Of a DNA stretch of 64,000 nucleotides, positions 1 through 64,000 are shown piece after piece. This DNA comes from Adenophora triphylla var. japonica. Lineage: Eukaryota > Streptophyta > Magnoliopsida > Asterales > Campanulaceae. Within the stretch, counting starts at the first letter, position 1; each line of letters opens with the position of its first letter. The position numbers were made by a program, and so were the translations under genes. The notes under the pieces are model-generated. The model searched no databases and was not told where the DNA came from. It worked only from the letters and a program-made list of their open reading frames with translations. The stretch covers positions 512,501 to 576,500 of the forward strand of contig JAFEMH010000748.1 in the NCBI GenBank assembly GCA_022495995.1, given 5' to 3'.

Positions 1-12
1 CCTGTTTACTAT

Positions 13-2084
13 GTGAATAAGTCTTTATTAGATGCCGAAACAAGGTACTCTCATCTTGAAAAATTAATATTAGCCTTAACTACTGCTGCTACCAAATTAC
101 GTCATTATTTTGAAACACATTCCATAACTGTTAGAACTAATTATCCTATGAGGAATGTGTTAAGGACTCCGGAGATGTCGGGCAGATTGGCCAAGTGGTC
201 AGTCAGGTTGAGCACGTATGACATATCATACGAGCCAAGAACAAACCATCAAATCACGTGCCCTAGCCGATTTTGTAGCCGACTTCACCCAAGTTTGCAG
301 CCTAAGGTAGAACTGGAAGTGCAACAACTTGAAGGTAAAACTATTCCTAGATTTTGGACATTATTTACAGATGGAGCCTCAAATTCCAAGGGAACTGGTT
401 TGGGAATAGTCCTAAAATCCCCTCAAGGTGATATCATACCTCAAGCTGTATCTTGTGAATTTAATGCAACAAATAATGAAGCTGAGTATGAAGCCCTAAT
501 CATGGGTTTAACTACGGCTTTGAGTTTGAATATTACACATTTAAATGTATTTGGTGACTCTCAATTACTAGCTAACCGTTTAATGGCGCTATATGGCGAA
601 GCATTCCAAGATGACCCCGTACCTCCAACATGTTAAAGCTTTAGCTTCGAGATTTCTATCATTCTCTTTGGAACAGTCCCCGTGAGAAGAAAATACAGAG
701 GCGCACGCCTTGGCCAACTTGGGTTCAACTTGCAAATCAATGTTGCATACTAATATCCCCATTATTTATGTTAAGTACCCGGTGATAGACCAAGTTGAAG
801 AAACTCAAGTGGTTACTCCACCTATTGGGACACAAGATGCTAAGCCTTCTTGGACCCAACCCGTCATTGAGTTCCTTCAACTTGGAACTATTCCCCCGAT
901 GTTAAGAATGTTAGGTCATTTAAGATTCGAACTTCAACTTTCGTTGTAATAGATAATGTGCCGTTCAAGAAGTCTTTTGCAGGCACTACTTGAGATGTGT
1001 CGATAATGAGCAAGTTGAGCGGTACTTAAGGAAATCCATGAAGGAATATGTGGGAACCATTCTCGAGGAAAGGCACTTGCATCAAAGGCCCTCGGGACGG
1101 GATATTACCGGCCAACCATGCGTCAAGATGCCATGAACTATGTGCGAAATGTGACGCCCGCCAAAGACATAGCAACATCTTGCATCAACCTCGCCGAACC
1201 TCTACATCCTATAGTCTCATCTTGGCCTTTCATGCGGTGGGGCATGGATATTGTAGGCAAGTTGCCCAAAGCTCCAGGAGGCAAAGTATTCATGTTGGCT
1301 CTAACCGATTATTTCTCGAAATGGATCGAGGCGAAGCTTATGTGCAAGTAAGGGATAAAGAGGTAATTTCATTTTTAAAGAAAAATATCATTAGCAGGTT
1401 TGGTGTACCATCGAGATTGTATGTGACAACGGGTCACAGGTTCATAAGTAAAAGACCAGTGGATTTTTGTACTCGCCGGGGCATCAAGTTAATCATGTCA
1501 ACACCTGTCCATCCTCAAGCCAACGGCCAAGCCGAATCGAGCAACAAGTTGATCATCAACAACTTGAAGAAGCGTCTAGACCGTAAGAAGGGAAAATGGG
1601 TTGAAGAATTACCACTTGTGCTATGGGCGAGATAGAACTACTTCTAAAGGAGCCACAAAGTAGGACTCCCTATTCTTTAGTATTCGGAGCAAGCCGTGAT
1701 TCCAGCTTGAAGCAACAAATCCCAGCGGCAAGGTATGGCTTATTGACTCAAGATGAAAATAACCTCTTGCTAACTCAAGATTTAGATACAATTGATGAGA
1801 TCAGGGATTTAGCCAAGATAAGGATGGCAGCTTATCAGCAACGAATCGCCAGATCTTACAACAAGAATGTCAGAGTTAGAAGGTTCCAGGTTGGTGATTT
1901 AGTTTTAAGAAAAGTATTTCAAAATACAAGAGAACTGAATGCATGTAAACTAGCTCCCAAGTGGGAAGGCCCATATCTCATCGATGCTGAAGCTGGCAAA
2001 GGTGCGTACTGGTTATCAACCCCAAGTGGAGACAGAATCCCTAGAAGTTGGAACGCTATCCACTTGAAACTCTATTTTATGTAA
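13..2084 (+). pseudogene. Element A pol fragment: RNase H, archaeal-type RNase H, integrase (broken)
   Basis: Four consecutive open stretches (13-636, 710-949, 1048-1635, 1623-2084) in shifting frames match, piece by piece, the intact polyprotein of element B (54164-57133). The first carries the end of the gypsy RNase H, then the second RNase H with FTDGASNSKG and NNEAEYEAL. The later pieces carry the integrase zinc-finger remnant, the core near NGQAESSNK, and the C-terminal module with RRFQVGDLVLRK and KWEGPYLI. Frameshifts near 640, 950 and 1630 and altered residues, such as loss of the DNG core motif near 1430, show it cannot make a working enzyme. It would have acted in cDNA synthesis and integration. 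Confidence 0.9.
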
Positions 2085-2275
2085 GTCCAAGTTATTTACA
2101 ACTAGACCCCTCAGGTACGGTTTAAATTCATGTCAAGTTCAATTACGCATTTCAATTTTTTCTACTCTTATTAAAACATTACTGACTTGAGCGTCGGAGG
2201 GGCGTTAGCTATGCTAACGCCCATCCCTAACATAAATTTGTTTTGCGAGGTGCAACTTGAGCAAACGGAGTAGGC

Positions 2276-2545
2276 TCAACATGTTGACACGCCAGTACGG
2301 CTGATACTTGTTGAGACCTAAGCTGGAACAGGACAAACATGTTGACACGCCGCACTGGCCGATACATGTTTGAGCCTCGAGGAGGACAAAGGTCAAGCAT
2401 GTTGACACGCCGGTGCAGCCGATACATGTTTGAACTCGAAGAAGAAAATTTCAACATGTTGACACGCCGCACGGCCGATACATGTTGGAATTCTAGCTGG
2501 AGAGGTATAGAGCTTGTTGACACGCCCGGACGGCTGATACTTGCT
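2276..2545 (+). repeat. Tandem array in element A 3' UTR, about 58-60 bp x 5
   Basis: Five units each contain a core close to GTTGACACGCC followed by a GGCCGATAC or GGCTGATAC block and a variable tail. The core recurs at about 2283, 2340, 2401, 2458 and 2516. The same array type is found at the same place after pol in elements B (53472-53690) and E (38637-38955). It therefore belongs to this retrotransposon family's 3' untranslated region rather than to a host satellite. Confidence 0.85.
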
Positions 2546-2589
2546 CTATCCCTTCAAACGATTTACCTCTGATCAAAGGTACTATTGGT

Positions 2590-2735
2590 TAAAAGATTTA
2601 CATCTTTTCTTACGACTTAAGGTTTTGACACCTTCGCCTGGGCGCACGTTTTCACACTTCTTTAAGTTGTGAACTATTGGTTGTAACATTTTCATGTTAC
2701 CTTCGGTTTATAACATTTACATGTTATCCAAAGAA
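2590..2735 (+). other. String of small hairpins in element A 3' UTR
   Basis: Consecutive short inverted repeats with similar A/T loops are visible: AAAAGA/TCTTTT near 2591-2608, GTAACA/TGTTAC near 2685-2704 and ATAACA/TGTTAT near 2711-2729. Each stem is 6 bp around a loop of TTTACA or TTTTCA type. Counterparts occur in element E (38997-39140) and, interrupted by element C, in element B (around 53317-53420). The stems differ in sequence but keep pairing. Confidence 0.6.
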
Positions 2736-3026
2736 CAAACAAGCGTCCCTCAGGGACATAAGTTACCTTGCTAAAAAACATTTTTCAAAAGATTTTCGCA
2801 ACCAAAGGACAAGTTGGATAAGCCAACAAGTCCCTAAAAACCTAAAAAAGCTTGGAGTACTAGACCAACCTAGTACCCCCAAATAAATTGTCTCGGCTCT
2901 TATGAGCCATTACAAACTAAAAAACCTTGTTTTCAGGGACACTCCCCCCATTTGTTGTACCAATAGAGGTACACAAATAAAGCAAAAAATTGTTTTTTCA
3001 AAATACCAAAAGTTTTAAAACATTCT

Positions 3027-4807
3027 TCAAACTTCCTGGCCCGCTGCCGCCGGTGTTGCATTTTCTTCTTGACCATTCTGAGCCACCACCAGGGCACTCA
3101 AGGTCTTATCGGTGTCTTCAACTAGAGCCTCCAAAGCTGCAGAATTCACTTCCTCTGCATCTACTGGCTCCCCAACGAAATCCTCCAAAACCTTTCTCTC
3201 TGCTTCCACATCCCATTCCGAAGCCAGCCCGTTCTTATATTCTTCCATGAGTCCAATCCTAGCTTCAAACACCACTTTGGTGGCATTGAACGTAAAATCC
3301 TTCTTCGCAAAGATCCAATTCCTTCTCATGGGCTTCATGCTCCTTCGCCTTTTCGGCTTTAACGACTTTCAACTCCTCCTTTTCAGCCTTGGAGATCTTT
3401 TTTCAACTTCTCAATCTCCTCAAGTATTTTGGTAGCCTCGCTTCTTGAAATCCTCAACATCTTTTGCAGCTTGCTCCTTGAGTTCTTCAGCTTCGAAACT
3501 GTACCTGGCTGCCTTGATTTTCACAGCGTCAAGCTGGTCCATAATGGGACACATAATATTCGCAACCTAAGCAAAAGAAATATCAGCATTCCTTAAAAGA
3601 GCTTAGGTAAATCTCAGTCTTTCTCATTTTTTACCTCGTCAACAAAGTTGGCTATAGCATCCTTCAATTTCTCCCTTGCTATTCCCAGCTCTCCTCCGTC
3701 CAAAACCTCGCATCGTATAGCTTTCTTTTCTTTACTTCTTCCTTTTTCTTGGAAGCATTCACATCTGAACTAGAAGCCATGGACATCGGAGTTGGAGGTT
3801 TGTTGTCTTTCTTGACAACTTTCTTTGCTTTAGCGGCAGCCATCAACTCAGAGGCACTTACGGTAGACTTGGATCGCGTAGCTACAACAAGAACAGGGAG
3901 TTAAGGCAATCAAAATGCTCGTGAAAAATACAGAGATATTTAAGGACTTAGAACCCGTGGACATCTCGGGTAGAGTTGAGGGTAGATCTTCTTCGACTTC
4001 AACCTCTCGTTTCGCCTCCAAATCACTTCAACAAAAAACTCAACAGAAAGGCCTTGAAGGATCTATCGCCTACACCCAACTCGGAGAAGCCGGGTTCACG
4101 TTCACTTTAGTCCCTTCTTGTGCCTAAAACAAGTCTGACAGTTTAGGAATTCCTGCGAAGGGAAATTTTGAGAGTTAGCTACCGTAGTATTAAGAAGCAT
4201 TCCGTAAAACAGAGGAACTATTTTCACTACCTTCAAACCTCCATTTGGAAAAAACACCTTCCTCCTGACCCAAGGTGTCCCTCCTTGCAAAGAAAAATTT
4301 ATTTTTCCACCCTCTATCCGCAATGTCATGGTTGGAAATCAGAATAGGCTCACCACTTTTGACCCTAAAACCAAACCTTCCTGGACCAAAACTTCTCAAA
4401 TCAACAGTATACGTCAACTCTTCTAACCCGGCAACCAAGTCATCCCTCTCTCCTAACCTAACTAGGGTTTGCAAATACCTCCATCCTTGAGGCATCATTT
4501 GGGCGTAATTGAGTTTAGTAGAGGAAAAGAACTTCGTAATCAAGGGGGGAAAAGGGAATCGTAAACCTATGACAAAGGGATATTCCGGAAAACATACCCA
4601 AGTGGAAGAGTAACATTCGGAGGTCAAGTCGGGATGGGTGAAGTACACCGTTTCATCAGGCATGGCGTGGTTCTTCTTGATAACCTCTAAGTTTACCTTA
4701 GGCATTAGACATTTCTCGTTATCGGGTTCCTTCAATAAATTTTGGGTTTTGAAACCTTTGGGCAAACCCTCGTCGCTCTCGAACGCAACTACCTTCTTCC
4801 GACCCAT
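3027..4807 (-). pseudogene. Antisense extra gene of element A (Transposase_28-like), decayed
   Basis: On the minus strand, opposite to pol, exon 1 runs 4807 to 4231 and encodes a protein starting MGRKKVVAFESDEG. It holds a block (EYPFVIGLRFPFPPLITKFF, then NYAQMMPQGWR) resembling the Pfam family called putative gypsy type transposon (Transposase_28). It ends at a GT donor in phase 1. The next exon begins after an AG at 4153-4154 with the same phase as the copy in element B, but soon meets in-frame stops. The C-terminal exon survives at 3027-3338 and resembles the coiled-coil tail of the B copy. Function is unknown. Extra ORFs of this sort are known from Tat elements. Confidence 0.75.
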
Positions 4808-5168
4808 TTTTTCAACTTAAAAATAAGAAATCAAGACGAAATTGAAGAGAAGGCAAGAAACTCATCGTAGTTATTTATTCGATTTTTCGCTTCCTTGGCT
4901 CTTCTCCTAGAAACCTCTGAGAAAGTGACGTTCTTGATTTGGTGAAAGGGAGAGTTGGAGAGAGAGACCGCTTATTAAATAAGGGTTTTGAAGGTGGTTG
5001 TAACTCTAAAAAACAATCAAGCCTTTTTGCCTCGAGAAACTACCTGAAAACCGTCCCATCGCGTCTCTTTTTTAAACCGTCGTTCCTTTCTTATTTTGGC
5101 AAACCTTTTGAATTCTTTTTGTCTCTTTCTATTCTTCTTTTTTTTAATTCAAAAAGTTTGGGGGCAAT

Positions 5169-5745
5169 TGTTGGGCCCTACATTTTCAATCAACATGTTT
5201 GCAACTTACGCCTAAACAACTTGGTACTAACAACTTGGGTTGTTCTGTTTACAACTTGGTTTTTACAGGTTGGGGCGCATAACGCTTTTCCTATTTTATA
5301 GGGAACGTGCCAAAGACCAGTTCAACCACGTTTCTTCAGCAAGCCAACGACTATCTCTTTCCCAACGGATGAGTGCGGATAAATCTCCAAGGATAAACCT
5401 CAATTCCGAGTTTGTAGGCCCTCATTGTTATTTAGTTTTATTCTTGAGGTATAAAAGGGAACATACACTGTAAATTCACACACGCACTACACTAGCCTAA
5501 GCTCCCTTTTCATACGCTCTTAGCATTGTAATCTCAAGAAAATTCTTAGTAAACTTTCGGTCAAGGCAGGAGCCACATCCTCCCGGGGTTTTGTTCCGGC
5601 GAACAAGTTGTTGAGGGCTTTCCTTAGTTAACAAACATCTTGTGTCCATTTCTATTCAACTTGATAAATATCAGACTGCAGATTCATATCACTTTAGTCA
5701 CTTTTCCCATCATACAAATCTAATTGTTGAAATTTGACCAAAACA
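5169..5745 (+). repeat. Element A 3' LTR (577 bp)
   Basis: The LTR begins TGTTGGGCCC directly after the purine-rich tract TTTGGGGGCAAT and ends TTTGACCAAAACA. Both ends match the LTRs of element B, which are fixed by target-site duplications. A TATAAAA box lies at 5450-5456, so U3 is about 280 bp. U3 carries several ACAACTTG-type words, as in elements B and E. The promoter points right, toward the 3' end of the lipase gene. Confidence 0.88.
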
Positions 5746-6402
5746 CGAACAACTCTAGAGGAAAGGGGAGTAATTATAGTCCCTTCCATGCAGAATTTTC
5801 CTAAACCTACCAATTGATGGGCCCAATCCAACTTGAACACACGCTGGCACGGTTGTGCCTTGCAATTTTGCACGGCCGTGAAACATGCTTTTCAAGATTG
5901 GCTACATTCGTAAAAAAAAGTGCATGGTCGTGTGCTTCTTCAAGCATTGTCGTGCCAGCTTGTTCAAATCTTTGGATTTGGCCAATGCACAAGCACGGTC
6001 GTGCCTTATAGCCCGCATGGAAGTGCCAACTCCTCTGGCCTCAGAATGGTTTGATTCTTCGTCCAACGCTTCAAGCTGGGCGCAAACTTAAAAGACCTCA
6101 AACTCAACATCTTTGAAATACTTTTCTTTTACTATGTTCGAGTCGGTAGGCAATTAGAGGAATCAAACCTTAACATATATTGGTGTGAGATTTAACTTTT
6201 ACTATTAGACCATCCTTTTGAGCCGAAACCCCATTTTTCTTCAAATGTTACGAAAAAACGGATGTTTATAATATTTCTTGGGATAACATAAATTATGGAG
6301 ATTTAAAAAAAAAAAAAAAGCTAAAGAGGATAAAGAAAACACTCTAACCACTCAAATCACAACCAGAAGGCTGGCAAAGCCAAACTTAAAACACAAGTCA
6401 AG
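5746..6402. other. Spacer between element A and the lipase gene, with a CG-palindrome cluster
   Basis: No gene is seen. Five short inverted-repeat words of the form GGCACGNCCGTGCC lie at 5846-5859, 5871-5880, 5922-5935, 5948-5957 and 5990-6002. They resemble the palindromic words in the LTRs of elements C, D and F. This may be an old LTR remnant, but I cannot define its ends. A poly(A) run lies at about 6307-6320. The part nearest 6402 should hold the lipase 3' untranslated region and poly(A) signal. Confidence 0.6.
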
Positions 6403-7743
6403 TCAATACTCTGGCACCGGAATATCCTCCTCCGCCGGCGGTGCCATAACCCACTCGCCATTTTCATCCAAAACCATTCCCTTATTCTTCTCAACCCACC
6501 ATGACCCTGGAATCAAACACTCCTCTTTTAAGAACTCACTCGATTTATTCACCAACGCCAAGCTCCTCTTCACCTTCAACTCAAATTCCCCTTCGTCCCC
6601 ATTCCATCCCGCCACCACATGCAACATCGCCTGCAAGTTATGCCAGTCGCTAGGATTCCTCGATTCCTTCAAGCTCGGCGACTTCCGTGTATCGATGAAC
6701 AGCTCCGTTCCGGAATAAACGTATCCCAAAACCCCACTTGGGTATAGTGGGATCAGGTCAATTTTGTTACGGACGTGTAAGATCTTGACGTTTGAAAATT
6801 GCTTCAGTCTTTCGTTGAAAGCTTTGTTACCCACTTGTGGTGAACCGAATACAAAGGCGGAAATTGGGATAGAGTTTATGCCGTTTTCGGCTAGATCGAA
6901 TGCTGCTAGAATTGATAGGCTTGCGCCTAGGCTGTGGCCGGTGAGGGTTATGCTTAGTTCCTCGTCTTTGTACTTGTCCACCAACTGTTTGATAAAAGTC
7001 TGCAGCTGTGTTCTTGCACTCTGTTTTGTGAAAGACGAATTCGGATCGTCAGCAGTGTAGATATTCAACCAACCGTGCATAACTTTGGGCACCCTTTCAT
7101 CTTCATCATCGCTTGAATCCGACGCATCACCCTTAAAGCAAGAAAAGACGTTGAATTTGTGTCCATCTTTATGCTCCTCCTTTGCCAAATCTTCTTGTTG
7201 TAGAATCGGCTCTACAACAGGCTCCAGTTCTGATTCTGCCACTTCTGTCAACGATTTGGGTTGTAAGAGCGATTCTGCGGACTCAAGTTTAGGATTAAAC
7301 ACATTAATCCATTCGTAATTTCGAGTTGTCCCTCGAAGAACAACATAGATTTCACGCCGGCCCAATTCTCTGCTAACTTCATCAGTGGTGGTGGCGATGT
7401 AGCCAATCCAATTGGACTCACGATCCCAAGAATCTCGGGACATGGAGTGGAGGAGGAAGGCTTCATGGACGCTTACCTTGGCAGTGGCATAGAGGAAAGC
7501 GGAGACTTGGTAATTGGAAGCTCCTTCAAGCATGACTTTGTTGAAGAACTCATGCTTGCCGTAGCGGCTGCTGCCGCAGTACTTGGAATTCTGGTCGTTA
7601 TTGAAGGAGTCGTAGGTGGCTTGACAGAAGTCACCGCACCGGAGAATGAGGTTGCGGAGATCGAGATTGAGTGGGTCAAGAAGGGATTCCCAGTTGTTGC
7701 TTCCTAGAAGTTCAGGCCATGTTGGCTTTGGTTGTGCTTCCAT
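6403..7743 (-). CDS. Phospholipase A1-II / DAD1-like class-3 lipase
   Basis: This intact, intronless gene encodes 446 residues. The start chosen is the ATG at 7743 (protein MEAQPKPTWPELLG), which gives the usual family N-terminus; an upstream in-frame ATG at 7878 would add 45 residues without family character. The lipase core holds the nucleophile elbow GHSLG with Ser271, an aspartate in NKIDLIP (Asp329) and a histidine in DWHNL (His368; His375 in LHVVAG is an alternative), which form the expected triad. No signal or plastid peptide is obvious, in keeping with the cytosolic PLA1-II group that removes sn-1 acyl chains from glycerolipids. An acidic insert (DASDSSDDEDER, about 206-217) lies before the core. 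Element B sits 221 bp upstream in the same orientation. Class assignment is firm; exact substrate is not known. Confidence 0.93.
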   Translation of the reverse strand: MEAQPKPTWPELLGSNNWESLLDPLNLDLRNLILRCGDFCQATYDSFNNDQNSKYCGSSRYGKHEFFNKVMLEGASNYQVSAFLYATAKVSVHEAFLLHSMSRDSWDRESNWIGYIATTTDEVSRELGRREIYVVLRGTTRNYEWINVFNPKLESAESLLQPKSLTEVAESELEPVVEPILQQEDLAKEEHKDGHKFNVFSCFKGDASDSSDDEDERVPKVMHGWLNIYTADDPNSSFTKQSARTQLQTFIKQLVDKYKDEELSITLTGHSLGASLSILAAFDLAENGINSIPISAFVFGSPQVGNKAFNERLKQFSNVKILHVRNKIDLIPLYPSGVLGYVYSGTELFIDTRKSPSLKESRNPSDWHNLQAMLHVVAGWNGDEGEFELKVKRSLALVNKSSEFLKEECLIPGSWWVEKNKGMVLDENGEWVMAPPAEEDIPVPEY

Positions 7744-7959
7744 GGCGGATGTATGTACACTGTGTATGGAGATTGGAAAAAATAGATGGGTGGTCTGAAT
7801 TATGAGCTTCCTGGATAGAATGTCGGGTGAGATATATGGATACAATACATGCGGACTGTATAACAATTCAGCTCGCACTCGATCTGTCTGGTCCGTTTAT
7901 TTTAATCTTGATCGATGATCTACATCTATCAAATTTAGTAAGAGTATTGATTAAATTTT
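7744..7959 (-). promoter_or_regulatory. Remaining native upstream region of the lipase gene
   Basis: Only about 216 bp separate the lipase ATG from the element B insertion point. A weak TATA-like word (CCATATATC, minus strand) lies at 7831-7839, about 90 bp above the ATG, which would give a 5' leader of roughly 60 bp. No other element is clear. All further upstream control sequence has been displaced by 52 kb. Confidence 0.35.
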
Positions 7960-7964
7960 TCTTG
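7960..7964. other. Target-site duplication of element B, left copy (TCTTG)
   Basis: The five bases TCTTG flank the outer end of the element B LTR here and again at 60093-60097. This proves that everything between is one insertion plus later insertions into it. Confidence 0.95.
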
Positions 7965-8568
7965 TGTTTTGGTCAAATTTCAACAAGTACAACCAATAAC
8001 AAGAAAAATGACAAAAGAGATAAGAATCAGGGTACAATGGTTATCGGATAAAATAGAAATGAACACAAGGAATTTGTTGACTAGGGAAAGCCCTTGAACA
8101 ACTTGTTCGCCGGCACAAAATCCCGGAAGGTTTAGGAACCTGCCTTGACCAAAAGGTATATTAATGATCGAGTTTGAGTACAAAATTAAGAGCGTATGTA
8201 AGGGAGCTTATGCTAGTGAGATTGTGTGTGCAAAATAAAGGTGTTATCCCCCTTTTATACCTCTAATAACGGCTAAAATACAAGGATAATAACAGGCCTA
8301 GAATCTCGGAAATAAGTTGAGCTTGTTGAGATATTCTCGCCACATTGTTGATGGAGGAGAGAGTGGTCCGTTTGCTGGATATTTTGATGAAGAAATGACG
8401 TTGAATCATTCTTCTAATTCGTTGGCACGTTCCCTGAAAAGTAGGGTTTAATGTAACCATAATTCAACCTGCAAGATGATCAAGATGTAGTAGGAGAACT
8501 CAAGTTGTTAGTACCAAGATGTTATGTGCAAGTTGAAAACAAGTTGACTGAAAATGTAGGGCCTAACA
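7965..8568 (-). repeat. Element B 3' LTR (604 bp), next to the lipase promoter
   Basis: Read on the minus strand it starts TGTTAGGCCC after the purine tract AGTTTGGGGACAAT and ends TTTGACCAAAACA at 7965. A TATAAAA box (minus) lies at 8253-8259 followed by a pyrimidine-rich start region. Transcription from it would run leftward into the lipase gene 480-500 bp away, in the same sense. U3 contains several ACAACTTG/CAAGTTGT words. Confidence 0.93.
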
Positions 8569-8929
8569 ATTGTCCCCAAACTTTTTGAATTTTAAAATAA
8601 AGAATATAAAGAGATAAAAATTTAAAAAGTTTGCCAAAAATGGATAGAGTGTATGGCGGTTTTTAATGAAAAAGGTTTGATGAGACGGTTTTGTGTATTT
8701 CCAAGGCAAAGGTCAAGATGGTTCTTTAGACTTCCAACCGTTTACAACCTCTCTCAATAAATTAGAATCCTTCTTCCCCAACTCTCCCTTTCACAGAAAA
8801 TCTTTAACGAAAGGGTTTTCTTTGGAGAGAAATCAAGGAGGAACGCGAGAAGAAAAACAAGTAAAATTTATGTTGAGTTCTTCGTCCCCTTCTCAATTTC
8901 TTGTTGATAATTTTCTCAAGTTGTAAAAA

Positions 8930-10776
8930 ATGGGAAGAAAGAAGTTAAGCATAATCGAGAGTGATGAAGGTCATCCTGAGGGTTTCGTAACCCAAAATCT
9001 GTTGAAAGAACCTGATAAGGAAAAGTGCTTGATTTCTGAGGCAGATCTGGAAATCATTAAGAAGAATCACGCACTGCCATCCGAAACTGTTTTCTTCACC
9101 GATCCCAACTTAACCTCCGAGTGTTATTCCCCTGAATGGGTGTGTTTCCCAGAATACCCTTTCATCATTGGTCTAAAATTCTCTTTTCCGGACTTAATTA
9201 CTAGGTTCTTTACTTCTGCCAAACTTAACTATGCCCAGATTATGCCTCAAGGTTGGAGGTGTTTACAAATCCTAGTTAGGTTGAAGGAGGAAACTGGTTT
9301 GAATGTGGGCCTAGAAGAGTTTGCTTATACTACCGATATAAGGGGATTTGGTCTTGGGAGGTATTGCTTTAGAGTTAAGAGTGTTGGTGATCCCATCTTG
9401 AATTCCAACAATGACCCTGCCGATAGAGGATGGAGAAACAAGTTTTTCTTTGCTAGGAAAGATAGCCTAGGTCAAGAGGCTGGTGTAATTTCGAAGTGGA
9501 GGTCCCAAGGTAGGGGAAATTTAGGGGAAATTTCCTTTGATTTCACTCATTCTTAAAATCTTTGCCAACCTAATCTTAACCAACTTAAACTTTCCTTTGT
9601 AGAAGTTGCCAAATTGTGCGTGCTTTTTCCAGAACAAGAAGAGACAGAAGAGAACGTGAAGAAGATTTTCGAGTTGGATCCACTTGTTAGGTCTTTCAAA
9701 GCATTCCCTGTCCTGTTTTCCGCAGAAAAGGTTGAGGGTTTGGAAGAAGAAGTTAACCCAGAAGAGTCTCTGCCAGGTTCTATCAAGATGTCTACAGGTT
9801 TGATTAACATCTTAAAGTTTTTGCCTATCTTCAAATTATTCTAATCCTTCAAGTTGTTCTAATTCTATGTCCTTTATTGCAGCTACTCATTCTAAGACCA
9901 ATGTGAGTGCTGCGGACCTACTTCCTGATGCTAAAGCAAAGAGGACTGTAAAGAAATATAGCAAGCCCCCAACTCCCAAGTCTATGGCATCCAGTTCTGA
10001 AGTAAATGCATCCAAGAAGAAGGATGAAACAAAGAAAAGGAAACTGATGGAGGCTGAAGCCACGGATGTGAGTGATGTTTTGAATGTGGAAAAGATGAGA
10101 GAGAAGTTTGGTGTTTTGATGAGAGATTTTGTTGCCAAGGTAAAACAAGAAAATTTTGAACCTTATACCAAAGAATTTGCAAAGTACTAATACTTCTCTT
10201 ACGCATGGTTTGGAGATGATGGGTCCTATTATGGACCAAATCAATGTTTTGAAAATCAAAGAGGCTAGATGCAGTCATGAGGCTGAGGAATCAAAGAAAG
10301 AAGCCAAAAATAGTGCTGATGAGGTAGAGAAACTGAAGAAAGAAGCCAAAATAAATGCTGGTGAGGTAGAGAAACTGAAGAAAGCCATTGGGACTTTGAG
10401 AAAGGAGTTGGAAGATGTTTGTACTGAGAAAGTGAGGGAAAACGAGGCTCATGTGAAGGAACTTGAAGCAGCAAAGGAAGATTTCAAGTTTAATGCAACC
10501 AAGACACTGTTGGAGGCTAGGATTCAACTCATGGAGGAGTTCAAGAATGGGCTGGCTCCAAATTGGGATTTGGAGGAAGAGAAGAAAACTCTAGAAGACT
10601 TCATTGGCGAACCGATGGATAGGGAGGAGGTGAATTCACCGGCCCTCGAAGCTATTGCCAAACTGGTTGATGATGCCAACAAAGTTTTGAGTACCATAGT
10701 TGTGACTCAAGTTGAAGAGAAGAATCAAGAGAAGGAGACAACTGCACCACCAGCGGCAGCGAGCCAAGATGTTTGA
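8930..10776 (+). CDS. Antisense extra gene of element B: Transposase_28-like, coiled-coil, four exons
   Basis: This gene runs opposite to the element. Exons read from the sequence are 8930-9509, 9603-9797, 9883-10139 and about 10216-10776; the first three introns have GT donors, and the first two have pyrimidine-rich AG acceptors and keep the frame (phases 1, 1, 0). The last acceptor is uncertain. The product is about 530 residues. Exon 1 begins MGRKKLSIIESDEG and holds the block EYPFIIGLKFSFPDLITRFF plus NYAQIMPQGWR, similar to the putative gypsy type transposon family. The middle is basic and serine-rich, and the last exon is a long Lys/Glu coiled coil. The element A copy has the same first splice phase. 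An A/T-rich stretch with TATAAAG near 8606 may be its promoter. Function is unknown; extra ORFs like this are known from Tat elements. Confidence 0.7.
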
Positions 10777-11068
10777 ACAATGAGAATGTTTTAAGTAGTT
10801 TTGGAAGGAAGGGTAACAAAAACAATTTTTTTTTGTTTATTCGGTTATGTAATGGCTCATAAGAGCCCAGACAATTTATTTGGGGGTACTAGGTTGGTCT
10901 AGTACTCCAAGCTTTCCGTAGGTTTTAAGGGACTTGTTGGCTTATCCAACTTATCCACTAGTTGTGAAATCTTTTGAGAATATTTTGAAATTTTATAGAA
11001 GTATTTTAGGCTCTTCAGAAATACTTGTGTTTGTTCAGTAGATAAAATGTTGATGTTATAAACAGTAG
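10777..11068 (-). other. Element B 3' untranslated region, distal part
   Basis: This stretch continues element B after the antisense gene and reaches the insertion point of element C. It holds no open frame of note. It contains a degenerate ATAACA-type hairpin near 11041-11062 matching the hairpin string of elements A and E. Its other half continues at 53317. Confidence 0.7.
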
Positions 11069-11073
11069 GTAAC

Positions 11074-12477
11074 TGTAAGTATGCCAATCCAATTCGCAAC
11101 CTTTTAGATGCATTTTTACGTAATAAAATTGCATTGAGGTGCGTTTTGGTAAATTCCCGGCCGATCCCGAGACTTCCGAAAATATTTCATAAGTTTCCCG
11201 TGAAGGAAGTACCTTTTGGTACCTTACTCATGCAAAGGGACTTGTTGGGAATAAACCTTTTTGGACCTTTTGGGTATTTAGGCCTAAATGTTCCAGAAAC
11301 TGGTTTTGGCGCCAAAAACGGGTGAGGCCACCTTGTGTCACGCGACAAGTCGAGGCATGGAAAGTGGTTACGTATAGTCGTGCGACACAAGGTGACCACT
11401 AACTGCAGCCTATAAATAAGACCCTCCCCCTCTCAGAAAGGGATCCCAACTTCAGCCTACTGTTACTCTGCAGAAATTGCATCGTAACGAAGCCCCCAAA
11501 CACAATTCTCTCTCTCTCCTACCTCCAATCTAACCAATTCCCTGCAATTCAAACCCCCCCTCTCAAACCAAGCTACTTGAACCCCTTTGTACCAATTCTC
11601 TCAGGACCTCAAGACCAGGAGCAGCAGATTGAAGGGTTCTCAGATCTAACTTGATACAGATTCGTGGAAGCATCAAGGGTAACGAATCTCAAACTCCCTC
11701 TTCTCTCTTCCTTTAACTCAATTCTCTATAATTCTACTATTTATTCTGTTAGATTCGCATCGTACTCCGTCTGTCTAGATTACTGAATCTCAATCGCAAT
11801 CTCTCTGTTTAAGTCGTTTGATCTGTGTAATTGAATTGCTATTATTGAATATTTGCTTGAACTTGGTGTTTGAACCCCAAGGGGTGTTGATCTATCCATA
11901 TCCACACTCCCGGGGTCGATTTGTTGTTGTTTCTGTATTTCGTATCCAATCTAATCAATTAATTAGATCTGTGTTAATAATTGTTGATTCTGGTGTTCAT
12001 AGTGTAAGTTTCTGCAGATGGTCTCTGTATGTCACGCGACACATTGTTCCAAGGTGATCCTGTGTCACACGACATATGTGGTCACTGGTATCATGTGTCA
12101 TGCGACATATCGTGCCTGTCTGCAGAAACCCTTTTCTCTTGTAATCTGTTTTAGATTGTTATAGCAGGGATGTGGCCTCCCTAAATAATGGGCTCACGAG
12201 TTGTAAATCTCGATTCATATTAATAAAATGTTTGTTTACCACATTTGTTCATTGTCAACACTTGCACACACTTTTGGATTTTGGTTGGATGTTTAATTGA
12301 AAGACTCGTCTACGAACGAGGCGTGCTGGGTGAACTCTCGGTTCTTCCCAACACGTAACCTGACCTCCGAACCCATATTTTCTCTCTAAAAAAAAGGTTA
12401 TCAATGTTTCCTCTCAAAAACGGCGTGGCGACTCCTTCATTCTCGAAAATCCCAAATTTTCGGCGAGCGCACTTTCA
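11074..12477 (+). repeat. Element C 5' LTR (1404 bp)
   Basis: The LTR starts TGTAAGTATGCC right after the GTAAC duplication and ends GCACTTTCA before the primer site. TATAAATA lies at 11411-11418. Two palindromic words, TGTCACGCGACA (11336-11347) and GTCGTGCGAC (11377-11386), sit 25 bp and more above it inside a larger inverted repeat whose arms read CACCTTGTGTC and GACACAAGGTG. Three more such words lie downstream at 12030-12041, 12063-12074 and 12096-12107. Confidence 0.93.
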
Positions 12478-12478
12478 G

Positions 12479-12497
12479 TGGCGACTCCACTGGGGAC
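12479..12497 (+). other. Element C primer binding site (tRNA-Arg)
   Basis: TGGCGACTCCACTGGGGAC follows the LTR by one base. It matches the complement of the 3' end of plant tRNA-Arg (…CCCCAGCGGAGTCGCCA) with one mismatch. This fixes the + orientation of element C. Confidence 0.85.
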
Positions 12498-13704
12498 TAT
12501 TGACTTTGAAAACCTGTTTTTCAAATGTTGAGTGGGTCAAGCTTTCATTAAATTAGACATCCAATACATCCATTCTTGTGTGCATCTTTGACAATCATTT
12601 GTGGTTCATGCATTTTGTTGATTATGAAACTTGTGAGCCTTATATGCTTTGTGGCCACTATGTTGTGCATTAGATATTCTTGTTGTATCCTTGCCATGGA
12701 GAGGCAGGGGCTGATTTGGTAATTGCAGAGTAACTGGTTCAGTGACCACCCAGGACGTGCGACATCTTTTGTCTCTTGATGTCCTGTGTCACGCGACAAG
12801 TAGCTGCCACCGAATGTATTCTCGAAGGTGTGGTTTGAGGCGCCTCCCGAATCAAGTGTGGCTCAGTTGATTGTTGTTCCCTGTATCTCCTGTGAGGGTG
12901 TGTGTGTGTTTTCTTTCTTTTCAAAATAAAAAAAAATATAAATAAAAAAAATCTTGATTTTTGTAAATAAAAGAATATAGTCATCCGCACACTACATCAC
13001 TTAGACTTAGAACCCTCGGGTGCGATTGACGGCATCGCGGACGGTGATGTACGTCGCCTACGCTTGAGCGCCTAATATCAAACCTAACCCCCTAGTGCGT
13101 TATAGGTGGCACCACACTTAAACCTTACCCATGGTTGGTTTTTGATACAATGTTTTCATTACAATAAAATGAATTATTTTTGAAACATATCGTAGGTCCT
13201 TATACCTTCCCCCAAAACCTCGCATCTTGTGGGCATGTTGCCAAATGCAACATGATTTCACGTGAGGACATGTCACTCCCGTGGCATGTTCTAAACGAGA
13301 GATCATGCCGCATTGTCAACGTGCACCGACGAGAGGTCATGCCGTATTTTTCTTCGAAATTCTTCGAAAAGACTAAGCATGCCGCCCAAATTTCCCGTAA
13401 ATTTGGACAACCTCTCCGTTCCATAATGATGTTAGGATTTGGTTAGGTATCATTACCTATTATATATTTCAAAGCAAGGCATTTAATGTAATTTGAACAT
13501 TGTGTCCCTAGGCTTCCCCGAGGTATAGTTAGCATAAATAAAGGCTTCTCCTTTCCCAACCATATTTAGGATTTAAAACACTAATTTATACTTGAAGATA
13601 AATAAGATTGTTTGTGCGAGTCTGTCCCGTTCCTTTCCCTCTCCCGTTCCTAAAAAAAAGTTTTCCCTTCAACACCTTATAAACCCGTCTCTACCCTTGC
13701 AGCT
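12498..13704 (+). other. Element C leader between primer site and gag
   Basis: About 1.2 kb without a convincing gene. One more copy of the element's palindromic word (TGTCACGCGACA) lies at 12787-12798. A short T/A-rich run lies at 12909-12970. Some Ogre elements carry an extra ORF here, but I see no open frame with protein character. Confidence 0.6.
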
Positions 13705-15702
13705 ATGGCGAGTTGGACCCGCTCATCTGTCCCCGGAGCTCGTTTGGTTCGTGTTCAAGCAGTTTCAGTTGGTGCAGAATCAGAGATGGCCGGGAACGGA
13801 GATGTATTTTCTGCTCAGTCCGCTGGAGGCTCAATGACTATGGGTCAGCCAAGTTTGAATGATATGACCACAGAGGAATTGAGGGTGACGTTAGAAGCAG
13901 CTCTAGCCCGAGAACGTGAGGCCTGTCTATAGGCTCAGAATGCCAAGGCCCGTGAAGAAGAAGCTCATAACCGCTTTGTGGAGGCCATGAGAGCCAAAGG
14001 GATTGCAGTACTTCGTCGGGAGGACGGTTCCTATGAGGAGATCACAGAAGACAGTCACAATGAGATCGGGTCCGCTTCACCTGCTCAGCCTACCCAACCC
14101 AGTTACAATGTGATGCCTCCTCCAGCAAGCTATGCCCCGCGCCCCAATCAGATGTCATCTCCGGGAATGTTTGTGGGTGACCAAGGAAGGTTCATTCCCC
14201 CATCTTCTCAAGAGTATAGCCAGGTTATTCAGCAAGGTGCTATCAAGAACGGCGAGCAAGCGGCAAATTTCTTCGATCTCACTGCCTCTCCAACTCCCAA
14301 TGTCCCAATGTCACGCTTCGCATGGATCTCGCTTCAAGCGGTGTTATCCCCAATCCTAGTCCAGAGTATATCCCGACAGCTTTCCGTAATGGTCAATATC
14401 GGCTTTCAGTAATCAAATTTGTCAAGACAAACTGTTTCAAGATATCGCCAGCTGCACCCAAGGCGTATCCTCACCCGCAGCTGTGTTCTCCTCACTCAAG
14501 CATTTATATGGGTCCACTCCGTATTCCGCCCCATGCAGCAAAGACATGACTCTCTACTCTTGGTTAATTCAGAGGTCAATCAACGCAAAGATGCCTCCCA
14601 AACCCCTGTGCGCTTAACGGTTATGATATGTATGGGAACAGGATCCCTAGCTCGGTCAGCTTGTTGGACAGTAATATTGGAATTCCCAGTACCTTTGGTC
14701 TCCCATCAGCAGCTTTACCCATTGGACCTAATTCAGACTTCCCAGTGCCTTCATCAATAGTGGCTCCCGCTATACCCCGCATTCCGTGATCGGTGCCAGA
14801 GTGACAAAGCCTTGTTGAAGCGTATGCAAGAACAGATTGACAAATTAACCGTGGGTTCTAGTGGTCTTAAGGTTGTGGATCCTGCCCAGGTAACACCTTT
14901 GCCACACAAGTTCAAAATGCCCAAAATGGACTTCGATGGTACTGCTTGCCCGAAAACTCATATAGATACTTATGTTATGACAATGGGAGCAATGGGATGT
15001 ACATCTGAGTTTATGGCATCCCACTTCCACCTGACTTTGAAAGGATCAGCGCTCACATGGTTTTTGGCTTTGAAACAAGAATGTCGCTCCACCTGGAGCC
15101 AGATAACAGAAACCTTCTTGGAGAAGTACAAGGGCAATTTGGAGTGGCGTACCACTCGGGATGATTTAGTGGGGACTATCCAGAAGGCCGATGAGTCAAT
15201 TACAGAATTCTACAAACGGTGGAATGCCAAGCTTAATGAGTTATCAGAGCCGATACCCCTCCAGGACCAAAAGGACATCTTCTTGTCGTGTGTTAAGCCA
15301 GTGCTCAGGGAAGCCATCGGGAAAGGTTGGTACCCAGATCTACGAGAAATGGTGGGAATGGGAGCTAGAAGTGAAAACAGATTGTTCAATCAAACCCCGA
15401 ATGCAAATGCCGGTGGTGGCAACAGTAGTGGAGGCTACCGATACCGAGCACCCAACCCTGTTTCAGCAATGGCGCCAAGAGGAAGAGATGTGGCCAAAGA
15501 CAACAGTATCAACAATCTACAGAGAGGAGGTAATAATGTGCAGAATGTAGTGAGATTCCAGCCTAAGCCGCAGCCGAGATTTGATGATTTAGGCATGTCT
15601 ACAGAGGAAGTTTTTAACGGATTTCTTCGTACCGGTATGATCAAGTCGTTGGAGAATTATAGTCCTGCTTGTCCTAATCCCCATATGGATGCTAGCAAGT
15701 AA
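13705..15702 (+). pseudogene. Element C gag (broken)
   Basis: The coat-protein gene starts at about 13705 (MASWTRSS...) and is interrupted by an in-frame TAG near 13930 and by frameshifts between about 14400 and 14812. The last open piece, 14812-15702 (296 residues), carries the retrotransposon gag capsid region with HLTLKGSALTWF, TFLEKYKGN and ITEFYKRWNAKLNEL, then a Gly/Asn/Arg-rich tail. No CCHC zinc knuckle is visible. Gag would form the particle that packages the element RNA. Confidence 0.85.
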
Positions 15703-15771
15703 TACCGATTTCACCAGTTCCTAGGGCAGACCACAAATTCCTGCATAACCCTTAAAAAGATAATTCAAGGT

Positions 15772-17732
15772 TTGGTGGATGACAAGAAGATTGAGAAATC
15801 TCCTTGCCCGAATGTGGTCAGTAATCCTCTGCCAAGTATCAACGTGAATCTTATCGACTTTGGGCAAGACTATTTTGTTAATGTAATAGAGTTTGGGAAG
15901 TCAATAGATGAAAGTGATAGTGTTGGTTGTAACGATATTGTGACTGATGTAATCCCATTTTCTGATGAAATGAAAGATAATTTCTGCTATGTTTTGTATC
16001 TTGATGATCTGTATAATACTGCTGATTATGACGATTATGAAGAGCATGTGGTTGCCAACACTATATCATCCATGGTTCCTAGAGATTCCCCAATCTCCTT
16101 GGAGGAACTCAGGATAGCGGCTAATGCAGAGGCGTCTTTGTCCATAAATGAAATAAGGCAGGCGGCGTGGCCATACAGCACTCGTCCTGTTCCAATTACG
16201 CTAGCAGAGCTCAAAGAGGCCAGTAAAGGTTTTGTGGTTGAGAAAGATCAAGAAGTTAATCTGTTGACTCGTTCAGGGAGAATGTTGGGAGTGAATAATT
16301 CAGATCCGTCCGGGAAAGGTAAGGCAGTTGCGATCTCTAACTCTCAGTCCCCTCAGAATCCTTACAGATCGGCGGGAAGCAAAGAAGTCCAGGAAGACTC
16401 GATCCTAACGCAGTTAAAGAGAACACAAGCCGATATCTCCTTATGGTCTTTACTCACATCCTCCTACCCTCACAAATTAAAGTTGGAAGAAGCTTTGTCC
16501 AAAACAAAAGTGTCTGTCAACGCCACCCCGGATGAAGCCTGTCAACTGATTGGGACTGCACAGTATGGGAACATCATTACTTTTATAGATCTTGACCTGC
16601 CTGCTTATGGTGCGAAGCATAATGAGTCTCTACACATTACGGTGCCCTTGGAAGGACGGCGGATTCCCCATGTATTGGTAGATAATGGGTCAGCTATGAA
16701 TGTGCTCCCTGCTAAAATGATGAGTATGTTAGACATCAATGCGCAGAATCTTAAACCATCCAACCAAACCATAAAGGCCTACGATTCAACATCTAGGGCG
16801 GTGTTGGGGATAGTCTCTCTGAATTTGATGTTTGGAGGCAAGGAGATGATGGTAGAATTTCAAGTTATCGACATTTCGGTCACATTCTCAGCATTACTGG
16901 GCAGACCCTAGATTCACTAAATTGGAGCGGTAGCCTCCACTCTTCACCAGTGTTTAAAATTTGTGCAAGAAGGAGTGCTAACGACCATTTATGGTGACAA
17001 CGTTACGATTGGGGAAACCAGCACCAACACCTTACCAGTAATGGAAATCAAGCTCGACCAGGAAAATTCGATGCTCAGTGGATTCACAATAGAGAAACCT
17101 AAAGGGCAGGTCTGCACCATAGATCTGACGACATCTTCAGACAAGATTCCCCCTGTTTTGAAAATGCTGAGAGGTATGAGCTATATCCCTGGTCTGGGGC
17201 TGGGAAAACGCCAATAGGGACCGTGTAGGCTTGTGTTTCCAGAAGCCAAGAGAAACAAGCAAGGCCTGGGGTATGCCGTGACTAGAGAAGATAAGGCGTA
17301 TGACAAGACTGAAGCTTTTAAAGAAAAGATGACCTCAGCGGCTGGTAAGAGGTACAAGAGGCCCGAGATGCGCCCGTACAGTTGGTCTTTGAACAAGCAT
17401 TTTGTCAAAGAGGATGGAGATATGTTTGTTTGCCCAGAAGCAAGGTTGAGCCAAATGGAAGAAAGAATGAGGACAATCCGGAGATTTGCTAGCAGCCAAA
17501 ACCCGGTGAAGGAAATGTTTGATAGCTTGCCCAAAAGGCCAGGTGTGACCACCACTTACGAGAACAGCTACCATTTCGGGGGCCCGATCGGATGAAACAG
17601 AGCTTGAAAAGCTTGCTTTGGACGAACCCACAATATGCAAGATTCCGCAGGCCGACCCCGTGGATATTGATGGTGATTTGCGATTTGTTTAAAGAGCGTG
17701 GGCCGTCGAGCCTGGGATGATATGCTTTTGAC
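15772..17732 (+). pseudogene. Element C protease and linker with G-patch-like motif (broken)
   Basis: The retropepsin active-site motif is LVDNGSAMNVLPAKM near 16675-16720, with the flap/second loop ending LLGRP at 16911. Two codons just after, where relatives read W and Q, are TAG and TAA (about 16909-16923), both explainable by C-to-T type transitions. The frame resumes at 16963-17217 and ends in SYIPGLGLGK, a G-patch-like motif also present in element D. A third piece runs 17233-17595. Element D is inserted at 17733, splitting this region from RT, which resumes at 29463. Confidence 0.85.
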
Positions 17733-17737
17733 AGAAG

Positions 17738-19158
17738 TGAAATAGCCCGGATCCGAGAGGCAGCGACGGATCGCGCCCCGGCATCTGGCATTCGTGTCCC
17801 CCGCCTCGCAGCGGTTTCGTTTCGTTGGTTGTGTCTCGCCGTTTGTTTTCGCATTTGTAGAGTCGCCACGCCGTTTTTATTAAGCCCAAAACATTGAAAA
17901 AGGGCATCGCTTAAAGATAATTTTAAACCGTTTTTGTGTGATGAGATTTTGAGTTCGGAGGTCAGATGACTCCTCGGGAAGAGAATATTAGAATATTAGA
18001 GCTCACCCGAGTCGCCTCGTAAAACGAGTCTTTCGAATACCCCTAATATCCTTTAAATGTTGTGTGTGTGTGTGTGTGCTTTTTAAAAATGCATGTTGTA
18101 TCGGATGTCTACATTGTATGCTATGTATGGAAATGTATTGAAATAGTGTAGGAAGGAAGCCTTACCAATGTTGGTTCGCGTCTGTCTTCCGCTGGGGAAT
18201 AGTGTTTGAGGTCGGAGTAGCGTTCCTGCACGGATCGGGATTGCTTCGGAGATGCCTGGTTGTCGCGGACGAGTTTCGCGTGAGTTGAGGTTGCGAGGCT
18301 GCGTTCGGCGCAGGTTTGGCGTGCGTGGGGATCGTCGGGATCGCTCGGGCAGAGGTTCGCGTGCATTGTGGTGGCGTGGAGTCACTCGGGCAGAGTTTCG
18401 GCGTGGTTTGGGATTGCTCGGTTTGACTCGGAAAGAGCCGGGACACCGTGGAAAGACTGTGCAAGGCCTCGGAGTACCACGAGGGGCCTTAGAGTACCTC
18501 GAGAGTGCCTCGGGGCAGCGCGGGAGCGTCTCGGGAGCGCTCGGAGAGGCTTCGGAGCACCACGAGGGGGCTCGGAAGGCCTCGGAAGGATCCGAAAGGG
18601 GCCGGGAATGCCTCGGAAGGACTTAGAGGGGAAGCCAGAAGGCCTAGGGAGGAAGAGAGAAGTGGGAGGTGTGTGAAAATGAGGAGGGGGAGCCCTCTAT
18701 TTATAGTGCCAGATTAGGTGCAAGAAGGTCCGTACGGACCTCCCTGGTAATCCATACTTTTGGTTTTCCTCGATTTGAGGGAATCTGTGATGATGGAGGA
18801 ATATTTGCAATTATGATGTTCCCTGTGCAATAAGGTCCGTACGGACCAAGTTGACATGCAAAGAGGTCCGTACGGACCAACTCTGCAGGGAGGTAATCAT
18901 TTTCCCCGGGATTTGAGGGAATATTGTGGACTTTAAGAAGATTCAGTAATTATTAAAGCAAAGAGGTCCGTACGGACCATTATTGCTTTTCCAATTTCGA
19001 AAATTCTCAAAAGGTCCTTTTGTCCCTTTATCCCGTAAAAGGCTCCTCCCTTGGTTTGGCTGGGGGTTTTGAGAGAGTTTTGAGTGCTAGGGGTCGTCGA
19101 GACTGCGTTGATGAGTCTGCGATGTTTCCCGTGTGTGATCCAGATTGGGGTACTTACA
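17738..19158 (-). repeat. Element D 3' LTR (1421 bp)
   Basis: On the minus strand it starts TGTAAGTACC and ends GCTATTTCA. A TATAAATA box (minus) lies at 18698-18705. Four perfect copies of GGTCCGTACGGACC stand upstream of it. A (GT)n run lies near 18061-18079. The partner LTR is 28049-29457. Confidence 0.92.
18726..18978. promoter_or_regulatory. Four perfect 14-bp palindromes in D LTR U3
   Basis: GGTCCGTACGGACC occurs at 18727-18740, 18834-18847, 18865-18878 and 18965-18978. The first is 21 bp above the LTR TATA box. The other LTR repeats all four at 29026-29039, 29133-29146, 29164-29177 and 29264-29277. Each holds two symmetrical CpG sites. No host binding site of this sequence is known to me. 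Confidence 0.85.
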
Positions 19159-19311
19159 GAAGCCCCTCGACGACGTCACTTATGAAAGAAGTGGGGTCGC
19201 CGATAAGATAAGGGTCCTAATCTGGATCGCGTGCTGGGAGATAATGTGACCGTGGTGGTGTCCTATTGTGTGACCGTTTAGGTCAGTAGGCTGGACCCTG
19301 TAATAGGATTC

Positions 19312-19347
19312 CTACGTATCCCTGGCGGGAATCAAGCCTGGTCGTAG
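19312..19347 (-). other. CTACG/CGTAG covarying hairpin, element D, before 3' LTR (copy 1)
   Basis: On the minus strand the outer stem is CTACG...CGTAG and the inner stem TTCCC...GGGAT, followed by GGAATCC. It belongs to the seven-site set described in the findings. Confidence 0.7.
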
Positions 19348-19488
19348 TTCAGAGTGTGGGGTGAGTGTTTTGTGAATGCGGGCGTGGTGGTGCCCTGAAG
19401 TGTCGTGTGACAGCCGAGGTCGCTGTAAGGACGTGGTGGTGTCCTGGGTGACCGCATAGGTCGATGGCTGGACCCTGTGATAGGATTC

Positions 19489-19524
19489 CTACGTATCCCT
19501 GGCGGGAATCAAGCCTGGTCGTAG
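19489..19524 (-). other. CTACG/CGTAG covarying hairpin, element D, before 3' LTR (copy 2)
   Basis: This copy matches the one at 19312-19347, carried by the surrounding direct repeat. Outer stem and inner TCCC/GGGA stem are intact. Confidence 0.7.
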
Positions 19525-19799
19525 TTCAGAGGTCGTGAAATCGTGAGTGCGGGCGTGATGGTGCCCTGAAGTGTTGTGTGACCGCCGAGGTCAGTGGTAA
19601 GGACGTGGTGGTGTCCTGAAATGTGGTGACCGCTGAGGTCAATTGTGAGGACGTGGTGGTGTCCTGGGATGGAAATTTTACGATTTTCCTAATCGGGTGG
19701 TTTAAGGCCTTCCGGGCCGGAGATAGTGATTTGGGAGGTTTATACGGTCTTCCGGACCGAGTGGTTTAAAGCCTTCTGGGCTAGGGATAGCGTGAGGAC

Positions 19800-20135
19800 T
19801 TGAATCGTCTTCTGATTGCGGTTGCGCCATGTTTGAAGACTTTGAATCGTCTTCTGGCTGAGGTTTGATGTCATGCGTGAGGACTTGAATCGTCTTCTAG
19901 CCGCAGTTGATGTTATGCGCGAGGACTTTGAATCGTCTTCTAGCCGCAGTTGATGTTATGCGCGAGGACTTTGAATCGTCTTCTAGCCGCAGTTGATGTT
20001 ATGCGCGAGGACTTTGAATCGTCTTCTAGCCGCAGCTTGATGTTATGCGCGAGACTTTGAATCGTCTTCTAGCCGCAGTTGATGTTATGCGCGAGGACTT
20101 TGAATCGTCTTCTAGCCGCAGTTGTGGAGGCATGG
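19800..20135. repeat. 42-43 bp tandem array in D 3' UTR, about 7-8 units
   Basis: Units contain GAGGACTTTGAATCGTCTTC followed by TAGCCGCAGTTGATGTTATG. Units from 19920 on are nearly identical, so the array has expanded recently; earlier units are diverged. Confidence 0.88.
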
Positions 20136-20159
20136 CTGCCTTGTGCTTTGATTGCGAGA

Positions 20160-20825
20160 GGCGTAGATGCCTTTGTGTTTTTGCATGTTGAGTAGAAGGT
20201 TGGACTTACGATGACTGCCGGTGCTTGCGTTGCCGTTGAAGTGGGCAAGGATGACGGCCGGTGATTGCTTCACCATTTGGCGTTTTGGAGGCGCTTCGTG
20301 CCTTAGGACTTGTACTCGGAGGTGTTGGCTCCTTCTTGTGCTTGTTTTGCCGTTGAGTGGGCGAAGATGATGGTCGGTGTCTTTGGGATATGCAGCCTTG
20401 TATGACTTCCCTTCGACTTGTTGGGAGGAGCTCGGGCTTACTTTGATGGCCGGTGCTTGCGTTGCCGTTGAAGCTGGCTAGGTTCGGGCTTACACCGACC
20501 GCCGGTGCTTGAATTGCCGGGGATGCATGACCTTGTAGGGGCCCTTTTCTGTTGGGAAGATGACTTCGGACCTCTTTTGAGGGCCAGTGGTTGAGTTGTC
20601 GTTGAGTGTTTTGGAGGCGTCTTGTGCCTTGATATTCGTGCTGAGAGGTGTTGGCTCCTTCTTGAATTGCCGTTGAGTGGGCGTTTTGGAGGCATCTCGT
20701 GCCTTGATATTCGTACTGGGAGGTGTTGGCTCCTTCTTGAATTGCCGTCGGGCGTTTTGGAGGCGTCTCGTGCCTTGATATTCGTACTGGGAGGTGTTGG
20801 CTCCTTCCTGAGTCGCCGTTGAGTG
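20160..20825. repeat. Irregular longer-unit repeats in D 3' UTR
   Basis: Words such as GAGGTGTTGGCTCCTTC, TTGCCGTTGAGTGGGCG and CTTGATATTCGTACTGGGAG recur at spacings of roughly 70-110 bp, with partial and mixed units. No open frame of protein character is present. Confidence 0.7.
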
Positions 20826-21080
20826 GGCGAGGACCGGTCTTACGTTGACGGCCGGGGATTGAATTGCCGTTGAAGTGGGCGAAGACCGGTCTTACGTTGA
20901 CGGCCGGGGATTGAATTGCCGTTGAAGTGGGCGAGGACCGGTCTTACGCTGACGGCCGGGGATTGAATTGCCGTTGAAGTGGGCGAAGACCGGTCTTACG
21001 TTGACAGCCGGGGATTGAATTGCCGTTGAAGTGGGCGAAGACCGGTCTTACGTTAACGGCCGGGGATTGAATTGCCGAGG
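20826..21080. repeat. 52-54 bp tandem array in D 3' UTR, about 5 units
   Basis: Units read GACCGGTCTTACGTTGACGG, then CCGGGGATTGAATTGCCGTT, then GAAGTGGGCGA. The units differ by only single bases. Confidence 0.88.
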
Positions 21081-21185
21081 CTCCCCCACTTCTTCTTCCT
21101 CAGTTCGTGAACCAGGCGAGAGAGAGAGAGGAAAAAACCTCCATTTTTACCAAAATCCTCCATTTTTTCGCTTGAATCGCTTGCA

Positions 21186-21352
21186 ATGGCGGAAGGATCT
21201 CGAAGGAGTCGTCGTCAACGCAGTCAAGAGGTGGTCGAGCAACGGATGGAGCTCCAAAGAAATTGGATTTCGTTCGTTCCATCTTCGAAGAACCCGGATG
21301 TCTTGTATCCGAATCCGGAGGTGCACAATCGTCGTTCTAGGAACGTCGGGAG
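21186..21352 (+). CDS. Possible first exon of an antisense gene in element D
   Basis: An ATG at 21186 opens a basic peptide (MAEGSRRSRRQRSQEVVEQR and about 36 more residues) that runs to a good splice donor, GGGAG|GTAAGAAA, at 21352/21353. The 90 bp upstream are purine- and T-rich like a plant 5' leader. Strand and position, antisense between the 3' LTR and pol, match the antisense genes of B, C and F. I see no later exon; the following kilobase is decayed T-rich repeat. It may be a remnant or a coincidence. Confidence 0.35.
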
Positions 21353-21639
21353 GTAAGAAATCCGCTCCGCTTTGATTCCCTCGTCGAATTTTTGAATGCT
21401 AGAACTAGGTTTTAGTTTTTCGCATTTTTGAATTTTTGTTATTATTTTTTTTTATGCCTTTTGCGAAATTCTTGATGAATTGTTGAAAATGGACATGTAA
21501 AAATTGTGGGTATGTGTATTTTGTGCAGAAATGTGTAGATTAGCTTTTATTTGTGAAAATAAAGTGCCTCTCTATGAAATGCATGCTTTGGTGTTTTGTA
21601 CCGTATGCTATTTATGAATGTACATTATGAGAAAAGTTT

Positions 21640-22262
21640 GTCGTGTAGTGACAATTTTTGTGAAAAAATGTGACATGTGCCGTGTTTTGTGATAGGTTTT
21701 GTCTGAAAGTGTGTACCGTGTAGGGACGGATTTTTTTTTTTTTTTTTGAAAAATGTGTTATGTATATGTGTCGTGCCGTGTGTGCCATGTTTTTGGGTGA
21801 CGGACTTTGTGGGGAAAATATGTGCAATATGTGCCGTGTTTTTGTGACGGGTTATATGTGCCTTTGCCGTATTGGGACGGACTTTTTTGAAAATGAGTCG
21901 TGTAGGGCTTAATCCCTCTTTTGAGAAAATGTGTACAATGTGTGCCGTGTTTTTGTGACGGACTGCATGGGAAAAATTATATGTATGTGAAAATTATGTG
22001 CAATGTGTGCCGTGTTTTGTGACGGGATATATGTGAAAAATATGTGCAATGTGTGCCGTGTTTTGTGACGGGTTATATGTGAAAAATATGTGCAATGTGT
22101 GCCGTGTTTTGTGACGGGTTATATGTGAAAAATATGTGCAATATGTGCAATGTGAGCCCTTGCTCGAGCTCTCTTTTTTTTATTTTTATTTTTTTTGTGA
22201 GCCCTTGCTCGAGCTCTTTTTTTTTTGTGAGCCCTTGCTCGAGCTTTTTTTTTTTTTTGAAG
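21640..22262. repeat. 44-bp array and poly(T) units in D 3' UTR
   Basis: From about 21950 to 22150 a unit with GTGCCGTGTTTTGTGACGGG and TATATGTGAAAAATATGTGC repeats 4-5 times, with diverged units from 21640. It is followed by three units of GTGAGCCCTTGCTCGAGCT each trailed by a T run. Confidence 0.8.
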
Positions 22263-22485
22263 CGCGTGAGGGCGAAGACAAGCCCCTGGCTTGGAAGCAG
22301 ACATGAGTCAGTCGTTTGATGCTGAGTGACCCTCGGATGTCCTTTGATGTTGCCGCCGTCGTTTGACTTGGTCAAGGTGACTGCCGGGCGTGTTTCTTGA
22401 AAAGTGCGTAGCTTGATGGAGGTCTTGATTGACATTCAAACTTTTGACTTTTTGTGTATTTTTAGACCGGACCAATTAAGGTTGC

Positions 22486-22522
22486 CTACGTTCCCCTGAC
22501 TAGAGGGCTCAGTCTCGCGTAG
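22486..22522 (-). other. CTACG/CGTAG covarying hairpin, element D, after pol
   Basis: Read on the minus strand: GAACTACG, GACTGAGCCCT, loop, AGGGGAACGTAGGCAACC. The outer stem CTACG/CGTAG encloses an inner CCCT/AGGG stem. It lies just beyond the end of the integrase remnant, as in C and F. Confidence 0.7.
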
Positions 22523-22566
22523 TTCGACACTACATGGAGTGCCAAGAGCTGCACAGTTGTTCTTCT

Positions 22567-23880
22567 TTAGGCGAAGTATCTGCGAAGTTTCCTTCCGTTG
22601 ACCGGATTTATGAAGGGATTGCCGTCTAGGTCTGCCGCCTTCATGGCGCCTCCGGAGAAGATCTTTTGTACCACGAAAGGGCCGATCCATGTGGGTTCCC
22701 ATTTTCCCAAAGTGGGTTGGTTCGAGTGGGAGGCTTTTCTTGAGTACAAGGTCGCCTTCCCCGATGTCTCGGGGTTTGACTTTCTTGTCGAAAGCTCTAG
22801 CCATCCCGCTTTGATAGGCTCGGACGTGTTCCATGGCCTTTAGTCGTTGCTCGTCTAGCAGAGCCAATTCGTCGTGTCGGCTTCGGAGCCATTCAACTTC
22901 GTTGATGTCATTTTCCAAAGAAGACTCGGAGCGAGGGAATTTCTAGCTCGACGGGAAGGACTCGCTTCCATCCCGTATGTCGTGGCAAATGGGGTTTCTC
23001 CCGTGGCCGTTTCGACCGATGTGCGGTAGCCCCAAAGTGCAAGGTGCAGCTTCTCGGGCCAATCTCGTCCTCGGGTGGTCATTTTTCGGATGATCCGTTC
23101 GAGGGTTTTGTTTGCCGCTTCCACGGCGCCGTTTGTTTGTGGCCTGTAGGGAGAAGATTTGTGGCGTGTGATCTTGAATTCAGCCGCCAGCCTCTGTCGA
23201 ATTCCCCTTCGAAGTGTGAACCATTGTCCGATATGACCTCATTTGGGATGCCGTATCGGCAGATGATGTTTTCCTTGAGGAAATGCGCGACCTTCTTGGA
23301 GGTGAGTACCTTGTAGGACTTGGCTTCGACCCATTTGGTGAAGTAGTCGATGGCTACTAAGATGAACTCGCGACCGTTGCCGCCCGGCGAAGCGATTTTC
23401 CCGATGACGTCAATTCCCAAGTGGCAAAGGGCCAAGGTGTAGTCATGCAAGAGAGATCGTGGGGCGGCAGATGATTGAGGTTGGAGAACCGCTGGCACTT
23501 GTCGCAGCCTTTCGGACAAAGTGGATGCAATCCGCCTCCATGGAGATCCAGAGTAGCCCATCCCGAGAATGATTTGCATCGTGGCTCTAGCGTTCATGTG
23601 GGGACCGCAAGCCCCATTGTGGACTTCGTTCATGAACTTGTTTGCTTCTTCTTGGCTGATGCAGCGTAGGAGTGGCCCATGGTAGCGTTTCTTGTATAGC
23701 ATGTCCTCAAGGATGACGAAGTGAGAGGCGAGGCGTTTTAGGGCCATGATGCTCTTGGTTTTGACCCCTCCTGTGTGTGGGTCTTCCTTGTTCATGAAGG
23801 TGGTTTCCCCGCTCTTGAGGTATTGGAAAATCTGGTTTGGCCGGAAATGGCGTCGGACTTGCGTCTCTTTGGCTCTTCAA
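22567..23880 (-). pseudogene. Element D integrase, fused by deletion to pre-RT segment
   Basis: Minus-strand pieces 23795-23079, 23124-22855 and 22918-22436 carry the zinc-finger end (EVHNGACGPHMNARATM), core residues in LGIDVIGKI, ISDNGSHFEG and the region before it, and the C-terminal RAFDKKVKPRDI. In C, about 2 kb of RT and RNase H separates the VNLG/ETQIG segment from NQIFQYLK. In D these two segments are joined at about 23840. Frameshifts break the rest. Confidence 0.85.
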
Positions 23881-25516
23881 AGAATCTTGCAAATCGTTGT
23901 GATTAAAACCTTCTCGGCAGCTTGGGCCCGATTTTTCTCTCGTTTGACAACATGCTTAAATGTTTGCTTAATGTATTGTTCGTTTAATGTGTCTGCTTCT
24001 TTATCAAGTGAATCGTTATTAACTGTTTGTGTGTTAGTTAATTTATCAGTTGTTAAAGATGCAATGAGAGGATACTCGGAAAGATCGAGGCATTCATTAA
24101 GAGCATACGGGAATACATTATTGGCAATGAGTTCGTAATCTTCTGGCGTGAGGCCATCGATGACTCGAGAGACTCAAATTCAAAGCTAATGGACTCGTGG
24201 ATGAGTTTTGACACTAGACTCTAGGACTCGAGGGTCGACCAAGTTGTTCGATCATGTCCTTTTTGGGCAATGGGTCCCAGAAGGTGGCCCAGCTTATTGA
24301 GTGGCAAATGAGCCCGATAGGAGATGGGGCTTGAAAGGCTTTATGTCACCGTTCCCGATCATTGCTATCACAGAGTTATCGAAACAAAATCGATTAGATC
24401 TCGGCATCTCGATTTCTTCTTTGAAGAGTGTGGAGCAGCCGCTCGTCCCAAGCATCGTCTCGCGGAGTCTTTTGCTTTTGTCTTGGGCATTACTAGCTCG
24501 AATGCGCACTCGTCCCGCTTGTTGAAGGCAGGAGTGTTGACAGAGAGTTTTTCGAGTTCTTCTCGCCAAAGAGGGGGTTTTCCCGAACCAAAATTCATTG
24601 TGAATAGTGGTGGTCATGGATCCCAAGAGAGGCGGTGTGTCGAGAAATGCTCTTCGGACGGGGTTTGGCTTGAGGCCTCCGAATCTTGCCAGGTTCTCGC
24701 TGGAGCTTGTCCATGGTTGTCGGCCGCCTTTGTTTGGCGCCGATCGCCCTGTTCCTTTTCGGATCTTCTTCCAAGTTGCCTACCTTCTTCAGGAAGTACT
24801 TGGTCATGTCGAAGCTGTAAGGATGAAGGTCGGAGATTGCGTGTATGCCTCTTTTGTTATCTGCGGAGCGTTTTCGTGCAGCTCGCTTGTCCTCCGCAAT
24901 GTGTTCGGGAGTAGGAGAGTATCCTGTGTCGTGTGGTATTCTGTTCTTTGATATTGATGATCCGTTGGGTGCCCCGATGGCGTTTTCCTAAACCGAGCCC
25001 CTGGATGTAGTTCATGTGCTTCATCATTTTCATCGGGGGAGGGATCTTGTCCCAAATCAAAGGCAGGTCTATGTGGCATACCTGGGCCTTTGGGCTTTCG
25101 ATGGTGAACCCTGTTAGCATCATGCCATCATCGTCGGGTTTGATCTCTAAGATCGGGACGCCGTTTGTGTCGATCCTTTCGGTGACTACACTATCGCCGT
25201 AGATGATGGTTAGATCTGTTCCTTGGACGAACTTTACGCACTGATGGAGAGTGGATGCCACCCCATTGATCTGGTGTAGCCAAGGGCGTCCCAAAATGGC
25301 AGTGAATGTGATCGGGATGTCGATGACTTGGAAATCCATCGGGACCATTTGTTTTCCGAACCACAGGTTCAAGGTGGCTATTCCCAAGACTGGGCGGGAC
25401 GTTGAGTCGTATGCCTTGATTGCCTGAGTCGAGGGCTTTAGATCAGTCGCTTTGATCCCTAGCAAATCCATCATTTTGGCTGGAAGGACGTTCATGGATG
25501 ATCCCCCATCTACCAA
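23881..25516 (-). pseudogene. Element D protease and pre-RT segment (broken)
   Basis: The open piece 25516-24857 (minus) starts at the active site with VDGGSSMNVLPAKM, runs through ITFTAILGRPWLHQINGVAS and ends in a G-patch-like NYIQGLGLGK near 25000. It is closely related to the same region of element C, without the two stop codons C has after the LGRP motif. Downstream pieces to 23881 match the linker before RT in C but are frameshifted. Confidence 0.85.
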
Positions 25517-28027
25517 GACCCGTGGGAGACGACGCTCGTCCGCTTGAACTCATGTAGAGAGGCTCATTGTGGTCGCCCCCAAATTTTGGAAGGTCGAGCT
25601 CGTGAAGGTGATGATATTGCCGTAATTAACGTTGCCAATCATCTCGAACCGCTTCATCAGGTGTCACCGTGATGGGAACCATGGTCTCGGGCCAGTGCTT
25701 TCTTCCAACTTGAGCTTGTGCGGGTAAGATGAAGTGAGTAAGGACCAGAGCGAGATGTTGGCCCGAGTGCGCTGAGCCGTGTCAAGACAGGATCTTTAGC
25801 CTTTGGGTCCAAGATTTCACTTCTTTGGCGTAGGGTCCCTTTTCGCCCGTGGCTCAGTATGGCCGGGCCTTTGTCCGTCCGTGGAGGATTCACCGGGATT
25901 TGACCGAACGTGTCGTAACATTCACCTCTGGACCTATGGTTTTGCTTGTCTCTCCCATTTCGTAGTGGGAGGAGCCTCGATTGGCGTAAGGCCGATCGCG
26001 CATTTCAATTCGTTCACCGTCATAGCCTTTATCAAGCATCAATAGTGGCTTTGAGATCTTCCCAAGACAGGGGTTGGATTATCCGGACCTTCGGGCCTTC
26101 GGTGGCGGTGCGAAGCTCGTCCCACCTGATCATGGAGCGTACATTGCCATGGCCTTGTGCAGAGCTAGGCTTTGCTGAGTAGATGACATAGTAGTCAAAC
26201 TTTCCCGAGGGTTCTCCAAGGGTTCCGACCGTGGGATCACCGGATTCATACCTCTTTTTCAGTTTTTGTTGAGAAGATAGCTTCTTCTTCGTCGAGGACG
26301 GCCCTCGTTCATCGCATCCCGGAATTCCATTTCCGTGACAAGCACCGCAATCGCAGACGTCCCACCGTATGTGTTCGTTGCTCGCGGTGGTACCGGACCT
26401 CAGGAGGCCGGATGGGCGTGCTTTCCTCTCGGGAAGGTCTTGTGGCCTTACGTCATAACCGCATGGCTCGTATGAGGGTAACAGGTTGACTTCTCGGGAA
26501 ACAATGAGAGACGTTAGAGGCCGTAGGAGCAGCCATGACTTGGGAAGCCCCGTAGTCAGCGGCTAATGTTCCGAAGTGGTGCATGGCACCTTCGATCCAG
26601 CTTGTTTCTCACCTTGACGTTTCTCAATAGCCATGAGGATCTCGCCAAACTTCTTCCAATGTTGGGAAATTTCTTGGGGGTAAGGTCCCGTTCTCATCGT
26701 TGTTATCCACCGACTTGGCCATGGGAATCGACGGACCGTCCCGGTGACAGAGCCGGGAAGGAGGTAGGACCTTGCCGTTTTGACACTCGGGAGACGGGTT
26801 CCCTGTACTCTCGACCACTCTCTATTAGTCCGGAGGGGGTGACGGGCAAGGTTTAGACACGTGAATGGCCTAACGGGATAAAAGGGGAAAGCTCATGTGG
26901 CATGCGGTTTCCGTTTCTTTTATGATTTTTTTGTTGTTTTAATTTACTTAAAACATGTTTTCTCGTAATCCTAGGTAGGTTGGAAAAGATTTCTCTTCTT
27001 TTTCGCAACTATGCTAGATCCCGGGTCACTGAGACCATCTCTCGGCTATAAGCCCCTCGTTTTGCACCCGTATTTCGACATCCCAGGTGGACAAATGTGC
27101 GAGGGTCCTATAGGGCAAGCGGTTTCCACCGGCCTAAAAGAAAAATCGAACCTAAGGACCGAGCCTGCCATGTTCGTTTTGATGCGTTAGCCATGTGAAT
27201 AGTGAACCAAGCCGGCCACCGAGTCAAGATCGTGCCAAGCAGTTCGGCATGACCTTCTCTTTACTTGCTTGCGCAAGGGATCTCGTGACGTTAGGCGTTG
27301 GCCGGGTCATATTGTCATGGCCGACGTATCAAAGGCGTGATGACATGGTGTCATGTGAGCATGGATGTATATCCTGGACTAACATCGTTCTGGGTGTAGC
27401 TTCGGAAATCAAGATCGTGTCAAGATTTTAGCATGACCTTTCATTGCTTTGCTTGCGCAAGGGATCTTGAGTTCCGAGCCTTGACTCGAAAATGGCCGGC
27501 ATTGTATATGTATCCAGGCCGTATGACATGGACCGGGTAAAACCAACCGAGTCCGGGACAGAGTGTGACTCAAGACTCAAACGTGTGGTTGACGCTTGGC
27601 TAGGACGGGATGTTTGGAATGATCCCGCGCGCGTCCAAGAGGCCTAGGAAGACCAAACGGATCGCAACCGAGACCACTCCGGTTGAGGGTTGTAGTGTGC
27701 AGTATCCGAGGCAGAAGCGCGTAGCGTGCGGTGTAACCGAGGCAAAGAAGTGCGAGTAGAGTGCGGTGTAACCGAGGCAAAGAGGCGCGTAGCGTGCGGT
27801 CTCTAAAATTCTTTTTCTGAGTAAAACAGAAGTTTTTGAAGAATTTTAAATGTATGCACAGATGTATATTGATGCATTTTTTTTTGTATTTTCATTTTTT
27901 TTGTAAAATAAAAACGAAGCACGTGCACACACACACAACATTTAACGGAAGGGGTAAAATGAAAGTTTGACCCTCATCATTGTTTTAAAAATCTTTTGTT
28001 TTGTTTAAAAGTTTTTAAAACAAAATT
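25517..28027 (-). pseudogene. Element D gag region, heavily decayed
   Basis: On the minus strand short traces of the gag-protease linker are seen at 25657-25893, with the counterpart of the C segment KLKLEEALSK nearby. No continuous gag frame remains, and the capsid motifs of C are not recognisable. About 26880-28027 is leader sequence before gag with no gene visible. Confidence 0.6.
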
Positions 28028-28046
28028 GTCCCCAGCGGAGTCGCCA
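28028..28046 (-). other. Element D primer binding site (tRNA-Arg)
   Basis: On the minus strand TGGCGACTCCGCTGGGGAC follows the LTR end after a short spacer. It matches the complement of plant tRNA-Arg 3' end. This sets the minus orientation of D. Confidence 0.9.
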
Positions 28047-28048
28047 AC

Positions 28049-29457
28049 TGAAATAGCCCGGATCCGAGAGGCAGCGATGGATCGCGCCCCGGCATCTGGC
28101 ATTCGTGTCCCCCGCCTCGCAGCGGTTTCATTTCGTTGGTTGTGTCTCGCCGTTTGTTTTCGCATTTGTAGAGTCGCCACGCCGTTTTTATTAAGCCCAA
28201 AACATTGAAAAAGGGCATCGCTTAAAGATAATTTTAAACCGTTTTTGTGTGATGAGATTTTGAGTTCGGAGGTCGATGACTCTCGGAAGAGAATATTAGA
28301 ATATTAGAGCTCACCCGAGTCGCCTCGTAAAACGAGTCTTTCGTATACCCCTAATATCCTTTAAATGTTGTGTGTGTGTGTGTGTGTGTGCTTTTTAAAA
28401 ATGCATGTCAGATCGGATGTCTACATTGTATGCTATGTATGGAAATGTATTGAAATAGTGTAGGAAGGAAGCCTTACCAATGTTGGTTCGCGTCTGTCTT
28501 CCGCTGGGGAATAGTGTTTGAGGTCGGAGTAGCGTTCCTAGCGGATCGGGATTGCTTCGGGAGATGCCGGTTGTCCGCGTCGAGTTTCGGCGTGAGTTGA
28601 GGTTGCAGCCGCGTCCGGCAGGTTCGGCGTGTGTGGGGATCATCGGGATCGCTCGGCGCAGGTTCGGCGTGCGTTGTGGTGGCGGTGGAGTCACTCTGCG
28701 TAGTTTCGGCGTGGTTTGAGATTGTCGGTTTGACTCGGAAAGAGCCGGACACCGTGGAAAGACTGTGCAAGGTCTCGAGTACCACGAGGGGCCTCGTAGT
28801 ACCTCGAGAGTGCCTCTGGCAGCGCGGAGCGTCTCGGGAGCGCTGGAGAGGCTTCTGAGCACCACGAGGGGCTCTAAGGCCTCTAAGGATCCGAAAGGGG
28901 CCGGGAATGCCTCGGAAGGACTTAGAGGGGAAGCCAGAAGGCCTAGGGAGGAAGAGAGAAGTGGGAGGTGTGTGAAAATGAGGAGGGGGAGCCCTCTATT
29001 TATAGTGCCAGATTAGGTGCAAGAAGGTCCGTACGGACCTCCCTGGTAATCCAGACTTTTGGTTTTCCTCGATTTGAGGGAATCTGTGATGATGGAGGAA
29101 TATTTGCAATTATGATGTTCCCTGTGCAATAAGGTCCGTACGGACCAAGTTGACATGCAAAGAGGTCCGTACGGACCAACTCTGCAGGGAGGTAATCATT
29201 TTCCCCGGGATTTGAGGGAATATTGTGGACTTTAAGAAGATTCAGTAATTATTAAAGCAAAGAGGTCCGTACGGACCATTATTGCTTTTCCAATTTCCTG
29301 AAAATTCCCAAAAGGTCCTTTTGTCCCTTTATCCCGTAAAGGCTCCTCCCTTGGTTTGGCTGGGGTTTTGAGAGGGTTTTGAGTGCTAGGGGTCGTCGAG
29401 ACTGCGTTGATGAGTCTGCGATGTTTCCCGTGTGTGATCCAGATTGGGGTATTTACA
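28049..29457 (-). repeat. Element D 5' LTR (1409 bp)
   Basis: This copy pairs with 17738-19158. TATAAATA (minus) is at 28997-29004, with the four GGTCCGTACGGACC palindromes above it. Most of its length is nearly identical to the partner, but the G+C-rich segment about 28260-28900 differs by many 1-3 base indels. Confidence 0.92.
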
Positions 29458-29462
29458 AGAAG

Positions 29463-32400
29463 TACCTACAGAAGAGGCGTTCGCGACTAAGGAGCCGAAT
29501 GATTTGATTGACTTTTCCTCTGATAGCGAGGTGGTGGCTATGTTAGAATTCGAAAAGGAGCCAGATGTGGAGCTAAACAGGTTGGAGACTCGCGCAGAGA
29601 GACCGCATGCACTGGACTTCGTTCCGAGGACCGGTCACCGACAGGGAGACTATGATTGGAAAGCTTGGGCTCAAGCCTCGTCCTTGTCCCTCCGAGTCTA
29701 AATTTGTTCCTCGGGTCTTGGGTCGGTCTCCTGAATCTCTTGTTATTGAATTCGAGTCTTCTGATCGGTCCGATGTCCTCACGACAGAAAACCGTCTTCG
29801 AGTTGTAAACACTGTTTTTCCCTATGCTTTGAATAAAATGGTTGACCTTTCTGAGTATCCCGTGATTGCAAATCTAACAATTGAACGCTTAACAAAAAAT
29901 AATCATCAAGATTTAAAAATAATTAAGCCTAATTCAATTGAAGATGATGCAGACTTAATAGATGAGCAAATTTTAGAAAATGATTCAAAGCAGGTTTGCG
30001 ACAAAAAGGAAAGCCGGGCCCAAGCTGCCGACGAGGTATTGACAACGGTGAACCTGGGAACAGCCGAAGAATCCAAAGAAACGCAGATCGGTAGCTTCTT
30101 CTCCGGAGATGAACGGGTTGCCCTGATTGAATTGCTTAAAGAATATATGGACGTCTTTGCTTGGTCCTACAAAGATATGCCTGGGCTGGATACTTCTATC
30201 GTAGAGCACCGGATTCCTCTAGATCCAGAAATTAAGCCGATCAAGCAGAAGTTGAGGCAAATAAAACCTGAGTGGTCCTTGCAGGTGAAAGAAGAAATTG
30301 AAAAACTCCTACGGGTAGGCTTCATCAAAGTAATTGAATATCCGACTTGGTTGGCAAACATTGTAACAGTCACGAAAGCAAACGGAAAAGTTCGGGTCTG
30401 CGTAGATTTCCGAGATCTCAATAAGGCTAGTCCCAAAGATGACTTCCCTTTGCCCAAAATTGACATGCTAGTGGATGCAACCGCAAACTTCGAGGTCAAG
30501 TCCTTCGTTGATGGTTTCGCGGGTTACAATCAGATCAAAATGGCTGAGGAAGATCAGGACAAGACAAATAAGCGTTTACAACTCCATGGGGTACTTATTG
30601 TTACACAGTAATGCCGTTTGGACTGAAGAATGCTAGGGCTACCTATCAGAGAGCCGTCACTACCCTGTTTCACGACATGATCCACAAGGAGATTGAAGTG
30701 TATGTAGATGATATGATTATTTACTCGAAAGGGTCAGATGGACAGCATTTCATTGATTTCAGGAAATTCTTCAACAGACTCCGAGAGCACTCCATAAGAC
30801 TAAATCCGGCCAAGTGCACCTTTGGGGTTATTCGAGGTAAAGTCCTAGGGTATATGGTCACAGAGCGCGGCATCGAAGTAGATCCCAGAAAGGTTAAGGC
30901 AATCATCGAGATGAAGCCGCCCAGAACTGTCTCCGAGGTGAAAGGATTCATGGGTCGATTACAGTACATCAGCAAATTTGTCAACCAACTGACCTCCATG
31001 TGTGAGCCTATCTTCAAGCTACTAAAGAAGAACCAGGAAGTGGTTTGGAACGAGGAATGCCAACTGGCCTTTGAGAGGATCAAAGCTTACCTTGTCAATC
31101 CTCCCATTCTCTGTCCGCCTCACGGAAGCAAGCCTTTACTGCTATATTTGACGGTCACAGACACAGCTACTGGGGCTATGCTAGCACAAGAGAAGAAGGA
31201 TTCAAAGATTGAGAATGCCATATACTTTGTTAGCCGCAAATTCCAAGGTAGTGAGTTAAATTACTCTGCCCTCGAGAAGACATGCGCAGCACTGGTCTGG
31301 GTGGTCGGAAAGCTAAAGCAATATATGCTATCCCACACTGTACACTTGGTCTCCAAGATGGACCCAATCAGATATCTGTTCCAAGGTGACAGAGGTAACA
31401 TCTCTACCAGATTGGCAAAGTGGACTTTCTTCTTGGCTGAGTTTGATATCAAATATGTGATCCGGAAATCAATCAAAGGGCAGGCTTTGGCGGATCAGTT
31501 GGCTGACTTCCCCAGTACAGAAGCCCGAGGACCAGATCTCCAATTTCCAGACGAGGGGATTCTTACTATAGAAAACGGCAACCGGTGGCAGTTATTCTTT
31601 GATGGAGCAGCAAACAAAAGAGGTAATGGCATCGGGATGGTACTAGTAGATCTGAACGACATGCATACCCCCATAGCTATCAAGTTGAACTACTCGGTTA
31701 CTAACAATGCCGCCGAGTACGAAGCTTGCATAGCTGGCCTAGAGGCTGCCCTCGAGCGACATGTGGAAGAGTTAGAAGTGTTCGGTGATTCCCAATTGAT
31801 AATCAATCAGGCCGCCAACAAATGGAAAATTATAGATCCATGTCTCCAGAAGTACCATGCTTACATTGAAGAGATCGTCGGTCAATTCAAGGAAGTGTCA
31901 TTCCAGTTCCTGCCACGAGACAAGAATAGATTTGCCGATGCCCTAGCTACTCTGGACTCTTTGGTAGAAATCCCAGAAGGAAAGTCGATCAAACCGTTCA
32001 GGGTCGGTAGGCGAGAAAATCCTGCATATTGTTGTGACATTGAGATCGAAACCGTCAGTGAGCCGTGGTACAACCAGATCTTTCAATATCTCAAGCATGG
32101 CGAAGCATCCTTCCCTGTTGACAAAGAAGGAGACTTAAAAGGTGTTCATGCCAAAAGCTTGCAAGCTTTAAAGAGACTATCAGCACAGTACGTCATACTT
32201 GGCAATGAATTATGGAAGAAAAGGGAAGGTTGCCCACTCCTACTTTGTATCAGCAAGGAAAAGGCCCAAAGAGTAATAGAAGATGTTCATAACGGTGCCT
32301 GCGGACCTCATATGAACGCTCGATCACTCATGCATAGCATCATCAGACTGGGTTACTTCTGGATTACTATGGAGACGGACTGCATCCAGTTCGTGCAGAC

Positions 32401-33337
32401 TTGTGATAAATGCCAGCGATTCTCCAACCTGAACCACATCCCTCCTCATGACCTTTATTGTATGACAACTCCGTGGCCCTTCGCAACATGGGGAATTGAT
32501 GTCATTGGAAAAATAACTCCGCCCGGGAGCAATGGACATTCGTTTGTATTGGTTGCAGTAGATTACTTCATAAAGTGGGTAGAAGCTGGGTCTTACAAAG
32601 TGCTCACAGCCAAGAAGGTCGCTCGCTTCATAAAGGAAAAGATCTTCTGCCGCTACGGAGTCCCAAATGAAGTTATTTCTGACAATGGAACCCATTTCGA
32701 AGGAGAAACTGATCGATTACTCACTGAATACAGGGTCAAGCGCCATAAATCCTCACCATACAGACCGCAGACGAACGGTGCTGTTGAAGCTGCCAATAAG
32801 AACTTGGAAAGAATCATAAAGAAAATGGCCGAACGAGGGCGAGACTGGCCAGAGAAGCTGCATTTAGCATTATGGGGCTACCGCACTTCAATTCGGACTG
32901 CCACCGGTGCAACTCCATACGCTCTGACTTACGGAATGGAGGCTGTTATGCCCATTGAATTAGAGATTCCATCCCTCAGGGTTCTGCTCGAGAATGAGGT
33001 GAATGAGATTGAATGGCTCCAAAGTCGATACAATGAATTGGCTCTGTTAGACGAACGCAGACTAAAAGCCATGGAGCATAACCGGGCGTACCAGAGAAGA
33101 ATGGCCCGTGCCTTTGACAAGAAAGTAAAACCCAGGGACATCAAGGTTGGCGATCTGGTTCTTAAGATGAAGCCTTCAAATCAGAACAGTGCGTTGGGAA
33201 AATGGGCACCTGTTTGGGTCGGACCATTTCTAGTGAAGAAAATATTCTCCGGAGGAGCTATGCAACTGACAGATTTGGATGGCAACCCATTTCTGCACCC
33301 CGTCAACGGCGACAAGTTGCGGAGGTATTATGTATGA
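29463..33337 (+). pseudogene. Element C RT, two RNase H domains and integrase (nearly complete, frame broken once in RT)
   Basis: The polymerase begins in the frame 29607-30611 with VCVDFRDLNKASPKDD and SFVDGFAGYNQIK. A short insertion near 30568 shifts the frame just before MPFGLKNA, so RT is split. The second piece, 30611-33337 (908 residues), holds the catalytic YVDD at 30701-30712, the gypsy RNase H, the archaeal-type RNase H (FFDGAANKRG, NNAAEYEA, GDSQLI, ADALATL) typical of Tat elements, and integrase. Integrase shows the zinc-finger CDKCQRF, core WGIDVIG, SDNGTHFEG and NGAVEAANK, and a C-terminal GPY-like end (WVGPFLVKKIF). It is the best preserved pol of the C/D/F group. Confidence 0.93.
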
Positions 33338-33938
33338 TCGAGTCTTTTCCCCTCTATAAAAAAATAAAGAAAAAAAATAATAATAATAAAAATAAAGGCG
33401 CAACAAAATTGTCCCAGATGAGACTGAAAACCTCTCAAAAGGCAGTCCATGTAAAAATAAGGGACGTGCCCGGTGCTAAAGAATATACCCAGCTAGACCG
33501 AAAACCCTAAAAAGGGCGGTCTAGGTAAAAAATAGGGTTGCACCATGTCCCCCCTTCTATCTTCCCCTTTCTTAAACACAAAAGTCGATAGAGTCGAACT
33601 ACGGAGACCTGAGCCCCTTAGTTCTCTTACAAAAGGGGAACGTAGGCAACCACTTATGGTTCGGTCTAAAACTGCTGCAAAAATCTCTCCTCCTGCTAAA
33701 ATGTGTTTTGATTACAGTTCCAAAGCTTTTCAAAAGGTTCATGTGGAGTTAATATTATTGTTGATGAGTTCAAGCACGGCCTACTTTTGACTCAAACAAC
33801 TTGCCATGAATAAAAGCAATAAATTTTCGACATCTATCAAGTCTGCATTAAGCAATCAAAGGGTACTCAATTTCCATACAAATAATTCCTACTCTCAAAA
33901 CACAAAATAAAAGAGTCCCCTGTCTCTCAGAAAAGTGT
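33338..33938 (+). other. Element C region between pol and antisense gene
   Basis: No gene. A poly(A)-rich run (33356-33396) is followed by repeated words AGACCGAAAACC and by the hairpin at 33599-33645. The sequence then leads to the 3' end of the antisense gene. Confidence 0.7.
33599..33645 (+). other. CTACG/CGTAG covarying hairpin, element C, after pol
   Basis: Outer stem CTACG (33599-33603) pairs with CGTAG (33641-33645); inner stem CCCCTT (33614-33619) pairs with AAGGGG (33633-33638). The context is GACCTGAG before and GCAACC plus GGTTCGGTCTAA after, shared with D and F. Confidence 0.75.
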
Positions 33939-35573
33939 CTAGAAATTCGTCCCCGCTCCCGAACTTGCTCCTCTGTCCTTCCTCTTCCTCGGTCCCCGGG
34001 AGGTCTTTGGCTTAGGAATGTCGAACAAATCGGTTTGAGCCCGTCCCAATTCAGGAATAACGCGCGCCGGCGGTTCAATCAGACCAGTCTCCCTCAAGGC
34101 GGCCCTAGCAATCCTCTCTTGTCTCAAGGCTTCTCTGCGAGCCATCACCTCCGGATCATCCCTTAAAGCAGCCCTCCGGATCTCTTGTCTTCGATAGTCC
34201 TCAGCAGCATCACCAGTAACATTGTCTGAGTTCCCCCGTGCCTCTGCATCCCTAAAAGACCTACTGGATGGATAATCTGCTCCCAAGAACTCTCGGCGGC
34301 GAGCCTCTATAGCCAGCTGTGCAAGACCCTGTTGCTCCTCATACCAAATCAGATACTCTGTAGTCAGAAATGTAAATCCCCTGGATTGCCGAAGGAGTGA
34401 ACGAGTGGGAAGAAAACCCTCCAGAAAGGATCTGCTGAAAAACTGCATAACCTGGGGCTCGGTCATAGACATCGGAACAGCATCGGTCACCAGTCTCTCC
34501 CTCAAAGCTCGGACAATCTGCTGAGGGTACCTATACTGCCTGCTCACCAGCGATGGAATACAGAAAGAAGATATATGCAGGCCTGGCAATCTGACTACTA
34601 CTGACCCATCCTGAATGTCTCTCATGGTCTGTAAATTCCAGGCAGGAATCCAAAAGCTCAGATCAGTAGTCCCGTACCGTGACAATCTCATCTCGCCACC
34701 GTCGCCAGCCTCGTCCTCGACTCTCGCGTTGCCCCATCACCCAAGGCATAGCAATTTGACCCGCCGGAAGTGGCATGATCAAGCGTAACCTCTCGTAAAA
34801 CCACAAAGACAACAAACCTGGGCCGCCCGCTCCCACGAAGTCTCGATCCCCGCCACTGTTGATGCCATGGTAAGTCTCACCAAAGAATAAAGTGGTACAA
34901 TGTCCATCTCCCTCGCCGATTTTATTTGACGAAGATCTACACCCCGGTCACCCCTCGCTGCTCGACGCCTCCAGAACGCACTTGAGCAGACTCCGGCATA
35001 TCCACAGAAATAGTAATCCGACAGGGTGAACATCATGTATATATCCAAAGAGGTAGAAAGGTTAAACAACTCAGGACTGGACAAGCATAACCTAGCCATC
35101 CGAGTCAAGTCTATGGACCCACAGCCCAGAATCATAAATAACACCTGATTCGCTGGCAGACACAAGAAGTCCGATAATTGCTCCACAACCGGCCGGCCAT
35201 CCCTTGGGAATGCTACAGTTGCCGCCTCGCCCAAGCATGTCAATGCCCTAAAGTCTTCCATGGTGGGAGTCAAATCATTGTACGACAGAGTAAAGACATG
35301 ACGCTCTGAGTCCCAGAAGCAGGATGCAGCCCGAAGCAAATCCCAGTCGACCCTCCAGTCTTTTAAAGAACAGAGACACGGCATATTATACCTCCTGTCA
35401 ATAAGCTCCCTGTGATGCCTCCGGTGATAATGTGAAATTTCGAGAAAGTCTTGGCGAAATTGATGCTCCCGAGAAGCTATTTCCCTGTTATAATGCTCCA
35501 TCGCAGCTAAAAGTATCAGTCTTGGCCAAAGAATTCGCTTATCTGACAAGTCAGGGCAGCTGGTTTCCTTCAC
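33939..35573 (-). pseudogene. Antisense extra gene of element C (DUF7745/PMD-like)
   Basis: On the minus strand, a first open piece (35573-34779) probably starts at the ATG at 35501 (MEHYNREIASREHQ). It contains DWDLLRAASCFWDSERHVFT followed by DLTPTMEDFRALTCLGE, the signature of the plant retroelement-associated DUF7745/PMD-like group. After two frameshifts near 34780 and 34700 the product continues in 34691-33939, ending in an Arg/Glu-rich tail and KTSRGPRKRKDRGASSG. A TATA-like TTTAAAAT (minus) is at 35610-35617, and two palindromic words of the same kind as in the C LTR lie above it at 35643-35652 and 35678-35687. Function is unknown. Confidence 0.7.
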
Positions 35574-35642
35574 TGAATAGGCAGTGTTTACAAAATGAAG
35601 CCTGGGCCGATTTTAAAGAGAGCCTGTTACGAGTCACTCCTA

Positions 35643-35687
35643 GTCGTGCGACACAACATGCCCAGTAGACATGGCATGTCGGGCGAC
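35643..35687 (-). promoter_or_regulatory. Palindrome pair above the antisense gene of C
   Basis: GTCGTGCGAC (35643-35652) and GTCGGGCGAC (35678-35687) are arms of a larger inverted repeat (ACATGCC...GGCATGT). Its distance to the TATA-like box is 26 bp, against 25 bp in the C LTR, where the near-identical word GTCGTGCGAC is used. Confidence 0.7.
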
Positions 35688-36151
35688 GCATTTGGTTGAC
35701 ATCAGACAGTATGGAAAGGCCTGCAGTGGTTGCCTCAGAGCATTTTTCGACTCGCCGTCGCTGTAATACACCTCCTATCCCCGCATACATGCCTATGAAA
35801 ATACACCGGAGAGGACCCCTACTATACATATCTATCCGAGACAATCCCAAAATCTGACAAAGCCGACCTTTTAACACAATGATCGCATCTCCTTCCCAGA
35901 ACAGACAGACTCGTGCAAACAAGCTAACATAGGTTAATCTTTGCTGACAAGATAGCTTAGTTAGATGCAGCGCTTGGAATTGTTGTTTCTCCCTCGCAGG
36001 TACAATGATCAATTGAGTCTCACAAAATCTCAAAGACTGGCCCTCAAGCTGAGCCGAAAAAAAAAAAGAAAGAAGAAGAATACAAAAAAGCCCGTATCTG
36101 TGATAGCCTCCCAAGCAGAGCCCAACGGAATCAACGGCCCCAAAACAAGAG

Positions 36152-36300
36152 GAAAGAAGCCGACTCCCCAGAAATGCAGAGTCCCCAGCTTACCAAGCGA
36201 AGAAAGAAGCCGACTCCCCAGAAATGCAGAGTCCCCAGCTTACCAAGCGAGAAAGAAGCTAACTCCCCAGAGATGCAGAGTCTCCGGTTTACCAGGCAAG
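36152..36300 (+). repeat. 49-50 bp x 3 tandem array in element C 3' UTR
   Basis: Units starting GAAAGAAGCCGACTCCCCAG begin at 36152, 36202 and 36251; the third is diverged. Element E is inserted 53 bp further on. Confidence 0.9.
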
Positions 36301-36352
36301 AATATCAGTAACCTCGAGGCACTGACAAAAGCAGAATCCCCAGCTTCCCAAG

Positions 36353-37108
36353 TGTTGGGGACGGATTTTTCACTATATATATATGGTTGGCATCTTAAGC
36401 AGGTCAACATGTCAAGACGCCTCAGCATCCTGATCTCCACAACTTGACCTCTACAACATGATCTCCACAACTTGGTCCACAACTTGGTCCACAACTTGGT
36501 CCACAAATTGGTCCACAAGTTGACTTTTTACAAGTTGACTTTTTACAAGTTGACTTTACATGTTGAGTTCACATCTTGGACCGACATCTTGGCTCAACGT
36601 CTTCATCAACATCTTGAAGCCGGACCAACTTGGGAGCAGTTTTGCGGTTCCTATTTTTTAGGAGATACTTGTGCACTTATAGAAGACCAATTCAACCACG
36701 ACTCTTCACCAACCACCATCAACAGTCATGCCCGAAATCTTCTCCTCAGTAACTCCATCATGCCTAGTTTTTAGGGATTTGATTATTATCTTTTTATTTT
36801 ACCCTTATTATAAATAGGGGTATGGAGATTATGAAAAACACATGTACTTTCACACACTCACACTCTTGTAATCTCTCTCCATACTTCCGAGCTTGTAACC
36901 CACTGATCATAGTAAAACTTTGGTCAAGGTAGGTCTTCCAAAACCTCCCGAGGTTTTATGCCGGCGAACAATTTGTTCAAGGGCTTTCCTCGTTAAAATT
37001 CCTTTGTTCGTTGATTATCACATACACAAATCTATATTCCATTGCACCCAATTCTTTCCTTGAAATATTTGGTTATTTACAATCACTTGTCGAAATTTGA
37101 CCAAAACA
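36353..37108 (+). repeat. Element E 5' LTR (756 bp)
   Basis: It starts TGTTGGGGAC and ends TTTGACCAAAACA, the same end as A and B. U3 is packed with the words ACAACTTGG and ACAAGTTGAC between about 36438 and 36630. TATAAATA is at 36809-36816. Confidence 0.9.
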
Positions 37109-37111
37109 ATT

Positions 37112-37127
37112 TGGCGCCGTACGTGGG
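37112..37127 (+). other. Element E primer binding site
   Basis: TGGCGCCGTACGTGGG follows the 5' LTR after a short spacer. Its first nine bases match the complement of the tRNA-Asp 3' end; the rest is imperfect, as in element B. Confidence 0.6.
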
Positions 37128-37199
37128 AACTTTGGTTTTTTAGATTTGTTTAGAACATAAAAATGATCAATCCAACTTCCGGTCGGGTAACCTCGCAAC

Positions 37200-38340
37200 C
37201 TCCGAGCGGGCGGGCGGCGGCGGGGGCGAGAAGATGCACCTCGAGAGATGACCGCGTACGAAATCAATCTTGGTTTCGTGACTAATATGGCAACCATGTT
37301 GAATGAACCGAATAAGCGAATGGATGCTCGGCGAGGATACCAATACTAGGATTTTCAATGCAATTGAGAGTCTGCGAAAAGGGAATCAAGTTGAGCCTCA
37401 AGTTGTAACTCCATTATCGCCATTATTTCCTAGAACTCTTTTTAGTGCAGTGCGGGGCAATCTTGGAGACATCCCCATGGCGAGTGCGGTCTGGGCGATA
37501 GTACAACCGTAACAACTAGTCAAGTTGCCCAACATGGTCACACCTTCCCATTCGGCCAACCTCCGTGCTAACATCTTGCTACACTTATGCCACTCCGTCT
37601 TTAGGAAAAACGGGGAGTTTTTATAATGCATTCGGTCATTCGCTTCTCAATTTTATGCTAACACTTTTGCGAGAAAGTCAAGTTGTTAGAGAGTTGCGGT
37701 GATCAAAGAGATGATTAGGAATGTGCACGGAGTTACCTTGCCTTATCATCAAGCTTCTCCAACTTGTTATAATGAGTCTCACTTTGTTCCAAAGAATAGC
37801 CAACATGGAGATCCCGAAGAGATTTGCAAAGGCCCCTACATGAAGAAGTACGATGGGAGCACGAATCCGATAGAGCATGTGTTGCTATACCAAGAATTAA
37901 TGGACATTATCGGCATTCCTTCAATCTTCAAAGAGGCATGTCTTTGTAGGGGCTTTAGTTCCACCTTGTCCGGACCGGCTTTGAAATGGCTAACCGGCCT
38001 ATCTCTAAACTCTATATCATCTTATTCTCAATTAGTCAATATGTTTGTGAATCAATTTTCATGTAATAGAGCTTTTGAGAAACTAACTAGTGACCTCTAC
38101 AAAGGTGGTGCAACGACCGACGAAAGCTTGAAAGACTATTTGAACGGGTTCAACAAAGAGCGGTGACTATCCCCAACTTGAACATGTCCACGGCCACCAA
38201 GGCATTCAGATTGGGCTTGAAGAAGGGATCACCTTATTATGACGAATTGGTCATGACTCCATGCAAGAGACTTGAAGATGTCGGGACGAGAGCATTAAAT
38301 TCATCGATCGAAGAAGATAAGCTCATAGTCCTAAAATAAC
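37200..38340 (+). pseudogene. Element E gag (broken)
   Basis: Open pieces at 37303-37512 and 37699-38166 match the gag of element B. The second includes MKKYDGSTNPIEHVLLYQEL, GFSSTLSGPALKWLTGLS and VNQFSCNRAFEKLTSDLYKG, the capsid region of this family. Frameshifts and stops interrupt it at several places, and homology ends near 38300 in a stretch like the gag end of B. Confidence 0.8.
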
Positions 38341-38636
38341 CATAATGAGGCTGACAAAAAAGGAAAAGATGACCACCTATCTTCAACATGTCAAAATGTT
38401 AGCAAAACAGTACCTCAAGTTGTATCCCATGTAAGTTGTCATTTTTTCATAAAAGCAAACTCCGAAAATAGGTATGATTTAAATTTTGTCAAGTCATTTA
38501 TTTATGTTTGTCAATTCTTATGTTATGCTAAAAATTCTTACTGACTTAAGCATCGGAAGGGTAAAGCTAACACCCAATCCTAACATGAATTTGTTTTGCA
38601 AGGTATACAACTTGAACAAACGGAGTAGGCTCAACA

Positions 38637-38955
38637 TGTTGATACGCCAGTACGGCTGATACTTGTTGGGACCTAAGCTAGAGCAGGTCAAACATGTTGA
38701 CACGCCAGTACGGCTGATACATGTTTGAACCTGGGGAAGAAAAGCTCAACATGTTGACACGCCAGTACGGCTGATACTTGTTGGGACCTAAGCTAGAGCA
38801 GGTCAAACATGTTGACACGCCAGGACGGCTGATACATGTTTGGACCTGAAGAAGAATTTCAACATGTTGACACGCCAGTACGGCTGATACATGTTGAAAC
38901 TTTAGCTGGAGAGGGATGGAACATGTTGACACGCCAGTACGGCTGATACTTGTTC
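38637..38955 (+). repeat. 57-59 bp tandem array in element E 3' UTR, 6 units
   Basis: Each unit holds GTTGACACGCCAGTACGGCT followed by GATAC and a variable tail. Unit starts are near 38637, 38696, 38753, 38811, 38867 and 38924. Units are more alike than in A, so this array is fresher. Confidence 0.88.
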
Positions 38956-38960
38956 TGTTT

Positions 38961-39540
38961 CTTCAAACGAATTAAGGTTTCTACACCTTCGCCATTGGTT
39001 GTAACATTAACATGTTACCAAACGAATTAAGGTTTTGACACCTTCGCCTGGGCGCACGATTTCACACTTATTCAAGTTGTGAACTATTGGTTGTAACATT
39101 TTCATGTTACCTTCGGCTTATAACATTTACATGTTATCAATATGAACACCCGAAAAAGATGAAAATCATCTTCCAATCAACTAAGGAGTGAAGATTAAGA
39201 TCTTCACCGAAAATCAAGTTCAACACACAAAAGTAAGTCATGTCAACACAAACATGACTCACACGATCCAAAGTAAACATGTCAAACAAAGACATGCCAA
39301 ATCAAATATAAAAAATTTTGAGGACCAACCCTCATCTAACATACCAAATTTCAAACACCTTAACTAATGTTACTTAAAGCTTTATCTTGGTTTCTATCAA
39401 GCTTCGTTTATAAGTTCTCAATGCGTTGGACAACTCTTTGGTGTAATCAACCGCTTCCTTAATGTCGATGGGGAGAGTAGCAGTTTTAAAATTCCTTGAA
39501 TCTCCAAGTTTTCTCCGATTCAAGAAATTTTGGGGGCAAT
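38961..39540 (+). other. Element E 3' UTR with hairpins and antisense-gene stub
   Basis: GTAACA/TGTTAC and ATAACA/TGTTAT hairpins lie between 38997 and 39140. On the minus strand 39505-39374 encodes the tail end of a possible antisense product (ending SLIETKIKL), the only trace of an antisense gene here. A TTTTGGGGGCAAT purine tract ends at 39540. Confidence 0.6.
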
Positions 39541-39862
39541 TGTTGGGGACGGATTTTTCACTATATATATATGGTTGGCATCTTAAGCAGGTCAACATGT
39601 CAAGACGCCTCAGCATCCTGATCTCCACAACTTGACCTCTACAACTTGATCTCCACAACTTGGTCCACAACTTGGTCCACAACTTGGTCCAAAAGTTGAC
39701 TTTTTACAAGTTGACTTTTTACAAGTTGACTTTACAAGTTGAGTTCACATCTTGGACCAACATCTTGGCTCAACGTCTTCATCAACATCTTGAAGTCGGA
39801 CCAACTTGGGAGCAGTTTTGCGGTTCCTATTTTTTAGGAGATACTTGTGCACTCATAGAAGA
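39541..39862 (+). repeat. Element E 3' LTR, truncated
   Basis: The first 322 bp match the E 5' LTR almost base for base to ATAGAAGA, then the sequence switches abruptly to element F pol. Confidence 0.88.
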
Positions 39863-42800
39863 GTGGGGCTTCACTCAAATCAAGTGGGAAGGAACCTCGT
39901 ACAAAGACTGCAACGACCCAAAGTTCAAGGATTGCAACCTCAAACCATATCGGAGGACACTCAATGGCTACTTTGTTCGAGAAGGGGAAAATATTCCCTA
40001 CTTTATCTTTTCAGAACCATGGACTGATGATAAAGGAAAGCGCCAACCGGGCTTTGAAATCTTCGATGGCTGCGATGCTTCTCCGGATGAAATGAGAATC
40101 CGTCCCAGCTGATCCCTAATGATTTGTGGGGCACACGAAGGCAAAGAAATGACAAGCGAATGGGACTTTGTGTTGGGAGAAGACATGCTTTGCGACAATT
40201 TCAAGACTGTCTTAGGTTAGAAGACGACCGGATTCATGCAATATCCAAGGGGACGCTCCAACTACCGACTACACAAGACTAATACGAAATGTGATAAGCC
40301 AATTCTAAGCGGCACGTCACCTGGAGGACCAGTTGTTGATGAAGACTTCATGATCAAAGAGCTTGGTTGCACTCCCCACCCTCGCAGGAAGATAGGCCCT
40401 ACAAATTTTACATTAGAAGCGAGGCTCCACCTCAGATGAACTCACTCAAGAGGAAATCGAGGCGGTGGCTGAACATGTATTCCCTTACTTCCTTAATGAA
40501 AACTTTGATCTTTCAGGTACCACTGAGATTGCTAACATCGTAAATGATGAATTAACTAATAATAATCAATATAACGAACACGTTAATAATGAATCATACG
40601 ATGAGATAGATCAAGATAACGAACAAATCTTAAAAGAATTAGCTAAGCAAGTAGGTCGTTGTGGAAAGAATGGCCCCGTTGCCGACGAGGAAATGCAAAC
40701 GGTTAATCTTGGGACAACGGAAGACCCTAGAGAAACAAAGATCGGCGGCTTCTTCAAGGGGAAAACAGAGAAACCTTGACCCGGCTCCTCAGAGAATATG
40801 TCGACGTCTTCGCTTGGTCCTACAAAGATATGCCTGGGTTAAATCAGTCAATTGTAGAACACAAGATACCACTGCTACCCAACGCCAAGCCGGTCAAACA
40901 GAAACTACGAGAATCAAGCCGGAATGGTCAATGCAAGTGAAAGAAGAAATCATGAAACTCTTGAATGTAGGGTTCATCAAAGTGATTGAATATCAGGAAT
41001 GGTTAGCAAACACGGTGCAAGTAGCCAAGTCGAACGGGAAAATACGAGTACGTGTTGATTTCAGAGACTTGAACAAGGCATCCCCTAAAGATGACTTCCC
41101 GCTACCAAACATAGACATGTTGGTCGATGCCACAGCGGCATACGAGGTCCGCTCATTCGTCGACGGGTTCGCGAGGGTATAACCAAATCCTCATGGCGAA
41201 GAGGACCAGCACAAAACAGCATTCACCACACCTTGGGAACGTTACGCTACACGGTCATGCCGTTTGGTCTCCAGAACGCTGGGGCTCCCTATCAGAGAGC
41301 AATCACGACACTATTCCACGACATGATCCATATAGAAATAGAGGTGTATGTGGACGACATGATTATCCACTCGAAGGGGACAAATGGCCAACACTTCAGA
41401 GATCTCGAGAAAATTCTTCAATCGACCGAGACAAAGCACAAAATGAGACTCAACCCCGCCAAATGCTCATTCGGAGTAGTCAAAGGGAAAGTCTTGGGAT
41501 ACATGGTCACGAACGCGGCATAGAAGCGAGATCCCGCCAAGATAAAGGCCATCGCGAGACATGCCTCCACCGGACACGAGAAAGAAGTAAAGGGATTCAT
41601 GGGCGAGACTCAATATATCGATCGATTCATTAATCAAGCCCGACTACAATGTGCGACCCCATCTTTAAGCTACTTAAGAAAAACGCACCTCAAGAATGGA
41701 CCGAAGAATGTCAAGAAGCATTCGAGAAAGTTAAGCACTACTTGACTTCCCCACCTATCCTGGTTCCACCACACGAGGAGAAGCCCTTGAAGTTATACCT
41801 CACAGTGATCACAGGACAACGCATTAGGGGCTATGCTTGCTCGAGAACTGACCCAGCCTCGCACACAGAGAATGCCATCTACTTTGTCAGCCGCAGATTC
41901 CAAGGCAGTGAAATCAACTACTCTCCACTCGACAAGTCATGCGCTGCTCTCGTCTGGGTATCACAAAGGTTAAAGCACTATATGGAAGCCTTTCCGGTCC
42001 GTCTCATCGCAAAGATGGATCCACCGAAATATATCCTAGACAAATCAAATTTGTCTTCGAGACTAGCCAAATGGTACTTCATGCTCACGGGGTATGATAT
42101 CACTTACGTCACTCGTAAATCCGTCGGAGGGAGTGTATTCGCAGAATCGGTTGGCCAAATTTCCTTGCGACGAAGTGAAGGGGAAGACCCGCGATTCCAC
42201 GATGAGGACATCCTAAGCATAGAAGAAAATAAGTGGCAATTATTTTTCGATGGCGCGGCCAAAAAAGAGAGGGTTTGGCATCGGAATGTTATTGGTAGAC
42301 CCTAACGACATCTATACTCCACTAGCGGTACGTCTTAACTTTGACGCCACCAACAATACCGCGAGAATACGAGGCTTGCATAGCGGGGCTTGAGGCAGCC
42401 CTAGAACGCAACGTGGCGAACTCGAGGTATTCGGGGATTCCCAATTGATCACCAATCGGACATTGAAGAAGTGGAGGGTCCAAGATCCAACCCTTCAAAG
42501 ATACGGTACCCACCTCCAAGAATCGGCGCATCAATTTCAAGATGTCTCATTCCACTATCTCCCCAGGAGACAAAAATCGGTTTGCGGATGCACACTAGCC
42601 ACACTTGCTTCTTTGGTCGAAATCCCTAAAGGAAAAGCAAGTTAAACCCTTCAAGATAACACGGCGTGCAACTCCTGCATCTTGCGCCGTTATAGATCTT
42701 CACGACTGCAAAGACAAATGGTTATCCAAAGGTGCCGCCGTTGAAAACTCCGAAGGGAAACCATGGTACCACGACATTTGGTATTTCATCCTAGATGGAA

Positions 42801-44003
42801 CCATACCACCCGAGACACTGAAGACTCAGATTTCCCTTAAGAGGTTGGCTGCCAATTACGTCATCACGGCTGGCCGTTTATTCAAGAAACATTCCCAAGG
42901 AAGCCTCCTTTGTGCCACCGAGGAAGAGGCCCAGGAAATAATGAACCATGTTCATCAAGGCATATGTGGAACCCACATGAGCGGAAACATGCTCGCCAAA
43001 AGATCATCGAACAAGGGTACTTTTGGGCCGACCATGGAAGCCGACCGTACTCAAAATGGTCAAGAAGTGCCACAAAGTGTCGAGATACACACCAATCTTC
43101 AAAGATGCACCGCCTTCCTTGCTGTACCCAATGACTTCACCTTGGCCGTTCTCTACATGGGGAATAGACGTGATTGGAAAGATCACACCCGCAAGAGCCA
43201 ACGGACACTGTTTCGTCCTAGTAGCCATCGACTATTTCACTAAATGGGTCGAGGCCGCCTCCTACAAAGTTCTGAATGCCAGAAAGGTTGCGGAATTCAT
43301 CAAGCACAACGTCATCTGCCGATATGGGGTTCCACAAGAGATGATATCCGATAATGGGTCACACTTCGAGAAGGAAACCGATCGCCTACTAACCGAGTAC
43401 AAAATCACGAGACACAAGTCATCTCCTTATAGACCTCAAACAAACGGAGCAGTTGAAGCCGTGAACAAAACAATCGAGACTATCATCAGAAAAATGGCAG
43501 TCACTGGAAAAGACTGGCCCGACAAGCTACCATTCGCACTATGGGGGTACCGCACTTGATCAGAACTGCTACGGGGAAACTCCCTACGCCTCACATTCGG
43601 GATGGAGGCTGTCTTACCGATAGAATTGGAAATACCATCACTAAGGGTTCTCCTAGAAAACCAAGTGAATGAAGTCGACTGGCTAGAAAGCAGATACGAA
43701 GAGCTAGCCCTGTTGGACGAAAGAAGGTTGAAAGCAGCCGAACACACTCAAGCTTACCAAAGAAGAATGGCAAGAGCTTTCAACAAAAAGGTCAAGACAA
43801 GGAACATCAGAGTAGGCGACCTGGTGCTCCGTGAGCATCGTCCCGGACCTTTCAACCCATTAGGCAAGTGGGGACCAAGGTGGATAGGACCCTACGTTGT
43901 GAAGAAGATATTCTCTGGGGGAGCCCTTCAGCTGGTAGACTTAGACGGAGATCAACTACTGAAGCCGGTCAACATGGACAAGCTCAAGAAGTACTTCGCG
44001 TGA
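39863..44003 (+). pseudogene. Element F pol (RT, dual RNase H, integrase), many frameshifts
   Basis: Pieces in all three forward frames match element C in order: linker (39863-40112), RT with RVDFRDLNKASPKDDFPLP (40661-41182), MPFGLQNAGAPYQRA and YVDDMIIHSK (41233-41523), RNase H and archaeal-type RNase H (41649-42305), integrase with WGIDVIGKI, SDNGSHFEKE, NGAVEAVNK (43023-43559), and the C-terminal part with WIGPYVVKKIFSGG (43602-44003). Many breaks are single-base indels near CGA or GCGA words. Confidence 0.9.
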
Positions 44004-44238
44004 CTTGGCCCCCTAAGAATAAATCGCTCGCTAGGTTGAAAATCCCGGAAAGGACAACCTAGGCAAAAATTAGAGCTAGCACAAGAAAAGAAGCCCGCTG
44101 GATCGAAAACCCGAAGGGGCGGTCTAGGCAAAAGAAAGGGTGTGCATAAAAAAAAAAGAAAAAAGGGGGGTAGGCCTTATCTCGCGCGAGATTACTCTAC
44201 GGCCTAGAACCATATTTTGTCCTTTTCTCAAAAATGAA

Positions 44239-44288
44239 CTACGTTGGACCTGAGCCTCTTGTTTAATTGCTGTAAAAGAGGAACGTAG
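44239..44288 (+). other. CTACG/CGTAG covarying hairpin, element F, after pol
   Basis: Outer stem CTACG (44239-44243) with CGTAG (44284-44288); inner stem CCTCTT (44255-44260) with AAGAGG (44276-44281). Compared with element C (CCCCTT/AAGGGG) one inner base pair has changed on both sides, C-G to T-A. Confidence 0.8.
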
Positions 44289-44487
44289 GCAGCCTTCGGG
44301 TTCGGTCTAATCAAATAAATAAATCAAAGTTGTCCCTTTTATTAATCGAATGCATTTCATTAATGATAATAGGGAAATCCTAACCACAACGACTAATTTG
44401 CTAAGCTAACAAACTTAAAAAAAAAAAAATACTAATAAAGCAGAAACAATTGATCTATCAAAGCAATCTCTTGGTACTCCTAAAGAT

Positions 44488-45981
44488 CTAGCCTTTCATT
44501 GACTTGGTTGGCCGGCAGACATGGTCTCCACCGTCGTCGTGATCCTCCTTGCGCTTTGAGCCTCTCAAAGCAGAACATCCCTCGAGACGATCAAAGACAG
44601 ATTCCGACAATCTCGTGAAGACATGAGGCCTATCCAAAGCTTGCGTCTTTCCAGGCATTCCCTTGCCTCGCCTCTCGTACCAATCCCCATCAAGAAAATC
44701 CTGAGTAGGATCAGTTCGCACATTAGCGTGATCGACCGAGCCTCACTCCTTCGCAAGATACCGCTAGCTACAAAAGAATCTCTTAGCAAATGAAAGCCGC
44801 AAGTCATCAATCTTCTCTCGCACTAGGATGACCGGTATGGAGGAACCAATCCAAATATTTGTCGGACAGAAGATGCTTGCATTAAAAGTCCGAAGGTTCG
44901 ACCAAAGGTCCCGATTAGTTCCTACACCCCATGCTTGAGCTAGCACTGCGCAAACTCTACACCAATATAAGACACTACACGAGAAGCTCCTTCGAAAAGA
45001 TAAGTGTCCCGTCGCGACGAAACCGACTGAGCACACCGCGCTGGGAAAGTAGAAGGAGGAATCTCGCAAACCCTAAGAACAACCCCGTCAAAACCCTTGG
45101 TATTGGCAACATACTTGTTCAACCTCCAATAAGGTGGACACCGGAGAATATCGACAGCTTTCGGTCTTCGCAATCAACTCGGCCCATTCATCCGCCGAAA
45201 GATCTTTGATCAACAAACTTTCGTGTATGATATGTAAAAGGAGAATATTCCAATGGGGGACCTATCAACTTGAGATGCTCCCTAAGCCAAATAGTCAACA
45301 GGAGGGGCACCCTTGAGTCATGACGCCGATCCCATGCAGCTCATCAAGACCATGAAGGGTCTCACCCAAGATTAGCGGAATAATGTTCCTAGAACGTTTC
45401 CTAGCCTCGCAACAACTTCCACCAGTTGGGAATCGACCAAGCCGTCCCTACACGTAAACAAAACATCTCCGAAAAGAGAAAGAGCCAGAAAGTTCCGCTT
45501 ATGGACATGAAAAGCATCATCATCAGAATCACCGCTGAAGCGTCCCGGGAAAGAGGAGCAATCAACCCACTTGCGGTGAACCAACCCATAGCAAGTATCA
45601 AGGGGGATCCCTAACAATTCGTTCAAAGCCTCCGAATGATTCCTATGATACTTAGGAACAAGAATCTCGCCATAAAGGCATATCCAAGATAATGGCGAAT
45701 TCCTCCACGGTAGGCACCATCTCATTCAAAGAAAAATTGAAAAGATGAATAGAGGGATCCCAAAATCGAGCAGCACCCTGCAATAACTTCCAATCCGGTT
45801 GGAGGTTCTTTAAAGTGAAAAGAATTCTAAATCCGAATTCTGCGATAAACTTATTGCGAGACCGGTTGCGAAACGACCTTACAAAATCCCTTGATGCTTG
45901 CTTGAAAGAGGCAATCACTTCAGAGGACAAAGAAAAATCATCGACAATCATGGACGTTGGGGCAATCTCCTTGGAAGCCAT
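44488..45981 (-). pseudogene. Antisense gene 1 of element F (DUF7745-like)
   Basis: From the ATG at 45981 (MASKEIAPTSMIVDDFSLSS) the minus strand encodes DWKLLQGAARFWDPSIHLFN followed by EMVPTVEEFAIILDMPL, homologous to the C antisense protein. After a frameshift near 45700 it continues with NELLGIPLDTCYGLVHRKWV and on to about 45372, then in further shifted pieces to 44488. A TATA box TATAAAAT (minus) is at 46081-46088, and a palindrome pair lies 55 bp above it (46143-46178). Its start is about 100 bp below the TATA, as expected for a short leader. Function is unknown. Confidence 0.65.
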
Positions 45982-46142
45982 GGATCACAGGGTTGAAAAA
46001 GAAGACAAGAGTTTCACCCTAACAGAATATCTCTAGAGTTTGAAAAGCTAGAATGAGTTATCTGGCCGGACTACAGGGTGATTTTATAGGGAAAACTGTC
46101 AAAATCCTGTTCGAAAAAGGAAGAGATTTACTGCTGGGTAGC

Positions 46143-46178
46143 GTGTCTCGTGCGGGACACCTTATCTCGCGCGAGATA
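46143..46178 (-). promoter_or_regulatory. Palindrome pair above antisense gene 1 of F
   Basis: GTGTCTCGTGCGGGACAC (46143-46160) is followed after two bases by TATCTCGCGCGAGATA (46163-46178), a perfect 16-bp palindrome. The same pair type stands above antisense gene 2 and in the F LTR. Confidence 0.75.
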
Positions 46179-46527
46179 TCCCTACGGCAAAACAAAGAAC
46201 AGCTTCTGCTCAAACAGCAATCTAGCCCCGACTTGACAAAGCAAGTCTCGAAAAACCTGCGTGTACAGTTCATAACATGCAATAAAACACCATACTCAGG
46301 CTCAAAATTGCGGCCTAACGGCCATTCCATTTCCGAAATCATGGAAAGTCGAGAAAGTTAATTAAACTAATTAGACCTAGGATTAGGGGCTAAGAAAAAA
46401 AAAACCATTGTTTGTGCTACCTACTTGTTCCTAACAGGTACCAGAAAAGAAAAAAAATTTGTCTGGGCCCACACGGCCAATATGTACAGATCATCAAATC
46501 ATCAAATAAAGAGAGAAAGGGAGGGGA

Positions 46528-48779
46528 TCACGCCATCAAGTCGCTCGAGCCGCCGGCACCTCCGCCATCACCTCCACGGGGGCTACCATCCCTCCTCGAC
46601 CTCTTGGCTCCGCAAGTAGGGGTCATAGCCGAGGCCACTGTCGAGGCCGCCGAAGAAGCTTTCTGGAACAGCCTCTCGGACAGATCCGACACCAAAGCCA
46701 TCAACCCAGCCATCTTGGTCGCTCCACGGTTGTAATCGGCCGCGGATATGGTGACCTAAAAATCAAAGAAAAGAAGATGCTCAGATGGAGTCGGACATAT
46801 ACACTTATATGGACGAATACGAGAAACAGTACAAACAGAAACATACCGAAGAGACATCAGCCGGGAGGCGGTAACCCTCGGGAATCTGATCAGGAGACGG
46901 GATATGCCCCATCATCGGCATGCTCCCCATCATATAAGTGTAGCTCAAAGGGCCGTAATCCGGGGCAAAAGACAGAGAACCGCAGCACGGGAGGAAGTGC
47001 TAGGGGCTGAAGAACCTGAAGCAGAAGCAGAGGCGGAGCCATGAGCATGTGATCGCCTATTCCCCACCAGGAGGGGACCCATCAACCGAGGCAGAAACTC
47101 CACATAAGAAGCCCCGGGGATCACGCAAGTCGTCGCCGCATCACCCGCCAAAAGACCTGCATAATCATCCTCTGGAATAGAGTGGGTGGGATACATCGCC
47201 CTCGGCGGATCCGCCGGCACCCTGTATGATAGTCTACCCCGGCCATGCTGTGGGAAGACCCGCTCACCAAGGTACATGGTGTCCCCCTCCAAAGACGCCA
47301 GCATCCTCTGCATCCCGGTAGCATCCCAAGCTCGATGCACCTCCAGCTCCAACAGGGTCCAAGGATATAGGCCCAGCCTCTCATACTCAAAGGTGTCCAA
47401 CATGGCCCGCGCCTCCGCCACCGTTAGAGTCCAATCCTGGTTCTCCTCCTCATCAACAGTCCGATTCGGGTGGCTCCACCTCCTGATAACTGGGAACAAC
47501 GGGGTCCGGCTCTCCAACTCAAACCTGTACAGCCCAAAGACAGTGTAGCCCCATATCTGCACAAGGAAACGGAATGATTCGCAGGGAACACATATAGAGC
47601 ATACGTACGTAAAATGTAAATGTAATCAAAGAGCATACCTCCCAGGCATAAGAATACCCCGACAGAGTATCCTTGGTGTGCCTACACGCCTCATCCATGG
47701 CATGGTAGCAGTAGGCTAGCCCCGCTGAGCCCTAATCATAGCCGCTCACTTCATCCAGATCAACCAACAAGCGTAACAAAGAAAGACGGGCCGTAGAAGA
47801 ATGGTTCGCAAAAATAGTCTCAGAAAGGATATACCAGAGGGCACCCCTCACCAACCGATCAATATTCACATTCGGCTTCTTCGAGTAGTCCTCAATCCGA
47901 CGGAGGGGTGTCAACTCAGCAAAGATACCCCTTAACCTTGTTAGGGGGAAACCAATCAATCGCTCCACGCCGCCGGGACTCGCAGCTTATAATTCGGAAA
48001 CTTCGGCGGGATCGCCAATGAACTCTAACCCCGTGATAGCAAGAAAATCGAGTCGGAGTCATAGTCGCTTCCCGAAGCGCAAGTGAACGGTGTGGGTAGT
48101 GTCCCACCACCTCTCCCGAATAGCCCGGAGAACTTGGGGAGTCCGCCTTATTCCCCGGAGATTGTCAATGAAAGTCAACAAACCCGTTTGGGCTACCCTA
48201 GCTCTGACGCCGTCAAGATCCTTGATCTTGTCCCACACCGCCTTAGCCATTTTCGGACTCCCCGACGCTTCTTAATTGGCTTGTACGATCGCAAAACAGA
48301 GGAAAAACGGAGAGGGCAACATTAGAAATCATTCCAAATCAAGAAACCAATGAAATAGAAGAAATTTTTCATTGGGGCATTTCATCGAACACTTGGCGTG
48401 CGTACAAGAAAAGCTTGCCCAAGGATGTCAATCATAATCCGAATCAACCTCTCCTACAATCCATGATGTGTAGGAGGCTCATACGCACACAATGCAACAA
48501 CAAGCATCCAAAGAAATGCATAAAATTAAAGCATGCAAGGGGAACCTAGCTCTAAGCACAAACATGAACAAAAGGCCATTGAGGGAGTTTTGAATTCAAA
48601 GGAAAGGGGATTCAAATCAAAGCAATACAAGAAACAAGAGGTGAAGATAGAGTTCTTACCAAGCCCTCCCGGACAGCGGTAGAGATGTGGGCGTGCCTAT
48701 CGAAGGTGAGATCATCGCGGGGATAGTCCTTCCCTAGCAAATAGCTCCCCAAAATCGGGTTCCTTTGTTCTTGAGCCAT
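46528..48779 (-). pseudogene. Antisense gene 2 of element F: plant mobile domain (PMD) gene, multi-exon
   Basis: On the minus strand exon 1 is 48779-48660 (MAQEQRNPILGSYLLGKDYP, 40 residues) with donor G|GTAAGAAC. A middle exon from about 48269 to 47639 holds LRAIRERWWDTTHTVHLRFG, TMTPTRFS and later NIDRLVRGALWYIL, the PMD signature around the family's typical helices. The next exon, 47556-46847, starts IWGYTVFGLYRFELE, and the last, 46755-46528, ends in a Gly/Ser-rich tail (GGDGGGAGGSSDLMA). The introns at 47638/47557 and 46846/46756 have clean GT and AG ends. Frameshifts near 48060, 47970 and 46950 break the copy. TATA-like CATATAAAC is near 48926-48934. Cellular PMD proteins (MAIN, MAIL1) act in transposon silencing; a role here is inference only. 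Confidence 0.75.
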
Positions 48780-48944
48780 CGATTATGGAGGGAGGAGGGA
48801 ATGAGAATGGATTAGGGGGAGAATCACCAATCAAATCCACGAGAAAATTGCAAAGAAAGCGATCTTGGCTTGAGCTAGGGAGGGAATTTTGGAAAAGACG
48901 TTTTCAAAATAAACAAGAGCTGCTGTTTATATGCCCCGACAGTA

Positions 48945-48982
48945 GATATCTCACGCGGTATATCATATCTCGCGGCGAGATA
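48945..48982 (-). promoter_or_regulatory. Palindrome pair above antisense gene 2 of F
   Basis: GATATCTCACGCGGTATATC (48945-48964, imperfect) and TATCTCGCGGCGAGATA (48966-48982, a palindrome with one extra central base) stand 13 bp above the TATA-like box of the PMD gene. Confidence 0.7.
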
Positions 48983-49194
48983 AACCTTCTGGAAAAGGAC
49001 AAAATTGTCCTCGACAATAAGCGTCTACGCAACGTCAAAGTTCAAAATTTTGACACATTTACCCTTGGAAATGATAAACTAGCAGGGAAACGTGGAAAAA
49101 CCGGCACCGCAAGTCACGGAACGAGCCAAACGTGACGCCCGCACAATCGCCCTGGCACGCACTGCCGCCCGAAACCGAGTGGTCCAAAAATCAA

Positions 49195-49745
49195 CTCAAT
49201 CCACATGATTCAGAGCCCAGAAAGGTGAATCATCAAAGAAAAAGCCCAGTCCAACGCCCAAACAGGTGGATCGTCATCAGAAAAAGCTCGGTCCAACGCC
49301 CAAACAGGTGGATCGTCAAACCAATAGTTCGGTCCAACGCCCAAACAGGTGGATCGTCAAACCAAAAGCTCGGTCCAACGCCCAAACAGGTGGATCGTCA
49401 AACCAAAAGTTCGGTCCAAAGCCCAAACAGGTGGATCGTCAAACCAAAAGCTCGGTCCAACGCCCAAACAGTGGATCGTCAAACCAAAAGCTCGGTCCAA
49501 CGCCCAAACAGTGGATCGTCAAACCAAAAGCTCGGCCCAACGCCCAAACAGTGGATCGTCAAACCAAAAGCCCTGGTCCAACGCCCAAACAGGTGGATCG
49601 TCATCGAAAGCCCGGTCCAACGCCTGCATGGTGGATCGTCGAACCAAAAGCCCGATTCAACGCCCAAACAGGTGAATCGTCATCCCCAACAACAAAAGCC
49701 CGATTCGGAGCCCGAAAGGCGAATCGTCACAAAACCGACAGGACT
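49195..49745 (+). repeat. 40-41 bp tandem array in F 3' UTR, about 12 units
   Basis: The unit reads AAACCAAAAGCTCGGTCCAA then CGCCCAAACAGGTGGATCGTC. Units are nearly identical from 49270 to 49600 and diverge at both ends. Some units have lost one G (CAGTGGATC). All three forward frames stay open over several hundred bases, which follows from the unit having no stop in any frame. Confidence 0.92.
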
Positions 49746-49957
49746 CGGAGGACCTGACAGGTAAGCCTTTGTGTTCTAACATGATTCCCGCAGTTCGGAG
49801 CCCGTGACAGCGAATCTTCGAGACAAAGGTGTATATTCCGAATTGGGTCTTGATTTGATTCCTCGCATGAATTTACCTTTTCGAAAATAAAATCTCTCGC
49901 GATTTTCAAATGATTTTCAAAATACCTAAAGCAGCCTTTTCGTGTTTTGGAGTCGAA

Positions 49958-49994
49958 CTACGTTTTGGTCCGATTCTCCGATAGAGATACGTAG
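49958..49994 (+). other. CTACG/CGTAG covarying hairpin, element F, before 3' LTR
   Basis: Outer stem CTACG (49958-49962) with CGTAG (49990-49994); inner stem TCTC (49975-49978) with GAGA (49984-49987). In C and D the inner stem at this place is TCCC/GGGA, a compensated change. GCAGCC follows, as in the post-pol copies. Confidence 0.78.
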
Positions 49995-50087
49995 GCAGCC
50001 GTGCGGCACGACCATCCCGATGTTCGAATGATGTTCTTTTCTATCGTCGACATGACTTCTTTCATAAGACTTGTCGCCGAGGGGCTC

Positions 50088-51092
50088 AGAGACACCCCAT
50101 TCGAACACATCTAACATACTTATACCACTCTAAGTCTCGCTTTGAGTCAAGAAGTAGAAATCCACCATTTCGTCATGTTTCGTTAAGTTTTGACTAACTA
50201 CCGTTAGTTTGGGACTAAACTGCATACGAGATAACGAGGAAAGGACAAAACTGTGCACAGGAGCAATAACTCGCCGCGAGATGGCGTGTCTCGCGCGAGA
50301 TATCCCCCTCTCGCAGATTGCACGACGCTTCCTCGTCGATTTCAACCTCTTTTCGAGATAAAACTTTATCTCTCCGGCCAACCAATGGGAGAGGAGTTCT
50401 AGAACCATCTGATAGGGTTTTAACTCTCCACTTCTTCATATCCAACCTCTATAAATACTTGGTGACTTCCAAGGGATAGGAGGTCGGAAGTCGAAAACCC
50501 CAAACCTCGAATTTACACAACACACACATTTTGTCGTTTTCTTTCCCTGAAGGAATCCCTCAAAATCACCCTAAAAACTCACCTCATAGTTTGTTTGTCA
50601 ACCTTGTTGATAAACAAGCATCAATCTCCAAACCAAGGACCAAGGCGAAGCTCTGTCCATGTGAAGGGTCGACTCTAAACTTGAGTCGAAACTCTGCCCA
50701 AATCACCTCACGCAAGGTAATTCCTAAACTTCCTTCTAATTGATTGTTAGAGTGGTATAAGTCCATAGAATCTAGGATCGGCCTAGAGCCTCTCCAAATC
50801 ATGGAGACGGTCTCGAAGTAATCGATTCTACATTCCGTTTGACCTCGTCAAATGGACCTTTATTTGTAGTATTTAGATTCGTTTTTTTACTTCTTCTTTT
50901 GAAAAACCTCTCTTTTCTTTAGCAAGACCGATCTCCGGATTGGGTGAAATGGATGCCTTCTAAACCTACCCATTTCGTAACCTAAGCCCCGAACTCAAAT
51001 CTCTTTCAAATGGTTTTTCTATGTTTCCAATCAAATAATATAGGTGGCGACTCATAAAAAATAAAAGGAATCAGAATTTCTTTCTCACAACG
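50088..51092 (+). repeat. Element F 3' LTR (borders inferred)
   Basis: The left border is set by the purine tract GCCGAGGGGCTC, equivalent to those before the LTRs of C and D. Unlike them, the next bases are AGAGACACC rather than TG. TATAAATA lies at 50450-50457, followed by a pyrimidine-rich leader. A GGTGGCGACTC word near 51044 is like the one inside the C LTR end. The right border, ACGCTACA|ATGAG, is a guess where the C tandem array resumes. Confidence 0.6.
50269..50300 (+). promoter_or_regulatory. Palindrome pair in F LTR U3
   Basis: ACTCGCCGCGAGATG (50269-50283) and TCTCGCGCGAGA (50289-50300, perfect) lie about 150 bp above the LTR TATA. A single further copy, ATCTCGCGCGAGAT, is at 44179-44192 after pol. 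Confidence 0.75.
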
Positions 51093-51645
51093 CTACAATG
51101 AGTCCCTCCGGCATCCACGAAAGACCCGTTGCAGTGTGAGACCCTCCGACAGCTACAACCCGTCAGCAACAGTAGCGTGAGACCCTCCGGCAGCTACCCG
51201 GCACCAATAAAGTGGTATGAGACCCTCCGACATCCACGAAAGACCCATTGCAGCGTGAGACCCTCCGGCAGCTACAACCCATCAGCAGCAGTAGCGTGAG
51301 ACCCTCCGGCAGCTACCCTACACCAACAAAGTGGTATGAGACCCTCCGGCATCCACGAAAGACCCGTTGCAGCGTGAGACCCTTCGGCAGCTATAACCCA
51401 TCAGCAGCAGTAGCGTGAGACCCTCTGGCAGCTACCATGCACCAACAAAGTGGTATGAGACCCTCCGGCATCCACAAAATACCAGTTGCAGCATGAGACC
51501 CTCCGGCAGCCACAACTCGTCAACAGCGATAGCATGAGACCCTCCGGCAGCTACTCGCAAATACCAGTTGCAGCATGAGACCCTCCGACAGCTACAACCT
51601 GGCACCAAAGGCAGTTACTAGCCAACCGCAGAACCCCTCAAGAAG
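51093..51645 (+). repeat. About 120-bp higher-order tandem array in element C 3' UTR
   Basis: Sub-units of about 40 bp share GAGACCCTCCGGCAGC or GAGACCCTCCGGCATC. They alternate in sets of three (CATCCACGAAAG, CAGCTACAACCC, CAGCTACCC) to make a unit near 120 bp, present about four to five times. The last sets are scrambled. Confidence 0.88.
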
Positions 51646-51717
51646 TCACAGGTAAGCACATCAAAGGTATGAAGACACATCTCTACCCCTTTCTTGCTTG
51701 TGGTTAGTAATTCCGAA

Positions 51718-51756
51718 CTACGATTTGGCTTGATTCCCTTCTTAAGGGATACGTAG
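51718..51756 (+). other. CTACG/CGTAG covarying hairpin, element C, before 3' LTR
   Basis: Outer stem CTACG (51718-51722) with CGTAG (51752-51756); inner stem TCCCTT (51735-51740) with AAGGGA (51744-51749). GAATCC follows, as in the element D copies at the same position in that element. The remaining 150 bp to the LTR hold a purine tract GCCAAGGGGCTC ending at 51900. Confidence 0.8.
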
Positions 51757-51900
51757 GAATCCTTTCTCAGAAAGGTCCAGCCATTAGACTCCCCGATTCA
51801 CCGTTTAACCCTCAGCCTTATCCCTTGATGCTCATTGGGATTGGGTCTTATTTTATCTACAACCCTACTTTTTTCTAAAAGTGACGTTGCCAAGGGGCTC

Positions 51901-53311
51901 TGTAAGTACGCCAATCCAATTCGCAACCTTTTAGATGCATTTTTACGTAATAAAATTGCATTGAGGGGCATTTTGGTAAATTCCCGGCCGATCCCGAGAC
52001 TTCCGAAAACATTTCATAAGTTTCCCGTGAAGGAAGTACCTTTTGGTACCTTACTCATGCAAAGGGACTTGTTGGGAATAAACCTTTTTGGACCTTTTGG
52101 GTATTTAGGCCTGAATGTTCCAGAAACTGGTTTTGGCGCCAAAAATGGGTGAGGCCACCTTGTATCACGCGATAAGTCGAGGCATGGAAAGTGGTTACTT
52201 ATAGTCGTGCGACACAAGGTGACCACTAACTGCAGCCTATAAATAAGACCCTCCCCCTCTCAGAAAGGGATCCCAACTTCAGCCTACTGTTACTCTGCAG
52301 AAATTGCATCGTAACGAAGCCCCCAAACACAATTCTCTCTCTCTCCTACCTCCAATTTAACCAATACCCTCCAATTCAAACCCCCCCTCTCAAACCAAGC
52401 TACTTGAACCCCTTTGTACCAATTCTCTCAGGACCTCAAGACCAGGAGCAGTGTATTGAAGGGTTCTGTATCTAACTTGATACAGGATTCGTGGAAGCAT
52501 CAAGGGTAACGAATCTCAAACTCCCTCTTCTCTCTTCCTTTAACTCAATTCTCTATAATTCTACTGTTTATTCCTGTTAGGATTCAGTAATCAGACTTCA
52601 TCTGTCTAGATTACTGAATCCCAATCGCAATCTCTCTGTTTAAGTCGTTTGATCTGTGTAATTGAATTTCTATTGTTGAATATTTACTTGAACTTGGTGT
52701 TTGAACCCCAAGGGGGTGTGGATTTATCCATATCCACACTCTCGGGGTCGATTTGTTGTTGTTTCTGTATTTCGTATACAATCTAATCAATTAATTAGAT
52801 CTGTGTTAATAATTGTTGATTCTGGTGTTCATAGTGTAAGTTTCTGCAGATGGTCTCTGTATGTCACGCGACACATTGTTCCAAGGTGATCCTGTGTCAC
52901 GCGACATATGTGGTCACTGGTATCATGTGTCATGCGACATATCGTGCCTGTCTGCAGAAACCCTTTTCTCTTGTAATCTGTTTTAGATTGTTATAGCAGG
53001 GATGTGGCCTCCCTAAATAATGCGCTCACGAGTTGTAAATATCGATTCATATTAATAAAATGTTTGTTTACCACATTTGCTCATTGTCAACACTTGCACA
53101 CACTTTTGGATTTTGGTTGGATGTTTAATTGAAAGACTCGTCTACGGACAAGGCGTGTTGGGTGAACTCTCGGTTCTTCCCAAGACGTAACCTGACCTCC
53201 GAACCCATATTTTCTCTCTAAAAAAAAAAGGTTCTCAATGTTTCCTCTCAAAAACGGCGTGGCGACTCCTTCATTCTCGAAAATCCCGAATTTTCGGCGA
53301 GCGCACATTCA
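51901..53311 (+). repeat. Element C 3' LTR (1411 bp)
   Basis: It starts TGTAAGTACG, ends GCACATTCA and is followed by the GTAAC duplication. TATAAATA is at 52238-52245. The first palindromic word is mutated relative to the 5' LTR (TATCACGCGATA), while GTCGTGCGAC is kept. Confidence 0.93.
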
Positions 53312-53316
53312 GTAAC

Positions 53317-53874
53317 ATGTCAATGTTACAACCAATAGTCACAACTTTGAATAAGTGTGAAATCGTGCGCACGGGCGAAGGTGTCAAAACCTTAATTCTT
53401 TAGAAAAGATATAAATCTTTTAACCATAAGTAAAATGTACCTTTGATCAGAGGTAAATCGTTTGAAGAAATAGAACAAGTCTAAGCCGTCCTAGCGTGTC
53501 AACATGTTCCATTCCTCTCCAGCTAAAGTTTCAACATGTTGGAGCCGTACTGGCGTGTTAACATGTTGAACTTCTTTATCTCAGGTCTAAATATGTCGGA
53601 GCCGTACTGGCGTGTTAACATGTTCGACCTGCTCCAATTTAGGTCTCAACATGTCGGAGCCGTACTGGCGTGTTAACATGTTGAGCTTACTCCGCTTGTT
53701 CAAGTCGTATACCTTGCAAAACAAATTCATGTTAGGATTGGGTGTTAGCGTAGCTAACACCCCTCTGATGCTTAAGTTAGTAAGGATTTCCAATAAAATT
53801 GAGAATTGAAACACGCGAATGAACTTGGCATAAATTAAATCATACCTGAGAAGTCTAGTTGTTAATAACTTGAC
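53317..53874 (-). other. Element B 3' UTR, proximal part, with tandem array
   Basis: Directly after pol on the minus strand is an array of about four 58-bp units (53472-53690; core GTACTGGCGTGTTAACATG on +), equivalent to those of A and E. It is followed by the hairpin string (AAAAGAT...ATCTTTT near 53403-53420). Element C is inserted in the GTAACA/TGTTAC hairpin at 53312. Confidence 0.82.
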
Positions 53875-56800
53875 TTACATAAAATAGAGCTTTAAATGAA
53901 TGGCATTCCAACTCCTAGGGACCCTATCTCCACTTGGGGTTGATAGCCAATATGCCCCTTTGCCAGCTTCAGCATCAATAAGATATGGTCCCTCCCACTT
54001 GAGAGCTAATTTACCTGCATTCAGTTCTCTTGTATTTTGAAATACTTTTCTCAAAACTAAATCACCAACCTGGAATCTTCTTATTCTGACATTCTTGTTG
54101 TAAGATCTAGCAATCCGTTGTTGATAGACTGCCATCCTTATCTTTGCTAAATCCCTGATCTCATCAGTTGTATCTAGATCTTGGGTAGAGATTATTTTCA
54201 TCTTGAGTTAATAAACCATACCTTGCTGTTGGGATTGTCACCTCGACTAGAATTACAGCTTCTGCTCCAAATACCAAGGAATATGGAGTTCTACCTGTGG
54301 CCCCTTTTGTAGTGGTCCTGTCTGCCCAAAGTACAAGTGGTAATTCTTCAGCCCATTTTCCTTTCTTTTGATCTAGGCGTTTCTTCAAGTTGTTGACAAT
54401 CAACTTGTTGCTTGATTCCGCTTGACCATTGGCTTGAGGGTGGACAGGCGTAGACATGATCAGCTTGATGCCCCAACGAGCACAAAAATCTCTAGTCTTC
54501 TTACTTATGAATTGGGATCCATTATCACATATGATCTCTGATGGTACGCCAAACCTGCTAATAATATTTTTCTTTAAAAATGAAACTACCTCCTTGTCTC
54601 TTACTTGCACATAGGCCTCTGCCTCAATCCACTTTGAGAAATAATCAGTCATTGCCAGCATGAACACTTTGCCTCCAAGGACTTTAGGCAACTTGCCCAC
54701 AATATCCATGCCCCATTGAATGAAAGGCCAAGATGAGACGATAGAGTGTAAAGGTTCAACAGGTTGATGCAAGATGTTACTGTGTCTCTGGCAGGCATCA
54801 CATTTCTGCACATAGCTCATAGCATCTTGACGCATGGTTGGCCAGTAATAACTAGTCTTGAGGGCCTTCGATGTCAATGCTTTCCCACCTGAATGATTTC
54901 CACATGTTCCTTCATGGATTTCACTTAGCACGAGCTCAACTTGCTCATTGTCAATACATCTCAAATAGTGTCCTGCAAAAGATTTCTTAAACAACACATT
55001 ATCTATTAAAACAAAAGTTGAAGTACGCATTTTAAAAGATCTAGCATTCTTAATATCAGGTGGAATAGTTCCAAGTAGAAGGAACTCAATTATAGGTTGG
55101 GTCCAAGATGAACTTGTATCTTGTGCCCCATTAGATTGAGTAACTTCTTGAGTTTCCTCTACTTGGTCTATTGCCGGGTACTTAACATAAATAATGGGAA
55201 TATTAGTATGCAACATAGACTTGCAAGTTGAACCCAAGTTGGCCAATGCGTCCGCTTCTGTATTCTCTTCTCTAGGGACCTGTTCCAAAGAGAATGACAG
55301 GAATTTTGAAGCCAAAGCTTTAACATGTTGGAGATACAGAGTCATCTTGGAATGCTTCGCCATATAACTGCCATTGAAATGGTTAGCGAGCAATTGAGAA
55401 TCAACATATACATTTATATGAGTAATATTTAAACTTAAAGCTGTAGTTAAACCCATGATTAAAGCCTCATACTCAGCTTCATTATTCGTCGCATCAAATT
55501 CACAAGATACAGCTTGAGGTATGATATCACCTTGAGGGGATTTCAGAACTATTCCCAAGCCAATTCCTTTGGAATTTGAAGCTCCATCTGTATACAGTGT
55601 CCAAAATCTAGGAATTGTTTTACCTTCAAGCTGTTGTACTTCCAGTTCCACCTCGGGCTGTAAACTTGGACTAAAGTCTGCTACAAAATCGGCTAGAGCC
55701 TGAGATTTGATAGCTGTTCTTGGCTCATATGAAATGTCATACGTGCTCAATTTGACCGACCACTTGGCCAATCTGCTTGACATCTCTGGAGTTCTCAACA
55801 CATTTCTCACAGGATAGTTAGTTCTAACAGTTATAGAATGTGTTTCAAAATAATGACGCAGTTTTGTAACAGCAGTAGTTAAGGCTAAAATTAACTTTTC
55901 AAGATGAGAGTGCCTCGTTTCAGCATCTTGTAAAGACTTACTTATATAATAAATAGGATGTTGTTCACCTTGGATTTCTTTCACCAACACTGCACTAACT
56001 GCATTCTCAGATACAGCTAAATATAAATAAAGGTGCTCACCACGTTCTGGTTTAGCAAGTAGGGGTGACATCATCAAGTATTCTTTAAGTTGTTTAAAAG
56101 CTGCCTCATGTTGGTCAGTCCATTGGAAGAGATTATTCTTTCTTAACACTTCGTAGAATAACCTGCACTTATCAGATGATTTAGATATAAATCTATTTAG
56201 GGCAGCTACTCTACCTGTTAACCTTTGGACGTCTTTGATATTCTTGGGAGATTCCAAGTTGAGAATAGCTTTGATCTGTTCGGGACTAGCTTCAATTCCT
56301 CTCTTAGTCACCATATAGCCCAAAAACTTTCCTGCTTTAACACCAAAATTGCACTTTGCTGGATTAAGTTTCATGTTGAAAGCTTTCAAGATGTTGAACG
56401 CCTCAGCAAGATGCTCCACGTGATTTTCAATATGCTTGGATTTTACTACCATATCATCTATGTATACTTCCATTGTCTTGCCAAGTTGATCTTTGAACAT
56501 CTTGTTCACCAGCCTCTGATAAGTTGTCCCTGCATTTTTAAGACCAAAAGGCATAGCAATATAATAATATATACCTTCCGGAGTCATGAATACCGTATCC
56601 TCTTGATCTGAGGGATCCATTTGAATTTGCTGAAAACCTGAGGACGCATCCATGAATGTCAAGATATCGTGGCCAGCTGTCTCATCAACTAGAGAATCAA
56701 TATGAGGAAGAGGGAATGGATCTTTCGGGCAGGCCTTGTTCAAGTCTGTGAAGTCCACGCATACTCGCCACTTGTCGTTCCTCTTCTCTACCACCACAAC

Positions 56801-57133
56801 ATTAGCTAACCACCTTGGATATTGAACTTCCCTGATCATTTTGGACTTCAAAAGCCTCTCAACTTCATCCTTTATAATCTGGTTCTGCTCCTGGGCAAAC
56901 TTTCTTCTTTTCTGGTGGACAGGACGGATGGTTGGATCAATGTTCAACTTGTGAGTAATGATGTCCTTGCTTATTTCTGTCATATCCTCATGCTTCCACG
57001 CAAAACAACATTTCTGACTCTTCAAGAACTCAATCAGCTCCTCTTCAATTTCGGAGGGAAGATCTGTACCAACTTGCACTTGGGCCTCAGGGTTTGACTC
57101 ATCAACAGAAATACTTTTCGTCTCATGCTCCAC
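53875..57133 (-). CDS. Element B pol: RT, RNase H, archaeal-type RNase H, integrase (one frameshift near the end)
   Basis: The minus strand encodes 989 open residues from 57133. In order they show RT with VCVDFTDLNKACPKDPFPLP, MPFGLKNAGTTYQR and the catalytic YIDDMVVKSK; a gypsy RNase H; a second RNase H (LYTDGASNSKG, NNEAEYEALIMG, ADALANLGS); and integrase with zinc-finger KCDACQRH and core residues in [17 protein letters not shown] and NGQAESSNK. A short deletion near 54187 shifts the frame, so the last 108 residues, with RRFQVGDLVLRKVF and KWEGPYLIDAE, lie in another frame (54201-53875). All catalytic residues look present. Gag and protease are upstream in broken frames. Confidence 0.93.
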
Positions 57134-59463
57134 TGCTTCAAGAACATCCTGGGCCTTTTTCTTTAATTGCTATGCTTGACGAGGGACTGAACTTGCTTTC
57201 ATATTAACCTTGTAGCACTCTTTAGAAGCCTGCTGATTTCCCTTCAACTTGGCCATTCCCTAAGGTGTTGGAAATTTGATGCACTGGTGATAGGTTGACG
57301 GCACGGCCTTCATGTTGTGGATCCAAGGTCTTCCTAAAATGACATTGTACTAGGATGAGCATTCAATCACACATAACCTTTCCATAGAATTCATACCCTC
57401 CAAATAGATAGGCAACTTGATTTCTCCGACTGTTTTACTTCACCACTGAACCCTACCAGTACGGACGAGCTCTTCACAACTTCGAACAAAGGAATGCCCA
57501 TCTCTTCCAGAGCATGAGTGAAGATTATATTAACTGAGATGCCGCCATCAATCAGAATTCTCTTGACCACGCAATTAGCAATCTGCACCTGGACAACTAG
57601 ACCATCATGATGGGGGTCCAACGTGTTATCATTATCCTCATCTTCGAAGGAGATAACTTGACCATCTGTGAAGTCGTGACACCTTGAGGGCAGTTCTGAC
57701 TGATCCTCCTTAGAACTCTTGGCATGACGCTTGGCTGCAGAATAAGTTGTACCACAAATATGGGATCCTCCTGAAATAACATTTACTACCTTGGTGGCTG
57801 GAGGAGGTGCAACTTTCTCGGAGTGCGGATCAAGCTCCCAGAATCATGCTCTTTAGACTCATTTTTGACCCTCTTCTTACCCAACAAATCCTTAAGAAGA
57901 CCTTTTGACAATAGATGAGCAATCTCCTTTCTCAAGGTAAAACAATTCTCAGTGGTATGCCCAAACTCCTCATGAAACGCGCACCACTTGGACTTATCCT
58001 TCCAAGTTGAGGGCTTTTCACTCTTCTTAGGCCATCTTGCTATGTCTCCAAGATTTTCCATGGGGCAAAGGACTCCTGCAATGTCCACAGAAAAGCAGTA
58101 ATCAGAAATTTTAGGATAGTCATTATCATCCCCATCTTGATCATCATCTACAAAATGAACTTTAGAAGATTCAGATTTAGCAAGGGGTTTGCCCCTGTTA
58201 GACTTGTAATGATGGGAATCTGATTTTCTGTCTGAGGGCTCAAATAGAGGAGTAGGGGCCCTCCCAGTTGACTTCTCCATTGCCAGGCTGTCATCCTCCA
58301 ATCTGATGAAACGCAAGGCTCTGGTTTTGATTTCTTCAAGTTGTTTCGCAGGAGTCATCACCAACTCATTATAAAATGGAGAGCTCTTTCTCAAGCCTAT
58401 ACGGAATGCTTCCGTTGCTATGGACATATCCAAGCTGGGTATGGTCACCGCCTCCTTGTTAAACCTGTGCAAATATTCTTTAAGACTCTCGTTAGGCTGT
58501 TGCACAATTCTGTAAAGGTCACTAGTCAACTTGTCAAATGTACTGTTGCATGAAAATTGATTAGTAAACATGTTGACAAGTTGAGCATAAGAAGAAATAG
58601 AGTTTAGAGGAAGTCATGTTAGCCATTTTAAGGCTGGTCCTGACAAAGTTGAGCCAAAACCCCTGCAAAAACATGCTTCTTTAAAAACAGGGGGGATACT
58701 TATAATATCCATTGATTCCTGATATAGCAACACATGCTCTGCTGGATCGGTGCTCCCGTCATACTTCTTCATATGAGGGACTGAAAACTTCTTTAGGATC
58801 TCTACATTAGCTATTGCTGGAACAAAACGAGATTCGTTATAGCAAGTTAGAGAAACTTGGTGATAAGGCAAGTTGACTCCAGGTACGCTTCGAATCATAT
58901 TTTTTATAGTCTGCATTTCCTTAACAAGTTGATTCTCTGCGAAAAGAGGATTATTATTAAATTGAGATGCAGAAGTATCAAAAGCATTAAAGAAACTCCC
59001 TGTTTGCCCCATCGAAGGTGTGGCATAGGTATAGCAAGATGACAACACAGGTTGGCTAGCTGTAAGGCTGAATCCTGGTTGCGTGATTGGAATGGACGTC
59101 ATGATTGTGCTTTCTGGCAAGAGTCTTGGACATAGGGATATCTCCAAAATGGCTTGGTCCTGTACCTGCACCAAACAAAGATCTAGGATGCAAAGGTGAA
59201 AATGGAGTAGATACTTGAGTTTCAGTTTGCTTCCCTTTACGCATGGTATCAATGGCATTGAATATCATGGTGTTCGTATGCTCCTGAGCATCCAACCAGT
59301 CATTCACTTTCTTCAACATATTGACCATGTTGGACATTAGCTCCAAATTGACAGCTTCCGAATTCGAAGATGGATTGCCTTGGGTGCCGGAACTAGGAAG
59401 CGACTGACTCCTCTCACCTTGACTGCCGGACGACGGATTGGTCATTTCTACGCAAATAATCAA
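57134..59463 (-). pseudogene. Element B gag and protease (broken)
   Basis: Minus-strand pieces 59463-59056, 59258-58614 and 58571-57786 together make gag: an N-terminus MIICVEMTNPSSGSQGERSQ, capsid with MKKYDGSTDPAEHVLLYQES, GSTLSGPALKWLT, LTSDLYRIVQQPNESLKEYL, and a segment WCAFHEEFGHTTENC (Cys/His-containing, near 57950) that is the likely zinc knuckle. Protease is at 57621-57391 with active site ILIDGGISVNII. At least three frameshifts separate these pieces. No clear frame connects 57390 to the pol start. Confidence 0.88.
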
Positions 59464-59469
59464 AGTATT

Positions 59470-59485
59470 CCCACAGACGGCGCCA
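59470..59485 (-). other. Element B primer binding site
   Basis: On the minus strand TGGCGCCGTCTGTGGG follows the LTR. Its first nine bases fit the complement of the plant tRNA-Asp 3' end; the rest is divergent, so the primer tRNA is not certain. Similar sites are common in Tat elements. Confidence 0.7.
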
Positions 59486-59488
59486 AAT

Positions 59489-60092
59489 TGTTTTGGTCAA
59501 ATTTCAACAAGTACAACCAATGACAAGAAAAATGACAAAAGAGATAAGAATCAGGGTACAATGATTATCGGATAAAATAGAAATGAACACAAGGAATTTG
59601 TTGACTAGGGAAATCCCTTGAACAACTTGTTCGCCGGCACAAAACCCCGGAAGGTTTAGGAACCTGCCTTGACCAAAAGGTATATTAATGATCGAGTTTG
59701 AGTACAAAATTAAAAGCGTATGTAAGGGAGCTTATGCTAGTGAGATTGTGTGTGCAAAATAAAGGTGTTATCCCCCTTTTATACCTCTAATAACGGCTAA
59801 AATACAAGGATAATAACAGGCCTAGAATCTCGGAAATAAGTTGAGCTTGTTGAGATATTCTCGCCACATTGTTGATGGAGGAGAGAGTGGTCCGTTTGCT
59901 GGATATTTTGATGAAGAAATGACGTTGAATCAGTCTCCTAATCCGTTGGCACGTTCCCTAAAAAGTAGGGTTTAATGTAACCATAATTCAACCTGCAAGA
60001 TGATCAAGATGTAGTAGGAGAACTCAAGTTGTTAGTACCAAGATGTTATGTGCAAGTTGAAAACAAGTTGACTGAAAATGTAGGGCCTAACA
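59489..60092 (-). repeat. Element B 5' LTR (604 bp)
   Basis: Same length as the 3' LTR at 7965-8568, with about nine base differences seen by eye. It starts TGTTAGGCCC (minus) and ends in AAAACA. The outer flank TCTTG (60093-60097) equals 7960-7964. Confidence 0.95.
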
Positions 60093-60097
60093 TCTTG

Positions 60098-60397
60098 AAT
60101 TTATACATTTCGTTCGTTATTTCAGCTTACTTCATATTATCTCACTCGGTTTCTATGAAATAAGGAACTAAGGTTGTAATTGGAGATGGCCAAAATAGGC
60201 TCAAATCTGTGGGAGGTCCGAATGGATCGCGCCCGTCCAGTCCATGGCCCGTAACCCGTTCAGTCCGCTTTTTATATGGGACGAGCTTTGATCAAGGAAG
60301 TCCGCACGGATCGGGCTTTGACCCGCGAATCAAAAGATCAATTTGATTTGTGGCCCGTTTGGCCCGTTATCAAAGAGGTCCGCACGGACCTGTTTGA
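60098..60397. other. Host flank right of element B
   Basis: No gene is visible. Several words of the form GTCCGCACGGATC and GGTCCGCACGGACC (near 60298 and 60371) resemble the palindrome of the element D LTR. This could be an old LTR remnant. Confidence 0.5.
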
Positions 60398-60740
60398 ATT
60401 CTAAACCCTAAACCCTATATTCTAAACCCTAAACCCTATATACTCCATACCCTAACCCCTATACCTTATATCATATTTATACCCCATACCCTAAAGTATA
60501 TACCTCTATATCCTAAACCTTGTAATATATACCACTTACTAAACACTAAACCTAAACCCTATATATCCCACACCATAACTCATACCTTAAACTATATGAC
60601 ATATACCTTATACCTTATACCTTATACCATATAACATAAACCATTTATCATATACCTTATACCCTAAATCATTTATAATATATTTTATACCCTAAACCCT
60701 ATATTACATATCCTAAACTCCATGCATATCCTAAATCATT
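60398..60740. repeat. Degenerate telomere-like repeats
   Basis: CTAAACCCTAAACCCTATA opens a run that decays into CCTATACC, CCTTATACC and CATATACC words over about 340 bp. It looks like an interstitial, much diverged CCCTAAA tract. Confidence 0.7.
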
Positions 60741-60971
60741 ACCATATATGTAAAGAAATGTTTACTAATATTATTGATAATTGAATATTACATAATCGTA
60801 ATAATTAAGAGAAAAATATTTAATAATAATAATAATAATAATAATTTAACATTTAAAAAATATAAATAATGCTTTTACTTTACCACAACTCCTAAAGTAT
60901 TTACCATATTGCTCAAACTGACAAACAACAGAAAAACTAAAAATCTTACTATAGGACGTAGGGAGTAAAAA

Positions 60972-61450
60972 AGTCTAAAATATTATTTTTTTAGTCAATA
61001 AAAAATTAATAAAAAATAAAAATAAATAAAGGATAGTCCGTCCCTCTTTTCTTTTGTATACTTTCATTTGTTTAGTTTTTTCTTCTCTTTTTTTATATAC
61101 ATTTTTGTAAAAAATCACTAATAAAAAATGTCTAAAATATTATTTCCTAGTCAATAAAAAATTAAAATAAAATAAAAAATAAATATAGGGTAGTCCGTCC
61201 CTCTTTTCTTCTATATACTTTCATTTGTTTAGATTTTTTTCTATCTTTATATATACATTTTTGAAAAAAAAAATCACTAATAAACAAAGTCTAAAATATT
61301 ATTTTCTAGTCAATAAAAAATTAATAAAAATAAATAAAGGATAGTCCGTCACTCTTTTCTTTTATATAGTTTAAATTATTTAGTTTTTTTTCTATCTTTT
61401 TTATATACATTTTGTAAAAAAATCACTAATAAACAAAGTCTAAAATATTA
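60972..61450. repeat. About 155-bp A/T-rich tandem repeat, 3 units
   Basis: Units start GTCTAAAATATTA at about 60973, 61129, 61288 and 61438 and contain GGATAGTCCGTCCCTCTTTT and ATATACATTTTTG blocks. The fourth start is cut by a MITE-like sequence at 61451. The stretch 60741-60971 is plain A/T-rich DNA with a (TAA)n run near 60820. Confidence 0.85.
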
Positions 61451-61685
61451 CTCCCTCCGTCCCACTTCAATTGAGACATGGCATCTTTGCACGCTTTTTA
61501 AGAATTTTTTTTAAAAATGAGTAAAGAATTGAAAGTGGGTAGAAGATTAGAGGAGAGAGAATGTGAAAGTTAAAAACATTTAATAGGAGAGAGAATGAAT
61601 GGGAGGAATAATAAGTTAATGATTGGTTTTTTTGTAAATATGTTAAAATTATAAGGGTATAATGAATGATTTTTTTATAAATATA
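61451..61685. mobile_element. Stowaway-like MITE, one end only
   Basis: TACTCCCTCCGTCCCACTTC at 61450 is a typical Stowaway terminus with its TA target. No inverted partner is found before the next MITE at 61686, so the element is truncated. Confidence 0.6.
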
Positions 61686-61687
61686 TA

Positions 61688-61923
61688 CTCCCTCCGTCCC
61701 ATACCTACGTGCCTAGTTTGACTTTGGCATGACATTTGACCATACGACTACGAGAAATTGATATATCATAATTAAAATTTTAAAACTTTTAATTGTTAGT
61801 GTTGTTAGTAATAAATCAATAACAACTTTTAAAATTTCATCAAAATATTCTAATTTCTCGTAGTTGTATGGTCAAATGTCATGCCAAAGTCAAACTAGGC
61901 ACGTAGGTATGGGACGGAGGGAG
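61688..61923. mobile_element. Stowaway-like MITE, complete (236 bp)
   Basis: The element begins CTCCCTCCGTCCCATACC and ends GGTATGGGACGGAGGGAG, flanked by TA at 61686-61687 and 61924-61925. The terminal inverted repeats extend about 72 bp with a single mismatch that I can see, so it folds almost completely on itself. Confidence 0.92.
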
Positions 61924-61985
61924 TAAACATTATGAGGGGCAAATTCTAAATACAGGGAGTTTTAAATACAGGGATCCCGGGAAAT

Positions 61986-63771
61986 TACTAATTTGCCCCT
62001 TTATATACCTAATTTCCCCTCCCTCCTTTCATTCAAACGCACACTCTCTCTCTCTCAGACTCTCCCTCTTCTCTGTGAACGAACGAGAGAAAAAGGCGAT
62101 TTCAATCCCGGCGTCCCAACCCACTCTCTCTCTCAGACTCGCAACAACGGAAAAAGGAAAAATCGATAATGGTGAGAGTAAAAATCCCGGCGTCCCAACC
62201 CCGCCGCACTGGAGCCGACGCTACCGCCAAAGTAATCGTCGCCGGAGCGTCCTCTTCGACCGTGCCCGTAAAGAAGGTAAACTTAAACCTAATTTAATGG
62301 GACATCTCGAGTGAAACCACTCGAGATGCATCTCGAGTGGGTTTATACGAGATGTCTCGTATAAACCCACTCGAGATGCATCTCGAGTGGTTTCACTCGA
62401 GATGTCATCCCACTGTTGTGGTTGATTTGTGTTAGATTGTTTAAAATTGAATCCAAGTTTTGGCATAAACTGGGTAGCAATGAACTCGTTTTAATGGGAC
62501 ATCTCGAGTGAAACCACTCGAGATGCATCTCGAGTGGGTTTATACGAGATGTCTCGTATAAACTCCACTCGAGATGCATCTCAGTGGTTTCACTCGAGAT
62601 GTCATCCCACCGTTGTTGTTGATTTGTGTTAGATTGTTTAAAATTGAATCCAAGTTTTGGCATAAACCGGTAGCAATGAACCGGGTTTTAATGGGACATC
62701 TCGAGTGAAACCACTCGAGATGCATCTCAGCGGGTTTATACGAGATGTCTCGTATAAACCCACTCGAGATGCATCTCGAGTGGTTTCACACGAGATGTCT
62801 CTAATGTATTGTCTCTCTCTTATTTGTGTTTTTTGTAGGCACGTGAACCTATGACCGTTTCAGCTAGAAAGAGGAAGGCTGATAAGCGTTTGGAGAGAGA
62901 AGAAAACCTGAGGAAGGCTCCCGACGAGGGAGCCACACTGGATGATGAGCAGGAGGAGGAGGCAATACGATAGGGATAGTGGGGAGGAGGAGGAGGATAG
63001 TTCTGATGGGGAGGAGGAGGAGGATAGTTCTGATGGGGAGGAGGAGAGTGATAGTTCGGTGGTGGAGGAGGTGGAGGTGGAGGTGGAGGTGGAGATGATG
63101 ATGATGAGGATGATGATGGTGGAGGTGGAGGTGAGGAGGAGGTGGAGGAGGAGCAGGAGGAGGAGGAGGATATAGTAGAGCCTACTAGACCACTGAGACA
63201 TGGGAGGAGGCGGGGTCAGGTTGTGGCTGTCGGGCGGGGACGGGGGAGGAGGCAGGGTGTGGAGGGGCGACCATCATGGCAGCTTGAGAGGGACCCTGGT
63301 GGTGGCCCAGAGGATGTTTCCTTGCTATACGGGTTCGGTGATCACCGAGCCGGACAGATTTGGAGTGACTCCATTAGTGAGTCATTAGTGACTTTCCAGA
63401 CGAGACTGACGCATCTGGATAGGTAAGCTACTAATTAATGTGATATGTTTAAAATCTTGAAGTCATTTATACCACACACACACCGTAAATATTCCTTTAC
63501 TTATCCCATGCTGCTTTTCTCGAGAATTGATTATATTTTTTGTTTCGAATCAACAGTTCGACCGTGATGCGCATCCGCCGCTGATAGAGCCTGGCTGGCC
63601 CTCGTGGATGCGTCGGGCCTCCAGCAGCTGCACGGTGCGGTCATTCGTAGGCCGAACCATGCGGCTGCACGGCATTTTTGGAACGGTGGTCTCCTGAGAC
63701 TAACTCGTTCCATATGCCTTGGGGGGAGATGACGATCACGCTGCATGACGTCTTTCATATCCTAGGTATGT
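61986..63771 (+). pseudogene. Plant mobile domain (PMD) gene, broken copy
   Basis: A TTTATATACC box at 61999-62008 and a CT-rich leader precede an ATG at 62169. Exon 1 (62169-62276) encodes 36 residues and ends KK|GTAAAC. The intron to 62838 holds three large palindromes. Exon 2 from 62839 begins AREPMTVSARKRKADKRLER but meets a TAG near 62972; the acidic, Gly/Glu-rich tract continues in two other frames to 63426, ending GGPEDVSLLYGFGDH, a typical PMD entry. After an intron with GTAAGC donor at 63423, the next exon holds GLQQLHGAVIRRPNHAA and, one frame on, FLERWSPETNSFHMPWGEMT plus LHDVFHIL, the PMD signature. At least three frameshifts. It could be a dead gene or a poor assembly of a live one. 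Confidence 0.7.
62301..62799. repeat. Three tandem 197-bp units, each with a 106-bp palindrome
   Basis: The first palindrome (arms 62301-62352 and 62355-62406, two-base loop) is perfect over 52 bp per arm. Copies at 62498-62603 and 62695-62799 carry one or a few changes. Each arm itself contains a perfect 24-bp palindrome built on CTCGAGATGCATCTCGAG. The spacer between palindromes is a conserved 91-bp A/T-rich segment. All lie within the first intron of the PMD gene. Confidence 0.93.
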
Positions 63772-64000
63772 TGTTGTTATATACTACACTCCGTCCCGCA
63801 CGACTTAGGATTTTGGTCAACTTGAGTTCACTTTGACCGAGTAATTTAAACAAAAAAATAATTATCCAAATAAAATTCTAAAAATTGTTATTGTATCAAG
63901 CCTATATGAACTGTCTACATTCATGTCAGCATTACTGTTTATTTTTATAAATTCATCTCTTGTACCGAAATGTTTATGTTCATTTTCATTTTACGAGATG
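63772..64000. other. Intron or flank of PMD gene with a Stowaway-like terminus
   Basis: After a possible donor (CCTAG|GTATGT) near 63765 the sequence is A/T-rich. CTACACTCCGTCCCGCACGA near 63783 resembles a decayed Stowaway end; its partner would lie beyond the window. Confidence 0.45.

Follow-up and report, generated by a model that had tools for sequence, protein, structure and literature searches.

Ogre/Tat-type retrotransposons carry on their sense strand a predicted RNA pseudoknot module, with one copy soon after pol and one to three shortly upstream of the 3' LTR. In the window (the whole 64,000-nucleotide stretch analysed) it occurs in three elements, which we call C, D and F. That the shape has persisted while its letters changed suggests a working part of the element RNA that has not been described before.

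Architecture of the module in the window

The first-pass annotation had described a hairpin at seven sites, and all seven were found where it placed them, each on the sense strand of its own element (Table 1). The pattern CTACG-N{20,50}-CGTAG has seven matches in the window, which coincide with these sites, whereas dinucleotide shuffles of the same window gave a mean of 0.24 and a maximum of 2, with seven reached in 0 of 100. A covariance model of the kind that had been proposed, built with the seven, recovers them in the window and nothing else. In a 5-mer/8-mer scan for stem-forming sites, CTACG was no more prominent than tandem repeats.

Both stems of the hairpin, an outer P1 and an inner P3, are present, but a third helix and a further hairpin had been missed, and the true feature, at ~60-75 nt, exceeds the coordinates first given. 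The stretch between the two stems pairs with a stretch 15-22 nt beyond CGTAG to form P2, giving a pseudoknot with the P4 hairpin in between. Read 5' to 3', the module comprises GAA, P1 (CUACG/CGUAG), a joint of 2-5 nt before the P2 core, the P2 5' strand, UGA-N, P3, N-A, the P1 3' strand, G-N-A, the P4 hairpin, N-C (where C is the usual but not an invariant letter) and the P2 3' strand; P1 and P2 cross. The inner-stem changes between copies are as the annotation stated, except that the D pol-type copy pairs imperfectly (CCCT with GGGG through one G.U, or with AGGG through a bulge).

The three pol-type copies lie ~45-262 nt downstream of the end of pol. The four LTR-type copies precede the 3' LTR by ~145 nt in C, 85-95 nt in F (where the LTR start was set by the tract at 50079; an F LTR pair was searched for and not found) and 150 and 327 nt in D. 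A local tandem duplication (19251-19446 / 19432-19618, 86% identical) contains both LTR-type copies of D, so that these represent one event.

Table 1. Module copies and associated features of elements C, D and F, in window coordinates; R1 is a covariance model.
Feature	Position	Strand	P1	P2	P3	P4	R1 (bits)	Remarks
C pol-type copy	33596..33667	+	33599-33603/33641-33645	AGACC 33605-33609 / GGTCT 33663-33667	CCCCTT/AAGGGG	AACC/GGTT	60.8	GAA; UGA 33610-33612
F pol-type copy	44236..44308	+	44239-44243/44284-44288	GGACC/GGTCT (one G.U)	CCTCTT/AAGAGG	AGCC/GGTT (one G.U)	54.1	
D pol-type copy	22464..22525	-	22518-22522/22486-22490	AGAC(T)/(G)GTCT	short	ACC/GGT	56.6	
C LTR-type copy	51715..51783	+	51718-51722/51752-51756	TGGCT / AGCCA 51779-51783	TCCCTT/AAGGGA	CCTTT/AAAGG	72.4	
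F LTR-type copy	49955..50014	+	49958-49962/49990-49994	TGGTC / GACCA 50010-50014	TCTC/GAGA	GCC/GGC	48.8	
D LTR-type copy 1	19288..19350	-	19343-19347/19312-19316	AGGCT/AGCCT	TCCC/GGGA	CCT/AGG	74.8	
D LTR-type copy 2	19466..19527	-	19520-19524/19489-19493	GGCT/AGCC			66.6	tandem duplicate
C pol (RT part, RNase H, second RNase H, integrase)	30575..33334	+						ends 262 nt before pol-type copy
C primer binding site	12479..12496	+						adjoins 5' LTR
Polypurine tract region before C 3' LTR	51892..51899	+						AAGGGGCT
Polypurine tract region before F 3' LTR	50079..50086	+						GAGGGGCT
C antisense ORFs, 265 and 277 aa	33939..35612	-						between pol-type and LTR-type copies
F antisense ORFs, 110 and 226 aa	45652..47625	-						between its two copies

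Compensated changes in the helices

The argument for an RNA structure from compensated changes holds for the inner helices: P2, P3 and P4 stand above shuffles across 104 distinct copies. These share ancestry, and their sources are a single contig of one genome, the window and one foreign contig. With P1 included, standard pairs occupy 90.6% of pair cells, as against 83.1% in shuffles and 24-48% when slid, and both-side changes number 223 against 101.6, levels that 0 of 500 shuffles reached in either case. Of five shuffle measures in all, two were not above shuffles, namely the pairs with a both-side change (8; 474 of 500 as high) and further pair types (24; 500 of 500). A reading as a hairpin only is ruled out by the compensated changes also found in P2 and P4.

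For P2, a test in fixed register, placed by P4 and the preceding C, found that 80 of 98 copies pair at all four core positions (six of the 104 being unplaceable), whereas 2000 re-deals gave a mean of 53.7 and a maximum of 61. Five different P2 cores occur, each with a complementary partner. When the register was left free, with only seven sequences, 1 in 1000 shuffles was as good, and swaps between sequences paired equally well. Collapsing redundancy left 15 groups at 80% identity and five at 70%, and the four P2 core columns are paired in 10-14 of the 15 and 3-5 of the five, in a MAFFT alignment that misplaces rows of F and of a distant copy, L225. RNAalifold on all 104 rows returned P1 and P3 only; it missed P4 and by its method cannot show P2. 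Wobble counts are strongly asymmetric (96 G.U against 18 A.C), and therefore the folded strand is the sense RNA.

The outer CTACG/CGTAG stem gives no clear covariation. P1 is invariant in the seven, and the larger set gives none because the search pattern fixed it. Genome-wide there are 3,796 (T.G) and 2,935 (C.A) single variants of P1 and 472 compensated doubles, with ~106 expected by independence given the 105,110 exact matches; ~57 of 100 compensated rows listed resemble the motif by eye. An unpaired control double, for which the double count alone is available, has 260 matches, and old copies vary more everywhere. P1 is self-complementary.

Genomic distribution and host elements

Strand and setting were checked in part. 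Exact matches to the outer pattern number 105,110 in the 2.48-Gb host genome, and those to the reversed pattern 237, a ~440-fold excess, and 22 of 30 sampled loci have a pol or polypurine-tract context, in keeping with a setting in Tat/Ogre-type elements. Of the 12 pol-type loci sampled, 10 lie downstream of a same-strand pol C-terminus. A GAGGGGC tract follows 12 of 18 LTR-type loci at a distance of 83-217 nt, and no [AG][AG]GGGGC occurs within 400 nt after any of the 12 pol-type loci. A-rich stretches follow pol-type copies.

L225 comes from a bacterial assembly, as evident plant contamination. It keeps the motif design with a different, 7-bp P2. Its motif starts 685 nt upstream of the start of the primer binding site and probably lies inside the LTR, and hence also in the 5' leader. 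R1, trained on a set that included L225, the copies in the window and most of the remaining positives, scores it at 36.8 bits and the window copies at 48.8 or more; two copies outside that set (L254 and L274) score 66.6 and 65 bits, and the best of 100 of the 238 pattern stretches taken as negatives scores 19.5 bits (E 4e-5, roughly calibrated). A broad pattern gave at least 118 stretches in genome contigs, with L225 the one true relative recognised among those listed. In viral contigs it gave at least 120, with no true copy recognised among the best 25 by stem rank (R1 was run on 50); there, specific patterns had 0 matches, a pol query found one locus with a 22-residue match, and 0 of 177 stretches were related by pol alignment.

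The annotation's remark that no named motif fits agrees with our searches. No Rfam 15 family reached its gathering cut-off in the window and 16 loci, the sole overlaps at motif places being two with Dictyostelium_SRP (L286, 14.8 bits, and L314, 13.3 bits; cut-off 90), and no description was found in the literature searched for this motif, supplements being outside that search.

A primer binding site, TGGCGACTCC[AG]CTGGGGA, which we take to be of tRNA-Arg type, follows the 5' LTRs of C and D and is also present in L225. By Pfam, C pol contains RT, RNase H (158-290), RVT_3 (342-459) and integrase (560-731), and the pol pieces of F and D can be aligned with it. C thus has the additional RNase H between RNase H and integrase that marks the Ogre/Tat clade of Ty3/gypsy (PMC6317226, in excerpt). 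In C, the second antisense ORF has a weak DUF7745 match below cut-off and the first no Pfam match; in F, the 110-aa ORF matches DUF7745 (E 2.1e-7, 30.7 bits against a cut-off of 26) and the 226-aa ORF has a weak plant mobile domain match (E 0.018, below cut-off). The doubling of the motif around antisense genes thus applies to C and F, but not to D, where the longest antisense ORF between copies has 118 aa. Excerpts of earlier surveys report an extra ORF with a plant mobile domain in 57% of Ogre-subclade elements (PMC6317226), and, for the Retand subclade, antisense Transposase_28 in 97% of clusters (PMC11963269) or 23% of Retand elements (PMC6317226); as to Retand, PF04195 was absent at E up to 5 from five antisense ORFs of C and F. 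The long pol-to-3' LTR region is described in the excerpted text as holding antisense ORFs and tandem repeats of unknown function (PMC11963269).

Candidate roles and comparison with known systems

We tentatively favour a role as a cis-acting RNA-fate element, serving export, stability or shielding from nonsense-mediated decay. A host protein, or the element's Gag, would meet the same three-dimensional surface on pol-type and LTR-type copies, and binding there would settle what becomes of the full-length unspliced RNA, most likely keeping it exported and stable. With several kb free of sense genes after its pol stop, this RNA would need both an export signal and a shield against nonsense-mediated decay. 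More doubtful is the larger proposal of an undescribed catalytic or protein-recruiting pseudoknot class, present at least twice per element in most flowering-plant Ogre/Tat-type elements, with ~100,000 copies in one genome, which would enclose and control a unit of antisense genes within the retrotransposon. Of the roles first suggested, namely RNA processing, packaging, second-strand priming and transcript separation, priming is the least plausible, since LTR-type copies are separated from the tract by 83-217 nt and none follows the 12 pol-type loci within 400 nt, although P3 in some pol-type copies has a purine-rich strand of its own.

A packaging or dimerisation signal, in which Gag binds the pseudoknots and so picks full-length RNA, seems to us unlikely. 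The same core recurs at several places within one RNA, the L225 motif seemingly lies in a transcribed LTR and hence the 5' leader, and effects on packaging are among the roles reported for Rous sarcoma virus (RSV) repeats (PMC3856414, in excerpt); yet the LTRs and 5' leaders of C and D hold no copy in the window (the F 5' end is not delimited), and a post-pol position is unusual for such a signal. It is quite unlikely that the copies mark or aid termination and polyadenylation, the pol-type copy yielding a short gag-pol transcript that lacks the antisense region. The A-rich downstream sequence would fit, as would an AATAAA-like word within 100 nt downstream of 20 of 43 pol-type but 5 of 61 LTR-type copies; that word is nevertheless missing after the majority of pol-type copies, and the LTR-type copy precedes the polypurine tract, so that the LTR's own 3'-end signals are still downstream.

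An exonuclease-resistant RNA, a knot that halts a 5'-to-3' exonuclease and spares the RNA downstream, would also suit the compact, crossing helices and their 3' position. In plant-virus examples, however, the crossing strand is in a hairpin loop, whereas here it is in a joint, and with no such Rfam family at the motif at E up to 5 we consider this improbable. A DNA-level feature (recombination site, cruciform or transcription-factor site), or shared descent without selection, would account for an invariant, self-complementary P1 and for genome copies that are repeats of common ancestry; it is very improbable given five P2 cores that are each complementary and a wobble bias on the sense strand, and no self-match of at least 100 bp among C, D and F spans the motif sites, pol matches ending nearby. 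The HDV double pseudoknot shares the order P1-P2-P3-P1'-P4-P2', which pair counts support here. In the module a C usually comes before P2', as in 71 of 76 uniquely placed copies (placed by P2 alone, with 12 copies ambiguous and 16 lacking a perfect match). A self-cleaving ribozyme is nonetheless extremely improbable: helix lengths and joints differ from HDV-like ribozymes (a 5-bp P1, a UGA-N joint before P3 and a two-letter joint before P2'), no Rfam ribozyme, HDV-like included, appears at E up to 5 in the window and 16 loci, and activity would harm the element, as cleavage upstream of the 3' LTR would destroy genomic RNA.

Whatever its role, an RNA module that is strict and tandem-tolerant and borders both sides of the pol-to-3' LTR region would give a concrete handle on that region, and would predict which RNA gets made and kept. 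It also provides a ~60-75 nt marker for annotating Ogre/Tat-type elements and, in its many thousands of natural variants, a set for RNA folding studies.

H-type pseudoknots with inserted hairpins have crossing stems P1 and P2 and a short first joint; compared with these (frameshift sites, for example), the module has hairpins in both later joints, and a frameshift role is unlikely because it lies ~45-262 nt past the pol stop in the window. The export signals MusD MTE, IAP RTE and MPMV CTE are placed near the 3' end. Like the module they are structured and belong to LTR elements or retroviruses, and the MusD export element contains a pseudoknot (PMC12786077, in excerpt), but they use a vertebrate export receptor and differ in copy number and core. 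As an RNA-fate element, the module would work in a mode akin to the direct repeats of RSV, without being related to them. According to excerpts of two sources, the ~115-nt repeats DR1 and DR2 are structured cis elements of the sense RNA that flank src, an extra gene before the 3' LTR, with ALV having a single copy immediately before the LTR (PMC3856414, PMC9143442), and an RSV stability element is located after the gag stop (PMC9143442). In C and F, copies likewise flank an extra gene between the last main gene and the 3' LTR. The RSV structure is a hairpin and ours a pseudoknot, the gene between our copies is antisense, and hosts and elements are unrelated; the likeness is one of layout.

The pseudoknot in elements C, D and F

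The seven hairpins that the first-pass annotation had described on the sense strand of the retrotransposons C, D and F are all present when the window is read and folded. The pattern CTACG-N{20,50}-CGTAG matches the 64 kb at exactly these seven sites, where 0.24 matches are expected, and none of 100 shuffles reaches seven. A covariance model that includes the seven, as the annotation had proposed, was built from 104 copies and covers stems P1, P3 and P4; within the window it matches those seven alone, at 48.8-74.8 bits (E up to 1). At this threshold, then, the other elements of the window yield no further copy; among them is the outer Ty3/gypsy element, with a pol that shares about 35% identity with C's.

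The stretch between CTACG, the first strand of the outer stem P1, and the inner stem P3 can pair with bases that lie 15-22 nt past CGTAG. The resulting helix, P2, reads AGACC/GGTCT in C and GGACC/GGTCT in F in the copies shortly after pol (pol-type), and TGGCT/AGCCA in C, TGGTC/GACCA in F and AGGCT/AGCCT in D in those shortly before the 3' LTR (LTR-type). P2 crosses P1, which makes the motif a pseudoknot. Between P1' and P2' (primes denote 3' strands) lies a further short hairpin, P4, with a CC/GG core lengthened by AT, TA, GC or CG pairs. The hairpin first described is thus real but incomplete, since P2 and P4 also belong to the fold.

Outside the stems the search pattern fixes GAA and, next to P1', the preceding A and the following GG; some joint letters that it leaves free are nonetheless near-constant in an alignment of the 104 copies. 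The UGA columns after P2 hold T in 99, G in 102 and A in 103 of 104 rows, and the column before P2' holds C in 99 of 104 (the F rows being misplaced there). When P2' is placed by P2 alone, 76 copies have a unique placement, and in 71 of them the letter directly before P2' is C (12 others are ambiguous and 16 lack a perfect match). Past P2', LTR-type copies have one more hairpin, whose 4-bp stem is perfect in 45 of the 61, where shuffles give a mean of 5.8 and at most 11; its stems among the copies tested (L248-L277 and others) include GACC/GGTC and GATC/GATC. In pol-type copies of some families, the 3' strand of P3 and the adjoining joint form a run of ten purines (AAAAGGGGAA) that resembles a second polypurine tract.

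No Rfam 15 family reaches its cut-off at the motif. The words 'hairpin' and 'secondary structure' are absent from the main text of two papers, PMC6317226, which surveys plant LTR elements, and PMC11963269, on Retand; word and letter searches of the literature gave no description of the motif among the papers listed.

Covariation among genomic copies

The assembly containing the window (2.48 Gb) holds 52,113 + 52,997 exact matches to GAACTACG-N{18,46}-ACGTAGG, and 126 + 111 to the same pattern read backwards as a control. From the places listed on its first contig we took 30 loci automatically (L248-L277) and fetched 60 further stretches (L278-L337). Together with the window and L225, a contig filed under a bacterium, these gave 121 matches and 104 distinct sequences; some copies appear twice through overlap between loci, and matches followed by less than 45 nt were dropped. 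Since one contig of one genome, the window and one foreign contig are the whole source, the copies are related.

Standard pairs fill 90.6% of 1935 cells in the alignment, compared with 83.1% after shuffling and 24-48% after sliding by 1-3 columns; 223 cells are changed on both sides (101.6 in shuffles), and the covariation score is 0.283 (0.160 in shuffles). None of 500 shuffles reached any of these three values. Two other measures do not rise above shuffles: how many pairs show a both-side change at all, and how many further pair types occur. Alternative pairs are frequent at P2 positions 17/80 (UA 51, CG 41) and 15/82 (GC 57, AU 41), at P3 position 22/49 (UA 61, CG 40) and at P4 position 63/74 (UA 39, AU 24, GC 11). 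With P2' positioned by P4 and the preceding C, which left 6 of 104 copies unplaceable, all four P2 core positions are paired in 80 of 98 copies, as against a mean of 53.7 and a maximum of 61 in 2000 re-deals. Perfectly Watson-Crick cores are of five kinds: GGCT/AGCC (40), GACC/GGTC (31), GGTC/GACC (6), GGCC/GGCC (1) and ACTT/AAGT (1).

Wobbles of the opposite strand would read as A.C, and we count 96 G.U against 18 A.C (P2' being chosen partly by fit); the sense RNA is therefore the folded molecule, as had been proposed. Compensated changes, which the annotation had described for the inner stem, exceed shuffles in P2, P3 and P4. P1, the outer stem, does not vary among the seven. It may covary in decayed genome copies, where a count gives 472 compensated doubles compared with about 106 expected from singles; however, only about 57 of 100 listed doubles are judged on inspection to be the motif, and the control for age effects covers double changes. 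Conservation of P1 may reflect its sequence in addition to its pairing.

Placement and distribution

Twelve of 30 sampled loci are pol-type and 18 LTR-type; some are copies from one element, so that they do not represent 30 independent elements. The pol C-terminus lies upstream on the same strand in 10 of the 12 pol-type loci, with 44-294 nt between the end of its match and the motif; the other two have no pol match, and none has one on the opposite strand. GAGGGGC follows 83-217 nt downstream in 12 of the 18 LTR-type loci. Of the remaining six, three form a triple that has no tract within 400 nt, and the others are upstream members in three sets. The listed genome matches suggest that in many elements a single pol-type copy is accompanied by one to three of the LTR type. 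In D, a local tandem duplication of about 180 bp gave rise to the two LTR-type copies, and elsewhere the matches listed include pairs and triples spaced about 100-600 bp apart.

Antisense ORFs sit between the copies in C and F, in agreement with the annotation's picture of copies around antisense genes. One matches DUF7745 and another weakly resembles the plant mobile domain, which by figures given in PMC6317226 would suit Ogre better than Retand. Transposase_28, a Retand hallmark, was not found in the five scanned.

L225 (4.2 kb, filed under Solirubrobacter sp. CPCC 204708) resembles plant retrotransposon DNA, since it shares the primer binding site of C and has 36 nt that resemble the 3' part of F's LTR. 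Its motif copy, 685 nt before the primer site and apparently inside an LTR, keeps the pseudoknot design with a P2 of its own (TGGACTT/AAGTCCA), and the module is therefore probably not confined to one plant. Related pol occurs in many angiosperms (protein search, best 120 of 2,628).

Positions of further features in the window and in L225
Feature	Sequence	Position	Strand	Remark
Extra hairpin after P2'	window	51784-51812
D, duplicated LTR-type copies	window	19251-19618
Outer Ty3/gypsy element, pol	window	54164-57169	minus
Primer-site-like TGGCGACTC	window	51045-51053		in 3' part of LTR
Primer-site-like TGGCGACTC	L225	3232-3240		in 3' part of LTR, upstream of real primer site; preceded by hairpin weakly resembling wcaG RNA (28.5 bits, gathering 42)
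Real primer binding site	L225	3515
Long inverted repeat	window	61682-61929		MIR7533 match, 106 bits, under gathering score 230; perhaps a small inverted-repeat transposon
Palindromic repeats nested around ACTCGAGATGCATCTC	window	62293-62799		95-97% alike
Phospholipase A1-IIdelta-like ORF	window	6403-7896	minus	497 aa stop to stop; relatives listed mostly 63-71% identical across ~90% of ORF; best named match at ~90% coverage, among matches listed, Cornus florida (70%)

Possible function and known parallels

The module is an RNA fold kept on the sense strand at two regular places. Retroviral RNAs that stay unspliced and have long 3' UTRs require help to be exported and to withstand nonsense-mediated decay (PMC9143442), and we suggest that the module may recruit a factor that aids export and guards against nonsense-mediated decay. 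It could instead serve packaging or 3'-end formation, block exonucleases or cleave itself.

A role in export and protection from decay would have parallels in RSV and MusD. RSV carries 115-nt direct repeats on both sides of src (PMC3856414, PMC9143442) and a stability element after the gag stop (PMC9143442), a layout that resembles the placement of the module, and the export element of MusD, like the module, contains a pseudoknot (PMC12786077). The likeness is one of function and place, and implies no common descent.
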